Source: Liopterus haemorrhoidalis (taxonomy: Eukaryota > Arthropoda > Insecta > Coleoptera > Dytiscidae). Taken from it: a stretch of 64,000 bases of DNA. Both the position numbers and the translations under genes were made by a program. The stretch covers positions 4,316,279 to 4,380,278 of the forward strand of contig OZ020622.1 in NCBI GenBank assembly GCA_963971575.1. Reading direction: 5' to 3'. This document shows, in pieces, positions 1-64,000 of this stretch (position 1 is the stretch's first letter; the number at the start of each line of letters is the position of its first letter). Below the pieces are notes generated by a model. It was not told the origin of the DNA, made no database searches, and saw nothing but the letters and a program-made list of their open reading frames with translations.

Positions 1-57
1 GTCTGTCTGTCTGTCTGTCTGTCCGTCAGTCTGTCTGTCTGTCCGTCAGTCTGTCTG
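1..57. repeat. (GTCT)n microsatellite
   Basis: Tetranucleotide repeat of GTCT with interspersed GTCC and GTCA units. It forms the core of the family A repeat that continues to the right; the same core is found in the opposite orientation near 22313-22360 and 57803-57856. Confidence 0.95.
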
Positions 58-562
58 TGTACACGTGCAGTGCAAATTCAGCTATAAGGATTTTTATGAA
101 ACGTCATATTTAAGCTTTTGACATCAATGGTACGAGTTGATGGTAAAAATCAGTTAACTAAAAATGGGAGTTATTGGAAAAATGGGAAACTCGTGTCGAT
201 TTTAATTGCGAATATTTCAAAACAGAAAAATATTTCGAAAAAATTTATTTAACAAAAGTTGCTATAAAATTAATAACTAACAACTTTTATTTAAGAAATT
301 TTTTGACAAAACGAAAAATGTTTTTTTCTAAGTATCCGTTTTTTTCTACTTATATGTAACGTTTCCATGATCATGATAAATAATATTTCTGTTAGAAAAT
401 ATTGCAAGTTATTTCTACTCTGCTGCTAGAATGTATTTTATACAAGTACTTGTAATGGCGGTCGGTCCTATGGTGGCCACAGCTGATTTTTTGATAAAGC
501 ATAAATTAAACAAGTACTTTGTGATGGCTGTTGGTCCTGTGGAGGCCACAGCTGATATTTAA
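1..562 (+). repeat. Family A interspersed repeat (GTCT core), copy 1, cut by window start
   Basis: The segment after the microsatellite is the reverse complement of 21917-22310 and matches 26730-27075 in the same orientation. The end nearest 460-490 holds a short hairpin (CTGTGG/CCACAG type) next to GGCGGTCGGTCC. That end module is repeated at about 511-562 in a diverged form, so two terminal hairpins sit side by side. A (GTCT)n core between conserved flanks with short inverted ends is what is known for HINE, DINE and MINE repeats; assignment to that class is inference. It has no coding capacity. Confidence 0.8.
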
Positions 563-649
563 AATTTTTATTTACAATAAATAGTTAAATAAAAAACTTT
601 AGCTCTGAAGATATATTGTTTGTTTTATTGTTTTATTTAAACTCTTTTA

Positions 650-1217
650 TAGACCGGGAGCTCATGACAGTTTTTGGTCTCCGATTTCATACAGCATGCT
701 TTTTGGAGGAGAGAATATTTACCCTGTGACAACAAAAAAGGGATGGTACTAAACCCCTGCACGCTTTCCGGTCATAGGGAAAATTGCATTTCCACTTAAA
801 CACAAAATTTTTGTGCTTTTTTCTTATTTAATATTGCTTGCCCTTTTGTCAAAAGAAAGTTATAACAAATTTAAAGTCTTTTAAAAATATGCATGCGATT
901 CGGAGGGTCCCTGAGGGCTCAAACGGTCATGTGATCTTGTAATAAAAAATATGATTTTCTGCGTTTTCATACAGCATGCCTATAATTAAAAGACTTTAAA
1001 TTTGTTATAACTTTCTTTGGACAAAAGGGCAAGCAATATTAAATCAGAGAAAAACACAAAAATTTTGTGCAAGTGGAAATGCAATTTTCCCTATGACCGG
1101 AAAGCGTGCAGGGGTTTAGTACCATCCCTTTTTTGTTGTCACAGGGTAAATATTCTCTCCTCCAAAAGGCATGCTGTATGAAATCGGAGACCAAAAATGT
1201 CATGAGCTCCCGGTCTA
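650..1217. mobile_element. Fold-back MITE with ~230-bp terminal inverted repeats
   Basis: The left arm (652-882) and right arm (987-1215) are inverted copies with few mismatches, separated by a spacer of about 105 bp. Outer ends read GACCGGGAGCTCATGACA and its complement, flanked by TA on both sides (650-651 and 1216-1217), so the element is 564 bp with a TA target duplication. It has no ORF. The TA duplication suggests mobilisation by a Tc1/mariner-type enzyme. The high similarity of the arms suggests a fairly recent insertion or arm homogenisation. Confidence 0.88.
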
Positions 1218-1722
1218 TTAGCTAAATCTCTCTTTTTTTATATATAATACCTAATAATTTTTAAAAATTAATATTTTTTTAACTTTTTCAAATTTTCCAT
1301 TATACTAAGTGTATTATCTGCCATATTTATTTCAATATCTTATTAACCAATTCCTTTTTTATATTAAAAAAAATCACTTGCTAATCCTGTTACTCTACGC
1401 TCATGCCGTATTTGTAACTTATTTTAAATTTCCCGCTGTACTGTATTTGTCCTGTGTAAATCGTTCTCGGTTCGCAGCGCTAGAGTACGTTGAAGTTAAC
1501 TTCATGCCAGACGAATATTACCAGTCACTTGCGCAGAAACCAAATTTCGTCCATTACATTATCAACAGCTAGCTTAACACATTTCACTGGCGTTACTTAC
1601 TTTGATTTGTGTTTAACTACGCGTATTGTGTGATGTTTTTTGTTTACTTCCGTTATTTTCATTTATTTCTCGTACGTTTTAAGGTATACCGTGTACTAAA
1701 ATGAGTAAAAATGTATTTGAAA
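1218..1722. other. No recognisable feature
   Basis: AT-rich sequence between the fold-back element and the Tigger-like element. An 87-codon open stretch at 1309-1572 has no recognisable domain and no support. Confidence 0.5.
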
Positions 1723-2520
1723 TACAGTAATACCTCGCTTAACGTTACCTCCGTTAACAATACCTCTCTATAACGTCATTTCAGGGCGTCAGTTCAATTT
1801 AGAAGAAGAATCGGAACTTGCTAATGAAATCCAGAATGAACTTGTTGAAATGGCACACCAATTACATTTCAATGAAGTTGACGCTGATGATATTCAACAA
1901 TTCCTATAGGATGACAACGACAATCCTATTACGACAAGCTAACAAATGAAGAATTGCAAGAACTGACAGAAGAAAATTTGGTAAGAGAAGATGCCAATTC
2001 TCACATTGATATGGAAGAGCCGCCGGTTAAAGTTTTAACAACAAAAATATTGTCCGATTGCCTGAGTCCAGTGTCTCATTCGGTAGATATTTTGTCCGAA
2101 AATGATCCAGATTTTTCACGAAGTTGTGCTGTAAAAAGAAATGTATTAAATTCTTTAACATGTTACAGTGAGCTATTACGAGAAAAGAAGAGACAAGCAA
2201 CGCAATCGACCCTTGATTCATTCTAGTCAAAAAATTAAAATGTCACAACTTGTCAGTTTATTTACGTATAACCGCTAATTTTGTAATACATACATGCATA
2301 CTAATTTTATACTTTAAATTTTGTCAAGAAAAGCTGTTTTCAGTTGTTTCTATCTATTAATTAAAAAATTAAAAATAAATGTATTAAATAATGTATTTTT
2401 TTTCAATTTAGTAACCTATCCCTATCCTTCGCGTGTTATTTCTTCCTCCGTTAACGTTGATTCGGTTAACGTAGTGTTCTTGAGGAACGCATCCCTAATG
2501 TTAATCGAGGTAATACTGTA
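1723..2520 (+). mobile_element. Internally deleted pogo/Tigger-like DNA transposon
   Basis: Terminal inverted repeats begin CAGTATTACCTCG (left CAGTAATACCTCGCTTAACG; the right end is its inverted counterpart) at 1725 and 2518. TA dinucleotides flank both ends (1723-1724, 2519-2520). The CAG start, TA duplication and pogo-type C-terminal remnant inside all point to the Tigger branch of pogo. At 794 bp most of the transposase, including the catalytic region, is missing, so it could only have moved in trans. Confidence 0.85.
1798..2226 (+). pseudogene. Tigger/pogo transposase C-terminal remnant
   Basis: Two reading frames join into one degenerate C-terminal tail. The first part (about 1822-1908) reads an acidic segment ending DDIQQFL, then hits a TAG near 1906. 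A frame change follows, and the second part runs through LTNEELQELTEE to a final KKRQATQSTLDSF and stop at 2224-2226. The acidic LTxEELQELxEE motif and short basic tail are typical of Tigger/jerky-type CENP-B-related transposases downstream of the DDE domain. The HTH and DDE regions are absent. The ORF is disrupted and lies inside the TIR-bounded element, so it is not a host gene. Confidence 0.7.
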
Positions 2521-3284
2521 CATGATTTTGTGTGTTTGGTTTCCACAACAATTGTTTAAAACCCTAATGTACGTCAATGTGATCAGCTGTTTTCTCACGC
2601 AGAATTGGTGACGTAATTTATGATACCCTGGCATGAAGTTAAGATGAAAGTACTGTATCTACTCTTTTCTATTTTGACATAAAGTATAGCTAGATTGCCC
2701 TTTCAAGTAGATATGGCGCTGCCCCCAAAAGCCAATGTAGAAGTGACTGTAACTAAAAGTTGATCTGAATTGTAGTTCTATAGATAGAATCAGGTTGGTA
2801 TTAGTGTTATTTGAGTAGGAAACAATGTTCACGTACATTTAATATGTGTACGAGTGCAGTGGCCTAACATACCCAAACAATAAACATTAATATAAACTCA
2901 AATTAACAATTTACGTAACGTTAACCGTACACAAGCACAAACGTAATAGGTGAACCACTCTAAATCCCAACGATTTACAATAGCGCCAAGTTACCAGGCT
3001 TAAATCTAATCAAATTACTGAATCATATATGTTATGATTTATCTCTATTTATTATATAGAACCACAATAACCATAGTAACCCCGACACGCTCTATTCCAG
3101 AGGTACCACAAAACGTGGATCATTCCTCACGCACACGCTAATGTGGTCGCTAAATGTTTGTGGTTTACATAAACAGAAATTTTAATGAGAATAATTATTA
3201 ATTTTACATTCAAATGAATAGTTTACAGTGCCGTAGGCTTTGATTGGTAAAATGGGGTTTACTAGAGTAGCGTTTCCCAACCTT
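2521..3284. other. No gene recognised
   Basis: AT-rich sequence. A line at about 2850-2970 loosely resembles the composition of family B, but I could not align it convincingly. Nothing else is supported. Confidence 0.45.
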
Positions 3285-4610
3285 TGTTCATGGTGGATCG
3301 GCAAGCTATGGTGAGCTCTGATATGAATTTAAAAAATGTCACGGTTGGCTGATTAATTTACTTCATTTGTACTTACTCTGTACATCCCTCAACTTTAGGT
3401 CTCCCTCACATTATGAGTATCCAGACTTTCGAGCGGATCAAATCTGAACCCCCTCCTATTGGTCCGCTAGCTGGTTGCTATGATTCATGGAAGGATTAAA
3501 GGTTGTTCAATTAAACTCAACATTTTAACTAACCTACCTAATTACGATTACGGTTTAAATATTTACATTATTACACTAGACTTACAATTACGTCGATACA
3601 GCTAAATCCAAATGAGACATTCACACACACTAGGCACACTATACCAACAAACGAACACTACATTAACGCAAATACGGAATTACTTGTTTACTATAACTCG
3701 ACTCGTCCGAACACTCTAAATCAGTGTTTCTCAACAGGTGGTCCGCAGAAAAATTTTAGTGGTTCGCGAAAGTTTTCATATATTTTTTTTGCAGTTTTTT
3801 TTGTAATTTGTTGTGCACATTTTTTATGTAAATAATTTATATTTTGTTTATTTTCTGTAAACTTTCTGTGATTTTCTACAAATAAAATAAATTTATTTAG
3901 TTAACACATTAAATATATTTGTTTTCTTGCAAAAAATGAACCAACAATTATTATTAGTGGTCCGCGTTAGAAAATTATATATTTACTGGTCCGCGGTACG
4001 TTTTTGGTTGTGAAACACTGCTCTAAATGGCTCTAACTCATGGTTAAAAAAATCTCACTCTACTTAAAAACACGACTTAATTTCTTCACTCTTTAGACTC
4101 AACTCTAAAACATGACTTAACGTTATGACGGTTTACAATCTACTGCCCATAAAAAGAGAACTACCCTGAAAAGCTTACATCGCCCAACTGTTAAATATCA
4201 TTTAACACCCCGGTCAATTGAGACGACATTTGTAATCCATAAATTAAATTGTATAATCTCCCCAGATAAGTAACCAACTAATATTTATTTTAAAACAGAG
4301 ATTAATAGATTTTCCCATATGGTTCTAACACTTCTAATCTAATTTATTAACTGAGTTGTATTTTCCTTTCATGTTAGTTTACTATTTCCTTTTCATGTTA
4401 CATTTACAAAGTCTCAAGTTACAATAATAAACAAGTCTACCCTTATCTTGAATGCTCCTTCTAAGAAATAGATTATTTTTATCACTTAATATTTTTGATA
4501 TTTTACTCTAATTGAATTACGATAATTTTATTTATGAAATAATACCAAAATTACCTCCCTTACAAAGCGACCCAGAAAAAATTCACGGACCGGCAAGTTT
4601 AGAAAGTAAT
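3285..4610. repeat. Family B interspersed repeat, copy 1
   Basis: Long non-coding repeat also seen at 37880-40000 and 59495-60905. Shared landmarks are the sequence around 3425-3500 (GAGCGGA, then GCTGGTTGCTATGATTC), the TTACACTAGACTTACA segment near 3570, and CTAAGAAATAGATTATTTTT near 4460. The left margin, starting at GCGTTTCCCAACC (about 3270), resembles a hAT-type end. Copy 3 ends in the inverted counterpart near 60890. The family may therefore be a ~1.3-kb non-autonomous hAT element; boundaries are uncertain. A hAT MITE is nested at 3722-4020. Confidence 0.65.
3714..4028. mobile_element. hAT-type MITE nested in family B
   Basis: The ends read CAGTGTTTCTCAAC and GTTGTGAAACACTG (element 3722-4020, 299 bp). 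They are flanked by a perfect 8-bp target duplication CTCTAAAT (3714-3721 and 4021-4028). The 8-bp duplication and CAG...CTG ends are diagnostic of hAT. It contains no ORF. Confidence 0.92.
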
Positions 4611-5220
4611 GTGTATCGCAAAAGTTATATGTTTTTTATTGCACTGAATACAAACACAAAAAAAAAACAAATTATTATTTAAGCAATTAACAGATTAAGG
4701 ACCGAGATTTTCATCTCAAAATTAAGAGAGTTATTACTTATTAGGCGAATAGTTGCATTGTAAAAAAAAGTATTCTTGCGTGCAACCACTGGCACGCGTG
4801 TCCTTGATTGTCACCCTTCTATCTCAGTGAGTCCTGTGATTTTTGTATTTTATACTCTTTTACCTGAATAACGTCCTGCTTGCTCAGCAGTTGAATAAAG
4901 TTTTTTTATTCTTTTAGTCGGAGGGCGATTCATTTTATCGTGTTTTGTACTTTTTACTTTCTTCCAGAGTTAGTAATTATGAAGTAACGCAGTGCTATAA
5001 CTTATGTTTATACTTTATAAATAGTTTCTACTTCCCAGAATATTTAAAATTAAGTTATAACTAACAGTTTTTATGAACATATGCAAGACTTAAACTTTGT
5101 TCTAGAGTATAATTGTACTCTTTCTTATAAGATTTCGAAGGAAAATTACTTGGTTTCTTTAAAACTATGACTCATATTAAAATAGGTACTTCAGGCGTGA
5201 TTATAACAGTAAAAATAAGA
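4611..5220. other. No gene recognised
   Basis: AT-rich stretch with no domain, TIR or repeat similarity that I can defend. Confidence 0.45.
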
Positions 5221-5221
5221 A

Positions 5222-5905
5222 CGTTTTTTTATTTATTTTTTTTTATTTAAGATATATTTTGTGGGCGCTTCAACTGCTGTGGCTATTAGCACCCCGGTAC
5301 ATTTACAGTAATTTACATTGATTTACAAGAATCAATGTTGGCATTAATTTTCAATAAAGCATATGTACAATTTTATGATAAGACATTTAAGATAATTTAG
5401 AAATAATAGAACATTTGGGATTTAGATATTACGGAATAGATCTGCTTCTTTGAGGTAGTCTAATAGAATGTTTTCATTTTCTGGGCTTAGAGCTTTTTTC
5501 AGGTTGTCTGGTATTTTGTGCTTCTGAGTTCTTCATATAGTTGGCACTCCAGGATTATATGTTCTACGGTTACAGTTTTATTGCAGTTGTCACAGTTTTT
5601 CACCTATTTTCTTTTCATTAGATGTTGGTGTGTAATGAATGTGTGGCCAATTATGAGTCCTGTAAGAACTCTTTGTTCTTTTCTGTTGCCTACTGGAGCC
5701 CAGGGTTTGGTGTCTTCTTTTATATGGCGAAGTTTTTTGTTCGTTAGACTGTGCCATTTTCGTTTCCAGTCTTCTTTTATGTTTTGCCATCAGTTGGATT
5801 TGATGTCGCTGGTAGGTACGGATATTGGTATTATTGGAAGGTTTGTTGCCTCTTTTGCTGCTAGGTCTGCCTGTTCATTCTCTCTTATTCCCACATTTGG
5901 GTAAC
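5222..5905 (-). pseudogene. LINE ORF2 C-terminus (RNase H end) with poly(A)-like tail
   Basis: On the minus strand the translation starts with GIRENEQADLAAKEA, the last catalytic segment of a LINE RNase H domain (canonical HVGI.GNEQADxAAK). It continues through QRVLTGLIIGHTFITHQHLM to a CDNC...VEHIILEC zinc-knuckle-like end. Stops and frame changes occur (for example after DIKSN and after LMKRK). The 3' UTR runs left to an A-rich tail seen as T-rich at 5222-5245. It is a 5'-truncated copy of an RNase-H-bearing LINE (I, R1, Jockey or Outcast type; clade not resolvable by eye) and is non-functional. No target duplication was found. Confidence 0.8.
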
Positions 5906-6045
5906 CCACACCAAGGTTACCTTTTTCGAACGAAATTTATTGTGATAAATGTATGAAATTTTAAAGACGCAGTAAGTGGAGATGGGAAGATTTTTTTTTT
6001 ATCTTGGCTTTTATATTTTGATTTTCATCACCCAGTTGATTTTTA

Positions 6046-6110
6046 AGATGGAGCTGATAGAAGTGCGTGCCTGTGCGGAATTTTGTTTCAAACTTGGGAA
6101 AACGGGATAC
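6046..6110 (+). pseudogene. Possible mariner transposase N-terminal scrap
   Basis: The translation ELIEVRACAEFCFKLGKTG resembles the first helix of mariner/SETMAR-type HTH domains (QRAxIKFCFxLGKTA). The similarity stops abruptly after LGKTG. A downstream 24-nt block at 6227-6250 (CAGGGTTTGGGATGCAGTCG) is shared with the LINE tail at 46795. The 95-codon open stretch 5976-6263 is therefore best read as a mosaic of fragments. Confidence 0.4.
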
Positions 6111-6261
6111 TTGGTTGGTGTTTTGGGTAATATGAATACTTCCTACCGAAGGGAAATCGAATTCATTCCCGCCTGCAGATCTTCTGCGTATCAGCACTGG
6201 ATCTGGCGTAATTTCGGGTCTACATGTCACCAGGGTTTGGGATGCAGTCGTGTGCGTTTTT

Positions 6262-6440
6262 AAACCTGTTTCTTTGGTTTAAGCGAACTAGAATTTGATT
6301 CTAGTAATTTTTACCGATTCAGTGAGGCTTTTGGTAATTTCGTGTAGAAAAAGCCCTCTTCAGTTATTGAAAAGTGAGCTCGTGACAATTTAAAACAATT
6401 TAAATTCCATTTAGTTTCGTTTAAACGTTTGGAATATTAT
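6262..6440. mobile_element. Family C MITE, degenerate copy
   Basis: The left part, GGTTTAAGCGAACTAGAATTT, and the right part, CCATTTAGTTTCGTTTAAACG then TTTGGAATA, are mutated versions of the family C ends defined at 7978-8384. It is shorter than that copy and lacks a clear target duplication. Confidence 0.65.
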
Positions 6441-6444
6441 AAAT

Positions 6445-6782
6445 ATATAAGCAGTTCACTTTTGTAAGAACAAACTAGATCTGGTTATTTTGGTGATTTT
6501 TATAGTGTATTACTGACTTTTAGAAACTTTATATTGTAAAGTTTACAGTTTTGGGTTATGTTTGTATTATTTTAGGTTAGTATTATATTTACAAAATATT
6601 TAAGATGTCACTATTCAAAATGAAATATGACAAATGATATTTTTTTTTAAATGACATATTTATAATCTGACTTTTCAAATTATTTTTCTGTAATACCAAC
6701 ATGACATACAGTTTCAAAGGTGCAAATTGTTCAAAACAAAATTTCCTTTTAGTTTTTTCTTACAAAAGTGAACTGCTTATAT
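6445..6782. mobile_element. MITE with 26-bp perfect inverted ends
   Basis: The right arm (6757-6782) is the exact reverse complement of the left arm at 6445-6470, beginning ATATAAGCAGTTCACTTTTG. A few more matching bases follow inward. The interior is AT-rich, with no ORF. The flanking duplication is unclear, so superfamily is not assigned. It ends about 100 bp upstream of the NELF-E-like ORF. Confidence 0.75.
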
Positions 6783-6882
6783 CAATATTTTAAAAAATAA
6801 TATATCAATATTCTGCACATTTTAAAAATCATAGTAGTCTTTTAAAAAAAATTTAAAACAATTAAAAAGTGTCATTTTCAAA

Positions 6883-7119
6883 ATGGTTTATACAATGCCT
6901 ACAGAATTAACACAAGAAGAATTTTTACTTAAATCAAAATATCAACAATTAAAAAGAATGAAACAAATTCTAAAGGAATCCAAAACCAAAAAGGTGGAAG
7001 AAAAAGCTCAACAAGAAAAAGAAATAGTAGAACAGGTTATAAAAAGACGTCCCATGAGTAAACCCCGAAACCAGGAAGAAATGAAATACAAGAAACCAGT
7101 AACTAAAAATAGTAAATGA
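6883..7119 (+). CDS. Short ORF resembling NELF-E N-terminus (fragment or retrocopy)
   Basis: Encodes 78 aa starting MVYTMPTELTQEEFLLKSKY in a good initiation context (AAAATGG). The opening (MVY...P..LT.EE..L..KY..L) resembles the conserved N-terminal coiled-coil segment of negative elongation factor E, part of the complex that pauses RNA polymerase II. The rest is a lysine/glutamate-rich tail unlike NELF-E, and the RRM and central region are absent. An AATAAA-like signal follows at about 7206-7213. Options are a truncated retrocopy, one exon of a paralogue, or chance resemblance of a charged helix. The resemblance comes from recall of the family, not an alignment. Confidence 0.4.
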   Translation: MVYTMPTELTQEEFLLKSKYQQLKRMKQILKESKTKKVEEKAQQEKEIVEQVIKRRPMSKPRNQEEMKYKKPVTKNSK

Positions 7120-7427
7120 ATTTAGTTATAAATGTTCAATTTTATGATTATTTTGATTAATCTTGTTAGTGTAATACTTCAAATGTAATTTAATTTACTG
7201 CTTTATAAATAAAAAGGTCATTGACCTAACTTAATTACAAATTACATAAGAGAGACATCTGTTATTTTATAGTTGAACTATCGATGTATCTAAAATGTAT
7301 CACCAGATCAACACATGACCACTTCTGTGAAAATATCTTACTTATAAGAAAGATAAGCAAGTCTTAACACTATTTCAGAGTTGGGGACATATGGACATAG
7401 TTTTTGGATTAGTTTTTAAGGTTTTGT
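7120..7427. other. No further feature
   Basis: AT-rich sequence after the NELF-E-like ORF, with a possible polyadenylation signal near 7206. Nothing else is recognised. Confidence 0.4.
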
Positions 7428-7745
7428 AAATTTATTGTGTGTTATCAAAAGAAGATTTAGCTCTTAAGACGTGGATTAAGGAACGAAAAGAAGTTTTTTT
7501 AAATATATTTATTTTTATACGATTTTTGTCAAAAATGTGCAAAAAAAAACTTGTCTCACACCCTATAACCCAGGAAGATAAATCTAAGTATTTGAAAAAA
7601 TTCTGATTAATGCATATTAATGTGAACTGGAATAGTACAGCAGATACTTTTGATCTGATAATTTTTTCGAAAGTTATTGATTTTTTTTGCAACATTATTC
7701 TTACAATATTTATCTGACCTACTGGAGAACTGGATTACTGCAGCT
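7428..7745. repeat. Direct repeat, copy 1 (E-related segment)
   Basis: About 318 bp nearly identical to 8798-9117. The internal order (GTGGATTAA block, then a 'tgtctcacaccctataacccag' type block, then 'aatagtacagca', then a GATCTGATAAT block) matches the 5' half of family E in diverged form, so it is an older relative of E. It contains no coding sequence. Confidence 0.8.
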
Positions 7746-7975
7746 GAGTTTATCTAAAGTCACTAGATTATACAAAGTAGCGCAACGGCGGCCATACTGG
7801 GGCTAAAAATGTCGCCAACACAAATGACTTTCAGTGATTCCAACAGTAAAAAAATAAGAAACTAGTACTACCAAAATTTTTATTTTAAACATTGTAATCA
7901 CGATTTTTTAATGAAAGATGTACTATAACAAAATTGTTTTACAATTTAAATTATTTTTATTAAATAAAATGGATA

Positions 7976-8386
7976 TACAGTCTGTTCCAAACCGGTTAGG
8001 CGGAACTAGATTTTGCAATCTAGTTACTTTCATCGTTTAAATCGTGCCTTTCGGCCGTTTTGTTTAAGCTTTGTAAATCATACTTACAATAAACATTTTT
8101 TGGTTAAGGTTAATATCATTTTAAAATGTCATTTTCTTTATATTTTGATTTTTTGTGTCATTCTTAATACAAATTTCCCATTTATTTATTTATTTGTCAT
8201 TAAAATATCTAAAAAAATATTTAATTTTGACATATGTCATTCGTTTCCATGGTTTCATTGTTGGAATTTTAAATTTTGACATCCCAACGTGAAAAATGAA
8301 ATATCCCAAGCAAGGTCCCTTCTCGTGACAACCTAAAAGAACTAAATTCCCATTTAGTTCCGCTTAACCGTTTGGAACAGACTGTA
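7976..8386. mobile_element. Family C MITE, complete copy
   Basis: Element 7978-8384 (407 bp). The left end reads CAGTCTGTTCCAAACCGGTT and continues through GGCGGAACTAGATTT. The right end is the inverted counterpart (AGTTCCGCTTAACCG, TTTGGAACAGACTG). TA flanks both ends (7976-7977, 8385-8386). Other copies lie at 6262-6440, 52927-53108 and 62514-62859. An 88-codon open stretch inside is also present, shifted, in the 62.5-kb copy and is not a gene. Confidence 0.88.
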
Positions 8387-8797
8387 CTCTACTCTTCTAT
8401 GACTTTGATGTTGTGAACAGCTTTTATATATTGAGACTAGGACTTACTACTGACTTAAGACTTCACTTCCTTAGACTTTCTCTCATTAGTCCCTTCCACC
8501 CTGGTCACTTTCTATTACTTGTTATCAATATTTGTTAATACTAAGGTTCACGAGGGTGACTCATGAACACTCAGGGTGAAAGTACCAAATTATTATTGAG
8601 TGATAACAAAATTTAAGAATAGAATTCTTAAACGTTATTATTATATTTATTTAAGTATAAGTATAATGATTTGCGAAAACAAGAAATGACGTCAGGAACA
8701 TTACAGTTACATAATTAACAAAACGTAATGCTTTTTCTTAATAAGGGTTTTTTAAGATTCAATATTGCCTGGTAGCTTGTACTGCTACATTTTTTAA
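8387..8797. other. No recognisable feature
   Basis: AT-rich spacer between the family C MITE and the second copy of the E-related direct repeat. Confidence 0.45.
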
Positions 8798-9117
8798 ATT
8801 TATTGTGTGCTATCAAAGGAAGCTTTAGCTTTTAAGACATAGATTAAGGAACGAATAGAAGTTTTTTAAATATATTTATTTTTATACGATTTTTGTCAAA
8901 AATGTGCAAAAAAAACTCTTGTCTCACACTCTATAACCCAGGAAGATAAATCTAATTTGAAAAATTCTGATTAATGCATATTAATGTCAACTGGAATAGT
9001 ACAGCAGGTACTTTTGATCTGATAATTTTTTCGAAAGTTATTGTTTTTTTTTTTTGCAACATTATTCTTACAATATTTATCTGACCTACTGGAGATCTGG
9101 ATTACTGCAGCTGAGTT
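8798..9117. repeat. Direct repeat, copy 2 (E-related segment)
   Basis: Near-identical to 7428-7745, offset 1.37 kb, same orientation. Both copies end with the same GGATTACTGCAGCTGAG boundary. This is a segmental duplication rather than LTRs: there are no TG...CA ends, primer-binding site or internal gag/pol. Confidence 0.8.
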
Positions 9118-9438
9118 ATCCAGCTCCACGCTTGATGCTCGCGTCTCTTTTACATACCTACGCTTGTAGGACTCTAGATCAGGGGGGTGAAACTCTAATG
9201 GTACAACGAAAACCATATTAAGTTCCATAACCGAACACGAATAGCGCCCCAGTCGCTACCAGTCGCTATAGATACGCGCATGACAGGATGTTGCCTGTTA
9301 CGGCTTCTGTCATTAGCGTCAAAATTTGTATTTAGTGTCAAAATCGTCTTCTGTCATTAACATTAAGCGTTTTTTTAATTGTGATATTTCGTGCGTAGTT
9401 ATTCTGTAATTTTGTAATTTGATTGTTCAATACGGAAA

Positions 9439-9683
9439 ATGGGTGTTAAATGCTTTGTTTTGAGGTGTAACAGTAGTGAACCTACTAGAAATCGCTTTCC
9501 AAACCCGAAAATACGTGAGGCTCCGGAATTATATAAAACGTGGATGAGGAACATTGGAAATCCAAAATTGGATGGCTTGTCCATGGAAGTTATATAACGG
9601 AGTTCGTGTGTGTAAAAAAATTTTTACCTCGGATTGTTTTAGTAATAGAAGAACTTTAAATAAACTTCTACTTCTTAATAAAT
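9439..9683 (+). pseudogene. THAP-domain (C2CH zinc finger) ORF, frameshifted
   Basis: The ATG at 9439 opens MGVKCFVLRCNSSEPTRNRF, with the first two THAP zinc ligands (C5, C10), the RFPNP segment, and the conserved tryptophan in KTWMRNIG. A TAA at 9595-9597 ends this frame. A +1 shift restores the rest of the domain: NGVRVCKKIFTSDCFSNRR, ending in TAA around 9682. In that half the third ligand Cys is kept, but the expected His (C-x2-H-F) is Ile. THAP domains (about 80-90 aa) occur in P-element transposases and host DNA-binding proteins. A frameshift plus a lost zinc ligand indicates a dead copy, possibly of a P-like element. No transposase body follows. Confidence 0.75.
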
Positions 9684-9743
9684 AATTATTTCTGCTAGTT
9701 ATTGTTTTTCCGTTTCTGTATAATTCCTAACTGCTTGTTCTTC

Positions 9744-9880
9744 ATTGTAAACATAATTAAATGATACAATTGTCATGATTTTGTCTATTTTTAATATTGT
9801 TGTCGTTAATAATATTAAAAATAGATAAAATAAATCATAACAATTGTTTCATTTAATAGTAACATTTAATTATGTTTACA
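9744..9880. repeat. Imperfect palindrome / fold-back
   Basis: The left arm (about 9744-9798; AAACATAATTAAATGATACA) and the right arm (about 9811-9880; TTTCATTTAATAG, ATTTAATTATGTTTAC) are complementary. The centre is at the TTGTTGTCGTTAATAA region (about 9800-9812). The stem has a few bulges. It may be a small MITE or a replication-born palindrome; no target duplication is clear. Confidence 0.7.
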
Positions 9881-10466
9881 TCTATATCCACTGAAGCATT
9901 TGAAATACCCGGGAAACCCCACTCCTTTTCTCTCCCGCCACTTTTAGTTCCATAACCCAACAACTACAGCGCTAATTTGGTTTAAAAAAATATAACGTCA
10001 GTTTCGTATCTATTTCTTTCTTTATCTATGCTCTAGATTGAAGCACGTTATTATATCAAGTTTTTCAATATATATCCGCAATTTGTTATAACGTACTAAA
10101 TACCTACAAAATCCTGTAAAGTGTGAAAATTCACACTTCACATCATATTTTAAAAGCGGCAACTGTTTTTATGTTGACAGATTTTAAAATTATTCGATAC
10201 ATAAGCTTTAGAATTTCAAGTTAAATTCTAGGTGAATCCATTTAATCCCTGTTAAATAATTAAGATATCCTTTGGATCCTGACCCTAAATCTTGGGTGTG
10301 GCCTACTCCGCCTCAGTCCGGTGTAGTTGGGAAGTCACATTAACCTCAGGACAGCTGCTGATGATACTTTTGATATCCGGAATTATTATGACATGTTTGG
10401 AATAGTAAATCTATACTTCTATATTAATATATAAATTAGTTTGTGTCTATTTATGTACACATGTAT
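9881..10466. other. Spacer with a solo family E end
   Basis: The only recognisable item is a terminal module of family E at about 10090-10152: TACTAAATACCTACAAAATC followed by the GTGTGAAAATTCACAC hairpin and TTCACATCA. The rest shows nothing I can support. Confidence 0.5.
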
Positions 10467-10477
10467 GAATAGTTGTG

Positions 10478-11051
10478 GCGAACTAATTTAGAACGATCTT
10501 GTGATATGCATGTATTCATATATTTTGATTGGTTAAAAGGGCGCCGTACATATTTTTTTTTTTCATCTGACTCCAATCGATTAACCTTCGTTTCATCGCT
10601 CCAAAGGATATGCTTCCATTGGAAAATAGTCCAATCTTTATGTTGCTTGGCAAAAGCTTGTCCTTCCTGTTTTTTGATGAAAGTAGTGGCTTCTTTCTTA
10701 CAGCTCTTCCAAATAGTTGGTTCTCACTCAATCTTTCTCTGATAGAACGAGCTGATAGTGCATTAGGTTCTTCAGCAAATATCTCCTTTTGGATTTGGAG
10801 CTAAGAAAGGGATTAGTTTTTGCTAATCACACTATTCGTCGATCCACCGCTTCTGAAGTTTTTCGAGGTCGTCGACGTCTAGCTACATTTTCTATGGTGT
10901 GATGTTTATTAAAATGTTGCACCGCGTTATAAACCATAGTTATAGAATATTTTAATTTATTTGCAATTACTCCATAAGACATATTTTCATTTAAATGCAG
11001 TTTTACTATGGCATCCCTCATGCCTGGAGCGCAACTTTTTTTTCTACCCAT
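10478..11051 (-). pseudogene. Tc1-like transposase, frameshifted and 3'-truncated
   Basis: The start at 11051 gives MGRKKSCAPGMRDAIVKLH, with an N-terminal helix-turn-helix of Tc1/Tc3 type, a basic linker (ARRRRPRKTSEAVDRR) and a stop near 10830. A second frame continues IQKEIFAEEPNALSARSIRE, and a third reaches WSDETKVNRLESDEKK, which contains the first catalytic Asp of the DDE domain in the typical WSDE context. The ORF then runs straight into the inverted end, so the other two catalytic acids and C-terminus are deleted. At least two frame changes are present. Confidence 0.8.
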
Positions 11052-11322
11052 AATAAAAAAAAAACTTAACCTACAACACAAAAAACGAAATTGATTTTAC
11101 CACTATAACCCTTGTATTAATAAATCTTACCAGTGTTTTATTTGTTGACACAGCTCAGACTTCACAAAATAATGTTTTGCAATGTCGTTCCTAATTATAT
11201 CGCCAATTGAAACATGCACATGTACGCTTGAACTGAACTAAACAAATTTTACGACCGAAGATTTTTGGATGATGCAATATTTACTTTGGGGGTATAGTAT
11301 AAGGCATATAAAAATTAGTACA

Positions 11323-11832
11323 TACAGTGGCTGGCCAAATTATTAGGGACAGTGCAGATTTTCTGTAGTTTTCAAATGAATTTAGTGAGGAAATAAGTGG
11401 CTTTGGGTCTCGTATTTATTTTTATTCATTCGAGTGCTTTATTTCGAATATAAAACGACATAATTGCTTATTTATAACCATTTATTTTTGTATAAAAAGT
11501 GTTAATTTAAAAAATTAAGTAAAATCTTAATATTTTGTAATGTCACCCTTTGCTGCGATTGCGGCTTCCAGGCGTTTGGGCATGCTTTCTATGCAGACTT
11601 TTGCGTTGTGTCGGAGATTGGGGTTGTGATGCCACTCTCTGATAAGGGTTTCTATAAATTGCCGCTTGGTGGTGATGATTTCTTTGGCGACCTTCCGCTT
11701 TTTAAAATAATAATGATACTAGCAACAAGAATATAGAAGAAAAATGATTTAAAAACAATTTATTTTCTCACAAAATGGATTTAAACTTGAAAATTGCAAG
11801 GGAGGTGCCTAATAATTTGGCCACCTACTGTA
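11323..11832 (-). mobile_element. Internally deleted Tc1-like element nested in the outer Tc1
   Basis: Ends CAGTGGCTGGCCAAATTATT and the inverted CCTAATAATTTGGCCACC...CTG bound 11325-11830 (506 bp), with TA on both sides (11323-11324, 11831-11832). On the minus strand it keeps only the transposase C-terminus: RQFIETLIREWHHNPNLRHN then VCIESMPKRLEAAIAAKGD, ending at a stop. This matches the usual Tc1 C-terminal SMPRRxxAVIxAKG motif. The HTH and DDE core are gone. Confidence 0.88.
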
Positions 11833-12190
11833 TTTGGCGATTTATTGACTATAGTTAAAACTAGAGAACATTGTCTGTAATTTCACCTGCCGTTCTTAAT
11901 TAGTTCGCTACAACTGTATGTTACCTCAAAAATAAACAACTGCACTGGACAAAATTCAAAACTTTAAGAATAAAAAATGTCACAAGTCAATCTGACACCT
12001 GATTGAATAATAAACCATATGTAATCGACACAGTTGTCAATACAACCAGTAGAAGCAAAATAAAAAGCTTAATTATATTAGGTTTAAACATATTTAATAT
12101 TTTAGGTTTTTATTAACTTTGTGACGAAATTCCTCACCACATTTAAATCACCTTAAGAAGATTTATAATTGTTTGTTTTTTTTTTTTCAG

Positions 12191-12238
12191 GTAAGTCCAC
12201 TTGACTTCTTTCAGCATGATTCAGGAACTGCGTTCGTG
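12191..12238 (+). promoter_or_regulatory. Candidate recursive splice site with RS-exon (12190/12191)
   Basis: A long T-tract (from about 12171) ends in CAG at 12188-12190 and is followed at once by GTAAGT. This is the juxtaposed 3'ss/5'ss consensus of insect ratchet points. A second donor, GTG|GTATGT, follows at 12238/12239 and would define a 48-nt exon that is open in one frame (VSPLDFFQHDSGTAFV). An alternative acceptor, TTCTTTCAG, lies at about 12212. Recursive sites occur in long insect introns, so this suggests plus-strand transcription through the window. The call is from sequence only; no flanking exon is visible here. Confidence 0.5.
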
Positions 12239-12500
12239 GTATGTAATTTTATAACAATTATAATTTTTTGAATCATTATTTTTGTAATAAAATAATGAAA
12301 ATTTATTTCTGTGAAATTTTTATATAAATAATTTAAGTTAATTAAATGCATTAATATAATGAAAATATATTTGTGTGAAATTTACGTGGTAATAGTTAAT
12401 TGTAGAATTTATCTTCCTATTAGAGTTGAATCACTAATTTTAGTATTCAGTTTGAATATTTTAATTATGAGTTTAATAGTGGATGAACACAGTGGCGTAC
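12239..12500. other. No recognisable feature
   Basis: AT-rich sequence between the splice-site candidate and the LINE tail. Open stretch 12359-12550 shows no domain. Confidence 0.4.
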
Positions 12501-12665
12501 TGGGTGAAAATGCACGAAACTTAGAAGGAATAGAGGTAAACCACCGATGAACGATATTAAGAAAATTGCTGGATATTGGCTATTGCTAGTCCAAGATAGA
12601 ATAATTTGGAGAAGAAATGGAGAGGTCTATGTTCAGCAGTGGAAAAAATCGACTAGATTTAGAGG
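12500..12665 (+). pseudogene. RTE-like LINE ORF2 C-terminal scrap
   Basis: The translation IKKIAGYWLLLVQDRIIWRR, then EVYVQQWKKST, matches the C-terminus found in the RTE copy at 38829-39833 (VAGNWYSVAQDRSEW... EAYVQQWTRKAD). It is truncated at its 5' side and has no clear tail or target duplication. It is a decayed 5'-truncated insertion. Confidence 0.7.
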
Positions 12666-12814
12666 CAGACCTTTTTTGACCGATCAAAATATAAACCCCG
12701 GTCCCTCTCTGCCCTTATAAAAACATTTATCTTCTAAGTACCACAAGAAAAGCGCGCCTGAGCCTAAAAATACACCCGACAATCTCCAAAGAAGGAGCAG
12801 ATTGTTTACAGAAC

Positions 12815-12935
12815 TATTGGGTTGTTACATAAGTCTGTTCGTTTTTTTTTTCACCTTTTATTCAGTAAAATATACATTCTAAAAAAACTTTTATTATCAA
12901 ATGTACTGTCTATTATTTTCACTTTGGACTTTTTG
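12815..12935 (-). mobile_element. Solo mariner 3' end (same family as 14125-14690)
   Basis: Starts after TA with TTGGGTTGTTACATAAGTCT and continues with the T-tract, 'attcagtaaaatatac' and TTATTATCAAATGTACTGT blocks that end the palindromic mariner at 14.1 kb. It breaks off near 12935, so only about 120 bp of terminal sequence remain. Confidence 0.75.
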
Positions 12936-14122
12936 TTTCAAATTTATCCTTTTAATATAAACCTATTTGTTTAATATTATTAAGCAACTAATACTACATC
13001 TATTAAGTAAATATGGAACTAAACATGTACTGTGTATATGTTCATATGAGTACGGGCTCAACTCAAACATAACTCTGTTAATCATCGTCAGAGATGTACA
13101 AATTCGCTAAATCTACAAACATGTGCATTATAGCGCCTCTACGGTCCGTAAACAATAATTAACTAACTTAAGACGCAACCAGATAATTTTAAAAAGAAGT
13201 TAAATCCAATTACAAGTGCCTATCTTTAATCATTTGCGAGTATGAGTTGTGGGATAAATAAAACCCTGACACCAAAATATTGGTTGAGAGGAAAATTGTT
13301 ACTAGACTAATTAAAGTACGAGGAATCTAAAAATTTAAACCAGAACACTCTACTTTTGTCATTTTCCCTCGGAAATAATATTTCTTTTTGACAGACCGAG
13401 AAAAGGGCTCAGAAGCCCAAATATTTAGTAGGACGAAAGGAGGACATGTAAGTTAGGCAAGAGAGGATCATCTAAAGGAGGACTGTCCAGCCCAAAGGAG
13501 TACTGTTACGTACTATGTAGGTGCATACAAGGAAGTCGCCACACCATATCAAAGAAATAAATATCTATTTCATACAGTGCTATGTAAAATTCAGTGATAT
13601 CTGTGAGCATATCCGTCATCACTTTGGATTTCTTCTATTAAATGATCTTTATATCAATATTCTTATATTTGTGTTTGTGTATTTTTTTGGAAGATATGTT
13701 AATTGATTTTTTTGGTCATAAATTTACCTGAACGCTTAATAAAGCAGAAAAGGGTCACTGAAGAAAATAAATGTTGCGGAAAAATTGATGACAAAGTCTG
13801 AACTAAAAACTTTTTCACGCACATTATTGATCGAATATTTACTTGTGACATTTTTTTTTTTTTGAATAATATTTTAACCAATCTTAGGAAAGGAAAGGGT
13901 TATTTACATCCTTAGGTTGTCAAAAGAGTTCTTAAAAAATGTTTTAACATCAATAGAATTTGAAATACGGTTCGGAAAATGATGGTAGTTTGTTAAAATT
14001 CTCAGAAAGAGTATCAATGATATCGTTAGGAAATTCTTGCTAAAAGCACAATAAAACTACCTGCTCCAGTGGTTTTTAACCGGTATTCTGCGCCATAAAA
14101 GTGTACCACGAGATAAAGAAAA
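12936..14122. other. No gene recognised
   Basis: About 1.2 kb of AT-rich sequence. Two short open stretches (13521-13706 plus, 13699-13881 minus) have no domain features. A purine-rich patch lies around 13420-13500. Confidence 0.45.
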
Positions 14123-14692
14123 TATTGTTACATAAGTCCGTTCTTTTTTTCTACCTTTTATTCAATAAAATATACATTCTAAAAAAAACTTTTATTATCA
14201 AATGTACTGTCCATTATTTTCTATCACTTTGGACAAACGCTCAAGCAATTCATAAATCCATCTCTCCAGAAGGTTCCGTCTTTGCTCTCGAAAAATCTGT
14301 CCAGGTGAATTTTGATATCGTCCACAGATGCGAAATTCTTTCCGTTAAGGGAATTTTGTAGAAAGCAGAACAAATGGTAGTCGAATGGTGCGATGTCTGG
14401 ACCATATGCTCCGACTACCATTTGTACCGTTCTCTACAAAATTCCCTTAACGGAAAAAATTTCGCATCTTTGGACGATATCAAAATTCACCTCTACAGAG
14501 TTTTCGAGAGCAAAGACGGAACCTTCTGGAGAGATGGCATTATGAAATTGCCTGAGCGTTTGTCTAAAGTGATAGAAAATAACGGACAGTACATTTGATA
14601 ATAAATGTTTTTTTAGAATGTATATATTCTTAAACCAACGTTGAAAAAAAAAAAAAAAGAAACGAACAGACAACGTTTTGTAACAACCCAAT
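14123..14692. mobile_element. Palindromic mariner (two inverted 3' halves)
   Basis: The left half (14125 to about 14395) and right half (about 14415-14690) are inverted copies of the same mariner 3' end, joined by a short spacer (about 14378-14414). TA flanks both sides (14123-14124, 14691-14692). Each half encodes the C-terminal part of a DD34D transposase outward from the centre: LQNSLNGKNFAS, DDIKIHL, SKDGTFWRDG, then LPERLSKVIENNGQYI and stop in the right half. The DYHLF context of the third catalytic Asp lies at the centre. No N-terminus remains. Confidence 0.85.
14417..14598 (+). pseudogene. Mariner transposase C-terminal fragment (right arm of palindrome)
   Basis: Reads DYHLYRSLQNSLNGKNFASL then DDIKIHLYRVFESKDGTFWR and ends ENNGQYI, stop 14596-14598. 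This is the last ~60 residues of a mariner of the type with DYHLFRSLQNSLNGK after the third catalytic Asp. The mirrored minus-strand copy lies at 14224-14385 with slightly different residues. It has no catalytic capacity. Confidence 0.75.
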
Positions 14693-15499
14693 ACGTTATA
14701 CGTATTATTAAAGTGATATTCGTTTCACTCTTAGTATTTTCCTGCTGTTTCTCCTCTTTTTAATTTTCAGTAACTTATTAGAGCAAAAAATCCCCAATTA
14801 AGGGTAAAAATGTGCGATTAACAGGGATTTCAGGTAACTAGTGAAATGTGATGGCGTACTGGGCATAGATAATTACACGTCAGAGCAAATAATAGTTGCG
14901 GTGCAGTTCACTTCATTGGGTTGGTAGCAGTGGCAGAGGGAAAGCCCCTGCCTCTATTCATGCATACAGTGTCAGACGCAAAGGTAATTGCGAACAGAGA
15001 TAGATACTGTCCGTGGCTATGTTCTGGTCAATACATGTCCACAGTATTGCTGTCAACTTCACGTTGGATTAACGATAATGATGATTACTTGTTTGTTTAA
15101 TGCCACGTTCACACTAAAAAAAGACAACAGAACTATTTACAGGTTAAGCGAAACGAAGATGAACGATGGTTTTAATCTAAATAAAATACGTTTTTCTTCA
15201 AGCGGATTATAATGCTAACATTACATTGTTCAATACATTCGGTAGAAATGATACATTATTATACTAGTAAAATAATGTGAACATTATTATACTAGTAAAT
15301 AGTTCATATAGTTATCAACAGATGGCACCGATGGCAGCAATCGCCATAAACAAAACATCTGTCAATTTAATATGTTTGTAGCGTGGTTTGTATTCAATTC
15401 AGAAATTAGTTACGTTAATAGTGAGTTACTTTATTATTATTCTGTGATCATTCTGTGATTAGTTACAAAATACACAATATAAAGATCAAAAATTAAAAA
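14693..15499. other. No gene recognised
   Basis: AT-rich stretch. A short near-duplicate, CATTATTATACTAGTAAA, occurs twice (about 15253 and 15283). Open stretch 14988-15212 has no domain. Confidence 0.4.
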
Positions 15500-15568
15500 A
15501 TGTCTCAACCAATTCAATGTACACCGCCGGAATTAGCAGCAATAGCATCTGAAACTATAAAGTCATAA
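15500..15568 (+). pseudogene. Short ORF, possible leader of an uncharacterised transposon protein
   Basis: The ATG in an AAAATG context opens MSQPIQCTPPELAAIASETI, then KS and a stop. The PPELAAxASETIKS string resembles the start of insect transposon-borne tyrosine-recombinase-like proteins as I recall them. Nothing of the downstream protein is visible here. Weak call. Confidence 0.25.
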
Positions 15569-15632
15569 GTATTTATGGTTGCAAATTTTTAATACCTACG
15601 CTTGAAGAAAAAATAATATATATCACTCGGAG

Positions 15633-15736
15633 TAAAACGCCTTTTTTGTGCTTCGCTCAATATGCAAGCCTCGGCTGCGCCTCGGCAGCAACATTTGAGC
15701 TCAGCACAAAAAAGAGCGCGTTCTACTCCTAGTAAC
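15633..15736. repeat. GC-rich inverted repeat (hairpin)
   Basis: The left arm GGAGTAAAACGCCTTTTTTG then TGCTTCGCTCAATATG pairs with the right arm CATTTGAGCTCAGCACAAAA ... GCGTTCTACTCC. The loop contains CCTCGGCTGCGCCTCGG. It is much richer in CG than its surroundings. It is likely a small MITE or a transposon terminus; outer limits are unclear. Confidence 0.65.
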
Positions 15737-15837
15737 ATAATATACTATTTTGCAAGTCAATAATAAGGGAGATATTTTAAAACTTTAACTTTAGGATGTC
15801 CTCCCGTAACTTCCCAACTGTTCATTTAAATGAAAAA

Positions 15838-16622
15838 AGTTGATATGAAGTGTGAATTTTCACACATTTCAGGATTTCGCCGGTATTTAGTAAGTTATTG
15901 ATGATTATTTGGGATGCCAAAACAAATTTTATGTTAAAATATTTTTTTTTGTTAATTTTAATTCGAATGCCTAATCCCATTATTTAGGTTTCTAAATATG
16001 TGCAGTATTTTTTTATATAGCAAGGTTCATTAAGATTTTGAAAATTGCGCCTATGGCTTCTATTGATTGTTTTAAGTCATAACTCAGCCCCTCTGATTTC
16101 GTGTATTCAATTGAAAAATTTCCACTGGTTATTAAATTTACGCTTTTAAAAATTAAATGAAACATTTGCCCAAATAAAGAAGAATTTTGAAAAAATAATT
16201 TTAACAAAATAAAAATGCAAAAAAAGGAGAAAAATAAAATTGCCTTGAGAGCGGAGCGAACTTAAGTTTGCAAATAAGAACGCGAGTATGTTAGCCATTA
16301 GACAATCAAATCACGCTGGTTCATAGACTTAGATAAGTTATTAAATATTTTAGGTAGTAAGCAAAAAACACAAAAATGCGATAGTTTCCGAAAACATATT
16401 CTGATCAAAAATTCCTGTTGTACTATTCCGGTTCACACAAATGTACATTACTTAGGATTTTTTCAGATTTTTAGTTTAAACCATCTACAGGGTGTGGGAC
16501 AATTTTTTTTGCACAATTTTGACAAAAATCTCATCAAAATAATTTATTTTGCAAAAATAAAATTTTGATCGTTAATCCACGTACTAAGGGCTTTCATTTG
16601 ATACCCTACTCAAACTTTTGGT
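15838..16622 (-). repeat. Family E repeat (tRNA-cored), copy a
   Basis: In family E sense (defined by the tRNA-like module) this copy runs right to left. Its 3' terminal hairpin GTGTGAATTTTCACAC lies at 15850-15865. Next come the conserved blocks 'gcctatggcttc' and 'acgcttttaaaaattaaatg', the tRNA-like module (16242-16325), then the 'gatcaaaaattcctgttgta' and 'ggtgtgggacaa' blocks. It breaks off around 16622, so the GTCT-core 5' module is missing. Confidence 0.8.
16242..16325 (-). other. tRNA-like module of family E copy a
   Basis: The minus strand reads TTGTCTAATGGCTAACA (A-box-like), then GCGTTCTTATTTGCAAACTT, then AAGTTCGCTCC (B-box-like). It shares GCGTTCTxATTTGCAAACT with copy d at 35947-36017. 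It is probably not a functional tRNA, because the acceptor stem does not close well. Confidence 0.55.
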
Positions 16623-17592
16623 GGACTGTCTTTTTTTTACGTTTTTTGCCGCAAATGTCTAAATTTTGGACCGTTACTCAAAAGTGACCATATATTTGTG
16701 ATCTAAGGCTTGAAATATACTAGCATACCAATTTTCTAACAAAACAAAAAAAAAAAAATATCCTTAAATTTTGAAATTTTGGTCAAAATTTTTTTGACTT
16801 CGTTTTTAGCCAAAATATAGTTTTAGGCTAATTTTGGGCTGAGGATTATGAAAAAAATATTTAAAAAAATCGTGCTTTTCTAGTTTTTGAGTTAGATCCT
16901 ATTTTAGTTACTTTTTTGCCTACAATTCCAAAACTTTTGCCTAAACTTCAAAATGGACCAAATTTTCTTAATCTATGACCTAAAATACATATTTGTACCA
17001 ATTTTCAGTAAAATCGGAAACAAATTTTTTTTTGCTTGAAAATCGAGATTTTCGTAAGGGGTACCCCTTACGATTTTTTCGATTTTTGGCTATTTTCAAG
17101 GGTTTTGGATTACTGCTCATACAAATCTTAATAATTGGTTTATTAATCCCCAAATTTATTTTTAGACTAAACAATGTAGGAGAATTTTAAAAATTCAAAC
17201 CACAAATTAATATCCCTAACCATTTTTTAGTTAGAATTTAACAAAAATTTCAAAAAATTTCAAAAAAAATGAAAAATTTTCAAAAAAAAATTTGTTTCAA
17301 AATATGTCTACAGGTCAATTAGGACCTCAAAATTTAAAAAATTTCAACCGCAGGTCTTTATCACATTTCGTTTTTGAGATATATCCATGCTAAGATGAAA
17401 ATTTCTATAAAACACGCCATATTAAAATTTGTCATAATTTTAAAATACGCAAAACGAATAAGGCCCCAATTTTTTTCTAGATTAAATAAACTACAAGGAA
17501 TCCAAAAATTCTAACCTCAGGTCATTATCTCTAACAGGTTTTGAGTTGTGCTTTTTTTTAAATCACAATTTTCACAAATAATGTAAATTACC
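16623..17592. repeat. Low-complexity tract with a recurring phrase and a perfect palindrome
   Basis: Oligo-A and oligo-T rich sequence in which a phrase of the type 'ttcaaccgcaggtctctatc...aaccgtttttgagtt' recurs at about 17195, 17345 and 17510, again at 18555, and at 53195. A perfect palindrome, CGTAAGGGGTACCCCTTACG, lies at 17053-17072. It has no coding sequence. Confidence 0.55.
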
Positions 17593-17599
17593 AAGTCGC

Positions 17600-17873
17600 A
17601 AGTCCCGGACTAAGAAAAACATTTTTTTTTTAGAAATTCGACTTGATTCATCAACATACTCTCCTTCAAGAGTGATACATTCATTCCAACACACCTAAAA
17701 TGAAAAAAAAAAAAATAATTAATTAATTTAAATTCAGCATACCAATCAGTAATAGTTGATTTGCCTGGTGCAGAGTCTCTATAACGCTTATCAAGCCACT
17801 GTTTGGCTTCAACAGTATTTTTTCCCATCAAAAAACAATGTTTAATCAACACACGAAATTCTTTTTTATCCAT
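17600..17873 (-). pseudogene. Mariner-type transposase, internally deleted
   Basis: Starts MDKKEFRVLIKHCFLMGKNT and continues VEAKQWLDKRYRDSAPGKST, ITDWYAEFK, a clear mariner-type HTH domain. The sequence then jumps over a T-rich stretch to CVGMNV.LLKESMLMNQVEF, a degenerate transposase C-terminus (canonical W..C...G.Y.D). All catalytic residues are deleted. The 5' flank on the minus strand is interrupted at 18020 by a MITE. No convincing TIR pair was found. Confidence 0.7.
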
Positions 17874-18017
17874 TCTTTTAAAAATTACAAAACTGGAGTC
17901 ATTAAAACCACTGTAACCTCTAAACTAATTGTCAGAATGTCATTAAATTTTCACACGTATCGTTTGAAGGTTGGTACTATCCATAAATCATATGGGTCTG
18001 TCAACAGTGTTGCCATA

Positions 18018-18432
18018 TACCGGGTGAATTATTTAAGGAGCAACATACATGTTTCACATATAATGCTAATGAAGTGAGTTATTTCAAAAGCAACATAGCC
18101 ATAAAACAAATGCTTATTGTATCCATAGAAAAGACAAAATATTATTTTTTTAAATATTTTTTGGACTTAGCTACTAAGGACATTATTATTTTTGTATGTA
18201 TGTAAATATAAACAAACTTATAAAAATTAATTTATTGTTTCTAATTTACTATTGTTTAGCCGTCTAGGAACTTTATCATGTCAAATAACTATTATATCTA
18301 ATCAACACTGCATATTTGTTGCCATGGATATGAGCTTGATTTCATAATTTGCTTTGTTGCAAATGAAATAACTCAATTCATTAACATTATATGTGAAACA
18401 TGTATGTTGCTCCTTAAATAATTCACCCGGTA
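18018..18432. mobile_element. MITE with long inverted ends, TA target duplication
   Basis: Element 18020-18430 (411 bp). The left end CCGGGTGAATTATTTAAGGA (then GCAACATACATGTTTCACAT) is mirrored at the right end. The arms are about 65 bp with few mismatches. TA occurs on both sides (18018-18019, 18431-18432), and the outermost flanks also match (CATATA). It has no ORF. Confidence 0.88.
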
Positions 18433-19257
18433 TATGTCAGACCGGAGCCTTGTTGAGTGAAGTGTTATGCCATTAAACAAATTGTCATAATCTCAAAACG
18501 CTTTAAATGATTTAAGCTCCAATTTTTTTCTACACAAAATAAACTACGAATAATCCAAAAATTTCAACCGCAGATCACCGTCTCTAACCGTTTTTTGAGT
18601 TGAATTTTCACAAATAATCACACTTGTTTCTTTGGAGCGCTCCTCACTTCGCTCGTCGTACTCCATACAACTCGTGTGACAGTACAAAGTCTTATAAAAC
18701 TCGTATATAAATATACTATTAAGCATCTTGTGGATTTTCACTGAAAACTTTGTAACAGTATTTATGGAAAACTATAGATCTAGCGTCCATTTATGTTATT
18801 CGTATAGTTTATAGAGTGGATTAAAATGACAGTATCGAGTTTTTCACAACCTGTTTGTTTAGCAGATAATATCTTTTATAATTTGTATCAGTAATCGTTT
18901 CAGTTTTGACAAATATGTAGATTACAGCTTTTCAAATATTTATTTACGTTTGTGTTTTTGTATGATTAATTTAAATTTTGTTTAAAAATATTCTGCTTGA
19001 CAAAATCCATAAATTTAGCGAGACAGTGTTAATAATAAGATAACCAACATAGCACTGCTCCTTTGGGAACTTAATTAAGAGAGTTAATTAATTAATAAGT
19101 AATCTAAAAATAGATTCATCTTACTCAACAACAGAAGAGAGATTTTTCAACTTGGATGTTTAATAAAATTTTGTTGAGTTGGAGTGCTTTAAAAATACTC
19201 CCTCCGAAAATATGGTATTTATTTTGATTATTCTCTTGCCCGAAAATATACATTAAC
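18433..19257. other. No gene recognised
   Basis: Includes another copy of the 'caaccgcagatcaccgtctc' phrase around 18555-18610. The remainder is AT-rich without detectable features. Confidence 0.4.
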
Positions 19258-19514
19258 GCCCGGTCTTTCCACCTTCAGATAAAGTCCCAGGTAACTATCT
19301 GACAGATAAGGTTATTTGTAACTTCATCTGCTGAATAAATGTCAATACCAGTCAGTGAATTCAATACGTCAGTCTCATTATCCGTTAGATAACTATCTGA
19401 TAGATACATTTGTATAGAAAGAAGGGATGACATTTACTCAGCAGATGAAGTTAAAAATAACCTTATCTGTCAGATAGTTACCTGGAACTTTATCTGAAGG
19501 TGGAAAAACCGGGC
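19258..19514. mobile_element. MITE with ~88-bp inverted arms
   Basis: The left end GCCCGGTCTTTCCACCTTCA and right end TGAAGGTGGAAAAACCGGGC are inverted copies. The arms extend through 'agataaag..ccaggtaactatctgacagataaggtta' to about 19345 and 19425. Flanks TTAAC and CTTAC do not give a clean duplication, so superfamily is open. Confidence 0.85.
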
Positions 19515-19580
19515 CTTACAATTTTAATGAATTAGAATAATTTTATTTATGAAATAGTTTCAAATATCTAGTGGGTACCA
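19515..19580. repeat. Family B fragment
   Basis: AATAATTTTATTTATGAAAT at about 19540 matches the family B segment near 4525. It is a short remnant. Confidence 0.4.
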
Positions 19581-20250
19581 AGCTACTTGAAGGGAGAAAG
19601 AAGAAGGTCAGGAGGGAGGGTTAGTAGGATTGCGAGGCTAAGGTGCGGGAATAAAGAGAGAGGAAATAGATATTGGAGAAAACAGGAGGATAAGATGTGC
19701 AGGATGTGCGGGGAGGAGAAAGAAGATATAGAGCACCTCGCGAAGAGGTGTAGAGAGATGACAGTATGGTCGGGGAGCACATTAGACCTGTTGCACGAAG
19801 ATGGAAGAGGGGAGAAGTGGGAGAATTAGAGGCAAGAAGGATAGAGATTGGGGAAGGATAACAGGAAGGGGGTAAAGGAAGCAAGGAAGAGGCCCGGTGG
19901 GAAGCAGATGGTGAGAAATGGAAGGAAGGGGGCTGAGGTTACCTGGAAATGGGGAGGAAGGAAGGGAGATAGGAGGAGGGGTGAAGAAATGGTTGGAAGG
20001 GAAGAGAATGGAATAAAATAAATTAAAGATGGGCGAGAGAACTGGAAGCGAGAAGGAAGGAGATCGGAGAGGGAAACCAGAATGAGAATAGGAAGAAAGA
20101 GAGGGACACTGGAGCAAGAAGAAAGAAATGAGAAAAAATATTGTAAATTGAATTGTATTGTACGTTATTTATTTTTGATTGTTATATTTCTATTTGTAAT
20201 GGTTAATACCCTGAACGCCGCAAGGCTTAGGGAATAAATAATATATATAT
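19580..20250 (+). pseudogene. LINE ORF2 C-terminus and 3' UTR
   Basis: An open frame (about 19587-19829) reads RIARLRCGNKERGNRYWRKQ, then CRMCGEEKEDIEHLAKRC. This is the CxxC...HxxxxC zinc-knuckle typical of the ORF2 C-terminus of some insect LINEs. A purine-rich 3' UTR follows. The end, CCTGAACGCCGCAAGGCTTA, is followed by GGGAATAAATAATATATAT. The 5' part including reverse transcriptase is missing. The mirror open frames on the minus strand (19583-20117) are shadows of the purine-rich strand. Confidence 0.75.
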
Positions 20251-20496
20251 CTAGTAAAACAAAGTATAATACAAAAAGTTTTAATTTAACAAGGACGTAG
20301 CTAATACCTTTGAAATTATTTTGCAATGGTCCAATATTAATGCGGACACCTTTATTTTGGACGTTTGCCATTGCTGATAGTACTAGGCTAGAATAGTACA
20401 ATATAATGAGTATTAGTATCAAAAAGATATAAGCTGTGTAAGACGTAGCTGTCTCCACAGTTTGTATGGAATATGATAATGTTGTTTGGAATCATT

Positions 20497-20660
20497 CCTC
20501 ACGATGAAGTTTTGCCTTATTAATGTGAGGAATCTTATAGGAATTCCCTCCTTTTGCTAAGACGGTTGCTTCTAGACAAGTTTGCAATGTTAGAAAAACA
20601 TTATCAAGGCTTTTTATGTTTAATGAATTAAATGCATTTTGTACAAATAAATCTTTACAA
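20497..20660 (-). pseudogene. Unrecognised ORF fragment
   Basis: The minus strand reads LDNVFLTLQTCLEATVLAKG, then GNSYKIPHINKAKLHREE and stop. The composition and the NxYKxPHxxKxKL pattern look like a real protein fragment, probably transposon-borne, but I cannot name the family. It abuts the 3' end of the mariner copy to the right. Confidence 0.35.
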
Positions 20661-20689
20661 CGAAGATTTTTTTTTTTTATTCGAATAGA

Positions 20690-21510
20690 ATTACAATTCA
20701 ATATTGTCTCCCTCAAAATAACTTCCTTGGGAAGCCACACAGCGCTGGAGACGGTTCTTCTAATCCTCATAGCAGTGCAGGAACTCGGATACTGGAATAG
20801 CTTCCGGTTACGGACGTTTGAATGTTTTCGAGTGTCCCAAAATGACGTCCCTTGAGGAGATTTTTCAATGGAAAGAGAGAAAAGTCACACAGACTCAAGT
20901 CAAGCGCATAAGGAGGCTAAGGAGCCACAGGATTGTTTTTACTGCCCAAAAACTCGTTTATTGAAATTGCTGTGTGACAAGGATTTTTCTCATCCCTAAT
21001 TCATTGGTCAAAATATGATGAACGGTAGTGTGAGTCAAATTCAACTCTTCCCCGATCATTCTGACTGTCAAACGACCATCTGAACGCACAAGATTTCGGA
21101 TTCTGACGACATTTTCATTGGTTCTTGAAGATGAAAGCCTTCCGCTGCGTGATTCATCTTCAATCAACTCTCTTCCTTCTGAAAATGACTTAAACCACCA
21201 TCTGGGTCCTTCACAAATCACTGCCTCCGTAGGCCTGCTGAAGTTTTGCAACAGTTTCCATTGCATTGTGTCCAAGTCTGAAGCAAAACCTGATAGCACA
21301 CCGTTGCTCGAAATATGTCACTAATTTTTAGAACGCACTTGAAAAAATTTCACGAAAAAACTCGCTTCGGACAACAAACTTACTCTAGCTAGTTCAAACT
21401 CGTACTGAAGGCGTATCACATGTTCAACTGCCGCCTCTCCAAGTCCCGCGTTCCAAATGTTTCCAGATCAAACGCTATGTTGCCAGTTCGGTTACTTAAT
21501 TTACACACCT
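20690..21510 (-). pseudogene. Mariner-type transposase, internally deleted
   Basis: Reads right to left. After a poor N-terminus comes the second HTH region (GRELIEDESRSGRLSSSRTN, RSDGRLTVRMIGEELNL, TTVHHILTNELGMRKILV). A stop and frame change follow. A C-terminal part reads LDLSLCDFSLFPLKNLLKGR, HFGTLENIQTSVTG, LQRCVASQGSYFEGDNIEL and stop (about 20697). The first two catalytic Asp residues are lost; the third may be the D in CDFSLFP. The right end toward 21510 reads CACACCTCG before TA, a plausible TIR tip; the left TIR is not seen. Confidence 0.75.
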
Positions 21511-21916
21511 CGTATCCTATTTAGCGTTAGTTCTGTGCTATTTTACAAATTCTCATATATTCCAAGTGTCCTATTTACGTTGATGTTGTAATAGTAGTTC
21601 TAATTAATTAGTACTGAGTTAGTGTTCTGTAATAACGAATGTTTTCGATCAGGCATAAATATCTTGTTGGAATTTATTGCGCTGTAAGGTAGGGTAATTT
21701 TACACCTTTCCCGGTACGCTACGGTAATTACTATAAAGCTTTATGATATTACTGGAATTCGGTGCACTTGGCAAATTGCAAACTGCATAACCGTTTTCAA
21801 TGTTATATTTTATACAAAGATTTATACACATAAAATTTTAATATAATATTCTAAGAAAATGGTACAGAGAAAATTTCAGGACTAGAGAATTTATAACAAC
21901 TGAACAACCTGAAAAA
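21511..21916. other. No recognisable feature
   Basis: AT-rich spacer between the mariner remnant and the family A repeat. Confidence 0.4.
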
Positions 21917-22487
21917 ATCAGCTGTGGCCACCACAGGACCGACCGCCATCACAAAATACTTCTATAAAATACATTCTAGCAGCAGAGTAGAAATAACTTG
22001 GCCCAATATTTTCTAACAGACACATTTCACGACAATGGAAACGTTACATAAGTATGAAAAAAAATTAAAAAACGTCTCAAATAAAAGTTATTAGTTATTG
22101 CATTTATAGCAACTTTTGTTAAATAAATTATTTCGAAATATTTTTCTGTTGCTAAATATTCGCAAAAATCTTAACATCGACACGAGTAAACTTCCATTTC
22201 TAGTCAACCGATTTTTACCAAAAGTTGATCAACTCGTGCCATTGATGTCAAAAGCTTAAATATGAAGTTTCATAAAAATCCTTTTAGCCGAATTTTCTCT
22301 GCACGTGTACACAGACAGACAGACAGATAGACGGACGGACGGACAGACAAACCTACAGACATCATGCTAAAAATAGTCAAAACGTTATGTAGGGAACTCA
22401 ATTCGTGGAGATCCATCGAAATCTCGAAATATTAAAATCGGTATGATCACAATACCTCCCTTATATATGTTGGCGGTCGGTAAAAAA
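21917..22487 (-). repeat. Family A interspersed repeat, full copy
   Basis: Best full-length member. One end has the hairpin GCTGTGGCCACCACAG and ACCGACCGCC (21938-21947). The other end has the inverted GGCGGTCGGT (22472-22481). In between are the conserved block (AAGTTGATCAACTCGTGCCA, GCACGTGTACACAGACAGAC), a GACA/GACG microsatellite (about 22313-22360) and 'cattatgtagggaactcaat'. Length is about 570 bp. The arrangement fits HINE-like elements; no ORF. Confidence 0.8.
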
Positions 22488-22596
22488 TAAATTTTATATC
22501 TATCCCTTTTTCGTTATTACCAACAAATAAAAAGTCGAATCGAACTAGACGGCTCGAAAACGGTTCTTGCCCGGCTCGACCCATCGATTTGACTTA

Positions 22597-23194
22597 TACC
22601 CTTTTCACACTAGAACTTTAAGATCGGATGTTAAAGTGAATGTATCTTTAAACGCTAATGTGAAACCGTATGGCCTCGTCTAAATACAAGCGATGTTTAA
22701 TACAGAGATCTGCGTCTTAAACATCGTCCGCATTGCCAACTTAATTTCTATTATAAAAAGATACTCCTTGAATTTGTGCTGTCAATATTTTATATTATCA
22801 TAAACAAGAATACTGTATTATATCGACGTTATAAGAAGTTTATACTTATTGTTATAATAAAATTATTTTAATAATGTGTTTAATAAAATACAGAGCTACA
22901 ATAATTGAGATTAAATGTATCGACTTACATGTTAATACAGGTGTAATATATTCTTTATTGTAGTGTCTTTATAGTAGAATGAAATGAAATATCCATATTT
23001 GTTTATAATAATTCAAAATGTGCGTCTGCGCAGACAGTTCAAAACTGGTAATTTCATGACGGTAATTTAAGGACAAAATTACTGTAGCTGATGACAGCAC
23101 CAGAGATTTAAACATCAAGTGTGATAGCATACCGATGTAAAACATCGGTGAACTTTAAGTTCACTCGTCTTAAAGTTCTAGTGTGAAAAGGGTA
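22597..23194. mobile_element. MITE with CCCTTTTCACACTAGAACTT inverted ends
   Basis: The left end at 22599 and right end to 23192 are inverted copies of about 26 bp, with TA on both sides (22597-22598, 23193-23194). The interior of about 540 bp is AT-rich without a transposase. TA duplication suggests the Tc1/mariner group, but the TIR is not one I can name. Confidence 0.8.
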
Positions 23195-24014
23195 TTATGC
23201 AGTGTGTCCGTCCTTGATTGCAAGAGAAACGTAATCAGTGGTATTGTCCTTGCCGCTAGGAAGAAATCATCGTTCGTCTACTAATCTAGTTACGTTATTC
23301 TGGCTCATCAGCCTATTCAGTTTGTCTTAGTCCTTATTTAATCCCTAAAATTTTACTTAACAAGATCTAATAAGTTGATTTGCGAGAATCCTATCCGCAG
23401 TATCTGTAAGCTGTCAAGTGTACTTATTTCCAAATCGGTAGTGTTAGCACCTCCGTCAGGAATCTTAGTAAATTAGTAGGGATTGGTGTTTGACAGTGAA
23501 TTAGATGAAATAAGTAGTATAGTCACGTGACAGACGGTTTTAGACAAGGTCGACAAACAGACATGTTGTATGAATTTACATATAAATAATCTCTGTTACA
23601 GACAATGTTGCATGACGTTGTTGCTATTCAGGACATGTTTCGATTCCAATACGATCCACGACTTGGTTATTACTACAAATTTGTTCGCAAATATGTTCTA
23701 AAACATTCATAATTCAACAAAATTTGACTTGAATTATCTCATCAGATACACTAAAATTAAACTAAAAGTATACTACAATGACAATCTACTGTAAAAACTA
23801 ATTCTGTGGTGACAGGTCAACTTAATTATTGAAGAGACGCAGTTAACGCAACTTATAACCCCAGAGATTATAAATTTCTTGTACAAAACTAACAATCTGA
23901 AATAAAATTAGTAACAATATATACACCAAATAATGTACCAAATTTTATCTATTAGGATATTCTTAATTGTAGAAATTTTTTTTGTAAAAATGTTGTTGCT
24001 CAATAACTTAATTA
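23195..24014. other. No gene recognised
   Basis: AT-rich, about 800 bp, with no TIR, domain or family repeat seen. Confidence 0.4.
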
Positions 24015-24112
24015 GGGCTTCTTAAACGATCCCGTTTTCCCGGGATCCCGTATGAAAAAAATACATCCCGTTATCCCGGGATTTCAACCCGGGAATACCG
24101 CTTTTTTAGGGT
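24015..24112. mobile_element. Possible hAT-type terminus
   Basis: AGGGCTTCTTAAACGATCCC followed by repeated CCCGGGA motifs (TTTCCCGGGATCCCG, TATCCCGGGATTTCAACCCG) looks like a hAT subterminal region. A hAT-like coding fragment begins at 25270, beyond a family E copy, so the two may be halves of one element split by E. This is inference. Confidence 0.35.
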
Positions 24113-25240
24113 TTTATAGGTATGACCAAAAAACCCTTATACCGTCATTTTGTCATCTGTCTGTCTTTAGGGTTTTGTAGGTATGACCAAAAAACCCTTA
24201 TACCGTCATTTTGTCGTCTGTCTGTCTGTCTGACTGTCTGTTCGGTACAAATTGTAGCCCAGCGGCTAAACCTAGAGAGTTGAAATTTAGCACGCTTATA
24301 CAACTCTTTGACCCGCACATAGGAAAAATACTAAAACATCTAAAAAACATATCCCCCTAAAAATATAAACAAATATGTGCTCATCGAAAAAAAAAATATT
24401 TTTTTATATTTCTGAGTAGGGTATCAAATGAAAGCCCTTGGTTCGTGGATTAACGATCATATTTTTATTTTTGCAAAATAAATTATTTTGAAGCGATTTT
24501 TGCCAAAATTGTGCAAAAAAAAAAATTTGTCCCACACCCTGTAGCCCAGATGGTTTAAACTAAAAATCTGAAAAAATTCTAAGTAATGTAAATTGGTGTG
24601 AACCGGAATAGTACAACAGGAATTTTTGATCAGATTATGTTTTTAGAAAAAAACGCATTTTTGTGTTTTTTGGCTAATAATGTACACAAGTTATAGCTTT
24701 GTAACACGTTACACTAGAAGGTGTATGCTGGTCTAGTGGTTATGACGCTGGCTTTTCACCCAACTTGATCCGAAAAGGATCGAACCCTGCAAAAAGAGAC
24801 AATATTATTTTTTGTTTTTTTTTTTTTTGAATTTTTATATTGTTTAAATTATTTTTTCAAAATTCTAGTTATATTTTGGCAAATGTTGCATTTAATTTTT
24901 AAAAGCGTAAATTTAATAAACAGTGGAAATTGTTTTAAATTATAATTTAATTCTGTTTCAATGTACACGAAATCAGAGGGGCGGCGCTTATAACAACCAA
25001 TGGAAGCCATAGGCACAATTTTTAAAATTCGTAATGAACCTTGCTATATAAATATAAAAAAAAAAAAAAAAAATACTGCACATATTTAGAAACCAAAATA
25101 ATGGTATTAGGCGTTCGAATTAAAATTAACAAAAAAAAAATAATATAAAATTTGTTTTGGCATCCCAAATAATCATCATTCACTTACTAAATACCTGCAA
25201 AACCCTGAAATGTGTGAAAATTCACACTTCACATCAATTT
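24106..25240 (+). repeat. Family E repeat (tRNA-cored), near full-length copy b
   Basis: It starts with two copies of the 5' module AGGGTTTTGTAGGTATGACC, each followed by AAAAAACCCTTATACCGTCA (24108 and 24166). Next come (GTCT)n, then 'gggtatcaaatgaaagccc', 'cccacaccctgtagcccag', and 'gatcagattatg'. The tRNA-like module is at 24725-24790. The 3' half ends with the hairpin GTGTGAAAATTCACAC (25212-25227) and TTCACATCA. The two outer ends share AGGGTTTTGYAGGTAT in opposite orientation. There is no conserved ORF. Confidence 0.85.
24725..24790 (+). other. tRNA-Glu-like module of family E copy b
   Basis: TGCTGGTCTAGTGGTTATGA is a good A box in the eukaryotic tRNA-Glu style. CTGGCTTTTCACCCA resembles a tRNA-Glu anticodon arm (TTC loop). 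GGATCGAACCC is B-box-like. The T arm and acceptor stem do not fold canonically, so it is tRNA-derived rather than a tRNA gene. A Pol III promoter role is possible but untested. Confidence 0.6.
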
Positions 25241-25269
25241 TTTGAGTTACGCAAAAACAATAATAATTT

Positions 25270-25665
25270 TTCGTCTAAAATGCTGGAATCTCTCCAACTG
25301 AGAATTGTCGAACGAAGGAATAATAATTTAGTTGGCTTACTAAAATACCTATACAACTCATCAAATTATAACACTACATACGAATCGGAAGTAAATTCCA
25401 TATTACTACTGCCGTCTAAATCAATATTGCAAGCTACAGCTAAAAAGTTATTTGCTAAACTTTTTGTTGCAAATGCGGATGCTTGTAGTATGGAAGATTT
25501 AGATAGTAGTGGTGATGAGGCTAAAAATTCACTGATGGCAGAGCGAGAAATCACGTCTGAAATGAGAATTGTCAAAAAAAGGTTATTGTTCGGCCAGGTT
25601 TGGAGAAGTAATGAGAAGGCCCAATACTCAACGAATTCCATGACGATGATGATTATTTTTCACAT
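25270..25665 (+). pseudogene. hAT-like transposase C-terminal fragment
   Basis: The meaningful part of the open frame begins at MLESLQLRIVERRNNNLVGL and continues KYLYNSSNYNTTYESEVNSI, LLLPSKSILQATAKKLFAKL, MAEREITSEMRIVKKRL. The pattern (LVGLLKYLxN..., LPSK...A..L..RLF, then EMxxxKKEL) resembles the helical region just before the hATC dimerisation domain. It ends where hATC should begin. The upstream codons (25157-25240) are family E sequence read in frame, so the apparent 171-codon ORF is chimeric. Confidence 0.5.
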
Positions 25666-26473
25666 ATTCTGAAGGTCATTTTAATCTGAATAATTGCAAT
25701 ATATCATGTCTTTTTATTGAGTATTTGAGCTTTGACTTTTAAATTATAATATTTTTATGCAGTTTTATTGATTTATATGAATTTTATTAATTTATTGCAA
25801 ATATTGACCTTTATAATTCATTCTAGATAAATCCCAGTCTAGATTTGGTAAATTTGGTAAATAGAACAAAGAACAATATTTCATTTCATATGTTTGGAAG
25901 CCTACATCACATAGAGTTTGGTTCTAAAAAAATAAAGACCAGCAAATGTGAGAGAACTTAAAATCCAAAAAGTCGAGGCCAGCATTTTGAAAAACCCTGT
26001 TCTAAAAGTGTTTTAAATGAAGGACCATATTCTAAATTTTATTTCGTGATAGAATTATTGATTTATGAATTGAAAGTGTGCATTGTAGCGTCTAAATTAG
26101 GTTATTATTATCCTCTTTAAAACTGTTATCAGAATGCAGCCGTCTCTTTCACTTGACCCGATTTCAGTGGGCGAAGAACTGGGGAAAATCTCTGAATCTC
26201 ATTCTTCACAGATAACAGATGAACCATGAAACATTCTCAAATGACTAAACTTAGGAAATTTTACAGAAATAAATACTTGGAGCATTAAATCAATCGATCA
26301 ATTTGATAAAAATCGGTAGCAAATTGTTATGAATTTTTTATTTTAAAATTATTATATTTTAAAGTTGCACCTAAGGGATTCTTTTGTAAAAAGAATTATG
26401 TCACAAATAATTTCCTATTATATTTACATAATATGTATTATATATTTCATTTTATAATACGTTAATATGCTCT
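25661..26473. other. No gene recognised
   Basis: AT-rich, about 800 bp; nothing supported. Confidence 0.4.
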
Positions 26474-26634
26474 ATGTTAGCCAGTGGCGGTCGGTGAAGC
26501 ATGTTTGGGAGGGCAATTGCTATGATCGGATAAGCTATCGCTCAACAGTAGTATAGCAACGACAAAGCACGAGCGTGTCCGATCATGCTGATTGCCCTCC
26601 CAAACATGCTTCACCGACCGCCGCTGATGTTAGT
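26474..26634. mobile_element. hAT-type MITE, 145 bp
   Basis: Element 26482-26626. The left end CAGTGGCGGTCGGTGAAGCA (then TGTTTGGGAGGGCAAT) is mirrored by the right end CATGCTTCACCGACCGCCGC then TG. It has an 8-bp target duplication, ATGTTAGC (26474-26481) and ATGTTAGT (26627-26634), with one mismatch. The arms cover most of its length. Confidence 0.92.
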
Positions 26635-26719
26635 TTAGAAAAATGTGTGTAAAAAGATAGGAACTGTTTGTCCTTGCTTCGGATTGGTTTAGAACATCAT
26701 CCCTATTACAATCTTAAAA

Positions 26720-27078
26720 TACCGATTTTTACAAAAAATTGATCAACTCGGGCCAATCAATTTTTGGTAAAAATTAGTTGACTAGAAATGGGAGTTTACT
26801 CGTGTCGATTTTAAGATTTTTGTGAATATTTCATAACAGGAAAATATTTCGATAAAATGTATTTAACCAAAGTTGCTAGAAAAATTGCTAAAATTTTATA
26901 TTTTATCTAAAGTATCTATTTTTTCATACTTACATGTAACGTTTCCATGGTCATGATAAACATCATCTCAGTTAGAAAATATTGGGCCAAGTTATTTCTA
27001 CTCTGCTGCTAGAATGTATTTTATACAAGTACTTTGTTATGGTGGTCGGTCCTGTGGTGGCCACAGCTCATTTTTTTT
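26720..27078 (+). repeat. Family A interspersed repeat, partial copy
   Basis: Matches copy 1 from 'gtaaaaattagttgactagaaatgggag' (about 26765) through TTTCCATGGTCATGATAAAC to the hairpin end GGTCGGTCCTGTGGTGGCCA (about 27044). The microsatellite core is missing. Confidence 0.75.
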
Positions 27079-27775
27079 ATATAAAGATATATCAACGGTG
27101 TACACAGTTGATTACAAAAAAAAACGCAGTCGGATGGATCTAAAAAATATGTATAATTTAATTTTTTTTAAATATAATTTTCTGCTCTATCTTGTGAACC
27201 ACTGGTTTAAAAAAATATATTTTCTATAAGCAGATGTTCACCTTGCTCTCCTATATCTTTGTTATATAGTGTGTGTTTTTTTTTTGTATTTCTTTAATAT
27301 TAAAGAAAATAATGGCTGGCTCCATTTTGCTGGTTCATCCTGTAAATTGCTATTATTTTTTTCAGATCGTTCTGAATGTCATTGCCCAGTTTTCCTACAT
27401 TGAATATTTACTTTTTAAACTCAGTTTTTAATTTATTTAATGCTTCATCAAGCAAGGAGTAAATTATAACGGAACTGCCAGTATTTGCACATCAAATGTC
27501 AACAGTTTTATTTAAAAATTCTTTTTCGTTTTGAATTCTAATTTTAACAAATCTCTACAGTTTAGTCTGATTATATTCGCGTTCCAGCACATGTAATCCG
27601 GTACAAATTCAATATCTTTGCTTGATGAAAAACGATGGTATTGGAATTTCGCAAAATTCGTTAAAATTTAATAGCAATTCTGATGAAATGCGATTTAAAA
27701 AAATAGGATTTAGAAAAAAAATCATTCTGTTTTACTTGTTGCTGTTTACTAAAGACTGTTTACTTGGATATATGA
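27079..27775. other. No gene recognised
   Basis: AT-rich; the open stretch 27622-27828 runs into family E sequence and is not credible as a gene. Confidence 0.4.
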
Positions 27776-27779
27776 GGTC

Positions 27780-28975
27780 TGCATTTTCACACATTTCAGG
27801 GTTTCGCAGGTATTTAGTAAGTGAATGATGATTATTTGGAATGCCAAAACAAATTTTATGTTAAAATATTTTTTTATTAATTTTAATTCGAATGTCTAAT
27901 ACCATTATTTGGGTTTATAAATATTTGCAGTTTTTTTTATATAGCAAGGTTCATTACTATTTTGAAAATTGCGCCTACAGCTTCCATTGGTTGTTTAAGT
28001 CATAAACTCCTTCCCTCTGATTTCGTATACATTCAAACATAGAATTAAATTATAATTTCAACACTTCCCACTGGTTATTAAATTTACGCTTTTAAAAATT
28101 AAATGCAACATTTGCCAAAATATAACTAGAATTTTGACAAAATAATTTAAACAAAATAAAAATGCAAAAAATAAAATTCGACGGGATTCGAACAGTAGTT
28201 TCAACTCACGAAGCGACAACGTTACCACAGTACTACGCAGTTTGCTGTATTAAATAGTAGATTAAATATTTTACATATTTTAGTTAAAAACACAAAAAAA
28301 GCGTTATTTTCCGAAAACATAATCTGATCAAAAATTCCTGGTTGTACTATTCCGGTTCACACCAATGTACATTACTTAGAATTTTTTCAGATTTTTAGTT
28401 TAAACCATCTGGGCTACAGGGTGTGGGACAAAAATTTTTTTGCACAATTTTGGCAAAAATCGCCTCAACATAATTTATTTTGCAAAAAATGAGTTATTTT
28501 CCGAATACATAATCTGATCAAAAATTCCTGTTGTACTATTGCGGTTCACACCAATGTACATTACTTAGAATTTTTTCAGATTTTTAGTTTAAACCATCTG
28601 GGCTACAGGGTGTGGGACAAAATTTTTTTTTTCACAATTTTGGCAAAAATCGCCTCTAAATAATTTATTTTGCAAAAATAAAATTTTGATCGTTAATCCA
28701 CGTACCAAGGGCTTTCATTTGATACCCTACACAGAATTGTACAAAATTTTTTTTTTTCGATGAGCATATATTTGTTTATATTTTTAGGGGGATATGTTTT
28801 TTAGATATTTTAGTATTTTTCCTATGTGCGGGTCAAAGAGTTGTATAAGCATGCCAAATTTCAACTCTCTAGGTTTAGCTGTTTGGCTACAATTTTTACC
28901 GAACAGACAGACAGACGACAAAATGACGGAATAAGGGTTTTTTGGTCATACTTACAAAACCCTAAAAATGGCACG
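27780..28975 (-). repeat. Family E repeat (tRNA-cored), near full-length copy c with internal duplication
   Basis: The reverse orientation of copy b. The TTCAGGGTTTCGCAGGTATT end lies at 27795; the tRNA-like module at 28178-28245; the 5' module (GACAAAATGACGG ... AAGGGTTTTTTGGTCATAC ... AAAACCCT) at 28916-28970. A 190-bp block is duplicated in tandem: 28301-28490 and 28491-28680. Its own 3' hairpin is truncated (only TTTTCACACATTTC remains). Confidence 0.82.
28178..28245 (-). other. tRNA-like module of family E copy c
   Basis: The minus strand reads GTAGTACTGTGGTAACG (A-box-like) and TGTTCGAATCCCGTCG, a perfect B-box core (GTTCGAATCC). The anticodon-arm sequence differs from the other copies. 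The acceptor stem is not convincing. Confidence 0.55.
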
Positions 28976-29064
28976 TATGAGGAAGAAAAGTAAGAAGTAC
29001 GAAGATGTGGTCACAAGCATACTTCACTACACTATTTAATTCTTTTTGCAACAGCAGGCAGTCC

Positions 29065-29069
29065 TCCGA

Positions 29070-29139
<70 letters not shown>

Positions 29140-29195
29140 GACAAAATGACGGTATAAGGGTTTTTTGGTCCTACCTACAAAACCCTAAAAATCGC
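29065..29195 (-). repeat. Extra family E 5' module with long (CAGA)n tract
   Basis: A second GACGACAAAATGACGGTATA ... ACCTACAAAACCCT module 200 bp beyond copy c, with an uninterrupted CAGA tract at 29068-29137. The frame-repeated serine/cysteine/valine/leucine ORF on the minus strand is simply the microsatellite. Confidence 0.85.
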
Positions 29196-29235
29196 CTTAA
29201 TTAATCAAGAATGTACCCAAAATTTATTGTAACTT

Positions 29236-29292
29236 ACTAGATACCTACGAAGTCCTGAAATATGTCTAAATTTACACTCCACATCCATATTT
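29236..29292 (+). repeat. Solo family E 3' end, degenerate
   Basis: ACTTACTAGATACCTACGAA followed by a mutated hairpin and CACATCCAT. The same module also stands alone at about 10090, 37375 and 59450. Confidence 0.6.
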
Positions 29293-30142
29293 ATAATGTG
29301 AGATTGAGAACTTCTGGTGGTATACAAAAATTGCGTTTTGTTCACATTACAGGTAAGAAGCTTCTAATCTTAAAGCAGCAAAGCAAACGTTGTCTTGGAA
29401 ACGTGGTATTGAGTAAACAGTCTCCCGCTGAGGTCTTGGGTCACAACCCCCTTTCCCCCAGGAGACCCTGCTTCAAATATAATGAACCCACCGTAATAAA
29501 ACTCTTACCTTGGTTTTATTGAGGGTTCCATGGATTTCCTTACAAAATCAAACTTATAACAGACCTGTCATTCGATTGAAAATTTTATGTTTTTGTTACG
29601 AATAATTTAAACGAAAATTTCATGAATAATAATTAAAGAATAATTGAATGGGAGAATAATTTAAAGGAGGATTTAATATGACAGTAAATTTGAAGTTTAT
29701 TAATACATTTTAAATTAAAATATTAATATTAAACATTGAGAACTTTTGGCTTACTTCTACATCTGCACAAACCAAGTATTGATTAATATGTCGCTTACTA
29801 CAATTGATTATTACACTGGTCCATTGTAGGTGCAAATAGCTTTTGTTTGTGTTAATTTTTTTAACTAACTAAGAAGAGGTCCTGGATGACAAAGGAAGAT
29901 TGCCTGGCTCGGTTACCTAAGGAAGTGGTTCGGAGAAACATTTACAGAACTATTTTGCAATGGGACAACAGATGAGACAAGAAAAGATTGGCACTCAATA
30001 AAAATCAATACAATGTAAAATAATTTTGAAAAATATTTTCCATAGTTAAACTGAACAATTTGATTGGATAAGATAGGAAAACGATTAATTTTTACTCAGT
30101 CATTTATATTGTTAAAACTAAAAATAATTTGAGACGTTAATT
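29293..30142. other. No gene recognised
   Basis: About 850 bp. A patch at 29875-29990 translates as RLPKEVVRRNIYRTILQWD, which might be a LINE scrap but cannot be assigned. Confidence 0.4.
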
Positions 30143-30995
30143 TATGCCTACGAAACCCTATACATTCCTGTATGCAATTATATTCGTAGATTCTTAGAGA
30201 ATAAATCTGCAAAATATTGTTCATTTCGGCCAAAAGATATAACAGTGTCTAAAGTTTATTTTTTATGCCTACAAAAACCTAGACATTTCTATATATAATT
30301 ATATTCGTAGATTTTTAGAGAATAAATCTGCAATATATTGTGCATATCGGTTAAAGGATATAGGCTTGTCTAGAGTTTTTCGTTTATGCCTACGAAACCC
30401 TAAACATTTGAATATGTAATTTTATCCGCAGTTTCTTAAAGAATAAATCTGCAAAATATTGTTCATATCGGTTAAAGGGTATAGGATTGTCTAGAGTTTC
30501 TTATATTCGTAGATTCTTAGAAAATAAATCTGCAAAATACTGTTCATATCGGTCAAAGGATACAGGAGTATTCTACGGTTTCTTAAATAATAAATCTGCA
30601 AAATATTTTTCATATCGATCAAAGAATATAAAAGTGTCTAGAGTTTCTTGTTTATGTCTACAAAACACTAGACATTTCTATATGGTGCTTTATGCACAGA
30701 TTTTTAGAGAACAAATCTGCAAAATATTTTTCATATCGATCAAAGAATATTGGAGTGTTTAGAGTTTCTTATTTATGTCTACGAATCCCTAGACATTTCT
30801 GTATGTTACTTTGTCCCCAGAATCTTAGAGAATAAATCTGCAAAATATTGTTCATATCGGTCAAAGGATATAGGAGTCTCTAGTTTATGCATACGAAATC
30901 CTAGACATTTATGTATGTAATTATATTCGTAGATTCTTAGAGAATAAATCTGCAAAATATTGTTCATATTGGTCAAAGGATATAGGATTGTCTGC
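30143..30995. repeat. 121-bp minisatellite array (about 7 units)
   Basis: Units begin TATGCCTACGAAACCCTA and contain GAATAAATCTGCAAAATATT and TCATATCGGTCAAAGGATAT. Unit starts are seen at 30143, 30264, 30385, 30653, 30774 and 30886. Three intervals are exactly 121 bp. Between 30500 and 30652 two shortened units of about 75 bp lack the TATGCC part. Mismatches are scattered among units. It ends just before a hAT transposase C-terminus. Confidence 0.93.
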
Positions 30996-31047
30996 CAATC
31001 ACGAGAACTTTAGGAAAAATGGACGTAACAATGTTACCGACACCACG

Positions 31048-31209
31048 TTATGTCTTTGCGAAGCAGAATTTTCAACGATGGTTAATATTAAGACAAAGAA
31101 ACGCGAGAGCCTGGGAAATTTAGAAGAGAAGATGCGAGTTGATTTATCATTTATTCGTCCCAATATTGCTGAAATCTGCAAAGATCACCAAGCTCATGTA
31201 TCGTATTAA
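31048..31209 (+). pseudogene. hAT transposase C-terminus (ZBED5/FAM200-like)
   Basis: The open frame ends LCLCEAEFSTMVNIKTKKRE, then LEEKMRVDLSFIRPNIAEIC, KDHQAHVSY and stop (31207-31209). The CExxFSxxVNIKTKxR...L...I.P.I..LC...QAHxS pattern is the last stretch of the hATC dimerisation domain in the ZBED5/FAM200/GTF2IRD2-related hAT branch. The frame upstream of about 31048 is not similar and runs into the minisatellite, so the hAT copy is 5'-truncated. It is a dead fragment. Confidence 0.65.
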
Positions 31210-31992
31210 ATTAGAGATTTTTTTTAAAGCATTGTAATTTTAAGTGGTTTTTAAATAAATATTTTTCCATCAATCAATATTTTATTCTTTTATAAAAGAA
31301 ACACTTTGAAGAAGGGGGTGGACAATCCTGCGCCCGCGAGACTAAGCACACTAGCGACACTATGCCTTTTTTTTTTCTTCAATAATGAATTTGTTTTTGC
31401 GAGAAATGTCCTTTTTTCTCATTGCGCCCTTGATTTCAAAAATGTTGTTCTTTACAACTTGAGTTGTATTGGTAGTGTTCCGCGCAAAAAAAATATCAGA
31501 GTTTAGTGTTCCCCGATTTCAAAAAGATTGTGAACCAAGGTAATAGAGTACTGTTTAAGTAGAAACGGAAAAATGAATTTTCTCGTTATTTTTTAACCCA
31601 ATTCCTCCGCCCCTGACAGTGACAAGCCTTCCCTTCTCATATCATGGCACGTTGAAGCCTTCAGCGACATTCTTACATCCTCGTGTCAAAAAAGATCAAT
31701 GATGGACCAACACCAGATATCGAAACTCGGAAAATGTTCTTTGCAACACCTTCTTTTTACTATATCCATCATGCGAGGACAGGTACACCATTCTTAATCA
31801 AAATGTCTTCATAATTCTATTCTTAGTTTCTATTTCAGGAGTTATGACAAGAATTCTCGATCTATAAGTGGAGACAGGAAAAAATTTCACTCATTTTACA
31901 CCACGAAAATAAAGTAATTAGTTATTACTTCAAACAGCGGTTGCCAGACTTTTTTGACTTGTAATATTTGTCGACGAAGATTCTGAACTATT
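31210..31992. other. No gene recognised
   Basis: A block at 31460-31505 (GTATTGGTAGTGTTCCGCGC ... ATATCAGAGTTTAGTGT) is shared with the 80-bp tandem repeat at 51066-51225. The rest shows nothing. Confidence 0.45.
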
Positions 31993-31993
31993 A

Positions 31994-32048
31994 CAAGGGT
32001 TACCTTTTATGTTTTTAAAAACGACCACTAGATGGCAGTATTGAAATG
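31994..32048 (+). mobile_element. Solo mariner terminal repeat
   Basis: CAAGGGTTACCTTTTATGTT followed by 'tttaaaaacgaccactagatggcagtattgaaatg' is a second copy of the 5' end of the mariner starting at 32198, in the same orientation, about 200 bp upstream. Confidence 0.75.
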
Positions 32049-32195
32049 CAGTATCGACACTGACGTTACCGCTGACGCCTGCCAAAACAAGACTATGGTT
32101 CAATCTAGAAGGTTATAAAATATAAGAGATGCTATTAGTTCGGATGGTGAGCAAGAATTATTGTCTTGTTTCACTCACTCTACTCACATCTGTAA

Positions 32196-33446
32196 TACGA
32201 GGGTTACCTTTTATGTTTTTACAAACGATCACTAGATGGCAATATTGAAATGTGTCATTACTGTATTCGTAAAATTTTACATTTTTTATTGTGAAAACAG
32301 TAGCAGCTTATAGTTTGTTGACATTGAGCGTTACAAAAAAAAACAAGTTTGTGAAAAAATGGATATTACTCGGGAAGGTGTTCGTTGGATGATTTTTTAC
32401 GATTTTAGTAAAGGCCTAACTCAACAACAATGCATATATTCGCTTCGTTCAACTTTTGGTAATGAAGCACCATCAGAAAAGACTCTTTACAATTGGTTTG
32501 CAGAATTTCGTTGTGGTTGTGTGTTCGTCAGTGATGAATCTTGTGAAGGTCGACCATAATCGGTGATTCAAAAAATATCGATGCTGTGCGCAAAATAATT
32601 GAAAAAGATCGGCATGTGACTTACCGTGAGATAGAGGCATCCTTTGGCACATCGCAGACTGCAATAAATTCGATTTTGCATGAACATTTAGTTGTGAAAA
32701 AGATCTGTTCCTGATGGATTTGGCATAATTTGACCGAAGCTCAAAAAACTGCTCGTGTTGATTGGTGTAAGGGAATGCTAAAAAAATTCAACCTATGCAC
32801 TGCAAAATCCGTTTACATCATTACAGATGACGAAACTTGGATATATTCATATGAACCAGAAACTAAGCAACAATCTACTGTTTGGGTTTTCCAAGATGAA
32901 CCAAAACCCACAAAAGTTGTTCATTCACGAAGTACTTCCAAGAAAATAAGCGCTTGTTTCTTCGGTTTTATTGGACATGTCGCAACCATTCCTTTAGAGG
33001 ATCGGACAACAGTTAATGCTGAATGGTATTCAATTTGTTTGCCAGAAGTCATGGACAAAATCAGGAAAAACAACCAAAAACGTCGCATCATTCTTCATCA
33101 TGACAATGCAAGCTCCCACACAGCAGGTCAAACAATTGATTATTTGAAGGAGAAAAACATCGAATTAATGTCTCTAATTTTTTTTTTTTGTTCCCCACTG
33201 TCACGAAAAATGCGCGGACAACGATTTTCATCACCTCAAGAAGCTGTTGAAACCTTCGAAAACCATGTTTTTGAGAGACCAACTTCAAAGTAAACGAAAA
33301 AATATTTTGAGAATTGGTTTGAATGCAGGAAAAAGTGTATAAATCTTAAAGGCGAATATTTATAAAAGCAATAAAACAATTTGTTCCACAAAAAAATATA
33401 TATATATTTCTTTCTTAGTTTTTGTAAAAACTTAAAAGCCCTCGTA
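32196..33446 (+). mobile_element. Mariner DNA transposon (DD34D type), nearly full length
   Basis: Element 32198-33444 (1247 bp) with inverted ends CGAGGGTTACCTTTTATGTT (left) and CGAGGGCTTTTAAGTTTTTA (right, read inward), with TA on both sides (32196-32197, 33445-33446). Length and layout fit a mariner. Other fragments of the family lie at 31994, 40700, 44753, 48427 and 50388. Confidence 0.92.
32359..33293 (+). pseudogene. Mariner transposase, inactivated
   Basis: Domains in order: HTH region (MDITREGVRWMIFYDFSKGL, LYNWFAEFR), a stop at 32557-32559, a frameshift near 32570, the second HTH (REIEASFGTSQTAINSILHE), a stop at 32712-32714, then the catalytic domain. The first Asp is in TDDETWIYSYEPETKQQSTV (canonical GDESW) and the second in HHDNASSHTA. 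A deletion near 33170 removes the SPDLSPND box with the third Asp (now LMSLIFFFCSPLSRKMRGQR). The frame ends early at 33291. It cannot encode an active enzyme. Confidence 0.9.
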
Positions 33447-33447
33447 T

Positions 33448-33965
33448 AAAGTCCGTTCTACATTATACTTTTATCAATACTATCCAACTCTGACGTCATT
33501 TCAACTTTTGATACTACAGAATATAGTTGGGGGAAATTATAAGAGACAGCGATATCTTCTATCTTTTATTACTTTGTGATACTCTTCACTGCCAACTTAA
33601 AAAATTTTAGGTTCAGGTGACAGACAACAGTTTGGTTATAGAACCAATTCTAGTAACCAATTTATAAATATTGTTTAATTGTGCTTAAGTTTATATTTAA
33701 TTATATGTTTTAAATAAACTTATCTACTTAATAAATTTCTAAAAGTTAAGTTGTAAACAAAAACTAAAAAGTTTGTAGTTGGTACTGAGAAGTATACAAC
33801 TGTCATCCAAAAATTTGATCGGAGGTAGTTTTGAAATTAGTGTAGTTTGTAGTGTAGCATCGAAAGTTGGAAGAAAGTATTGCGTTTCACATTATACTTT
33901 CTACGTCAGTGCAACGCAAAAGATCTGTAGTGCTTCGCAAAAAAGTATAATGTAGAACGAACTTA
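33448..33965. mobile_element. MITE abutting the mariner 3' end
   Basis: The left end AAGTCCGTTCTACATTATAC then TTTT, and the right inverted AAAAAGTATAATGTAGAACG then AACTTA, are complementary apart from one or two bases. It lies directly next to the mariner's TA duplication. About 515 bp, non-coding. Confidence 0.75.
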
Positions 33966-34124
33966 AGAAACTTATAAACTTTGGGGTATATTCGTACCTT
34001 TAAAAGGTAATTTTTTAAATTTCCGCTCCGTTATTAATAGGATATTGAAGGTATTTGAAGTAAAAACAACGATCTAAATTTTGCAGAGAATATATTACAT
34101 TATCTGCTATGTTTTGTATGCTAG

Positions 34125-34472
34125 TTTTCAGTCTATAAATGTTCTAAGGCGGATCTGGATGCACACAACTTGGGGGCATTTGTAGTTAAGTTCCTTGTAG
34201 TCTACGAAGTATGCTGTCTAGTCTACTGTTTATTCTTGACAAAGGAGTTACAACGCAAAATAAAAACAAATGAAGACTCTAGAGTGTTCTGTCTTTATTT
34301 CACAGCAATCTTTAATACCTTAACACAATGGAAATATGAAACAAAGGTTATTAAACTTGAAGATGAATTAATAAAAAGAAAAGTTTATAAAACACACTTT
34401 ACTAAATCGCTCTTTGTTTCGCATTTGTATAAAAAGTTAGATACATTGGAAGTATTCAAGAAGCAACAATAA
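34125..34472 (+). CDS. Unrecognised ORF (~115 codons)
   Basis: Open from after a TAG near 34118 to a stop at 34470. Contains SKADLDAHNLGAFVVKFLVV, a hydrophobic stretch (VVYEVCCLVYCLFL), then a lysine-rich helix-like C-terminus (TKELQRKIKTNEDSRVFCLY ... LYKKLDTLEVFKKQQ). An AATAAA overlaps the stop (34469-34474). An acceptor-like TAGTTTTCAG precedes it at about 34130. I recognise no family; it may be a transposon-borne terminal exon or a chance ORF. Confidence 0.25.
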   Translation, partial: FSVYKCSKADLDAHNLGAFVVKFLVVYEVCCLVYCLFLTKELQRKIKTNEDSRVFCLYFTAIFNTLTQWKYETKVIKLEDELIKRKVYKTHFTKSLFVSHLYKKLDTLEVFKKQQ

Positions 34473-34497
34473 ATTCTTAAGTTTATCGTAAAACATG

Positions 34498-34535
34498 GTT
34501 TCTGAAAGCTTAGTTAACTACAGCCATACTTTTTT
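34498..34535. repeat. PIF-like MITE end (fragment)
   Basis: GGTTTCTGAAAGCTTAGTTA then ACTACAGCC matches the end of the MITE at 38513-38648. Confidence 0.6.
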
Positions 34536-34559
34536 ACTGGATTATTATTGCTAATACAT

Positions 34560-35268
34560 TAGTAGAATATTACCTCAACATTGGTTTCATCCGTCCATAT
34601 AACTTTAGCCTAGTCGTCTTCGGTCCAATTTTTGTATTTTTTGCCCACGAAAGACGTAGTATCTTATGCCTGTCAGTGAGAAGTGGTTTACGTCGTGCCA
34701 GTAGTGGAGCTATGTCATAACTGTGACACTTTGGCCTTGAAAGTCCGACCAGCCGACTTTCACTGAAACCTGATGTAAAAAGATGTGGTTTTTTGAGGCT
34801 TGACTGTTGGACTGTCAGCCGTGCCTTCTCGAAAGCCGTGCTGGAATCGTGTAGGATAAGTTATAAGTTATAAGTTAACTGAATAGTTATATAAAAGCGA
34901 TATGTATTTCTCCCATGCAAATTACGTTGAACAAGTCTTCTTCTAACACTACTTGCTACCAAATTTATTCCGTGGTCTTGCAGTAATTCGGAAGAGAGTT
35001 CTTTTGAAGTTTTCGTCCTATCTCGAAGAGATATCCGCTCCAAAATACAGTCTTGCCTTGCACTGGTTCTTCGTTTTCGGCCACTTTTGGGTCGATTTTC
35101 ATAAGATCCAATCTCGTTGAACCGTTCAATTGTTGTTTGGACTGCGCACCGAGAACATTTCATTTGTTTTGCAATATCGCATTGGGTGACACCCTGCTTA
35201 TGCAATATCACTATCTGGGCGCGCTCGCCAACTGTTAATTGTCTTTTTTCGGCATCTACACACTTCAA
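34560..35268 (-). pseudogene. Tc1-like transposase, broken
   Basis: The start near 35268 gives MKCVDAEKRQLTVGERAQIV, ILHKQGVTQCDIAKQMKCSR (HTH), NRPKSGRKRRTSARQD (GRPR-like hinge) and ASSVRRRLVQRNLHGR. The frame then decays into unrelated residues and stops at 34861. A downstream part in another frame reads RRKPLLTDRHKILRLSWAKK, KNWTEDD, AKVIWTDETN, with the first catalytic Asp in the WTDET context. The remaining catalytic region is absent. No complete TIR pair was identified. Confidence 0.8.
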
Positions 35269-35612
35269 TAATTCGTTAAACCAAAATTTTTCTTAAATCA
35301 ACACTTGCTCACTTGGATAAAATCTGTATTAGAACTGATTGCTATTGAACGAAAAACCTATCTTATATGGCATCCCCCTCAGCTTGTTTGGAGTTTAATA
35401 TATTAAAATCATACCTTCCCAAAAGTCATTAGGGCTTCTACGAAGCACACCTGTATTCCTTAACTGCCTCGAAACTTGTTAATCTGGGCTAAGTACGTGG
35501 CTAAGGCCCGAGATGTGTACGTCGTGCCATTTAACATCGGCGTCAAGGACTATTGTCTCCCGGAGTTATTTTGCTGCACTACAACACTCATCCACACAGC
35601 GTTTTTTTTTTT
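35269..35612. other. No gene recognised
   Basis: Includes a T-rich run at 35601-35619. No similarity to the named repeats was noticed. Confidence 0.4.
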
Positions 35613-35619
35613 TTTTTTA

Positions 35620-35688
35620 GTTGCAGTGGCTCCGTGGTAAGACGGTTGCCTACGGAGCACAGGAACGCTGGTTTGAAACTTCCCACCT
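35620..35688 (+). other. Second tRNA-like module next to family E copy d
   Basis: TGGCTCCGTGGTAAGACGGT (A-box-like) and CGCTGGTTTGAAACTTCCCA (B-box-like GGTTTGAAAC) with about 45 nt between, abutting the family E 5' module at 35692. It follows a run of T. It is unlike the other modules in its anticodon part. Whether it belongs to E or is another tRNA-derived insert is unknown. Confidence 0.4.
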
Positions 35689-35689
35689 C

Positions 35690-36615
35690 TTGATTTTTAG
35701 GATTTGGTAGGTATGACCAAAAAACCCCTATACCACCATTTTGTCGTCTGTCGTGAGTAGACTGTCATGAGTAGACAGACAGAGACTGTCTGACAGTAGA
35801 CTTATGTAATGTACATTTGTGTAAATTGGAATAATACAACAGGAATTTTTGATCAGATTATGTTTTCGGAAAATAACGCATTTTTTGTGTTTTTTGCTTA
35901 ACCGTGTAAAATATTTAATGATATTATGTACTTCACTAAACAGAGCGCTTCGATGGTGTAATACTTAGTATACTGGCGTTCTAATTTGCAAACTCGAGTT
36001 CAATCCGGCCTCGAAGCAATTTAATTTTTTCTGTTTTTTTTTTGCATCTTTATTTTGTTTAAATTATTTTTTCAAAATTCTAGTTATATTCGGGCAAACA
36101 TTGCATTTAATTTTTAAAATCATAAATTTAATAACCAGTTGAAATTGTTGAAATTGAATACTATTGGACTTACAACCAAGTAACTTAAAATATAACGTAA
36201 CTATAAATATATAATACCATGGAGACAAGTAAAAAAAAAAATATATATATAAAATATATGTTATGTCATGTGTTATAAAGTCTGTATCATATTAGTGCCT
36301 TAATATATTACTGCTATACTGCTATTTATATTCCTATAAAAACACGAAAACAGAAGGGCGAAGCTTATGACTAAAACAACTAATGGAAGCCATAGGCACA
36401 ATTTTCAAAATCTTATTGAACCTTGCTATATAAACAAAATACTGCACATATTTAGAAACCTACATAATGGTATTAGGCATTCGAATTAAAATTAACAAAA
36501 AAAAAAAAAAATTTACATAAAATTTGTTTTGGCATCCCAAATAATCATTATTCACTTACTAAATACCTACAAAACCCTGAAATGTGTGAAAATTCACACT
36601 TCACATCAATTTTTT
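35690..36615 (+). repeat. Family E repeat (tRNA-cored), copy d
   Basis: 5' module TTTAGGATTTGGTAGGTATG (35695), then GTCTG-type sequence, then a jump straight to the 'caggaatttttgatcagatt' block (35841), so the middle of the 5' half is deleted. The tRNA-like module is at 35947-36017. The 3' half follows with an insertion at about 36150-36345, and the hairpin end GTGTGAAAATTCACAC lies at 36587-36602. Confidence 0.8.
35947..36017 (+). other. tRNA-like module of family E copy d (71 nt, closed acceptor stem)
   Basis: GCTTCGA (35947-35953) pairs perfectly with TCGAAGC (36011-36017), giving a 7-bp acceptor stem at tRNA length. The D-arm region TGGTGTAATACTTAGTA and the T-arm-like GAGTTCAATCC are in place. 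It shares GCGTTCTAATTTGCAAACT with copy a. This is the most tRNA-like member, but no anticodon can be read with confidence. Confidence 0.6.
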
Positions 36616-37374
36616 TTATTACATACGTGGTTATTTAGCGAGGCGTCAGCCGAGGTAAATAAAATCCGCAATTCGTGATAAAAAAAAAACTCGATTTCAA
36701 TCCCTTGGTTCACAAATAACTATTTTCTGGGTCGTGAAAAAGTAACAATTTACATCTACATAAAATTGTTGAAGCCCATTAATTCAAGGAGTATATATAT
36801 CTAAATGTAGTCTTCCTAAACGTCACGCGTTTCAAATTCAACTTAGATGTAGTACAGCGTCGCCGTCGTCGGCGTCTTGATGCAACGTCGCTATTTTGAG
36901 AATGAGAAACTACGAATACGTTCAGCCACAATAACACAAATATCTAGAAACGCTATGTACTCCAGGGTCGGACTAGTATCTGTTGACAGATTAAACGAGA
37001 ACTCAAGTACGTGATTCACAATTTTGAATCGAAAATATATTTCTTAAATCGAAAAGTTTATTTTTAAAAGAAATAAAATCGATTTAAAGAATTTTAAAGT
37101 ATAAAATCGTGTTTACTTTTTAAAACTAAATTTTTACAACTGAATAAAATCAGAATATCTTTTTAAGTGTTTGAAAAATAGTTTCTATAGTTGTACATTC
37201 CTATTGTTACATATACCAGTGTTTCTCAATCCCCAGTTCGCAACAAGATTTAACCGACTGCGTAATATAATTAAATAGGTGTGGAAAAAATCATTTATAG
37301 TGATGAAATACTTATAAAACAAATAACACATTGTTAATAGAACAAATATTCGTAGACATCCAGTATTATATTGG
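36616..37374. other. No gene recognised
   Basis: Contains a CpG-rich patch around 36850-36895 (CGTCGCCGTCGTCGGCGTC) standing out from the AT-rich background; no function assigned. Confidence 0.4.
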
Positions 37375-37445
37375 CTTCTTACACTTATTAAATACCTACA
37401 AGACCTTGAAGTGTGTGAAAATTCACAGTTCACATCAATTTTTAA
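37375..37445 (+). repeat. Solo family E 3' end
   Basis: ACTTATTAAATACCTACAAG, then GTGTGAAAATTCACAG and TTCACATCAATTTTT. There is no other part of E nearby. Confidence 0.7.
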
Positions 37446-37879
37446 GTTTAAAATGCTTTCAAAAATATAAAATTAGATGTGGCCATTTTGGTGGTTTCTG
37501 TAAAACTACTAAAAGCATCGGCTTCATGAAAAGTTATATGCGACACCTCTCGGCTCGTATCAGGGCGTAGAAACGCTTCTAATGCACTTGGGCCATAACG
37601 CGGCGGATACCGACTTAAATGGAAGAAGAAACTCGAACAAATTTACACTAATTCACCCCTTAAATGCATGGGGTATCACCAAGATGCTTCAGAATAACTA
37701 TCAACCACGAGATGGTCATTGCAAAAATAAATTCACAACTTAAATAAAATAAAAACTTATATATAATCCAACTTAGCTTCTTTCGATAGTAACTAGATAG
37801 TAATTTATTTTTTAATGTTAAATGCCAGCATCACAAATATTAAGTGATATGTTGACTCATCTGCCCGACATATGTCAGT
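37446..37879. other. No gene recognised
   Basis: AT-rich sequence with no repeat or coding support. Confidence 0.4.
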
Positions 37880-38288
37880 TTACACTCGTCAGATGCAAGG
37901 TCTCCCATACAATGATTTTCCAAAACTCGTGAGCGGACCGAGCCTGAAAATCCGTCTAATTCGCCAGCTGGTTGCTATGATTCTTAAGAAGGAATAAAAG
38001 GTTTTTCAATTAAAATTAACATTTTAACTAATCCACTTTCAATACGATACTGGTTTTAATATTTTACACTAGACTTACTATTATGATAACAGCTAATCCA
38101 AAAGAGACAAGCATCAACCAATATTTTTACACACGTTCACTACTTGACACCAAAAACCAATTGACTCTTACAATTCTCTATGAATATGTTCCTCATGTCT
38201 TTAGCTGGACACGACTCATACATACAGATACAACTTATATACGGAATTATTGATTAATTTTAACTACATGCTACACAACCAAACACTC

Positions 38289-38425
38289 TAACGGCCGGAT
38301 TCTGAAAGTTTAGCCATGTTTAATCTTTTGGTTTTACTCGGTTACAATATAACAATCCCATAAGTAACCATAGCAACCATTTTCTAACCATTTGGTTATA
38401 GTTAACTAGGCTTTCAGAAACCTAA
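38289..38425. mobile_element. PIF/Harbinger-like MITE, copy 1
   Basis: Element 38292-38422 (131 bp); ends CGGCCGGATTCTGAAAG and CTTTCAGAAACC; 3-bp duplication TAA (38289-38291, 38423-38425). It is an inverted relative of the neighbouring copy. It sits at the position in family B where copy 1 carries the hAT MITE. Confidence 0.75.
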
Positions 38426-38509
38426 ATGTCTCTAACCCATAATGGACAAAATCTTATTGCCCTTAAATTTGACTTGGCTTTATGACTGGCCTTATTAACT
38501 GAACTATCT

Positions 38510-38651
38510 TGAGGGACGGTTTCTGAAAGCTTAGTTAACTATAACCAAATGATCAGAAAATGGTTGCTATGGATACTTATGGGATTGTTATATTGTAATC
38601 GAGTTTAGTTAAATGGTTAAATTCTGATAAGCTCTCAGAAATCGGCCCTGA
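38510..38651. mobile_element. PIF/Harbinger-like MITE, copy 2
   Basis: Element 38513-38648 (136 bp); ends GGGACGGTTTCTGAAAGC and inverted CTCTCAGAAATCGGCCC; 3-bp duplication TGA (38510-38512, 38649-38651). A 3-bp duplication is what PIF/Harbinger integration gives, though the usual target is TWA. Confidence 0.75.
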
Positions 38652-38819
38652 GAGGTTTACTTTGCTTAAATATAAAATATCTCTAACCCTTTTGAACTGT
38701 CCATCCTGTATTATCTTAAATCTAGCTTCACAATTTACTGGTAATTCAGATAAGTACCTCATTAGAAAAATAACCCAAAACTAATTTATTTTAAAGACAA
38801 AGATTAATTGTTATTTATG

Positions 38820-39842
38820 TGCATATGGGCATTATGTGCATATGTCATAAAAGCAATGCCACAAAGCAGAATAGATTATCGGTACACTAGACTGATAGAT
38901 AGTATTTATAGTAATGCTACGGCTTACGTAAAACTCCATACGAAAACGAAGAAATTTGGGATAGAACGCGGTGTGTGACAAGGCGGTCCGATTTCTCCTA
39001 AATTATTCAACGCAGCTCTGGAGTTTAAAAACTGTGACTGGGCGAATCGTGTTCTAGATATAGACGAAGTGAAACTTAACAATCTTAGATTCGTAGACGA
39101 TATTATTTTACTATCAGATAATGTAGCAGACATGGCGTACATGCTGGAAGAACTAAAAAGGGAAAACGAAAAAATTTGATCAAAGGTAAATATCTCTCAG
39201 ACGCAATTGATGACGAACCTAGTATTGAGTAACCATCTATACCTCGGTGGCAAACAGATAGAACAGGTTTTCAGCTACAAATATTAAGGGCATGACATTA
39301 GCATTGGCCGAGACAGTCAAACCAGTGAAATGAAACGCCGCATCGGTGTAGATTTCACATGCAACTTATAAAATTGCTTAAAAAAAAAAGGTTTCAACCA
39401 ATGCATACTACCTGTTCTAACATACGGATCAGAAACTCTGACATTAACAGCTAAGTCAGCTGAAAAATTAAGAGCTTCCCAAAGATCGATGGAGAGATCA
39501 ATACTAGGAATAAGTCTTGCTAATCGAAAAACAAATCAGTGGATTTGAGTACAAAAGTATGCGGCGTCATCTAAAGAATTGCTCGTTTTAAATGGAACTG
39601 GGTTGGACATGTGGCTAGACTTCAAGATGACAGATGGAAAAAAAAGATCCTAGATTGGAGACCCAGAGATACTAACAGAAGCAGAGGAAGACCCCAACTA
39701 GGTGGACAGATGACGTAAAGAGAGTTGCGGGGAACTGGTACTCAGTAGCACAAGATCGTTCCGAATGGAAAATGCTTGGGGAGGCCTACGTTCAGCAGTG
39801 GACAAGAAAGGCTGATTAATGATGATGATGTTTTGCATATGG
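38820..39842 (+). mobile_element. 5'-truncated RTE-like LINE with target duplication
   Basis: The insert runs from about 38829 to 39833 and ends in a GATGATGATG tail typical of RTE-type 3' ends. TGCATATGG is duplicated at 38820-38828 and 39834-39842. It lies inside family B copy 2. Confidence 0.85.
38870..39820 (+). pseudogene. RTE-like reverse transcriptase, broken
   Basis: Pieces in order: IDYRYTRLIDSIYSNATAYV, then GV*QGGPISPKLFNAALE (RT motif with a stop in place of Arg), then NLRFVDDIILLSDNVADM (catalytic FVDD box), a stop near 39176, further pieces (LTYGSETLTLTAKSAEKLRA) and a C-terminus in other frames (DDVKRVAGNWYSVAQDRSEW then EAYVQQWTRKAD, stop). Several stops and frameshifts. The endonuclease is missing through 5' truncation. 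Confidence 0.88.
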
Positions 39843-40000
39843 TCCGAATACATCTAATATTTATTTGACATTTTTGTGCTATAGAATTTACGATACACTT
39901 TCCATGTTAGATTTACATAGGGTTTAAGTTGCTCTAATAAACATGTCTGCCTTTAATGTGTCCCTTTCTAAGAAATAGATTATTTTTTATCACTTCAATT

Positions 40001-40699
40001 TTTTTAATAACACAAAGACAATAGGTAAACACAAAATATTTGGCGTAACAATATGGCGGAATAAGGCGACAAGGTGATTCTAGAGGAATAGTTACCTTAG
40101 TATATTTTTATTTGTGATGTTGGTACTCATTGATAAAAATATATTCCCCTGTTGCCTCATACATTTCAATTTAATTTCCCTGCGAGTTTCCCATCAACAA
40201 TAATACATTATTCTTTGACATATGAATATGTAGAACATTATAATGATGGATAAATAAATTTGTTATAAATTCCTGTCTAATTCATCATGTCGGTTATCTA
40301 ACGTAATAGACATGTCTTCTCCTTATCCTAAAAATATCGCACGTGCAGGCCCGGAATTAGGTCAGAATAACCCACGGGCTGACGGGAAATAATGTTTCTG
40401 CATTATAACAATGGGTACAAAGGTCAAAAGGAAAATGCCCGCGAGGACTTTTCATGATTTTCTCTGTTTTCGAGACTTATAGAGGGCTTTGAACTCTTCA
40501 TGTTATTAATTATGGTTTTGTTTTTCACGTGGAATTTGTTTTTTACCCTTAGGGTGATTATATTATTGTTTCTTAACGAATAAAGATGGACTTGGTACAT
40601 AAAAATTGTATATACCGAAGACGTTCAGTTATTTGAACTAATAGAAACCAGGGGAATTCATAATATGAAATTGTTCAAAAAATCGAACATTTATGTTTA
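40001..40699. other. No gene recognised
   Basis: About 700 bp of AT-rich sequence with no supported feature. Confidence 0.4.
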
Positions 40700-40722
40700 A
40701 TGGAAAAAATGTTTCGAGAATT

Positions 40723-41842
40723 GGTTTGAACGCATGCTGTTAGTTAGTTAGTTAGTTGAAATTTTTGGCGCACAGCAACAAAGGCTATTTGCGCCTAACG
40801 CAGCCCATCTAAATGACTAGACTATATATTAAAAACAAAAATTTAGACAATAAATAAATAAATAAATAAAATCATTAAAAATACGCATACTCAATAAAAG
40901 AAATCTTGCACTGACAAACACAAATAAATAATATAAAAGATCTGTTCGAAAATTTGAACAGACTCAGGGTGATGGTAAGAGGCTGTAAAGGGGCCAATTA
41001 CCATCGAATATCACAGTCAATAAATAGAAACACATTAAAATAAAGTGCAAGATTTCACACATAAAACAGTAAGTTCGATTCTCTCAGGAAGAGTATCAGC
41101 CTGTCCATGAGTACTCTGTCGTCACCTAAGGCAACTGACAGGTCATAGCACAGGCCTAACCTCTCCCTGACATCCTCGAACTGTACACATTCGGTTAAAA
41201 TGTGTAACACAGACAAATCTGTGTTACACGTCTCACAGACAGGGGACTCTTCACCTCGAAGGAGGTGTCCATGGGTCCACCAACAGTGACCTATACGAAG
41301 GCGTGTGATGGCGGTTTCCTCCCTGCGGTTAATCCTGCAGGAAGAACCCCATGGTTTAACGTCTCCCTTAATCTGTCGTAACTTAACGTTCTGTGTGCGG
41401 CTCCACTCATGTTGCCACATGTCTAAAACCAGATGTGTCAAATGACTCTTTGCGTCATCTGGAAAAACGAAACTCACATCAATCATAGGTCTGTGAGAGG
41501 CGGCTTTTGCAGCTGCATCTGCCGCTTCGTTGCCTTTAATACCAACATGTCCCGGTATCCAAAACAGCTCTACCCTCACATTCTGAGCATTCAGATTGTG
41601 GAGTAGCAACCGGATCTTTAGTACAAGAGGATGCACTGGATCTGGATCTTGGATACTGTTCAGAGCGCTCAGCGAGTCCGTCAAGATAACACTTGACCGA
41701 CTTTGCTCTGACGAAACAAAACACAGGGCCTTGAAAATAGCGTACAGCTCAGCAGTGTACACACTCGTTATGGAGTGCAGACGGTACTGAAACTGTTGGC
41801 GTGGATTCAAAACAACGAACGCACACCGGTTTGAACGCATGC
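40723..41842 (-). mobile_element. 5'-truncated RNase-H LINE with 15-bp target duplication
   Basis: Insert 40738-41827. GGTTTGAACGCATGC is duplicated exactly at 40723-40737 and 41828-41842. The tail, read on the minus strand, is (CTAA)n: ACTAACTAACTAACTAACA. A 3' end of the same family lies at 59580-59747 with its own duplication. The perfect duplication and open reading frame point to a recent insertion. Confidence 0.92.
41055..41827 (-). CDS. LINE ORF2 C-terminal region with RNase H domain, open but truncated
   Basis: Uninterrupted for about 257 codons to the stop at 41055-41057. RNase H residues visible: the Glu in VYTAELYAIFKALCF, an Asp in VILTDSLSALNS, and FWIPGHVGIKGNEAADAAAK with the last Asp. 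The first catalytic Asp lies in the part lost by truncation. Downstream is a CETCNTDLSVLHILTEC zinc-knuckle-like segment. RNase H after RT, this C-terminus and a short-repeat tail fit I/R1/Tad-like LINEs. The first five codons of the open frame (to 41840) belong to the flanking mariner, so no genuine start exists. Confidence 0.88.
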
Positions 41843-41925
41843 AAAAGTATATAAATCTTAAAGGCGAATATTTTGAAAAGCAATAAAACAGTTTGTTCCA
41901 AAAAAATTATTTCTTAGTTTTGAAA

Positions 41926-42391
41926 TAGTTCTAAAATTGTTTGTTTCAACTTTTGATGACTTGTATTGTTTCGCCTCTTTAAATTTTTATACGAATTTTG
42001 TTGGAATCGATCTTTGTTTCAGAGTTTTCCACCCTTGCTTTAGGTGAATATTGTCGTTGTTACATAACATTGCAGTTAAAGCTATTAGCACCAAATCAAT
42101 ACAGTGAAATATGTTTGTTATTTCAAATGTAGAATTAAATACGTTTCGGAGTAAATATTAATATGCGAAATTTGCTTTGATATTTTAAATGCCTGCAGGT
42201 CTTTTATGATCAAAAGACAACATCAAATATGATTTAATTCAGCTAATAATATATTAAATAGTTTATTTAATATTAATATTTTTAAAAATACCAATAATTT
42301 TATTTTATATACCGGTCCAATACTAAATTTACTGAATTTCTGTCACCACTGAACAAAATGCTCAGTTTAGTAAACAAGCAAGTCTCTGATA
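41926..42391. other. No gene recognised
   Basis: AT-rich spacer; nothing supported. Confidence 0.4.
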
Positions 42392-43333
42392 TGCTGGGTT
42401 TACATTGGTAGAGTAAAAGAGCTAGTAACTAGCGCAAGTAACTAGAAACTAGTTACTATCCCTGTGTAAACAGTTGACAATGTGACTAGTAGAGTACTAG
42501 CTTCTAATAGTTGGGCTAGGATAGCAGCTAGCTCGTCCACGTATTTACTAGCTACTTTCCCCCACTACGCAAAATTGATTCATTACAAATTGGTGGCAAG
42601 CGGTAACCTGTCATAACAAATTAAAAAAAAAAAAACATATCAGGTAAGTTACAATTTATTTACATAAATTGCTTAACATTGATTTATTAATTGATGATTT
42701 CTGAAATCATCTGTGGAATAGATGCCTTTGATACACGAAAAAGATGTTGTAGACTACGATAACTATTTCCTGTGGCTAGGAAATAAAGCGTTAATTCCAA
42801 TTTTATTATTGCTGGAATCGCATCCCTTACTAGTGTATCAGTTCGTTGTATTAACGGACTAACTAAATTTAATAGCCTATTAAAATCATCTGGTGCCATT
42901 CTTAAACACAGTCTGTACTCTTTTTGATCTTCCACGGCTAATTCACGAAATAGAAGGGCTGATGTGCCATGAATAGCTCTTCTAGCAATCCATTTTTAAC
43001 CCATTTTCGTTTAGGCTTATATTCTGTACCGATAACTTCAATAAGACAATAAGTTATTACCTCCACAAGAAATGATGTAATATAAAATACCATTTTTTAA
43101 TGGTATCACGCCGGCGACGATGTATATTCACAACTATTTTTTGCAAAAAGATAATTGCACAACAAAATCACAGTGAAGATGTCAAATGTGTTTTGACACT
43201 TACTATCCAGAAAATAAGATAGTATGCCAATTGTGTACCAACACCTACTATCCCGAAAATAAGATAGTAGAGTAAAGCGCGTAGTACTTGCGCTACTTAC
43301 TAGCTCTTTTACTCTACCAATGTAAACCCGGCA
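42392..43333 (-). mobile_element. PIF/Harbinger element, 942 bp
   Basis: The inverted ends start TGCTGGGTTTACATTGGTAG (left) and TGCCGGGTTTACATTGGTAG (right, read inward). They continue AGTAAAAGAGCTAGTAA for a TIR near 48 bp, with further subterminal repeats (TACTATC / GATAGTA). It holds a minus-strand Harbinger transposase remnant. Flanking 3-mers ATA and ATG are not identical. Confidence 0.85.
42687..42999 (-). pseudogene. Harbinger transposase (HARBI1-like) N-terminal remnant
   Basis: Reads KWIARRAIHGTSALLFRELA, VEDQKEYRLCLRMAPDDFNR, LLNLVSPLIQRTDTLVRDAI, KLELTLYFLATGNSYRSLQH, LFRVSKASIPQMISEIIN and stop. This is the conserved N-terminal part of PIF/Harbinger transposases (F..LL..V.P.I...DT..R.AI, LRFLATG.SYxSL...FRxS). 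A one-base frame change occurs just upstream of WIARRA (RKWVK precedes it in another frame). The DDE catalytic domain is missing. Confidence 0.87.
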
Positions 43334-43428
43334 ATGTGTTATAAATATTTATAGGAACTTAATTATTATTAATATTTTTATTATTGTCTAATTTATATTC
43401 AATGTTAATATTTATGTTTTTGTTCCAG

Positions 43429-43458
43429 GTAAGTGTCGCCACCTTTTGCCATATATGG
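43429..43458 (+). promoter_or_regulatory. Candidate recursive splice site with RS-exon (43428/43429)
   Basis: TTATGTTTTTGTTCCAG is followed directly by GTAAGT, again the fused acceptor/donor consensus. A second donor, ATGG|GTAAGA, follows at 43458/43459 and would define a 30-nt exon, open in one frame (VSVATFCHIW). It is on the same strand as the candidate at 12190/12191 and 31 kb downstream. Both candidate exons are multiples of three. Confidence 0.5.
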
Positions 43459-43496
43459 GTAAGAAAAAGGATTCAAAACATTTTTTAATGTCTATA

Positions 43497-43770
43497 AAGT
43501 TGTGTTTACATCTCTAAAATTAGTCGACTATATGACTTGTTGATTGTCACTAACAAGTTTGTCACATAGTAACGCAAGCGACCGTTCATAGCTCTAAATT
43601 TAATAGACTATGCGTTGTCGACTGTAGATAGTTTTCCAAACATATAGTTAGTGAATTGCTTTAATGAGACAGACATATAAACACACATTAGCTATTTCAA
43701 TTTACATAACCTAAAAAATACTGTCGCACAAATTATAGTCAAATAATTTCAGAGCTGTGAACGCAGTTTT
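43497..43770. mobile_element. MITE with imperfect ~36-bp inverted ends
   Basis: Left AAGTTGTGTTTACATCTCTA then AAATTAGTCGACTAT; right, read inward, AAAACTGCGTTCACAGCTCT then GAAATTATTTGACTAT. A related end (CTGCGTTCACGACCTCCAAA) lies near 46473. No ORF. Confidence 0.6.
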
Positions 43771-44304
43771 AGTGATAGAGAAAGGTATGGAGGGGGATTA
43801 TCCGTATTGGAAAAACCTTGATCTAACCTAATAACCCAATTTTTTCCCTAAAATTACCATATCAGTTACGGTGTATTTTACATTTAACCCCTTATCCCTC
43901 AGTTCTGCCACCGATCGAATCGATATTCATCAGAATTCAAACAACTGTTTACTATAGAAAGTAATTTTAAAGCTTTTTCCTGCTAATTACAAACACGGAT
44001 CGTCCTACGCATTAAAACGAAACGATCACTTCAAGTTTCGGTTCAAGGGAGGGAGATTTAACTCAGCTTTAGTCGAGGTTTAAACATTTACGATGTAAAA
44101 TTGAATCCAGGATAAGAAACAGGATTTCATTTTATAGGTTAAGTTTATTTTAAATAATAGGAGTAGTATTTATTGATGTAGCTGTTCACTTATGTCTCTA
44201 TGGAACTAGGAATTGAAAAATAAGAATTCGAAATTAAAATACTTATGCTTTTATGCCCGATTGTAAGTCTTACAACAAGATATAAGCTAAATCTAGATAT
44301 AAAA
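43771..44304. other. No gene recognised
   Basis: AT-rich, about 530 bp; nothing supported. Confidence 0.4.
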
Positions 44305-44307
44305 TAA

Positions 44308-44752
44308 AAAATAAGCTGTGGCCACCACAGGACCGACCGCCATCACTAATTGTATAAAATACATTCTAGCAGCAGAGTAGAAATAACTTGGTCCAATATT
44401 TTCTAACAGAGATATTAGGCGCTTTCCTTTTACCACTTTACTTAAGAAATCTAAGCTAAGCTAAGTTAATCTAAGCTGTAAGAGCGTTCCATTTATAAGA
44501 CACTGGCTAAGATAAACTAAGTTTTTTCCTCCCCCCTTTCCCTTGCTAAGACAAGTACAGTCGTGGATAAAAACTATTCCACCAAAAGCGTTCCTTTTAC
44601 GTTACTTAGACTTACTTAGGTTAGCTAAGCCATTTGACTAACTTCTTAGCTTAGCCAAGCACTTTTACTTGTAAAAGGAACGCAGCTAATATTTTTCATG
44701 ACCATGGAAACGTTACGTATAAGTATGAAAAAATAGATACTTAGAAAAAATT
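44308..44752 (-). repeat. Family A interspersed repeat, partial, interrupted by a MITE
   Basis: GCTGTGGCCACCACAGGACC (44315) through TTTTCTAACAGAGATA, then an insert, then CATGACCATGGAAACGTTAC (44697) up to about 44752, where a mariner fragment begins. Confidence 0.8.
44415..44689. mobile_element. Palindromic MITE inside family A
   Basis: Ends TTAGGCGCTTTCCTTTTAC (left) and TTAGCTGCGTTCCTTTTAC (right, read inward), 275 bp, with extended pairing of CTTAGCTTAG-type sequence inside. Comparison with intact family A copies shows the precise insertion point; TA is the most likely duplication. Confidence 0.8.
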
Positions 44753-45800
44753 CGATTTTTTACGATTTTAGTAAAGGCCTAACTCAACAACAATGCATGA
44801 ATTCGCTTCGTTCAACTTTTGGTAATGAAGCAACATCAGAAAAGACTGTTTATAATTGGTTTGCAGAATTTCGTCGTGGTCTTGCGTCCGTCAGTGATGA
44901 ATCTCATGAAGGTCGACCAAAATCTGTTGTGATTCAAAAAAACATCGATGCTTTGCGCAAAATGATTGAAGAAGATTGGTATGTGACTTACCGTGAGATA
45001 GAGGCATCCTTTGGCATATCGCAGAATGCAATACATTCGATTTTACATGAACATTTAGCTGTGAAAAAGATCTGTTCCCGATGGATTCCGCATAATTTGA
45101 CTGAAGCTCAAAAAAAGGTGTTGATTGGTGTAAGGGAATGCTAAAAAAATTCAACCTAGGTACTGCAAAATCCGTATACAACATCGTTACAGGTGACGAA
45201 ACTTGGATTTATTCATATGAACCGGAAATTAAGCAACAATCCACTGTTTGGATTGTTGCCACAAAAGTTGCTCGTTCACGAAGCACTTCCAAGAAAATGA
45301 TATCTCGTTTCTTCGGTTGTACTGGAAATGTCGCAACCATTCCTTTAGTAGATCGGAGAATAGTTAATGCTGAATGGTATACAACAATTTATTTGCCAGA
45401 AGTCATTGACATAATCAGGAAAAACAACCAAAAACGTCATCATTCCTCATCATGACAATGCAAGCTCCCACACAGCATGTCATACAATTATTTGAAGGAG
45501 AAAAACATCGAATTAATGTCTCATTGCCCGTATTCTCCTGATTTATCCCCTAACAACTTTTTTTAGTTCCCCAATGTCAAACAAAGAATGCGTGGACAGC
45601 GATTTGCATCACATCAAAAACTGCTGAAGCCTTCGAAAACCAACTTCAGTTGGAAAAAATGTTTCGAGAATTGGTTTGAACGCATGCAAGTGTATAGATC
45701 TTAAAGGCGGATATTTTGAAAAGCAATAAAACAGTTTGTTCCAAAAAAAAAAGATTTTCTTTCTTAGTTTTTGTATAAACCTAAAAGGTAACGTCAAAAA
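44753..45800 (+). pseudogene. Mariner (same family as 32198), 5'-truncated, transposase broken
   Basis: Begins mid-ORF (FYDFSKGLTQQQC). Frame 1: TFGNEATSEKTVYNWFAEFR, REIEASFGISQNAIHSILHE, KKICSRWIPHNLTEAQKK. A frameshift at about 45115 follows. Frame 2: LKKFNLGTAKSVYNIVTGDE (first Asp, GDETW intact), a small deletion in the FQDEP loop, and ADxRIVNAEWYTTIYLPEV-type sequence. A second frameshift comes near 45440 before HHDNASSHTA. In the third catalytic box the expected SPND reads SPNN followed by a stop, so the third Asp is mutated. The 3' end runs to about 45797. Confidence 0.85.
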
Positions 45801-46149
45801 TCTGTCATGAAAAATACCCTTAAGACGTGAATAAGAGTATTTTTGTTGGTTCAAACTACGGAAATTAAAAAATATATCACATATTTTATTAATCCAGTTA
45901 TTGACCGATAGCTTCGTATCTTTTTCCACCCTATTTCCTTGGTTATAGTATTTATTAAAAGTATTCCACTATCACCTGAATTCCCCCAATCTTTTCTCCC
46001 CTGATAATCGTTTCCACAGAGCGTGTAACATCGCCCCACCGGACTGACATTCGATCACTATGATCAGAATTGTGATGCTTGGGTTTCATGCTTTGCATCA
46101 GAGGTTAATGATCTGTGAGCATCTTGAAAAGTGACGGGTTTAATCTCTT
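45801..46149. other. No gene recognised
   Basis: No supported feature; minus-strand open stretches at 45609-46039 overlap the mariner tail and lack domains. Confidence 0.4.
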
Positions 46150-46471
46150 GGAAACGGAATTACGGGAACTTTAGAATAAATAAAAGTAATGCTCTATCTC
46201 ACTTCTTCAACTCAACATATATACAAATACGAACAAGACTAGTACAGTTCAGCATATATGTCGTGACAGGGTGTGAAGTCAACGCTTGAAATTAGTAGAG
46301 GAGATTCTAAGGAAACGGAATTATGAGAACTTTAGAATAAATAAAAGTAATGCTCTATCTCACTTGTTCAACTCAACATATATACAAATACGAACAAGAC
46401 TAGTACAGTTCAACATATATGTCGTGAAAGGGTGTGAAGGCTGCGCGTGAAATTAGTAGAGGAAGTTCTAA
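46150..46471. repeat. 161-bp tandem duplication
   Basis: Two direct copies (46150-46310 and 46311-46471) starting GGAAACGGAATTAC and GGAAACGGAATTAT, with about ten differences. Each contains AATAAATAAAAGTAATGCTC and CAACATATATACAAATACGA. It may be part of an LTR-like sequence, but no TG...CA ends or coding region were seen. Confidence 0.88.
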
Positions 46472-46629
46472 TGCTGCGTTCACGACCTCCAAATGAGAAA
46501 TTGGAATTAATGTTAAATTAGCATTTAACATTAAATTTGTACGTATAAATTAAGTAACATTTACAATGAAAATTAAGAAATTATGACACTGACAGCGTGT
46601 ATCGGTAAATTTCTATCGATTTCTACTTT

Positions 46630-46760
46630 ATCGTTAAATTAAAAATCTGAAAAAATTCTAAGCAATGTATTTTGCTATGAACCGGAAACGTACGAGAGGA
46701 ATTTTTTATCCGATTTCGTTTTTCGAAAATATTACAGTTTTTGTGTTATAGAAATAATGT
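46630..46760 (-). repeat. Diverged family E fragment
   Basis: AAAATCTGAAAAAATTCTAA, then GAACCGGAAACGTAC and GGAATTTTTTATCCGATTTC, are mutated versions of the block upstream of the E tRNA-like module. Confidence 0.55.
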
Positions 46761-46794
46761 TAATAATAATAATAATAAAATTGGCTGCATATCG

Positions 46795-46930
46795 CCAGGG
46801 TTTGGGATGCAGTCGTGTGTATTTAGCTCCACTAGTCTCTAGTATGACGCGGCTCAAAAGGTTGCTGAAGTTTGTGATTAGTGGACGCTTGTCAAGACCT
46901 GACAAACCCCATAATAATAATAATAATTTA
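46795..46930 (+). pseudogene. LINE 3' end with (TAA)n tail
   Basis: CGCCAGGGTTTGGGATGCAG through GACCTGACAAACCCC and then (ATA)n/(TAA)n. The first 24 nt recur at 6227-6250. A TAA-repeat tail is typical of I-like LINEs. The open frame here is short and unreliable. Confidence 0.5.
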
Positions 46931-48426
46931 AATTTTATTGTGGGGATATTAAATGGAAGCTCTTTAAGTGCATATTAACGGTAATTGATTTTTGAAATAC
47001 ATTTTATTTTGACTAAATTTTGCCAGTTATAAAAATTTTCGGCTAAAATCTTAGCTAAAATTAAAAAATATATATTTGTTAATACATGGAGACATTTTGT
47101 TATGGGTAGAGAAGAGGTACGTAAATTTATTTTGCAAATATCGATTAGGAAAATAAATAAATAACTGGCCGGTTGCTGAAATTCCATTTCTAGTAGAGAA
47201 TCTGTTAGTTTTTCATATAGTCGCAATATAAACAATGTCCCTGTAGGCGTTATGCTCTTACGTGACAAAAGATCGCCCGCAGTATTGCCAGGTTTTGATT
47301 TGAATGATATTTTTGTAATTATACAAACAAAAAAGCGTTAAAATAAATTTTATGGTATTATTAGAGATATATGATACACGGTAGAAAAAATCTGTGTGTG
47401 TATACACGATAACTCAAGAACGGATTAACTTAGAGAGTTCGTTCTGGTACTAAAAAATTCTCCTAATAATTGGGAAGAACCCTATTGTTCTTTATGAAAA
47501 TCCGAAACCGGAAACGGATGTTATTAAACTTTAAAATTAAAAAAAAAAAACCTAAACTAGTACACCAAGACTTGGACAAAAATTTGTCTAGAACATAATT
47601 TGACGTATTTTTGAAGATTTACCTAAAACTTTTTTATTTTTTTAAAATTATTATTATTATTATTATTACTATTATTTTTTTTTTGGGAGGGTAAGTCTAG
47701 TGGAGGTTTCTCTTCGCCACTGGTTTCAAATTGTTTGCGTTTGTTCGATCATGTTCGTCGATAGTATGTCAATATGCCGTCCTCCATTATTAACATACCT
47801 CCCTCCTTGATTAATCCAATTAATATTTCCTTTATAATATTGCTGACTGTTCCAATCTGTTAAGAACCCTGAATTTTTATAATTCAGTTAACAAATTATG
47901 AAACCCTTCTAGAACAGTTATCTCAAGTTCAAGAACAAAGGGTGTACAGAGTTATCCATTTCAAAAACACGCCTACCCTTTCAGAAGAGACGTTAGTTAC
48001 TCCTTTCACAACCCTTGAATTCTTGAAATAGTTGTAGAAATCTTAAGGGTTGAAGATAGAAAAATTTGTGACTATAATAATAATGTGTTGAAAGGAAACC
48101 CTTTTCGCTATTATCATTTGGTAATTCTATCAATAATTTATAAGCCATTATAATACCTTGGTAAGTAGTTAGTTTAAGTGACAAGATTAGTTATTTTAAG
48201 TGCTTATTTAATATTCAGGGAGTATTTTAGTACCAAAAACATCCGCATTTCCTCAGCAGGTCACACTTCCGTTTTATGTTACGTCCTCGTGCAGAACGTT
48301 AGAGAAAATCGTAAAAGCTCATTTTAGATTCATCCATGAAACGCGAAAACAACGGATTTTGGACAGATACGATTCAAAATATATATAGTTACGAGGAATA
48401 CCTTTTAAGACTTTACAATCACTAAG
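46931..48426. other. No gene recognised; (ATT)n tract at 47646-47670
   Basis: About 1.5 kb of AT-rich sequence. A simple ATT repeat followed by a T run lies at 47646-47683. Minus-strand open stretches (46975-47268, 47993-48184) have no recognisable domain. Confidence 0.45.
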
Positions 48427-49732
48427 GAAGAAAAAATTTTTTTTGGAACAAATTGTTTTATTGCTTTTAAAAATATTCGCCTTTAAGATTTATACACTTT
48501 TGCATGCATTCAAACCAATTCTCGAAACATTTTTTCTACTCTGAAGATGGTATTTCAAAAACATGGTTTTCGAAGGCTTCAACAGTTCTTGAAGTGTGAA
48601 AATCGCTGTCCACGCATTTTTTGTTGGACATTGGGGAACAAAGAAAAAGTCGTTAGGGGATAAATCAGGTGAATACGGACAATGAGACATTAATTCGATG
48701 TTTTTCTCCTAATTGTTTGACGTGCTTTGTTGGAGCTTGCATTGTCATGATGAAGAATGATGACGTTTTTGGTTGTTTTTTCTGATTTTGTCGATGACTT
48801 CTGGTATACAAATTCAGCCTTAACCATTCAGCATTAACTGTTGTCCGATCCTCTAAAGCAGCGGTCCTTAACCGGGGGGTCCCAACCCCCAAAAGACCCT
48901 AGAGGGTCCCGAAATTAAAAGAAAATAGAATAAATAGAAATTCATAGTTGGTAAGTTGATATATGGCTTATATTATAAAATGTATTTATATTCCGTAAAT
49001 AAAACATTATTTCAAATTTTTTTTGGGGGGTCCAGAAAATATTTTAAGCTAGTTGGGAGTCCCAAGTTTAAAAAGGTTCAAAACCGCTGCTCTAAAGGAA
49101 TGGTTACGACATGTGTAGTACAACCGATGAAACAAGCGATCAATTTCTTGGTGATCAAGCGATCAAGTGCTTCGTGGATGAACAACTTTTGTGGGTTTCG
49201 GTTCATCTTAGAAGACCCAAACAGTGGATTGTTGCTTAGTTTCCGGTTCATATGAATAAATGCAAGTTTCGTCATCTGTAACGATGTTGTATACGGATTT
49301 TGTAATAGTGCAAATTATGCGGAATCCATCGGGAACAGATCTTTTTCATAGCTTAATGTTCATGTAAAATCGTATGTGTTGCAGTCTGCGATATGCCAAA
49401 GGTTGCCTATATCTTACGGTAAGTCACATGCCGATCTTCTTCAACCAAAAGTTAAACGAAGCGAATCTATGCATTGTTGATGAGTTAGGCCTTTACTAAA
49501 ATCGTAAAAAATCATCCAACGAAAACCTTCACGAGTAATATCAATTTTTTCACAAACTTGTTTTATTAAACGCTAACTGTCAACAAACTACTCTATCAAT
49601 TTATAAGCTGCCACTGATTTCACAATAACAAATGTCAAATTTTAGTAATAACACATTTCAATATAGTAATGACACATTTTAGTATTGCCATCTAGTGGTC
49701 GTTTGTAAAAACATAAAAGTTATCCCCCGTAT
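48427..49732 (-). pseudogene. Mariner (same family as 32198), minus strand, degenerate, with nested hAT MITE
   Basis: The 5' terminal repeat (inverted) lies at 49690-49731 (GTAAAAACATAAAAGTTATC then CCCCG and TA). Coding pieces read right to left: poor HTH, TDDETCIYSYEPETKQQSTV (GDESW region with Trp changed to Cys), then the nested MITE (48859-49089), then MTMQAPTK-type residues of the second catalytic region in a shifted frame, and IELMSHCPYSPDLSPNDFF with the third Asp intact. Multiple frameshifts. The 3' terminal repeat is missing at the left edge. Confidence 0.85.
48851..49097. mobile_element. hAT-type MITE nested in the mariner
   Basis: Element 48859-49089 (231 bp). Ends CAGCGGTCCTTAACCGGGGG and, read inward from the right, CAGCGGTTTTGAACC. 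It has a perfect 8-bp duplication CTCTAAAG (48851-48858, 49090-49097) that restores the mariner sequence when removed. Non-coding. Confidence 0.94.
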
Positions 49733-50387
49733 CTTTGAAAAATTTACTATTTAATAAAATTTTAATTATTTATGGAACCTTATGTAGTTATCTTTATTTT
49801 GTTTTTATTTATTTTTTAAATTACTTATAAATTAAATAATATTGAATCTAATATTCCATAAATTTTTGGGATGACAATAAATCATATATTAAATTTGAAT
49901 TCTTTGGCAGATAAAAGCCATCTTGAAAAAAATCTCTTTTCTCTTCAGTACTAAAGGCATTCACCTGTTTCCTTTTATATTACATGTGACAAACATTTTT
50001 GTTTGATGAAATAAAGTGGAATCCCCTCAGTTCAAGATCAAAATGTTTCTGGATTTTCTTCGGTATAATTCTTTTTAGGAACATCAGTGGAAAGCCTGTT
50101 TCTGACGCAAATACATTCACCACGAATATGGATAAAGCCATAGGCTGAAAATGGCATCCACTAAATATAAGAGGGGCGGAGAGGGATGGAAAAATAGAGA
50201 AAATGAGATAGCGAGAGAGTTAGACAGGATGGAAAGTACAGAGGGAGTCAAGTAAAATTTTATGCAACACAAGTCTGAAAAATTCATGAAAACACGGTAA
50301 TTCGGTGACAGAGCTGGGCATATTTGAAAAAGTATTTAATTTATTTTCGGGTACTTGAAATGTTGTATTTCAAATAATTCAATACAT
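49733..50387. other. No gene recognised
   Basis: Includes a purine-rich patch at 50165-50255 (GAGAGAGTTAGACAGGATGG). Nothing else supported. Confidence 0.4.
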
Positions 50388-50722
50388 CAAGCTCCCACAC
50401 AGCACGTCAAACAATTGATTATTTGAAGGAGAAAAACATCGAATTAATGTCTCATTGCCCATATTTACCTGATTTATCCCCTCACGACTTTTTTTTGTTC
50501 CTCAATGTCAAACAAAAAATGCGTGGACAGCGATTTTCATCACCTCATAAAGCTGTTGAAACATTCGACAACCATGTTTTTGAGATACCAACTTCAGAGT
50601 GGAAAAATGTTTCGAGAATTGGTTTGAACGCATGCAAAAGTATATAAATCTTAAAGGCGAATATTTTGAAAAGCAATAAAGCAGTTTGTTCCAAAAAAAA
50701 ATTCTTAATTTTTGTAAAAACA
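50388..50722 (+). pseudogene. Mariner 3' fragment with third catalytic box
   Basis: Starts at CAAGCTCCCACACAGCACGT (in ASSHTA, just after the second Asp). Reads QTIDYLKEKNIELMSHCPYL, PDLSPHDFFLFLNVKQKMRG, FENHVF-like EIPTSEWKNVSRIGLNA and stop. The third Asp (HDFF) is intact; the frame slips near SEWKN. Ends near 50720 in a partial terminal repeat. Confidence 0.85.
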
Positions 50723-51065
50723 GATAACTTCTAATTTTATTAATAACTATATTATTATAGCAATTTCTATTTCTATTTTTATTTAAATATACCTAAAATT
50801 ATATTTGTATTCGATTTTATTGTTATTTATTAACTATAATACAAATACCCATCACCTTAAATTTTATATAAATCAATATAAAATTTCCTTAGGTTTTTAT
50901 TTATAATTTATTTAGTAGAACTGTCCTGAAATAAATATCTATTATGAAAATGGTCAAAAAAATATTTAAAAACGTGCAACAACTATATTAATTTTGTATG
51001 CTAGTTTGAACTACGCATACGTGTGACGTATTGAAGAGTCAGAAGTTACGAGACAACCTTTACTT
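50723..51065. other. No gene recognised
   Basis: AT-rich spacer. Confidence 0.4.
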
Positions 51066-51240
51066 TAATAATCTTGGGCCACCCAGGCTTTAAAGCTTGT
51101 GTTGTATTGGTACAGTTCCGCGCAAAAAGATATCAGAGCTTAGTGTAATAATCTTGGGCCACCCAGGCTTTAAAGCTTGTGTTGTATTGGTACAGTTCCG
51201 CGCAAAAAGATATCAGAGCTTAGTGTAATAATCATGGGCC
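51066..51240. repeat. 80-bp tandem repeat (2 units plus partial)
   Basis: Units at 51066-51145 and 51146-51225 are essentially identical (TAATAATCTTGGGCCACCCA ... GCAAAAAGATATCAGAGCTT). A third begins at 51226 and diverges after 15 nt. The second half of the unit also occurs once at 31460-31505. Confidence 0.92.
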
Positions 51241-51960
51241 TTGTATGCCAAAGTATTTATAACACCATCCTGACACGCAAACACAAATCCTTCCGTTTCT
51301 GATGCAAACCGGCCGAATTAAGAAACGAGAACGTGAGTTCGGTGGGCAACTGTAGTCTTTTAGTACGTTGGAAGAACAGAATATTTACTCATGTGTTCTT
51401 TTATCAACATACAGAGGGATGGCCAGTCTTCCATACCAAAACTTCCTAATTAGCTGCAAGTTTTAATTTATTTGTGTTTTACTTGTTGAATGTGTACCTA
51501 ATTTCCCCATATTTTCACATCGTTCTGAATTATCTTATCCATTAAGTCATAAAGGGTAGCTTCCCCTATCTGTATTCAATGTGAGTGAAAGGGTTGGCAT
51601 CAGCATGTAAGATAGATAGGTTGACACGTCAAATAATAAACCCCGGTCTTCGTATTTTAGACTCGGTAATTACTCAGTTCTAGCAGTATGTCATCTACAG
51701 GCACAATTATATACCTTTGGCGTCTCCTGCAGTTCATATCTGCTACTGAATGCTTTACTGAATAGAAGATTTAATGCAAGAATCCGGGGATGTAACCCTT
51801 TGACCGTAGATGACACGCTGGTGTCCGATAACGTGACATTTTCCCCGGTAAATTTTACAAAATAAATTTTTATTATCAAATCTAATAAAAATTTAGTTTT
51901 TATGAATAGAAGATTTAACTTAATAATCCGGATTTGTACTCTTCTGACATTTTACAAGCT
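51241..51960. other. No gene recognised
   Basis: About 720 bp with no supported features. Confidence 0.4.
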
Positions 51961-51961
51961 G

Positions 51962-52866
51962 ATTGATGTGAAGTGTGATTTTTCACACATTTCAGGGTTT
52001 CGCAGGTATATAATAAGTGAAAGCGGCATGCTGAGTGTGTAGGACAAATTTTGCTTTGTAATAATCACGGTAAAATGAACGATATTTTAAAAATAATTTA
52101 TTATCTGTTAATCTAAGAGCTTTAAAAACAAATTTTATGTTAAAATATTTGTAAATTTTTACACATTTCAGGGTTTTGCAGGTATATAATAAGTGAAGGC
52201 GGCATGCTGAGTGTGTAGGACAAATTTTGCTTTGTAGTAATCACGGCAAAATGAACGATATTTTTAAAATAATTTATCATATGTTAATCTAAGAGCTTTA
52301 AAAACAAATTTTATGTTAAAATATTTTTTTGTTAATTTTAATTCGAGTGCCTAATATCATTATTTAGGTTTCTAAATATGTGCAGTATTTTTTTTATTTA
52401 GCAAGGTTAATTAAGATTTTGAAAATTGCGTCTCTGGCTTTCATTGGTTTTTTAAGTCATATGCACCGCCCCTCTGGTATACATGACACACAGAATGATA
52501 ATATAATTTCAACTGGTTATTAAATTTACGCTCTTAAAAATTAAATGCAACATTTGCCAAAATATAACTAGAATTTTGACAAAATAATTTAAAAAAAAAT
52601 AAAAATGGAAAAAAAAAACAAAAATTAAATTGTCTCCTGTCCGGGAGAGAACCCTAGTTTGCTGCGCAGGAAGCGAGCAAGCTAACCATTAGACCAGGAT
52701 ACACCTTCTAGTATAGTGTGTTACATAACTATTTTGTATATCGTCAACCAAAAAACACAAAAATGCGTTATTTTCCGAAAACATAATCTCATCAAAAATT
52801 CTAAAAAAGACAAAATTCCAAATGACGGGATAAGGGTTTTTTGGTCATACCTACAAAATCCCAAAA
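51962..52866 (-). repeat. Family E repeat, subtype 2, copy e, with 176-bp duplicated end
   Basis: The hairpin GTGTGATTTTTCACAC is at 51972-51987. The terminal block carries an extra segment (AAGCGGCATGCTGAGTGTGT, TTGCTTTGTAATAATCACGG) absent from copies a-d and shared with copy f. This block is duplicated in tandem at a spacing of 176 bp (51991 and 52167). The tRNA-like module is at 52634-52702. The end reaches the AAAAAGGTG/GGTCATACCTACAAAAT module near 52860. Confidence 0.82.
52634..52702 (-). other. tRNA-like module of family E copy e
   Basis: The minus strand reads TATCCTGGTCTAATGGTTAG (A box), CTTGCTCGCTTCCTGCGCAG, then TAGGGTTCTCTCCCGGACAG (B-box-like GGTTCTCTCC). TCCT...AGGA gives a partial acceptor pairing. 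It is near-identical to copy f except in the anticodon-arm part. Confidence 0.65.
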
Positions 52867-52926
52867 AGGTGTGCTTAATCAAAAAATTAAGAGAGAAATC
52901 ATCGTTATTAGAAAAGACGAAAAATA

Positions 52927-53108
52927 AAGTGTGTTCCTTTGGTTTAGCCGGAACTAGATTTTCAATTCTAGTTACTTTTACCGATTGATTGAAGCTTTTG
53001 ATCATTTTGTTCAGGAAAAGCCAACTTCAATATATAAAAAAATAGCTAATAACAACTTACAAAAATGAAAATTCCGGTTAGTTCCGTCTAATCGATTGGA
53101 ATAGACTG
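52927..53108. mobile_element. Family C MITE, short copy
   Basis: Left GTGTTCCTTTGGTTTAGCCG then GAACTAGATTT; right AGTTCCGTCTAATCGATTGG then AATAGACTG followed by TA. The interior is shorter than in the 407-bp copy. Confidence 0.75.
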
Positions 53109-54120
53109 TATGTCTCTATAAAAATATGTACAAAATGAAATCTGGGATGAGGATTAAGACTTTTGCCTGACCTAAAGTTTCTTGAAAATTAAAAAAAAAT
53201 CAACCACATGTCTCTATCTCTGACCGTTTTGAAACCATGATGTTTTAAATTCACACAAAATTTAGCGAATCATTCTAAACGTTTTTGATATTATCGGAGC
53301 TACCATCCCAAATACATGAGTTCAGTTTAGTGCATTTGTATCAATAGGGTAGAAATACCTAATTTCCATTAAAGGGGGGAAGTTTTATGTAAATATTTGC
53401 CAAAACCTCGCATATATCCCCATAATAATTTAATTATCAAACAATCAAAAGCTTCATAAAATGGCCAATTTGTAAACATGTTTGGATAAGCATTTGCAGC
53501 GATGAAACAAGAGTTTGGTAATTTTTTGGATGCAAGACCAGTAATGTTACACCATATGATGCAAGCAAGAAGTTAAAATTTAACATAAATTTAAAGTTTT
53601 TGGATATTAAAACCGCATTAACCCAATAAGTGCACTGAAGTGATTATTTATTAAAACTAGAGAACTATGCGCGAAAATTAAATCCACAAACTGAAGGAAA
53701 AGACGAGGTTATGCACGACATCAAAAAATTTGCGAACCAGCACCGTAAAACTTTATAAGAAATTATATTACATTTTAACTGTCACCTTCGAAACACTGCC
53801 CTTGTGACCCTTACACAGAAGTGTCTTCAGGTCTGCCCCCCCCCCAGGAGCGTACAATTTCGGTGTTGAACGAAGGTGTACAGTCAACTATTCGAAGGAA
53901 ATTCTTGTCTTCTCGCTGTATTTTTCAGTTTTCAGATTTAGTTAGACGCGCCAATATAATTAGAAATAAAATTCGTAAAGTTTGAAATTTTTTACGGTAT
54001 ACCTACTTAGAACTTTTTGACGTACGAGCGCTATTTGTGTTATTTATAGTAATTTGAAAAAAATTATCTCTGCTAAAAATTGAATTAAATCGTTAACATA
54101 TTCGAGCGATTATTTTTTCC
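53109..54120. other. No gene recognised
   Basis: The 'caaccacatgtctctatctc' phrase at 53195-53235 matches the low-complexity tract at 17.2-17.5 kb. A C run lies at 53837-53845. Otherwise nothing supported. Confidence 0.4.
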
Positions 54121-54124
54121 AACT

Positions 54125-54570
54125 TTCGACGTGCATTAATCCAACAACAGTGCATCGATGAATTTAATTCGACTTTTGGAGATGAAGCACCATCAAGGAC
54201 TATTGTTTATTGATGGTTTGCCGACTTCTATCGACCGTAGTACGCTTAAGGACGAATTTCGTGAAGATCGTCCTAAATCCGTTTTTGTTTCGGAAAACAT
54301 TGATGCTGTGCGTGAACTGATACTGCAAGATCGTCAAATTGAGGTATCCTTGGGCATTAGTGGGAACAGCATACATTCACTATCGCATGAACACTTGGCC
54401 GCCAAAAAGATTTGTTTGCGTTGGATCCCACATAATTTGATAATCAGAATGGAAAATGCCTCAAACGGAGTGGAAAAAGTGCTTCGAAAATTGGTTCAAA
54501 CACATGCAAAAGTGTATTGATCTTCATGGAGAATATTTTGAAAAACAATAAAGCCCTTTTTGTTGAAAAA
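54125..54570 (+). pseudogene. Mariner of a third family, internally deleted
   Basis: Pieces: an HTH-like start (QQCIDEFNSTFGDEAPSRT), KDEFREDRPKSVFVSENIDA, VRELILQDRQIEVSLGISGN, AAKKICLRWIPHNL. The sequence then jumps to a C-terminus in another frame: MPQTEWKKCFENWFKHMQKC, IDLHGEYFEKQ and stop (about 54551). All three catalytic Asp residues fall in the deleted middle. Codons differ clearly from the 32198-type family. Confidence 0.82.
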
Positions 54571-54949
54571 TAATTGTTTTTGATCTAAATCCCCATCCTA
54601 ACCCTAGGCATTTTACGTCATTCTTGAGACTTAATTTCTGTCTCAATAATCTCATAGGCACTACGTTATAATAAATATTAGTAAAAATGAATCGCTGGCT
54701 ATTTTAATAAATGGTCTTACGCCTTTATAGAGATGAACATTTTTATTAGCTTATAGAATAAAAAACATAAAATGAATAAAAGTAGTAGTAAAAATAATTT
54801 AAAAAGTTACAAATTATAATACGTTAAACTCAAACAAACATTTCTTGGTCAAATATTGGTCAAAATAGATCTTATTATAATATATTTTCTGTAAATAATT
54901 TGCAGTTGAATAAAAATAATTAAATTTTTACTAATTATTGTTTAGTTAT
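54571..54949. other. No gene recognised
   Basis: AT-rich spacer of about 380 bp. Confidence 0.4.
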
Positions 54950-55535
54950 GTCAACAACTAGTTATAGCCGGACAGACTTCTCGTGGTCGGGCGTGGCTTA
55001 TGGTGCTCATAGAGACGGCACTGTGGAAGGCAGTGTCAGATACAGAGAACAGTCAAAGGAACAAGTTCACATTCTTACACGTGTACATTATATTTATCAG
55101 TTAGGTACGTCTACAAACACAAGTTCCTCCCATTACAGTCGAACAACAAAACTATAGAAACGTAGCTGCTTGATTTAAGTGATTACTGCATTTGACGTTC
55201 ACTTTGTCGACATGTTTATTGTCCAGAGCACCCCCGTACCGCGTCTTTTTCCAAACTCCACCAATTTCAAGTGTAAATAATAAAGGCTTACAAAAATCAA
55301 GAACATTGCTAATTATTTCTCGACTTTGACTATTAATAGCACCACCTAGTTTGCTTTTTGTCTCCATGATTTTAATATTTAATATATTTTGAATATTGCG
55401 CTTATGCACTTGACTGTAATAGCGTGTGTAGGAAATAATGCAATTCGCCAAAGTTATAATCCCCACTACAAATTTCACGCGCATGTTCCACGCCCGGCCA
55501 CGAGAGATCTGTCCGGCTGTAGATAACAACAAATA
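54950..55535 (-). mobile_element. TIR element with an HTH-like N-terminal remnant
   Basis: Left AGCCGGACAGACTTCTCGTG then GTCGGGCGTGG; right, read inward, AGCCGGACAGATCTCTCGTG then GCCGGGCGTGG, about 40 bp in all. On the minus strand METKSKLGGAINSQSREIIS then NVLDFCK (about 55305-55380) resembles the N-terminus of an uncharacterised insect transposase (xKLGxxxNSQSREIIxxVxxFC, from recall). It is cut short soon after. Superfamily is not resolved and no clear target duplication was seen. Confidence 0.6.
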
Positions 55536-55609
55536 CAAAAAGTCTTGACCATGTAGGATTTTTATTAAATGACTTATTTGATTAAAAGCGAAAAGTTGGG
55601 GGATGTAAA

Positions 55610-55654
55610 GTTAATGTCAAAATTGTATCGCGGACCCCAGTTTAAGAACCGCTG
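55610..55654. mobile_element. hAT-type right end (solo)
   Basis: GCGGACCCCAGTTTAAGAAC then CGCTG is the usual end of hAT MITEs; no matching left end or duplication was found. Confidence 0.4.
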
Positions 55655-55694
55655 TACTAAAAGAAAATTAAAATATGTTTAAGCATCTTATAAA

Positions 55695-55890
55695 CATAGG
55701 GTGACCATTTTCTTAAGAAGGCAATGCGAGACGGAGCAAAAAAAAGGTCCTCATCTCTCAAATCCAAGTGAAGAGCAAAAAAAAGGTCTTCACTTCCCAA
55801 ATCCAAGTGAAGAGTAAAAAAAAGGTCCTTACCTCCCAAATCCAAATGCGGGACAAAATGTTAAAATGCGGGACGAATGGTCACCCTATG
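55695..55890. mobile_element. MITE with CATAGGGTGACCATT ends and internal 44-47-bp repeats
   Basis: Left CATAGGGTGACCATTTTCTT, right AATGGTCACCCTATG. TAAA precedes the left end and follows the right end. The inside holds three tandem units of the type AAAAAAAGGTC ... CTCCCAAATCCAAGTGAAGA. The repetitive open stretch on the minus strand is a by-product of these units. Confidence 0.8.
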
Positions 55891-55954
55891 TAAACAAAGT
55901 ATAGTAATCTTATAAAATTAAACAATACACCTTACCCTGTGAAGCCTGTGAACA

Positions 55955-56005
55955 TTTCCATGGAACCCTAGTATTTCCGCAGACCCCACTTTGGGAAACA
56001 CTGCA
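55955..56005. mobile_element. hAT-type right end (solo)
   Basis: GCAGACCCCACTTTGGGAAA then CACTG resembles a hAT MITE end; a partner end was not found. Confidence 0.4.
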
Positions 56006-56666
56006 ATAGAGGGTTAAAATTGTTGTCCCAATATTCAGAGGTTTGGTAAACTTTTTGCTGACTCAATCTCAGTTCCCATTAATCGATTTTAACAATATCT
56101 TAGGTAATAAATTGTCTTATTATCGTATCTTACAATCTGCCATTTCGTATCAATCATCGTAAAAAACATTAATGAGAATACGTTCTGGAACAGTATAACA
56201 AGTAAGATCCAATTACTCGTCTACAATGGTTTTTGCGGTGTCAATTGTCAAGTTAGGGATGCCTCTGGCGAAGTGTACGAGTTTGGTGTGGTGCAAGTAA
56301 AGCAGACGTGACATACATTCGAGTATCGAATGCATTAGTGCATCTGTAGGACTAGAATAGTGAATCGAAACCTTCAGGGAACACTTTACCAATTGATAGA
56401 TCTGAATAGTTCTCTTACATGGTTCTGTTTCTTCGATTATTTTTCTTTAAAATATTACTTGTTCTACTTTAAAATGTTACTTCGATCTGAACATTTTCAA
56501 ACTATTAAAGTAAAAATTGGGGCCATTAAAACAACTGTGTCTCCAAGGACTGTGTCCAAATCCTTGCTGACACTACTGTGCCGTTTTGATTAAAAGAGAA
56601 GCGAACTGCACGCTTTGCACAATACCTAGCATGTGTAACAACAAACAAGTGAAATTATCTGATAAG
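56006..56666. other. No gene recognised
   Basis: Contains a 77-codon open stretch (56360-56593) with a hydrophobic start but no recognisable family. Confidence 0.4.
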
Positions 56667-56879
56667 TACGGAGTGATTATTTAATGGCGAGACGACGTCA
56701 CTGGAAGTTTTAATAATTTGCCGTTTCATACACATCGTAGCAGGCGATTATGCGCGCATTCGCATAATCTTTTTTTCTTCATAATCAAATTTTCTTCAAG
56801 GTTATTATAGTCATAGTATTCTGCTAGGAGGCACGTAAAATTCAGTGACGTCGTCTCGCCATTAAATAATCACTCTGTA
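56667..56879. mobile_element. MITE, 209 bp, TA target duplication
   Basis: Element 56669-56877. Left CGGAGTGATTATTTAATGGC then GAGACGACGTCACTG; right is its inverted copy ending AATAATCACTCTG. TA flanks both ends (56667-56668, 56878-56879). Confidence 0.9.
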
Positions 56880-56882
56880 CTG

Positions 56883-57650
56883 TAAAAAATTTATGTGAAG
56901 TGTGAATTTTCGCACATAGCAGGGTTTCGTACGTATATAATAAGTGAAAGCGGCATGCTGAGTGTGTAGGACAAATTTTGCTTTGTAGTAATCACGGCAA
57001 AATGAACGATCTTTTTAAAATAATTTATCGTCTGTTAATCTAATAGCTTTAAAAACAAATTTTATATTAAAGTATTTTTTTGTTAATTTTAATTCGAATA
57101 CCTAATACCTACCATTATTTAAGTTTCTAAATATGTGCAGTATTGTTTTTATATAGCAAGGTTCATTAAGATTTTGAAAATTTCGCCTATGGCTTCCATT
57201 GGTTGTTTACATGACACAGAGAATCAAAATATAATTCCAACAATTCCAATTGGTTATTAAATTTACGCTCTTAAAAATTAAATGCAACATTTGCCAAAAT
57301 ATAACTAGAATTTTGACAAAATAATTTAAACAAAATAAAAATGAAAAAAAAAAAACAAAAAAAAATTGTCTCCTCTGCCCGGGAGCGAACCCTAGAAATC
57401 TGGGTAGCTAGCGAGCAAGCTAACCATTAGACCAGGATACGCCTTCCAATATAACGTGTTATATAACTATAATTTTTGTGTATCGTCAACCAAATAACAC
57501 AAAAAATGCGTTATTTTCCGAAATCATAATCTGATCAAAAATTCCCGTTGTACTATTCCGGTTCACACAAATATACATTACTTAGAATTTTTCTCGATTT
57601 TTAGTTTGAACCATTAGGGCTACAGGGCGTGGGACAGTTTTAAAAAATTT
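56883..57650 (-). repeat. Family E repeat, subtype 2, copy f, fused to family A
   Basis: Hairpin GTGTGAATTTTCGCAC at about 56899; the subtype-2 block (AAGCGGCATGCTGAGTGTGT) at about 56948. The tRNA-like module is at 57368-57440. The 5' part runs to GGGCTACAGGGCGTGGGACA (57607) and then switches within a few bases into family A at about 57650. Confidence 0.82.
57368..57440 (-). other. tRNA-like module of family E copy f
   Basis: The minus strand reads TATCCTGGTCTAATGGTTAG (A box), CTTGCTCGCTAGCTACCCAG, then TAGGGTTCGCTCCCGGGCAG (good B box, GGTTCGCTCC). It is the best A/B box pair of the family. Confidence 0.68.
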
Positions 57651-57654
57651 TCGC

Positions 57655-57982
57655 AAAAATCTTAAAATCGACACGAGTAAACCCCCATTTATAGTCAACC
57701 GATTTTTACCAAAAGTTGATCAACTCGTGCCATTGATGTCAGAAGCTTAAATATGAAGTTTCATAAAAATCCTTTTAGCCGAAATTGCTCTGCACGTGTA
57801 CACAGACAGACAGACACAGACGGACGGACGGTCAGACAGACAGACAGACCGACAGACATCATGCTAAAAATAGTCAAAACGTTATGTAGGGACCTCAATT
57901 CGTGGAGATCCACCGAAATCTCGAAATGTCAAAATCGGTATGATCACAATACCTCCCTTATATATGTTGGCGGTCGGTAAAA
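57655..57982 (-). repeat. Family A repeat, partial copy with microsatellite core
   Basis: TCTTAAAATCGACACGAGTA through GCACGTGTACACAGACAGAC, the GACA/GACG core at 57803-57856, then GGGACCTCAATTCGTGGAGA and GGCGGTCGGT at the end. The hairpin half is missing, replaced by family E. Confidence 0.82.
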
Positions 57983-58176
57983 ATTTTGAAATTCCATATA
58001 GCCTATGTTTGAATCCTAGTTTTACTGTATTATCGTACCAAATTTCGTGAAAATATATACAGCGATTTTTGTTTTAATCTCGGACAGACAGATAGACAAA
58101 AATTAATTTTTGCTGATATCGAATTATAATCATCTGAAATGTGTAGAAATCAAATATAAAGCCGCAAAAACAGATA
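57983..58176. repeat. Short microsatellite-associated sequence
   Basis: ACCAAATTTCGTGAAAATAT then CGGACAGACAGATAGACAAA has the style of a GTCT-core repeat end from yet another family. Single copy in this window. Confidence 0.35.
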
Positions 58177-58178
58177 TA

Positions 58179-58336
58179 CAGATCAATTCTGTAAAAAGTT
58201 ATTGTGTAATAACGTTACTACAAGATAAAATATTATAAAAAGTATAATGACTTCCATTCATGATAGTAACTGACCTTGCTCATAGTGACATATTTAGTTA
58301 CTATTATTATAGTAACTGAGTTACAGAATTGGTCTG
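58179..58336. mobile_element. Small MITE-like inverted repeat
   Basis: Ends CAGATCAATTCTGTAA and TTACAGAATTGGTCTG are inverted copies with one mismatch, 158 bp apart in total. No clear target duplication. Confidence 0.6.
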
Positions 58337-59449
58337 ACAGCCACCAGTTTTATTAACATAGATAAATCTTAATTTTTACCCCCAAGCATTAAAAGTACTT
58401 GTCTTCTCTGTGGTTGTTTTTTTCTTAATATTTGTTGTTTTAGTTAAATATACTGTGTTATCTAGGGTTGTCCGCCCTAAAAGTTAACTGCTTTATTACC
58501 CCAAGTACATAAGGTGGTGTTATGTCCCTTAAGGGGGCGATTTCTGCCCTAAATGTGGTAAAAGGAAACCACCCTATGTTACATTTCAGGGAAATTGAAC
58601 ATAGGAATTTTTTTCAGCAGGATAATGAAACATTATCAGGAACTAAAGTCACATAAAATTGAACAATTATGTGTTAAAATTGCCTTTATGTTTCACACAT
58701 TTTATGGAGGGTGTAACTTGTATAATTTCACCATAAATATCACGATTTATTACCTAATAATTTCGCATAAAATCAATTTTATAATCGAGTACAAGGTTTC
58801 ATCAAAAAAAATTCGGACACTTGAGTGGCAAAGCCGGAAAATCGAACCAGAAACCAACCCCGGAACCCCAGGAACCTTACTAAAATTACAAAACCTTATA
58901 TTATAAACGTATTTTTTTGAAAAAATGTCTATCTCTAAAATTAAAAAATTGTTTTTAACATATGTGACTGATAAGGCAGATATAGTACTTTGTTTCTTGA
59001 CCTCCGGCACTTTATAAAAGCCGCGTTGTCAGTGTTTCCGTTTATTATTACTGTTTAATCAAATTTTGAGAGGAGGGTGAGAATTCGGATAGAAAGGGAA
59101 TTTAATCTCACAGAAGACACCTCAAATTTATTACAAAAAAATGTCGTTTAATATAATAAATACGTCAACACTTGTGCAAAAAATTGAAAAGACTGAATCG
59201 ATAAAAGCGAATAGGTTGACATCCCTTCAATGGGCTTATCCGAATTTTTTACTGATAGAAAACCGACGATACTTTTTGTTGAAACTCAATAAAAATACAT
59301 CAACAGAATATGAATGGAAAATATAGACTGGACTCAACAAGAAAAAAATAGCAGACTATTTCAAAACTAAAGTTTAAGTAACCAAGCAAGATATAACAAG
59401 GGTGGTAACAATAAAATACAAGAATTTTCATGTGATTTAAAAAAAAATT
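58337..59449. other. No gene recognised
   Basis: About 1.1 kb. Open stretches 58595-58906 and 59141-59326 (plus) have no recognisable domain. Nothing else supported. Confidence 0.45.
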
Positions 59450-59492
59450 ATGTGAAGTGTGAATTTTTACACATTTTAGGATTTTGTAGTGT
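59450..59492 (-). repeat. Solo family E 3' end
   Basis: TTATGTGAAGTGTGAATTTT then TACACATTTTAGGATTTTGT. It directly abuts family B copy 3. Confidence 0.7.
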
Positions 59493-59494
59493 GG

Positions 59495-60905
59495 GGGCAT
59501 TTCTAGGATCGGTCGAAAGGTCACGGTTGGCTGAATGAATTTAAATATTTCCATTATACTTCATGGTACTTACTTTGATGTCCGTGCAAGTTTTCTTTTA
59601 TTGAGTGTGCGTTATTTTCATGATATTGTTTATTTATTTATTGTCTAATTTATTGTTTTTATTATGTAGCTTAGACATTTAGATGGGCTGTGTTAGGCGC
59701 AAATAGCCTCTGTTGCTGTGCGCCAAAAATTTTAACTAACTAACTAAGTACTTACTTTGAAAGGCCCTTCCACCTATTGGGTTCCAAGACTTGCGAGCGG
59801 AATCAATCCTGAAACACTAAAGGTTCGCTTATTGGTTGCTTAGATTCTTTATGACAGGTTTGAATTAAAGTCTGCATTTTACTTAATCTACGTTTAATGT
59901 TTAATTAAGATTAAAGTTAATAATTACACTAGAACTTACAATTAATTATGGCTACGAAATCCCATGAGAGACACTCCACAAAAACCGTACAATCACCGTA
60001 CACCACAGAAGCTTCTTAAACACCTCACAAGCCGTTAAACATCTCACAACTTTCACAGTGTTTAACCCGTTATCGAGGTTCGTTCATTTCATCAAAACTG
60101 TCCTCAATACTTCCAGACTACTTCTGGTTCACAGGGTATCTCAACCAAAAATGCTTGGGAGCTTTTTTCGACTCCGGTGATGGTTTACTCACGACTCCCC
60201 GTCTCCCACAAGATTTTCCCAGCCGTTTTTTTGAAATTAATAATTTGATCTCTGAACCCCACTTTTTATGGTCCTAAAAATAATCAGCTCTCCAATTAAT
60301 AACAAAAACCTTTTAACTTATCTTGAAGACTCATATTTCTATTCCCAATAATTCATAAACCCAAATAATTAATTTTGACTCTAATTACCTACGAAATCTA
60401 TATCACTGAAAATATAGATCGCATATCAACATCTGTGTAAACATTCGAACATGTACTGGAGATAAACGGTGACAACATTTTAAACAAATCATATAATATA
60501 GGACCGTAAATTCTACCCTTATCTCTCAACATTTAACTAATAAAATATGTGATAGCTCAACTAATTTTTGAGGATGTTTATCTTAAAATAGATTAGTTGT
60601 TATATTTAAATAATTTGAATATTTTTAAATAATTGAATAATTTTATTTTAAATAATAATGAAATTTTATTTCTGAGATTACCGCTCCCATATTTAGGCAA
60701 AGGCAAAGATTTAAAAAATAAATATTCATTGATACAATAAATATGTGATTTTTTAGTTCACTGTGTCTCCCTTATACAAAATAATGTATTTTTTGTTTTG
60801 GTTTTTAAGAAAAAAATTCAACGTGGCACTTATGTTTCATGGGCCGTTAAAACACTACTCGCGGACCCTTAAACGGTCCGTGGACGCCCGGTTGAGAAAC
60901 GCTGT
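59495..60905. repeat. Family B interspersed repeat, copy 3, with LINE tail inserted
   Basis: GGTCACGGTTGGCTGAATGA (59519) matches copy 1 (3343). GCGAGCGGAATCAATCCTGA, TTATTGGTTGCTTAGATTC and TACACTAGAACTTACAATTA follow in order. The right end CCGTGGACGCCCGGTTGAGA then AACGCTG (60889-60905) is hAT-like. The left end is lost against the E fragment. Confidence 0.65.
59567..59760 (+). mobile_element. LINE 3' end, same family as 40738-41827
   Basis: The insert 59580-59747 ends GTGCGCCAAAAATTTTAACT then AACTAACTAAG. GTACTTACTTTGA is duplicated at 59567-59579 and 59748-59760. It contains only 3' UTR (AGATGGGCTGTGTTAGGCGC). It lies inside family B copy 3. Confidence 0.9.
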
Positions 60906-61465
60906 ACTAGCTACTTCTACATCTAAAACCCAATTAAGACTTTTTTTCTGTGTGTAAGTGTGTGTGTGTTTTTTTTTGTTGAAAGTGTATTGTAGCTATC
61001 AACTCATACTTTTAGAGAAGGATCAGTTACCTTTTTCGGCCGTAAAACGAGGCATTTATCCCTCTTACGGACTGAAATAAGACTTTACCACTTGCGTTCT
61101 ACACTAGGTTACAGTAATAAACTTTAGGAGCAATAAAATAAATTGTTATTTATTTATATGGGCCTAAAATTTGACCAAGAGTTTTCAAAATGATTTAGAG
61201 TTGATTAGTTAACTAAATATATTGCAAAAGTAAAATCTTCCACCACAGAATACAAGTTTCTTATACAAAACTAACCTAAATAAAATTTACAACAATATTC
61301 GACATTATGTCTATAAAAAAATCCGACTGTACAGAAAATTTTACGGCGAATTTTTATGGATCCAATGGGTTCGTTTTGCAAATTAATAATAAATATCCTG
61401 CAACAATTTTTCGTATTTTTTAAAAGGTATTTTTGGGATTTAAATAACTTATATTTGGTTTTGTC
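60906..61465. other. No gene recognised
   Basis: A GT-repeat/T run lies at 60955-60980. Nothing else supported. Confidence 0.4.
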
Positions 61466-61502
61466 ATGACGCATCGAAATGTTTGACATTTCGATGCGTC
61501 AT
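61466..61502. repeat. Perfect 16-bp stem hairpin
   Basis: ATGACGCATCGAAATG, loop TTTGA, then CATTTCGATGCGTCAT. The stem is perfect and GC-richer than the surroundings. It may be the tip of a palindromic element; no run of T suggesting termination is present. Confidence 0.8.
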
Positions 61503-61724
61503 TTATTTTGATAAGATTGTTAATAGCCCAAAACCTTCATCAAAAAATGCACTATAGAATATATATCATCACTATAATAAATATATATAAATGCATTATA
61601 TCATCAAAGAATGCCACTTGATCTCGTGTCCTTTACAAAAATTAAATATTTTTGACCCGCAGCACATATACATATGAACAGAATATATATGAGAAAAACC
61701 CCATGATGGAGAATGTAAATACAC

Positions 61725-61946
61725 TCAAAAAGACTCAAAATTTTCTGCATGCAAGCGGAAATGTACTTTAAATTGATTTGTAGTCATGTTTGGAACAGTA
61801 CTCTCTGCATATTCAAACACTTTTTCCAAAATATTTTCTGGTTTGGAAAATTCTTCTGAATTGTCTTCCTCATCAAATAAAATTTGTTTTATATTACATA
61901 AAAGCATCCCAAAACCTTCATGTGTCATTTTTATATTATCGTACAA
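61725..61946 (-). pseudogene. Possible Harbinger-type transposase scrap
   Basis: The minus strand reads MTHEGFGMLLCNIKQILFDE, then EDNSEEFSKPENILEKVFEY, AESTVPNMTTNQFKVHFRLH, AENFESF and stop. MTxxQFKxHFRL..xxF recalls the start of Harbinger transposases (xxFKxHFRMTxxxFE). The match is short. It lies 180 bp left of the Harbinger element at 62123 but outside its TIRs. Confidence 0.35.
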
Positions 61947-62175
61947 AACAAGTAGCAGGAGACAGACTTCATGTAATCAAACATATAATTTATTGGTTTA
62001 CAAAAATAAAAGGTTATAATAACAAGAATAACTGCACAATCTGAACAAAGCGTTCGTCTTTGACTTTCTTGCACAGTTTGCACAGTGGCCACGTGACAAA
62101 AAACTTGCACGGCGTAGAGTTAAGGATTCCACACACCAAAGCGGCCGCGGTGGCGGCCACGGTGGCGATAATGTA

Positions 62176-62316
62176 GCGGCCTAACGCAACCTATACAATA
62201 CAATGAGACCACGCACATACAAGCGTTCCGCTATCTGAGAACGCCACCGACTGCAGCGTTCAGTCTAGCGATCACCAAACACTGGCGGCCAAACTCGACA
62301 AGTTGCGTTAGGCCGC
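62176..62316. repeat. Internal inverted repeat (possible nested MITE)
   Basis: GCGGCCTAACGCAAC (62176-62190) and GTTGCGTTAGGCCGC (62302-62316) are perfect inverse copies, 141 bp overall, much richer in CG than the rest. Confidence 0.7.
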
Positions 62317-62365
62317 GCGATATTCATTGTTTATATACCACAGAGTGAATATATTTAAGAAAATA

Positions 62366-62516
62366 ATGTCGAAAATAGATAATTTAACAGAAAAAATCAT
62401 AGATCAGTAAAGGATCATTTAATTTTGTATGACTTAGCACATCCTGATTACAAGAATATTAGGAAAATAAATAAAGTGTGGGACGAAATAGGAAAAGTTT
62501 TGGAAATTGATTGTAA
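62366..62516 (+). pseudogene. MADF-domain protein remnant (Harbinger second ORF)
   Basis: The ATG at 62366 opens MSKIDNLTEKIIDQ and a TAA. A frame change then gives KDHLILYDLAHPDYKNIRKI, NKVWDEIGKVLEIDCK. This is a MADF/Myb-like domain (xxHPxLYDxxHPDYKNxxKxxxxWxEIGxxLxID) of the type encoded by the accessory ORF of PIF/Harbinger transposons, which helps the transposase bind DNA. It is interrupted at 62514 by a family C MITE, right after DCK. Frameshift and insertion make it inactive. Confidence 0.75.
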
Positions 62517-62859
62517 AGTCTGTTCCAAACGATTAGGCGGAACTAGATTTTGCAATCTAGTTACTTTCATCGTTTAAATAATGCTTTTCAGCCGTTTTGT
62601 TTAAGCTTTGTAAATCATACTTGCAACAAACATTTTTTGGTTAAGGTTAATATCATTTTAAAATGTCATTTTCTTTATATTTTGATTTTTTGTGTCATTC
62701 TTAATACAAATATCCCATTTATTTATTTTTTGTCATTAAAATATGTAAGAAAATTAATTTAAGTTTGACATATGTCATTTCGTTTCCATGGTTTCATTGT
62801 TGGAATTTTATATTTTAACATTCCAAAGGGGAAAAATGAAATAACCCAAGCAAGGTCCA
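62514..62859. mobile_element. Family C MITE, right-truncated copy
   Basis: AAGTCTGTTCCAAACGATTA then GGCGGAACTAGATTT (62516-62547) matches 7979-8015. Similarity continues to CAAGCAAGGTCC (about 62858), where the last ~60 bp of the 7978-8384 copy are missing. Inserted in the MADF remnant. Confidence 0.85.
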
Positions 62860-62951
62860 ATATTATCATACAACTATATACCGTGATTCACTAACTGATC
62901 GCTACCGCTACCGCCACTCCCACCGCGTTAGTGTGAGGAGACCTGATCGCT

Positions 62952-63012
62952 ACCGTGGCCGCCACCGTGGCCGCCACCGTGGCCGCCACCGCGGCCGCCA
63001 CCCCGGCCGCTT
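62952..63012. repeat. 12-bp GC-rich tandem repeat
   Basis: GTGGCCGCCACC units, about five, becoming GCGGCCGCCACC and CCGGCCGC toward the TIR. The glycine/histidine-rich open stretch on the minus strand is a by-product. It is part of the Harbinger terminal region, which has a single such unit on the left. Confidence 0.88.
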
Positions 63013-63031
63013 TGGTGTGTGGAATCCTTTA

Positions 63032-63762
63032 ACACTGCACAGTTATGCCGAACGCACCTCTGGGAATTACCAACGTTTAAAATAAATCTAATGAGCGGTA
63101 AATTCAAACGCCTAAAAATCAATCATGAACGTTTTGTATTTGTAAGAAATGTGGTGTATACCCTGCCCTTAAGGGGTGGAGTTGATGTTAAACGTAAGCT
63201 AGTTGGAGTTTTTCTTCTTTTTTAAAAGTATTTCAAATCGATAATATGTAGTGGAACTTATATGTTCATTGTTCTTCGCCAACAAATACGAGTTGAAGTC
63301 AATACTACTTTGTGTTGCTTTTGTCCCTATGTTCATTTTATGTCTGTTCAAGTGTATTCTAATAATGTTTACTCTACCCCCAGGGTAGTTTTACAAGAAT
63401 TTCATTTTCTCTCGAAAAATTTACCATCAAATGAACGTCTTTTGCTTTAAGACATCGTAAAATGATACTAATGGTAGACGCATTAAAATACAATGTATGT
63501 ATCATTACATTTGTTTCTTATATTATATACTATTTTATCCTCATCATGTGTCCTATCTAAATGCTTTTCATGTCCTCTACCATAGTCCATTTCAAATAAG
63601 AATGCGATAGGTGGCACTGCGAACCGAGAACGATTTATATGCTGAAAATAATGTATTGTGGAAAATTTAAATTAAAAATATAGAGGATTTCGTTTATAAG
63701 GACGTTGAAAGGACCAATGAAATTCGGTCCTTACAACCATAGGTCGCTATATCCAAATACCA
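63032..63762. other. No gene recognised
   Basis: About 730 bp without a supported feature. Confidence 0.4.
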
Positions 63763-64000
63763 GGGCCGCCCCTAGCATTTGCGGGGCCTGGGGCAAAACT
63801 TGAATTGCGGGGCCCCAAAACTGGATTTGCGGGGCCCCATCTATACATATATATTGAATAACGATATTTTCTTTAATATTATTAACTATTAACAAAGTAC
63901 ACATACATACTTATATTCAATGAAGATATATTTTTTTTCCAACTATTTATAAAACTTGGAATAATGTTTTTAAGGTATTTTATTATTTTTTTATTAAAAA
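63763..64000. mobile_element. hAT-like element left end, runs off or decays
   Basis: CAGGGCCGCCCCTAGCATTT and repeated TTGCGGGGCC units (63779-63838) resemble a hAT subterminal region. The right end is not inside the window. Confidence 0.5.

What the first reader, a model, noticed from the sequence alone, without database searches (positions are those of the whole stretch)
12171..43464. Two plus-strand recursive splice sites 31 kb apart: the window may lie inside one giant intron
Seen: a pyrimidine tract plus CAG fused directly to GTAAGT at 12190/12191 and at 43428/43429. Each is followed within 30-48 nt by a second good donor (GTATGT, GTAAGA), giving candidate RS-exons of 48 and 30 nt, both multiples of three and open in one frame. 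Known: insect ratchet points have the consensus (Y)nNCAG|GTAAGT and sit in very long introns. Inference: the window is intronic, transcribed left to right, which would explain the absence of host genes.
Basis: partly seen in the sequence, partly recalled or inferred. Interest (0 to 1): 0.8.

Follow-up and report, generated by a model that had tools for sequence, protein, structure and literature searches.

The report
Two likely recursive splice sites
A gene-poor stretch of what is probably arthropod DNA carries two well-formed 'ratchet' splice signals 31 kb apart on one strand, which most likely mark the inside of a giant intron removed in steps, a process already known from fruit flies.

Summary
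The motifs are at the stated coordinates. Each is a pyrimidine tract plus CAG fused to GTAAGT, at 12190|12191 and 43428|43429, with weaker donors 48 and 30 nt downstream. Among 324 AG|GT junctions on both strands they score first and second, both on plus. Simulated sequence gives 0.004-0.009 such sites per strand per 64 kb; none of 2,200 simulated strands had two. A comparable donor 20-100 nt downstream occurs at 4.5% of positions, yet both sites have one. Neither site has a copy in the window. Pfam matches look mobile-element derived (plus strand fully scanned, minus partly). Best reading: two functional ratchet points with short cryptic RS-exons, inside a giant intron transcribed left to right. 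This is the known Drosophila mechanism, inferred here in an unnamed, probably arthropod, genome. The multiple-of-three exon lengths are weak evidence. Against: a minus-strand junction also scores higher than the simulations predict, so they may be somewhat optimistic. No RNA, related genome or host gene could be examined (the genome search did not complete), so transcription, conservation and 'one intron' remain inference. A probably real new example of a known kind.

The parts
12171..12190 (+). acceptor half of ratchet point 1: T-rich tract ending CAG
   Evidence: acceptor score 10.9 bits, the only one of 3124 scored AG on + that reaches 10.9
12191..12196 (+). regenerated donor GTAAGT of ratchet point 1
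   Evidence: 9.3 bits including the preceding CAG
12191..12238 (+). candidate cryptic RS-exon 1, 48 nt, GC 46%
   Evidence: first of 9 candidate plus-strand exons bounded by splice-like sites with an open frame
12239..12244 (+). RS-exon 1 donor GTATGT, weaker than the ratchet donor
   Evidence: 3.7 versus 9.3 bits
43409..43428 (+). acceptor half of ratchet point 2: T-rich tract ending CAG
   Evidence: acceptor score 7.2 bits, one of 9 on + reaching 7.2
43429..43434 (+). regenerated donor GTAAGT of ratchet point 2
43429..43458 (+). candidate cryptic RS-exon 2, 30 nt, GC 47%
   Evidence: only sixth of the 9 candidate plus-strand exons
43459..43464 (+). RS-exon 2 donor GTAAGA, weaker than the ratchet donor
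   Evidence: 3.7 versus 9.3 bits
12191..43428 (+). inferred recursive segment of 31,238 nt, rich in mobile-element fragments, no host exon recognised
   Evidence: inference from the two sites

Best explanation
12191 and 43429 are two ratchet points in one very long plus-strand intron of a gene, probably of an arthropod, whose exons lie outside the window. After transcription passes 12191, the upstream exon is spliced to the CAG at 12190, with the 48-nt cryptic exon helped into recognition by its own donor at 12239. This puts a fresh GTAAGT at the junction, and because that donor is stronger than the RS-exon donor it is used next. The exon then moves to 43429, where the 30-nt cryptic exon plays the same part, and finally to the real downstream exon; no ratchet sequence stays in the mRNA. 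Shown here: the motifs, their rarity, the second donors, the strength order, no copy elsewhere in the window, and no clear host coding domain. Inferred: transcription, order of splicing, skipping, and that both sites share one intron.
For: First and second of 324 AG|GT junctions, both on +; 0.004-0.009 expected per strand, 0 of 2,200 simulated strands with two; 2 of 19 strong acceptors followed by GTAAGT, P=1.4e-5; reversed and complemented sequence 0 at score 8, reverse complement 1. Donors as strong 20-100 nt downstream at 4.5% of positions, present at both sites. Ratchet donor stronger than RS-exon donor, as is general for intronic ratchet points, whose cryptic RS-exons are short, about 50 nt (PMC8605326 Introduction). 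Neither site in a self-repeat. No clear host Pfam domain on + in three frames (the one MADF match lies in an element with inverted ends). 63% of fly introns over 40 kb have a high-confidence recursive site (PMC6110457 Results).
Against: No RNA, no conservation test, no host gene, no species name. The 31-kb spacing exceeds the typical fly 9-15 kb. A minus-strand junction scores 10.8 where 0.011-0.033 are expected (17694), so the simulations may understate chance. P rises to 0.0002-0.006 with looser definitions. RS-exon 2 ranks only sixth of 9 candidate plus-strand exons. Branch-point-like words close to the consensus are seen only at site 2. Base skew and AATAAA counts (147 on +, 148 on -) show no strand bias. 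The finding was picked from an unknown number of windows and patterns.
Confidence: 0.72

Rival explanations
1. The sites are real acceptors of short exons that are sometimes kept in mRNA: expressed RS-exons like Ubx m1 and m2. Inclusion would add 16 and 10 codons.
For: 48 and 30 nt are both multiples of three and both are open in frame 0; Ubx has two 51-nt RS-exons in one long intron (PMC8605326 Introduction).
Against: RS-exon donors are much weaker than the ratchet donors, which in flies mostly means skipping, though Ubx-m1 and msi reporters are included despite weaker donors (passages of PMC8605326). Two lengths divisible by three happen by chance in 1 of 9. No protein match was sought for peptides this short.
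Confidence: 0.1
2. Chance resemblance in AT-rich intergenic or intronic DNA.
Against: 0 of 2,200 simulated strands had two such sites; both sites also have a second donor that 4.5% of positions have.
Confidence: 0.14
3. The splice signals belong to uncharacterised transposable elements or a short non-coding gene, and do not serve a giant host intron.
For: 27% of the window is self-repetitive and mobile-element proteins are frequent; site 2 lies about 95 nt beyond an element with inverted ends at 42392-43333.
Against: Neither site has a copy in the window. Genome-wide copy number could not be tested.
Confidence: 0.04

Closest known systems
Drosophila intronic ratchet points with cryptic RS-exons (e.g. 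kuz, Bx; Ten-m as a many-site intron)
   Same: acceptor fused to donor, second weaker donor a short distance downstream, long gene-poor sequence (PMC8605326 Introduction; PMC6110457 Results).
   Different: 31 kb between the two sites against 9-15 kb typical in flies; host gene, species, splicing and conservation unknown here
Expressed RS-exons such as Ubx m1 and m2
   Same: two short exons, multiples of three, beginning with a donor
   Different: 48 and 30 nt instead of 51; weak second donors; no evidence of inclusion in mRNA
Mammalian recursive splice sites with RS-exons
   Same: acceptor followed by a regenerated donor and an RS-exon
   Different: only nine fully suppressed mammalian ratchet points in long introns were noted as definite, against more than 500 in Drosophila (PMC8605326 Introduction)

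Membership tests
Intronic ratchet point (zero-nucleotide recursive splice site) | juxtaposed strong 3' and 5' splice site motif | tested here: met
Intronic ratchet point (zero-nucleotide recursive splice site) | cryptic RS-exon with a downstream donor | tested here: met
   donors at +48 and +30; 4.5% of positions have one as good 20-100 nt downstream. Sequence only; recognition not shown
Intronic ratchet point (zero-nucleotide recursive splice site) | ratchet donor stronger than RS-exon donor | tested here: met
   9.3 versus 3.7 bits at both sites, recalled matrix
Intronic ratchet point (zero-nucleotide recursive splice site) | lies in a very long intron of a transcribed gene | tested here: inconclusive
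   no clear host domain found, but no flanking exon or transcript seen
Intronic ratchet point (zero-nucleotide recursive splice site) | split reads from an upstream exon, lariats, saw-tooth coverage | not testable with these tools
   no RNA data
Intronic ratchet point (zero-nucleotide recursive splice site) | conserved AGGT core between species | not testable with these tools
   the own-genome search did not complete; no collection of arthropod genomes offered
Expressed RS-exon (Ubx m1/m2 type) | exon found in mature mRNA in some tissue | not testable with these tools
   no RNA data; frame open but uninformative

The most novel reading that the evidence does not exclude
Two in-frame, alternatively included microexons of 16 and 10 codons that are at the same time ratchet points, 31 kb apart in one giant intron of a non-model arthropod: a Ubx-like expressed RS-exon pair, so that one device both shortens the intron stepwise and chooses protein isoforms.
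Probability: 0.08. Interest if true: 0.5.

Novelty: new member of a known kind. Interest (0 to 1): 0.33.

Why it matters
If RNA confirms it, it is a recursively spliced giant intron in transposon-swollen, probably arthropod, sequence, found from sequence alone. It would help to ask whether recursive segments lengthen with intron size or whether more ratchet points are added. It also gives gene-poor sequence a strand and a gene context.

Tried and rejected
Host gene. The window was scanned frame by frame with Pfam: the plus strand in all three frames (in 15-kb blocks, so a domain across a block joint could be missed), the minus strand in three frames for 1-45002 and two frames for 43001-58001; the third minus frame beyond 45002 and all minus frames of 58002-64000 were not scanned. 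Nine plus-strand blocks (three frames of 1-30002 and of 45001-60002) were compared with solved structures; 30003-45000 and the last 4 kb were not. What appeared: transposase, reverse transcriptase, RNase H, helix-turn-helix models (one stretch also reaching the PAX cut-off) and one MADF match. Proteins split over tiny exons would be missed.

Species. Relatives of two mobile-element proteins and one open frame were searched (the best 120 of 145, the best 120 of 190, and all 3 listed). Named relatives are scattered, mostly over arthropods (grasshopper, kissing bug, lacewing, scorpion, cockroach, spider, ants), with Hydra also among the mariner hits; no close match, not pursued.

Third ratchet site near the middle (29353, cacattacag|GTAAGA, score 6.7): rejected, since the minus strand has two that good (0.28-0.43 expected per strand). 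42644 (CAGGTAAGT) rejected: A-rich upstream, inside an element with inverted ends. Strand bias of base composition and of AATAAA gave nothing. Rfam (gathering cut-offs) and the tRNA scan found nothing.

Literature. PMC8605326: outline and abstract, Introduction, passages. PMC6110457: outline and abstract, Results, motif scoring. PMC13105047: abstract and outline only. Other papers only in listings, which were capped (20 of 31, 12 of 31, 12 of 27 and 15 of 4,365). I saw no title there on ratchet points in insects other than flies, but that is no claim of absence.

Full report
What was checked. The two junctions are present at the stated bases. The first is a run of 12 T followed by CAG and GTAAGT; the second is tatttatgtttttgttcCAG|GTAAGT. 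Each is followed by a second donor, GTATGT after 48 nt and GTAAGA after 30 nt, and no other donor above 1.5 bits lies in the 250 nt downstream.

Is it more than chance? The AG|GT junctions on both strands (161 and 163) were scored with a joined acceptor and donor matrix, the design used for flies (PMC6110457 motif scoring), but with frequencies recalled by me and not trained on this species. The two sites rank first (16.2) and second (12.5); next are 17694 on the minus strand (10.8, donor GTGTGT), 19942 on minus (7.4) and 29353 on plus (6.7). Simulations give 0.004 (order 3, 1,500 runs) to 0.0086 (order 5, 700 runs) sites per strand at or above 12.4; none of the 2,200 runs had two, nor did any of 600 runs. 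With a Poisson rate in that range, two on one strand of a window has a probability of roughly 2e-5 to 7e-5 (my arithmetic). A test without simulation: 19 acceptors on both strands reach 7.2 bits; 2 carry GTAAGT next, 0.0055 expected, P=1.4e-5. Using looser acceptor cut-offs (3 to 7 bits) and GTRAGN the P values are 0.0002 to 0.006. The downstream donors are a partly independent feature: 4.5% of plus-strand positions have one as strong 20-100 nt downstream, so both by chance is about 0.002 (the range was my choice).

What tells against it. The minus strand, which the hypothesis does not use, has one junction at or above 10.7 where 0.011-0.033 are expected and two at or above 6.7 where 0.28-0.43 are expected; real sequence may therefore make such junctions more often than the Markov models do. 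The number of windows and patterns from which this finding was chosen is unknown. Among 9 candidate plus-strand exons with splice-like ends and an open frame, the 48-nt one is first but the 30-nt one only sixth. Words fitting YTNAY upstream include CTAAT at -41 and TTAAT at -24 for site 2, but only CTCAC at -58 and TTTAT at -29 for site 1.

What surrounds the sites. GC is about 33%. 27% of the window is repeated within itself; neither site lies in such a repeat, and site 2 starts about 95 nt after an element with 49-bp inverted ends at 42392-43333. Protein matches: mariner-type transposase (some below Pfam's cut-off), reverse transcriptase near 38.9-39.3 kb on plus, RNase H near 41.5-41.8 kb on minus, a helix-turn-helix stretch near 34.9-35.3 kb on minus that I read as Tc-type transposase although it also passes the PAX cut-off, and a MADF match at 62404-62547 within an element with inverted ends. 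No Rfam family at gathering cut-off and no tRNA. Named relatives of the RNase H and mariner proteins are mostly from arthropods, so the source is probably an arthropod; the species could not be named.

How it most likely works. In flies a ratchet point is recognised together with a short cryptic exon, the upstream exon is joined to it, and the regenerated donor then outcompetes the donor of the cryptic exon, so the cryptic exon is removed with the next intron piece (PMC8605326 Introduction). Each step has its sequence counterpart here: acceptor, regenerated donor, short exon, weaker second donor (9.3 against 3.7 bits). The candidate exons have GC 46-47%, a value reached by 8-11% of equally long stretches of the window, which is suggestive at most. 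Transcription, the order of steps and the skipping are inferred.

That both exons are multiples of three and open says little: one pair in nine is so by chance, a GTAAGT at the start always puts TAA in one frame, and fly cryptic RS-exons are generally out of frame. The 30-nt exon is open in two frames. That the whole window is one intron does not follow: a small unrecognised exon could lie between or beside the sites. The lack of host genes fits an intron but also intergenic DNA.

Comparison. The features match intronic ratchet points of Drosophila in the three respects that sequence alone can show (juxtaposed sites, downstream donor, strength order). Spacing of 31,238 nt is two to three times the fly's typical 9-15 kb segments, as might be expected where introns are swollen by mobile elements, but further sites outside the window are unknown. 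Membership by its decisive features, split reads and conservation, could not be tested: there is no RNA here and the own-genome search did not complete.

Verdict. Probably real (0.72), a new example of a known kind, modest interest.

Noticed in passing
42392-43333: Element with 49-bp inverted ends (96% identical), holding the third CAGGTAAGT at 42644; probably a DNA transposon.
   Followed up: partly
62124-63027: Element with inverted ends and GC-rich CGCCACCGTGGC-type repeats, holding a MADF-like fragment at 62404-62547; looks like a DNA transposon piece rather than a host gene.
   Followed up: partly
30141-30991: Degenerate tandem arrays with a 121-bp unit, partly open as a reading frame.
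   Followed up: no
671-1197 and 14249-14546: Long inverted repeats close together (144 nt at 95%, 135 nt at 92%), hairpin-like; the second overlaps a weak mariner transposase match at about 14410-14595.
   Followed up: no
25130-25669: Plus-strand 180-aa open frame with only three short unnamed relatives, one bearing PF05699 (recalled as the hAT dimerisation domain); likely a transposon remnant.
   Followed up: partly
34861-35292: Minus-strand open frame, read as a Tc-type transposase fragment, whose helix-turn-helix also passes the cut-off of the paired-box (PAX) model.
   Followed up: no
17694: Minus-strand T-rich acceptor fused to GTGTGT, third-best juxtaposed site of the window; weak donor, yet better than simulations predict for one strand.
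   Followed up: partly
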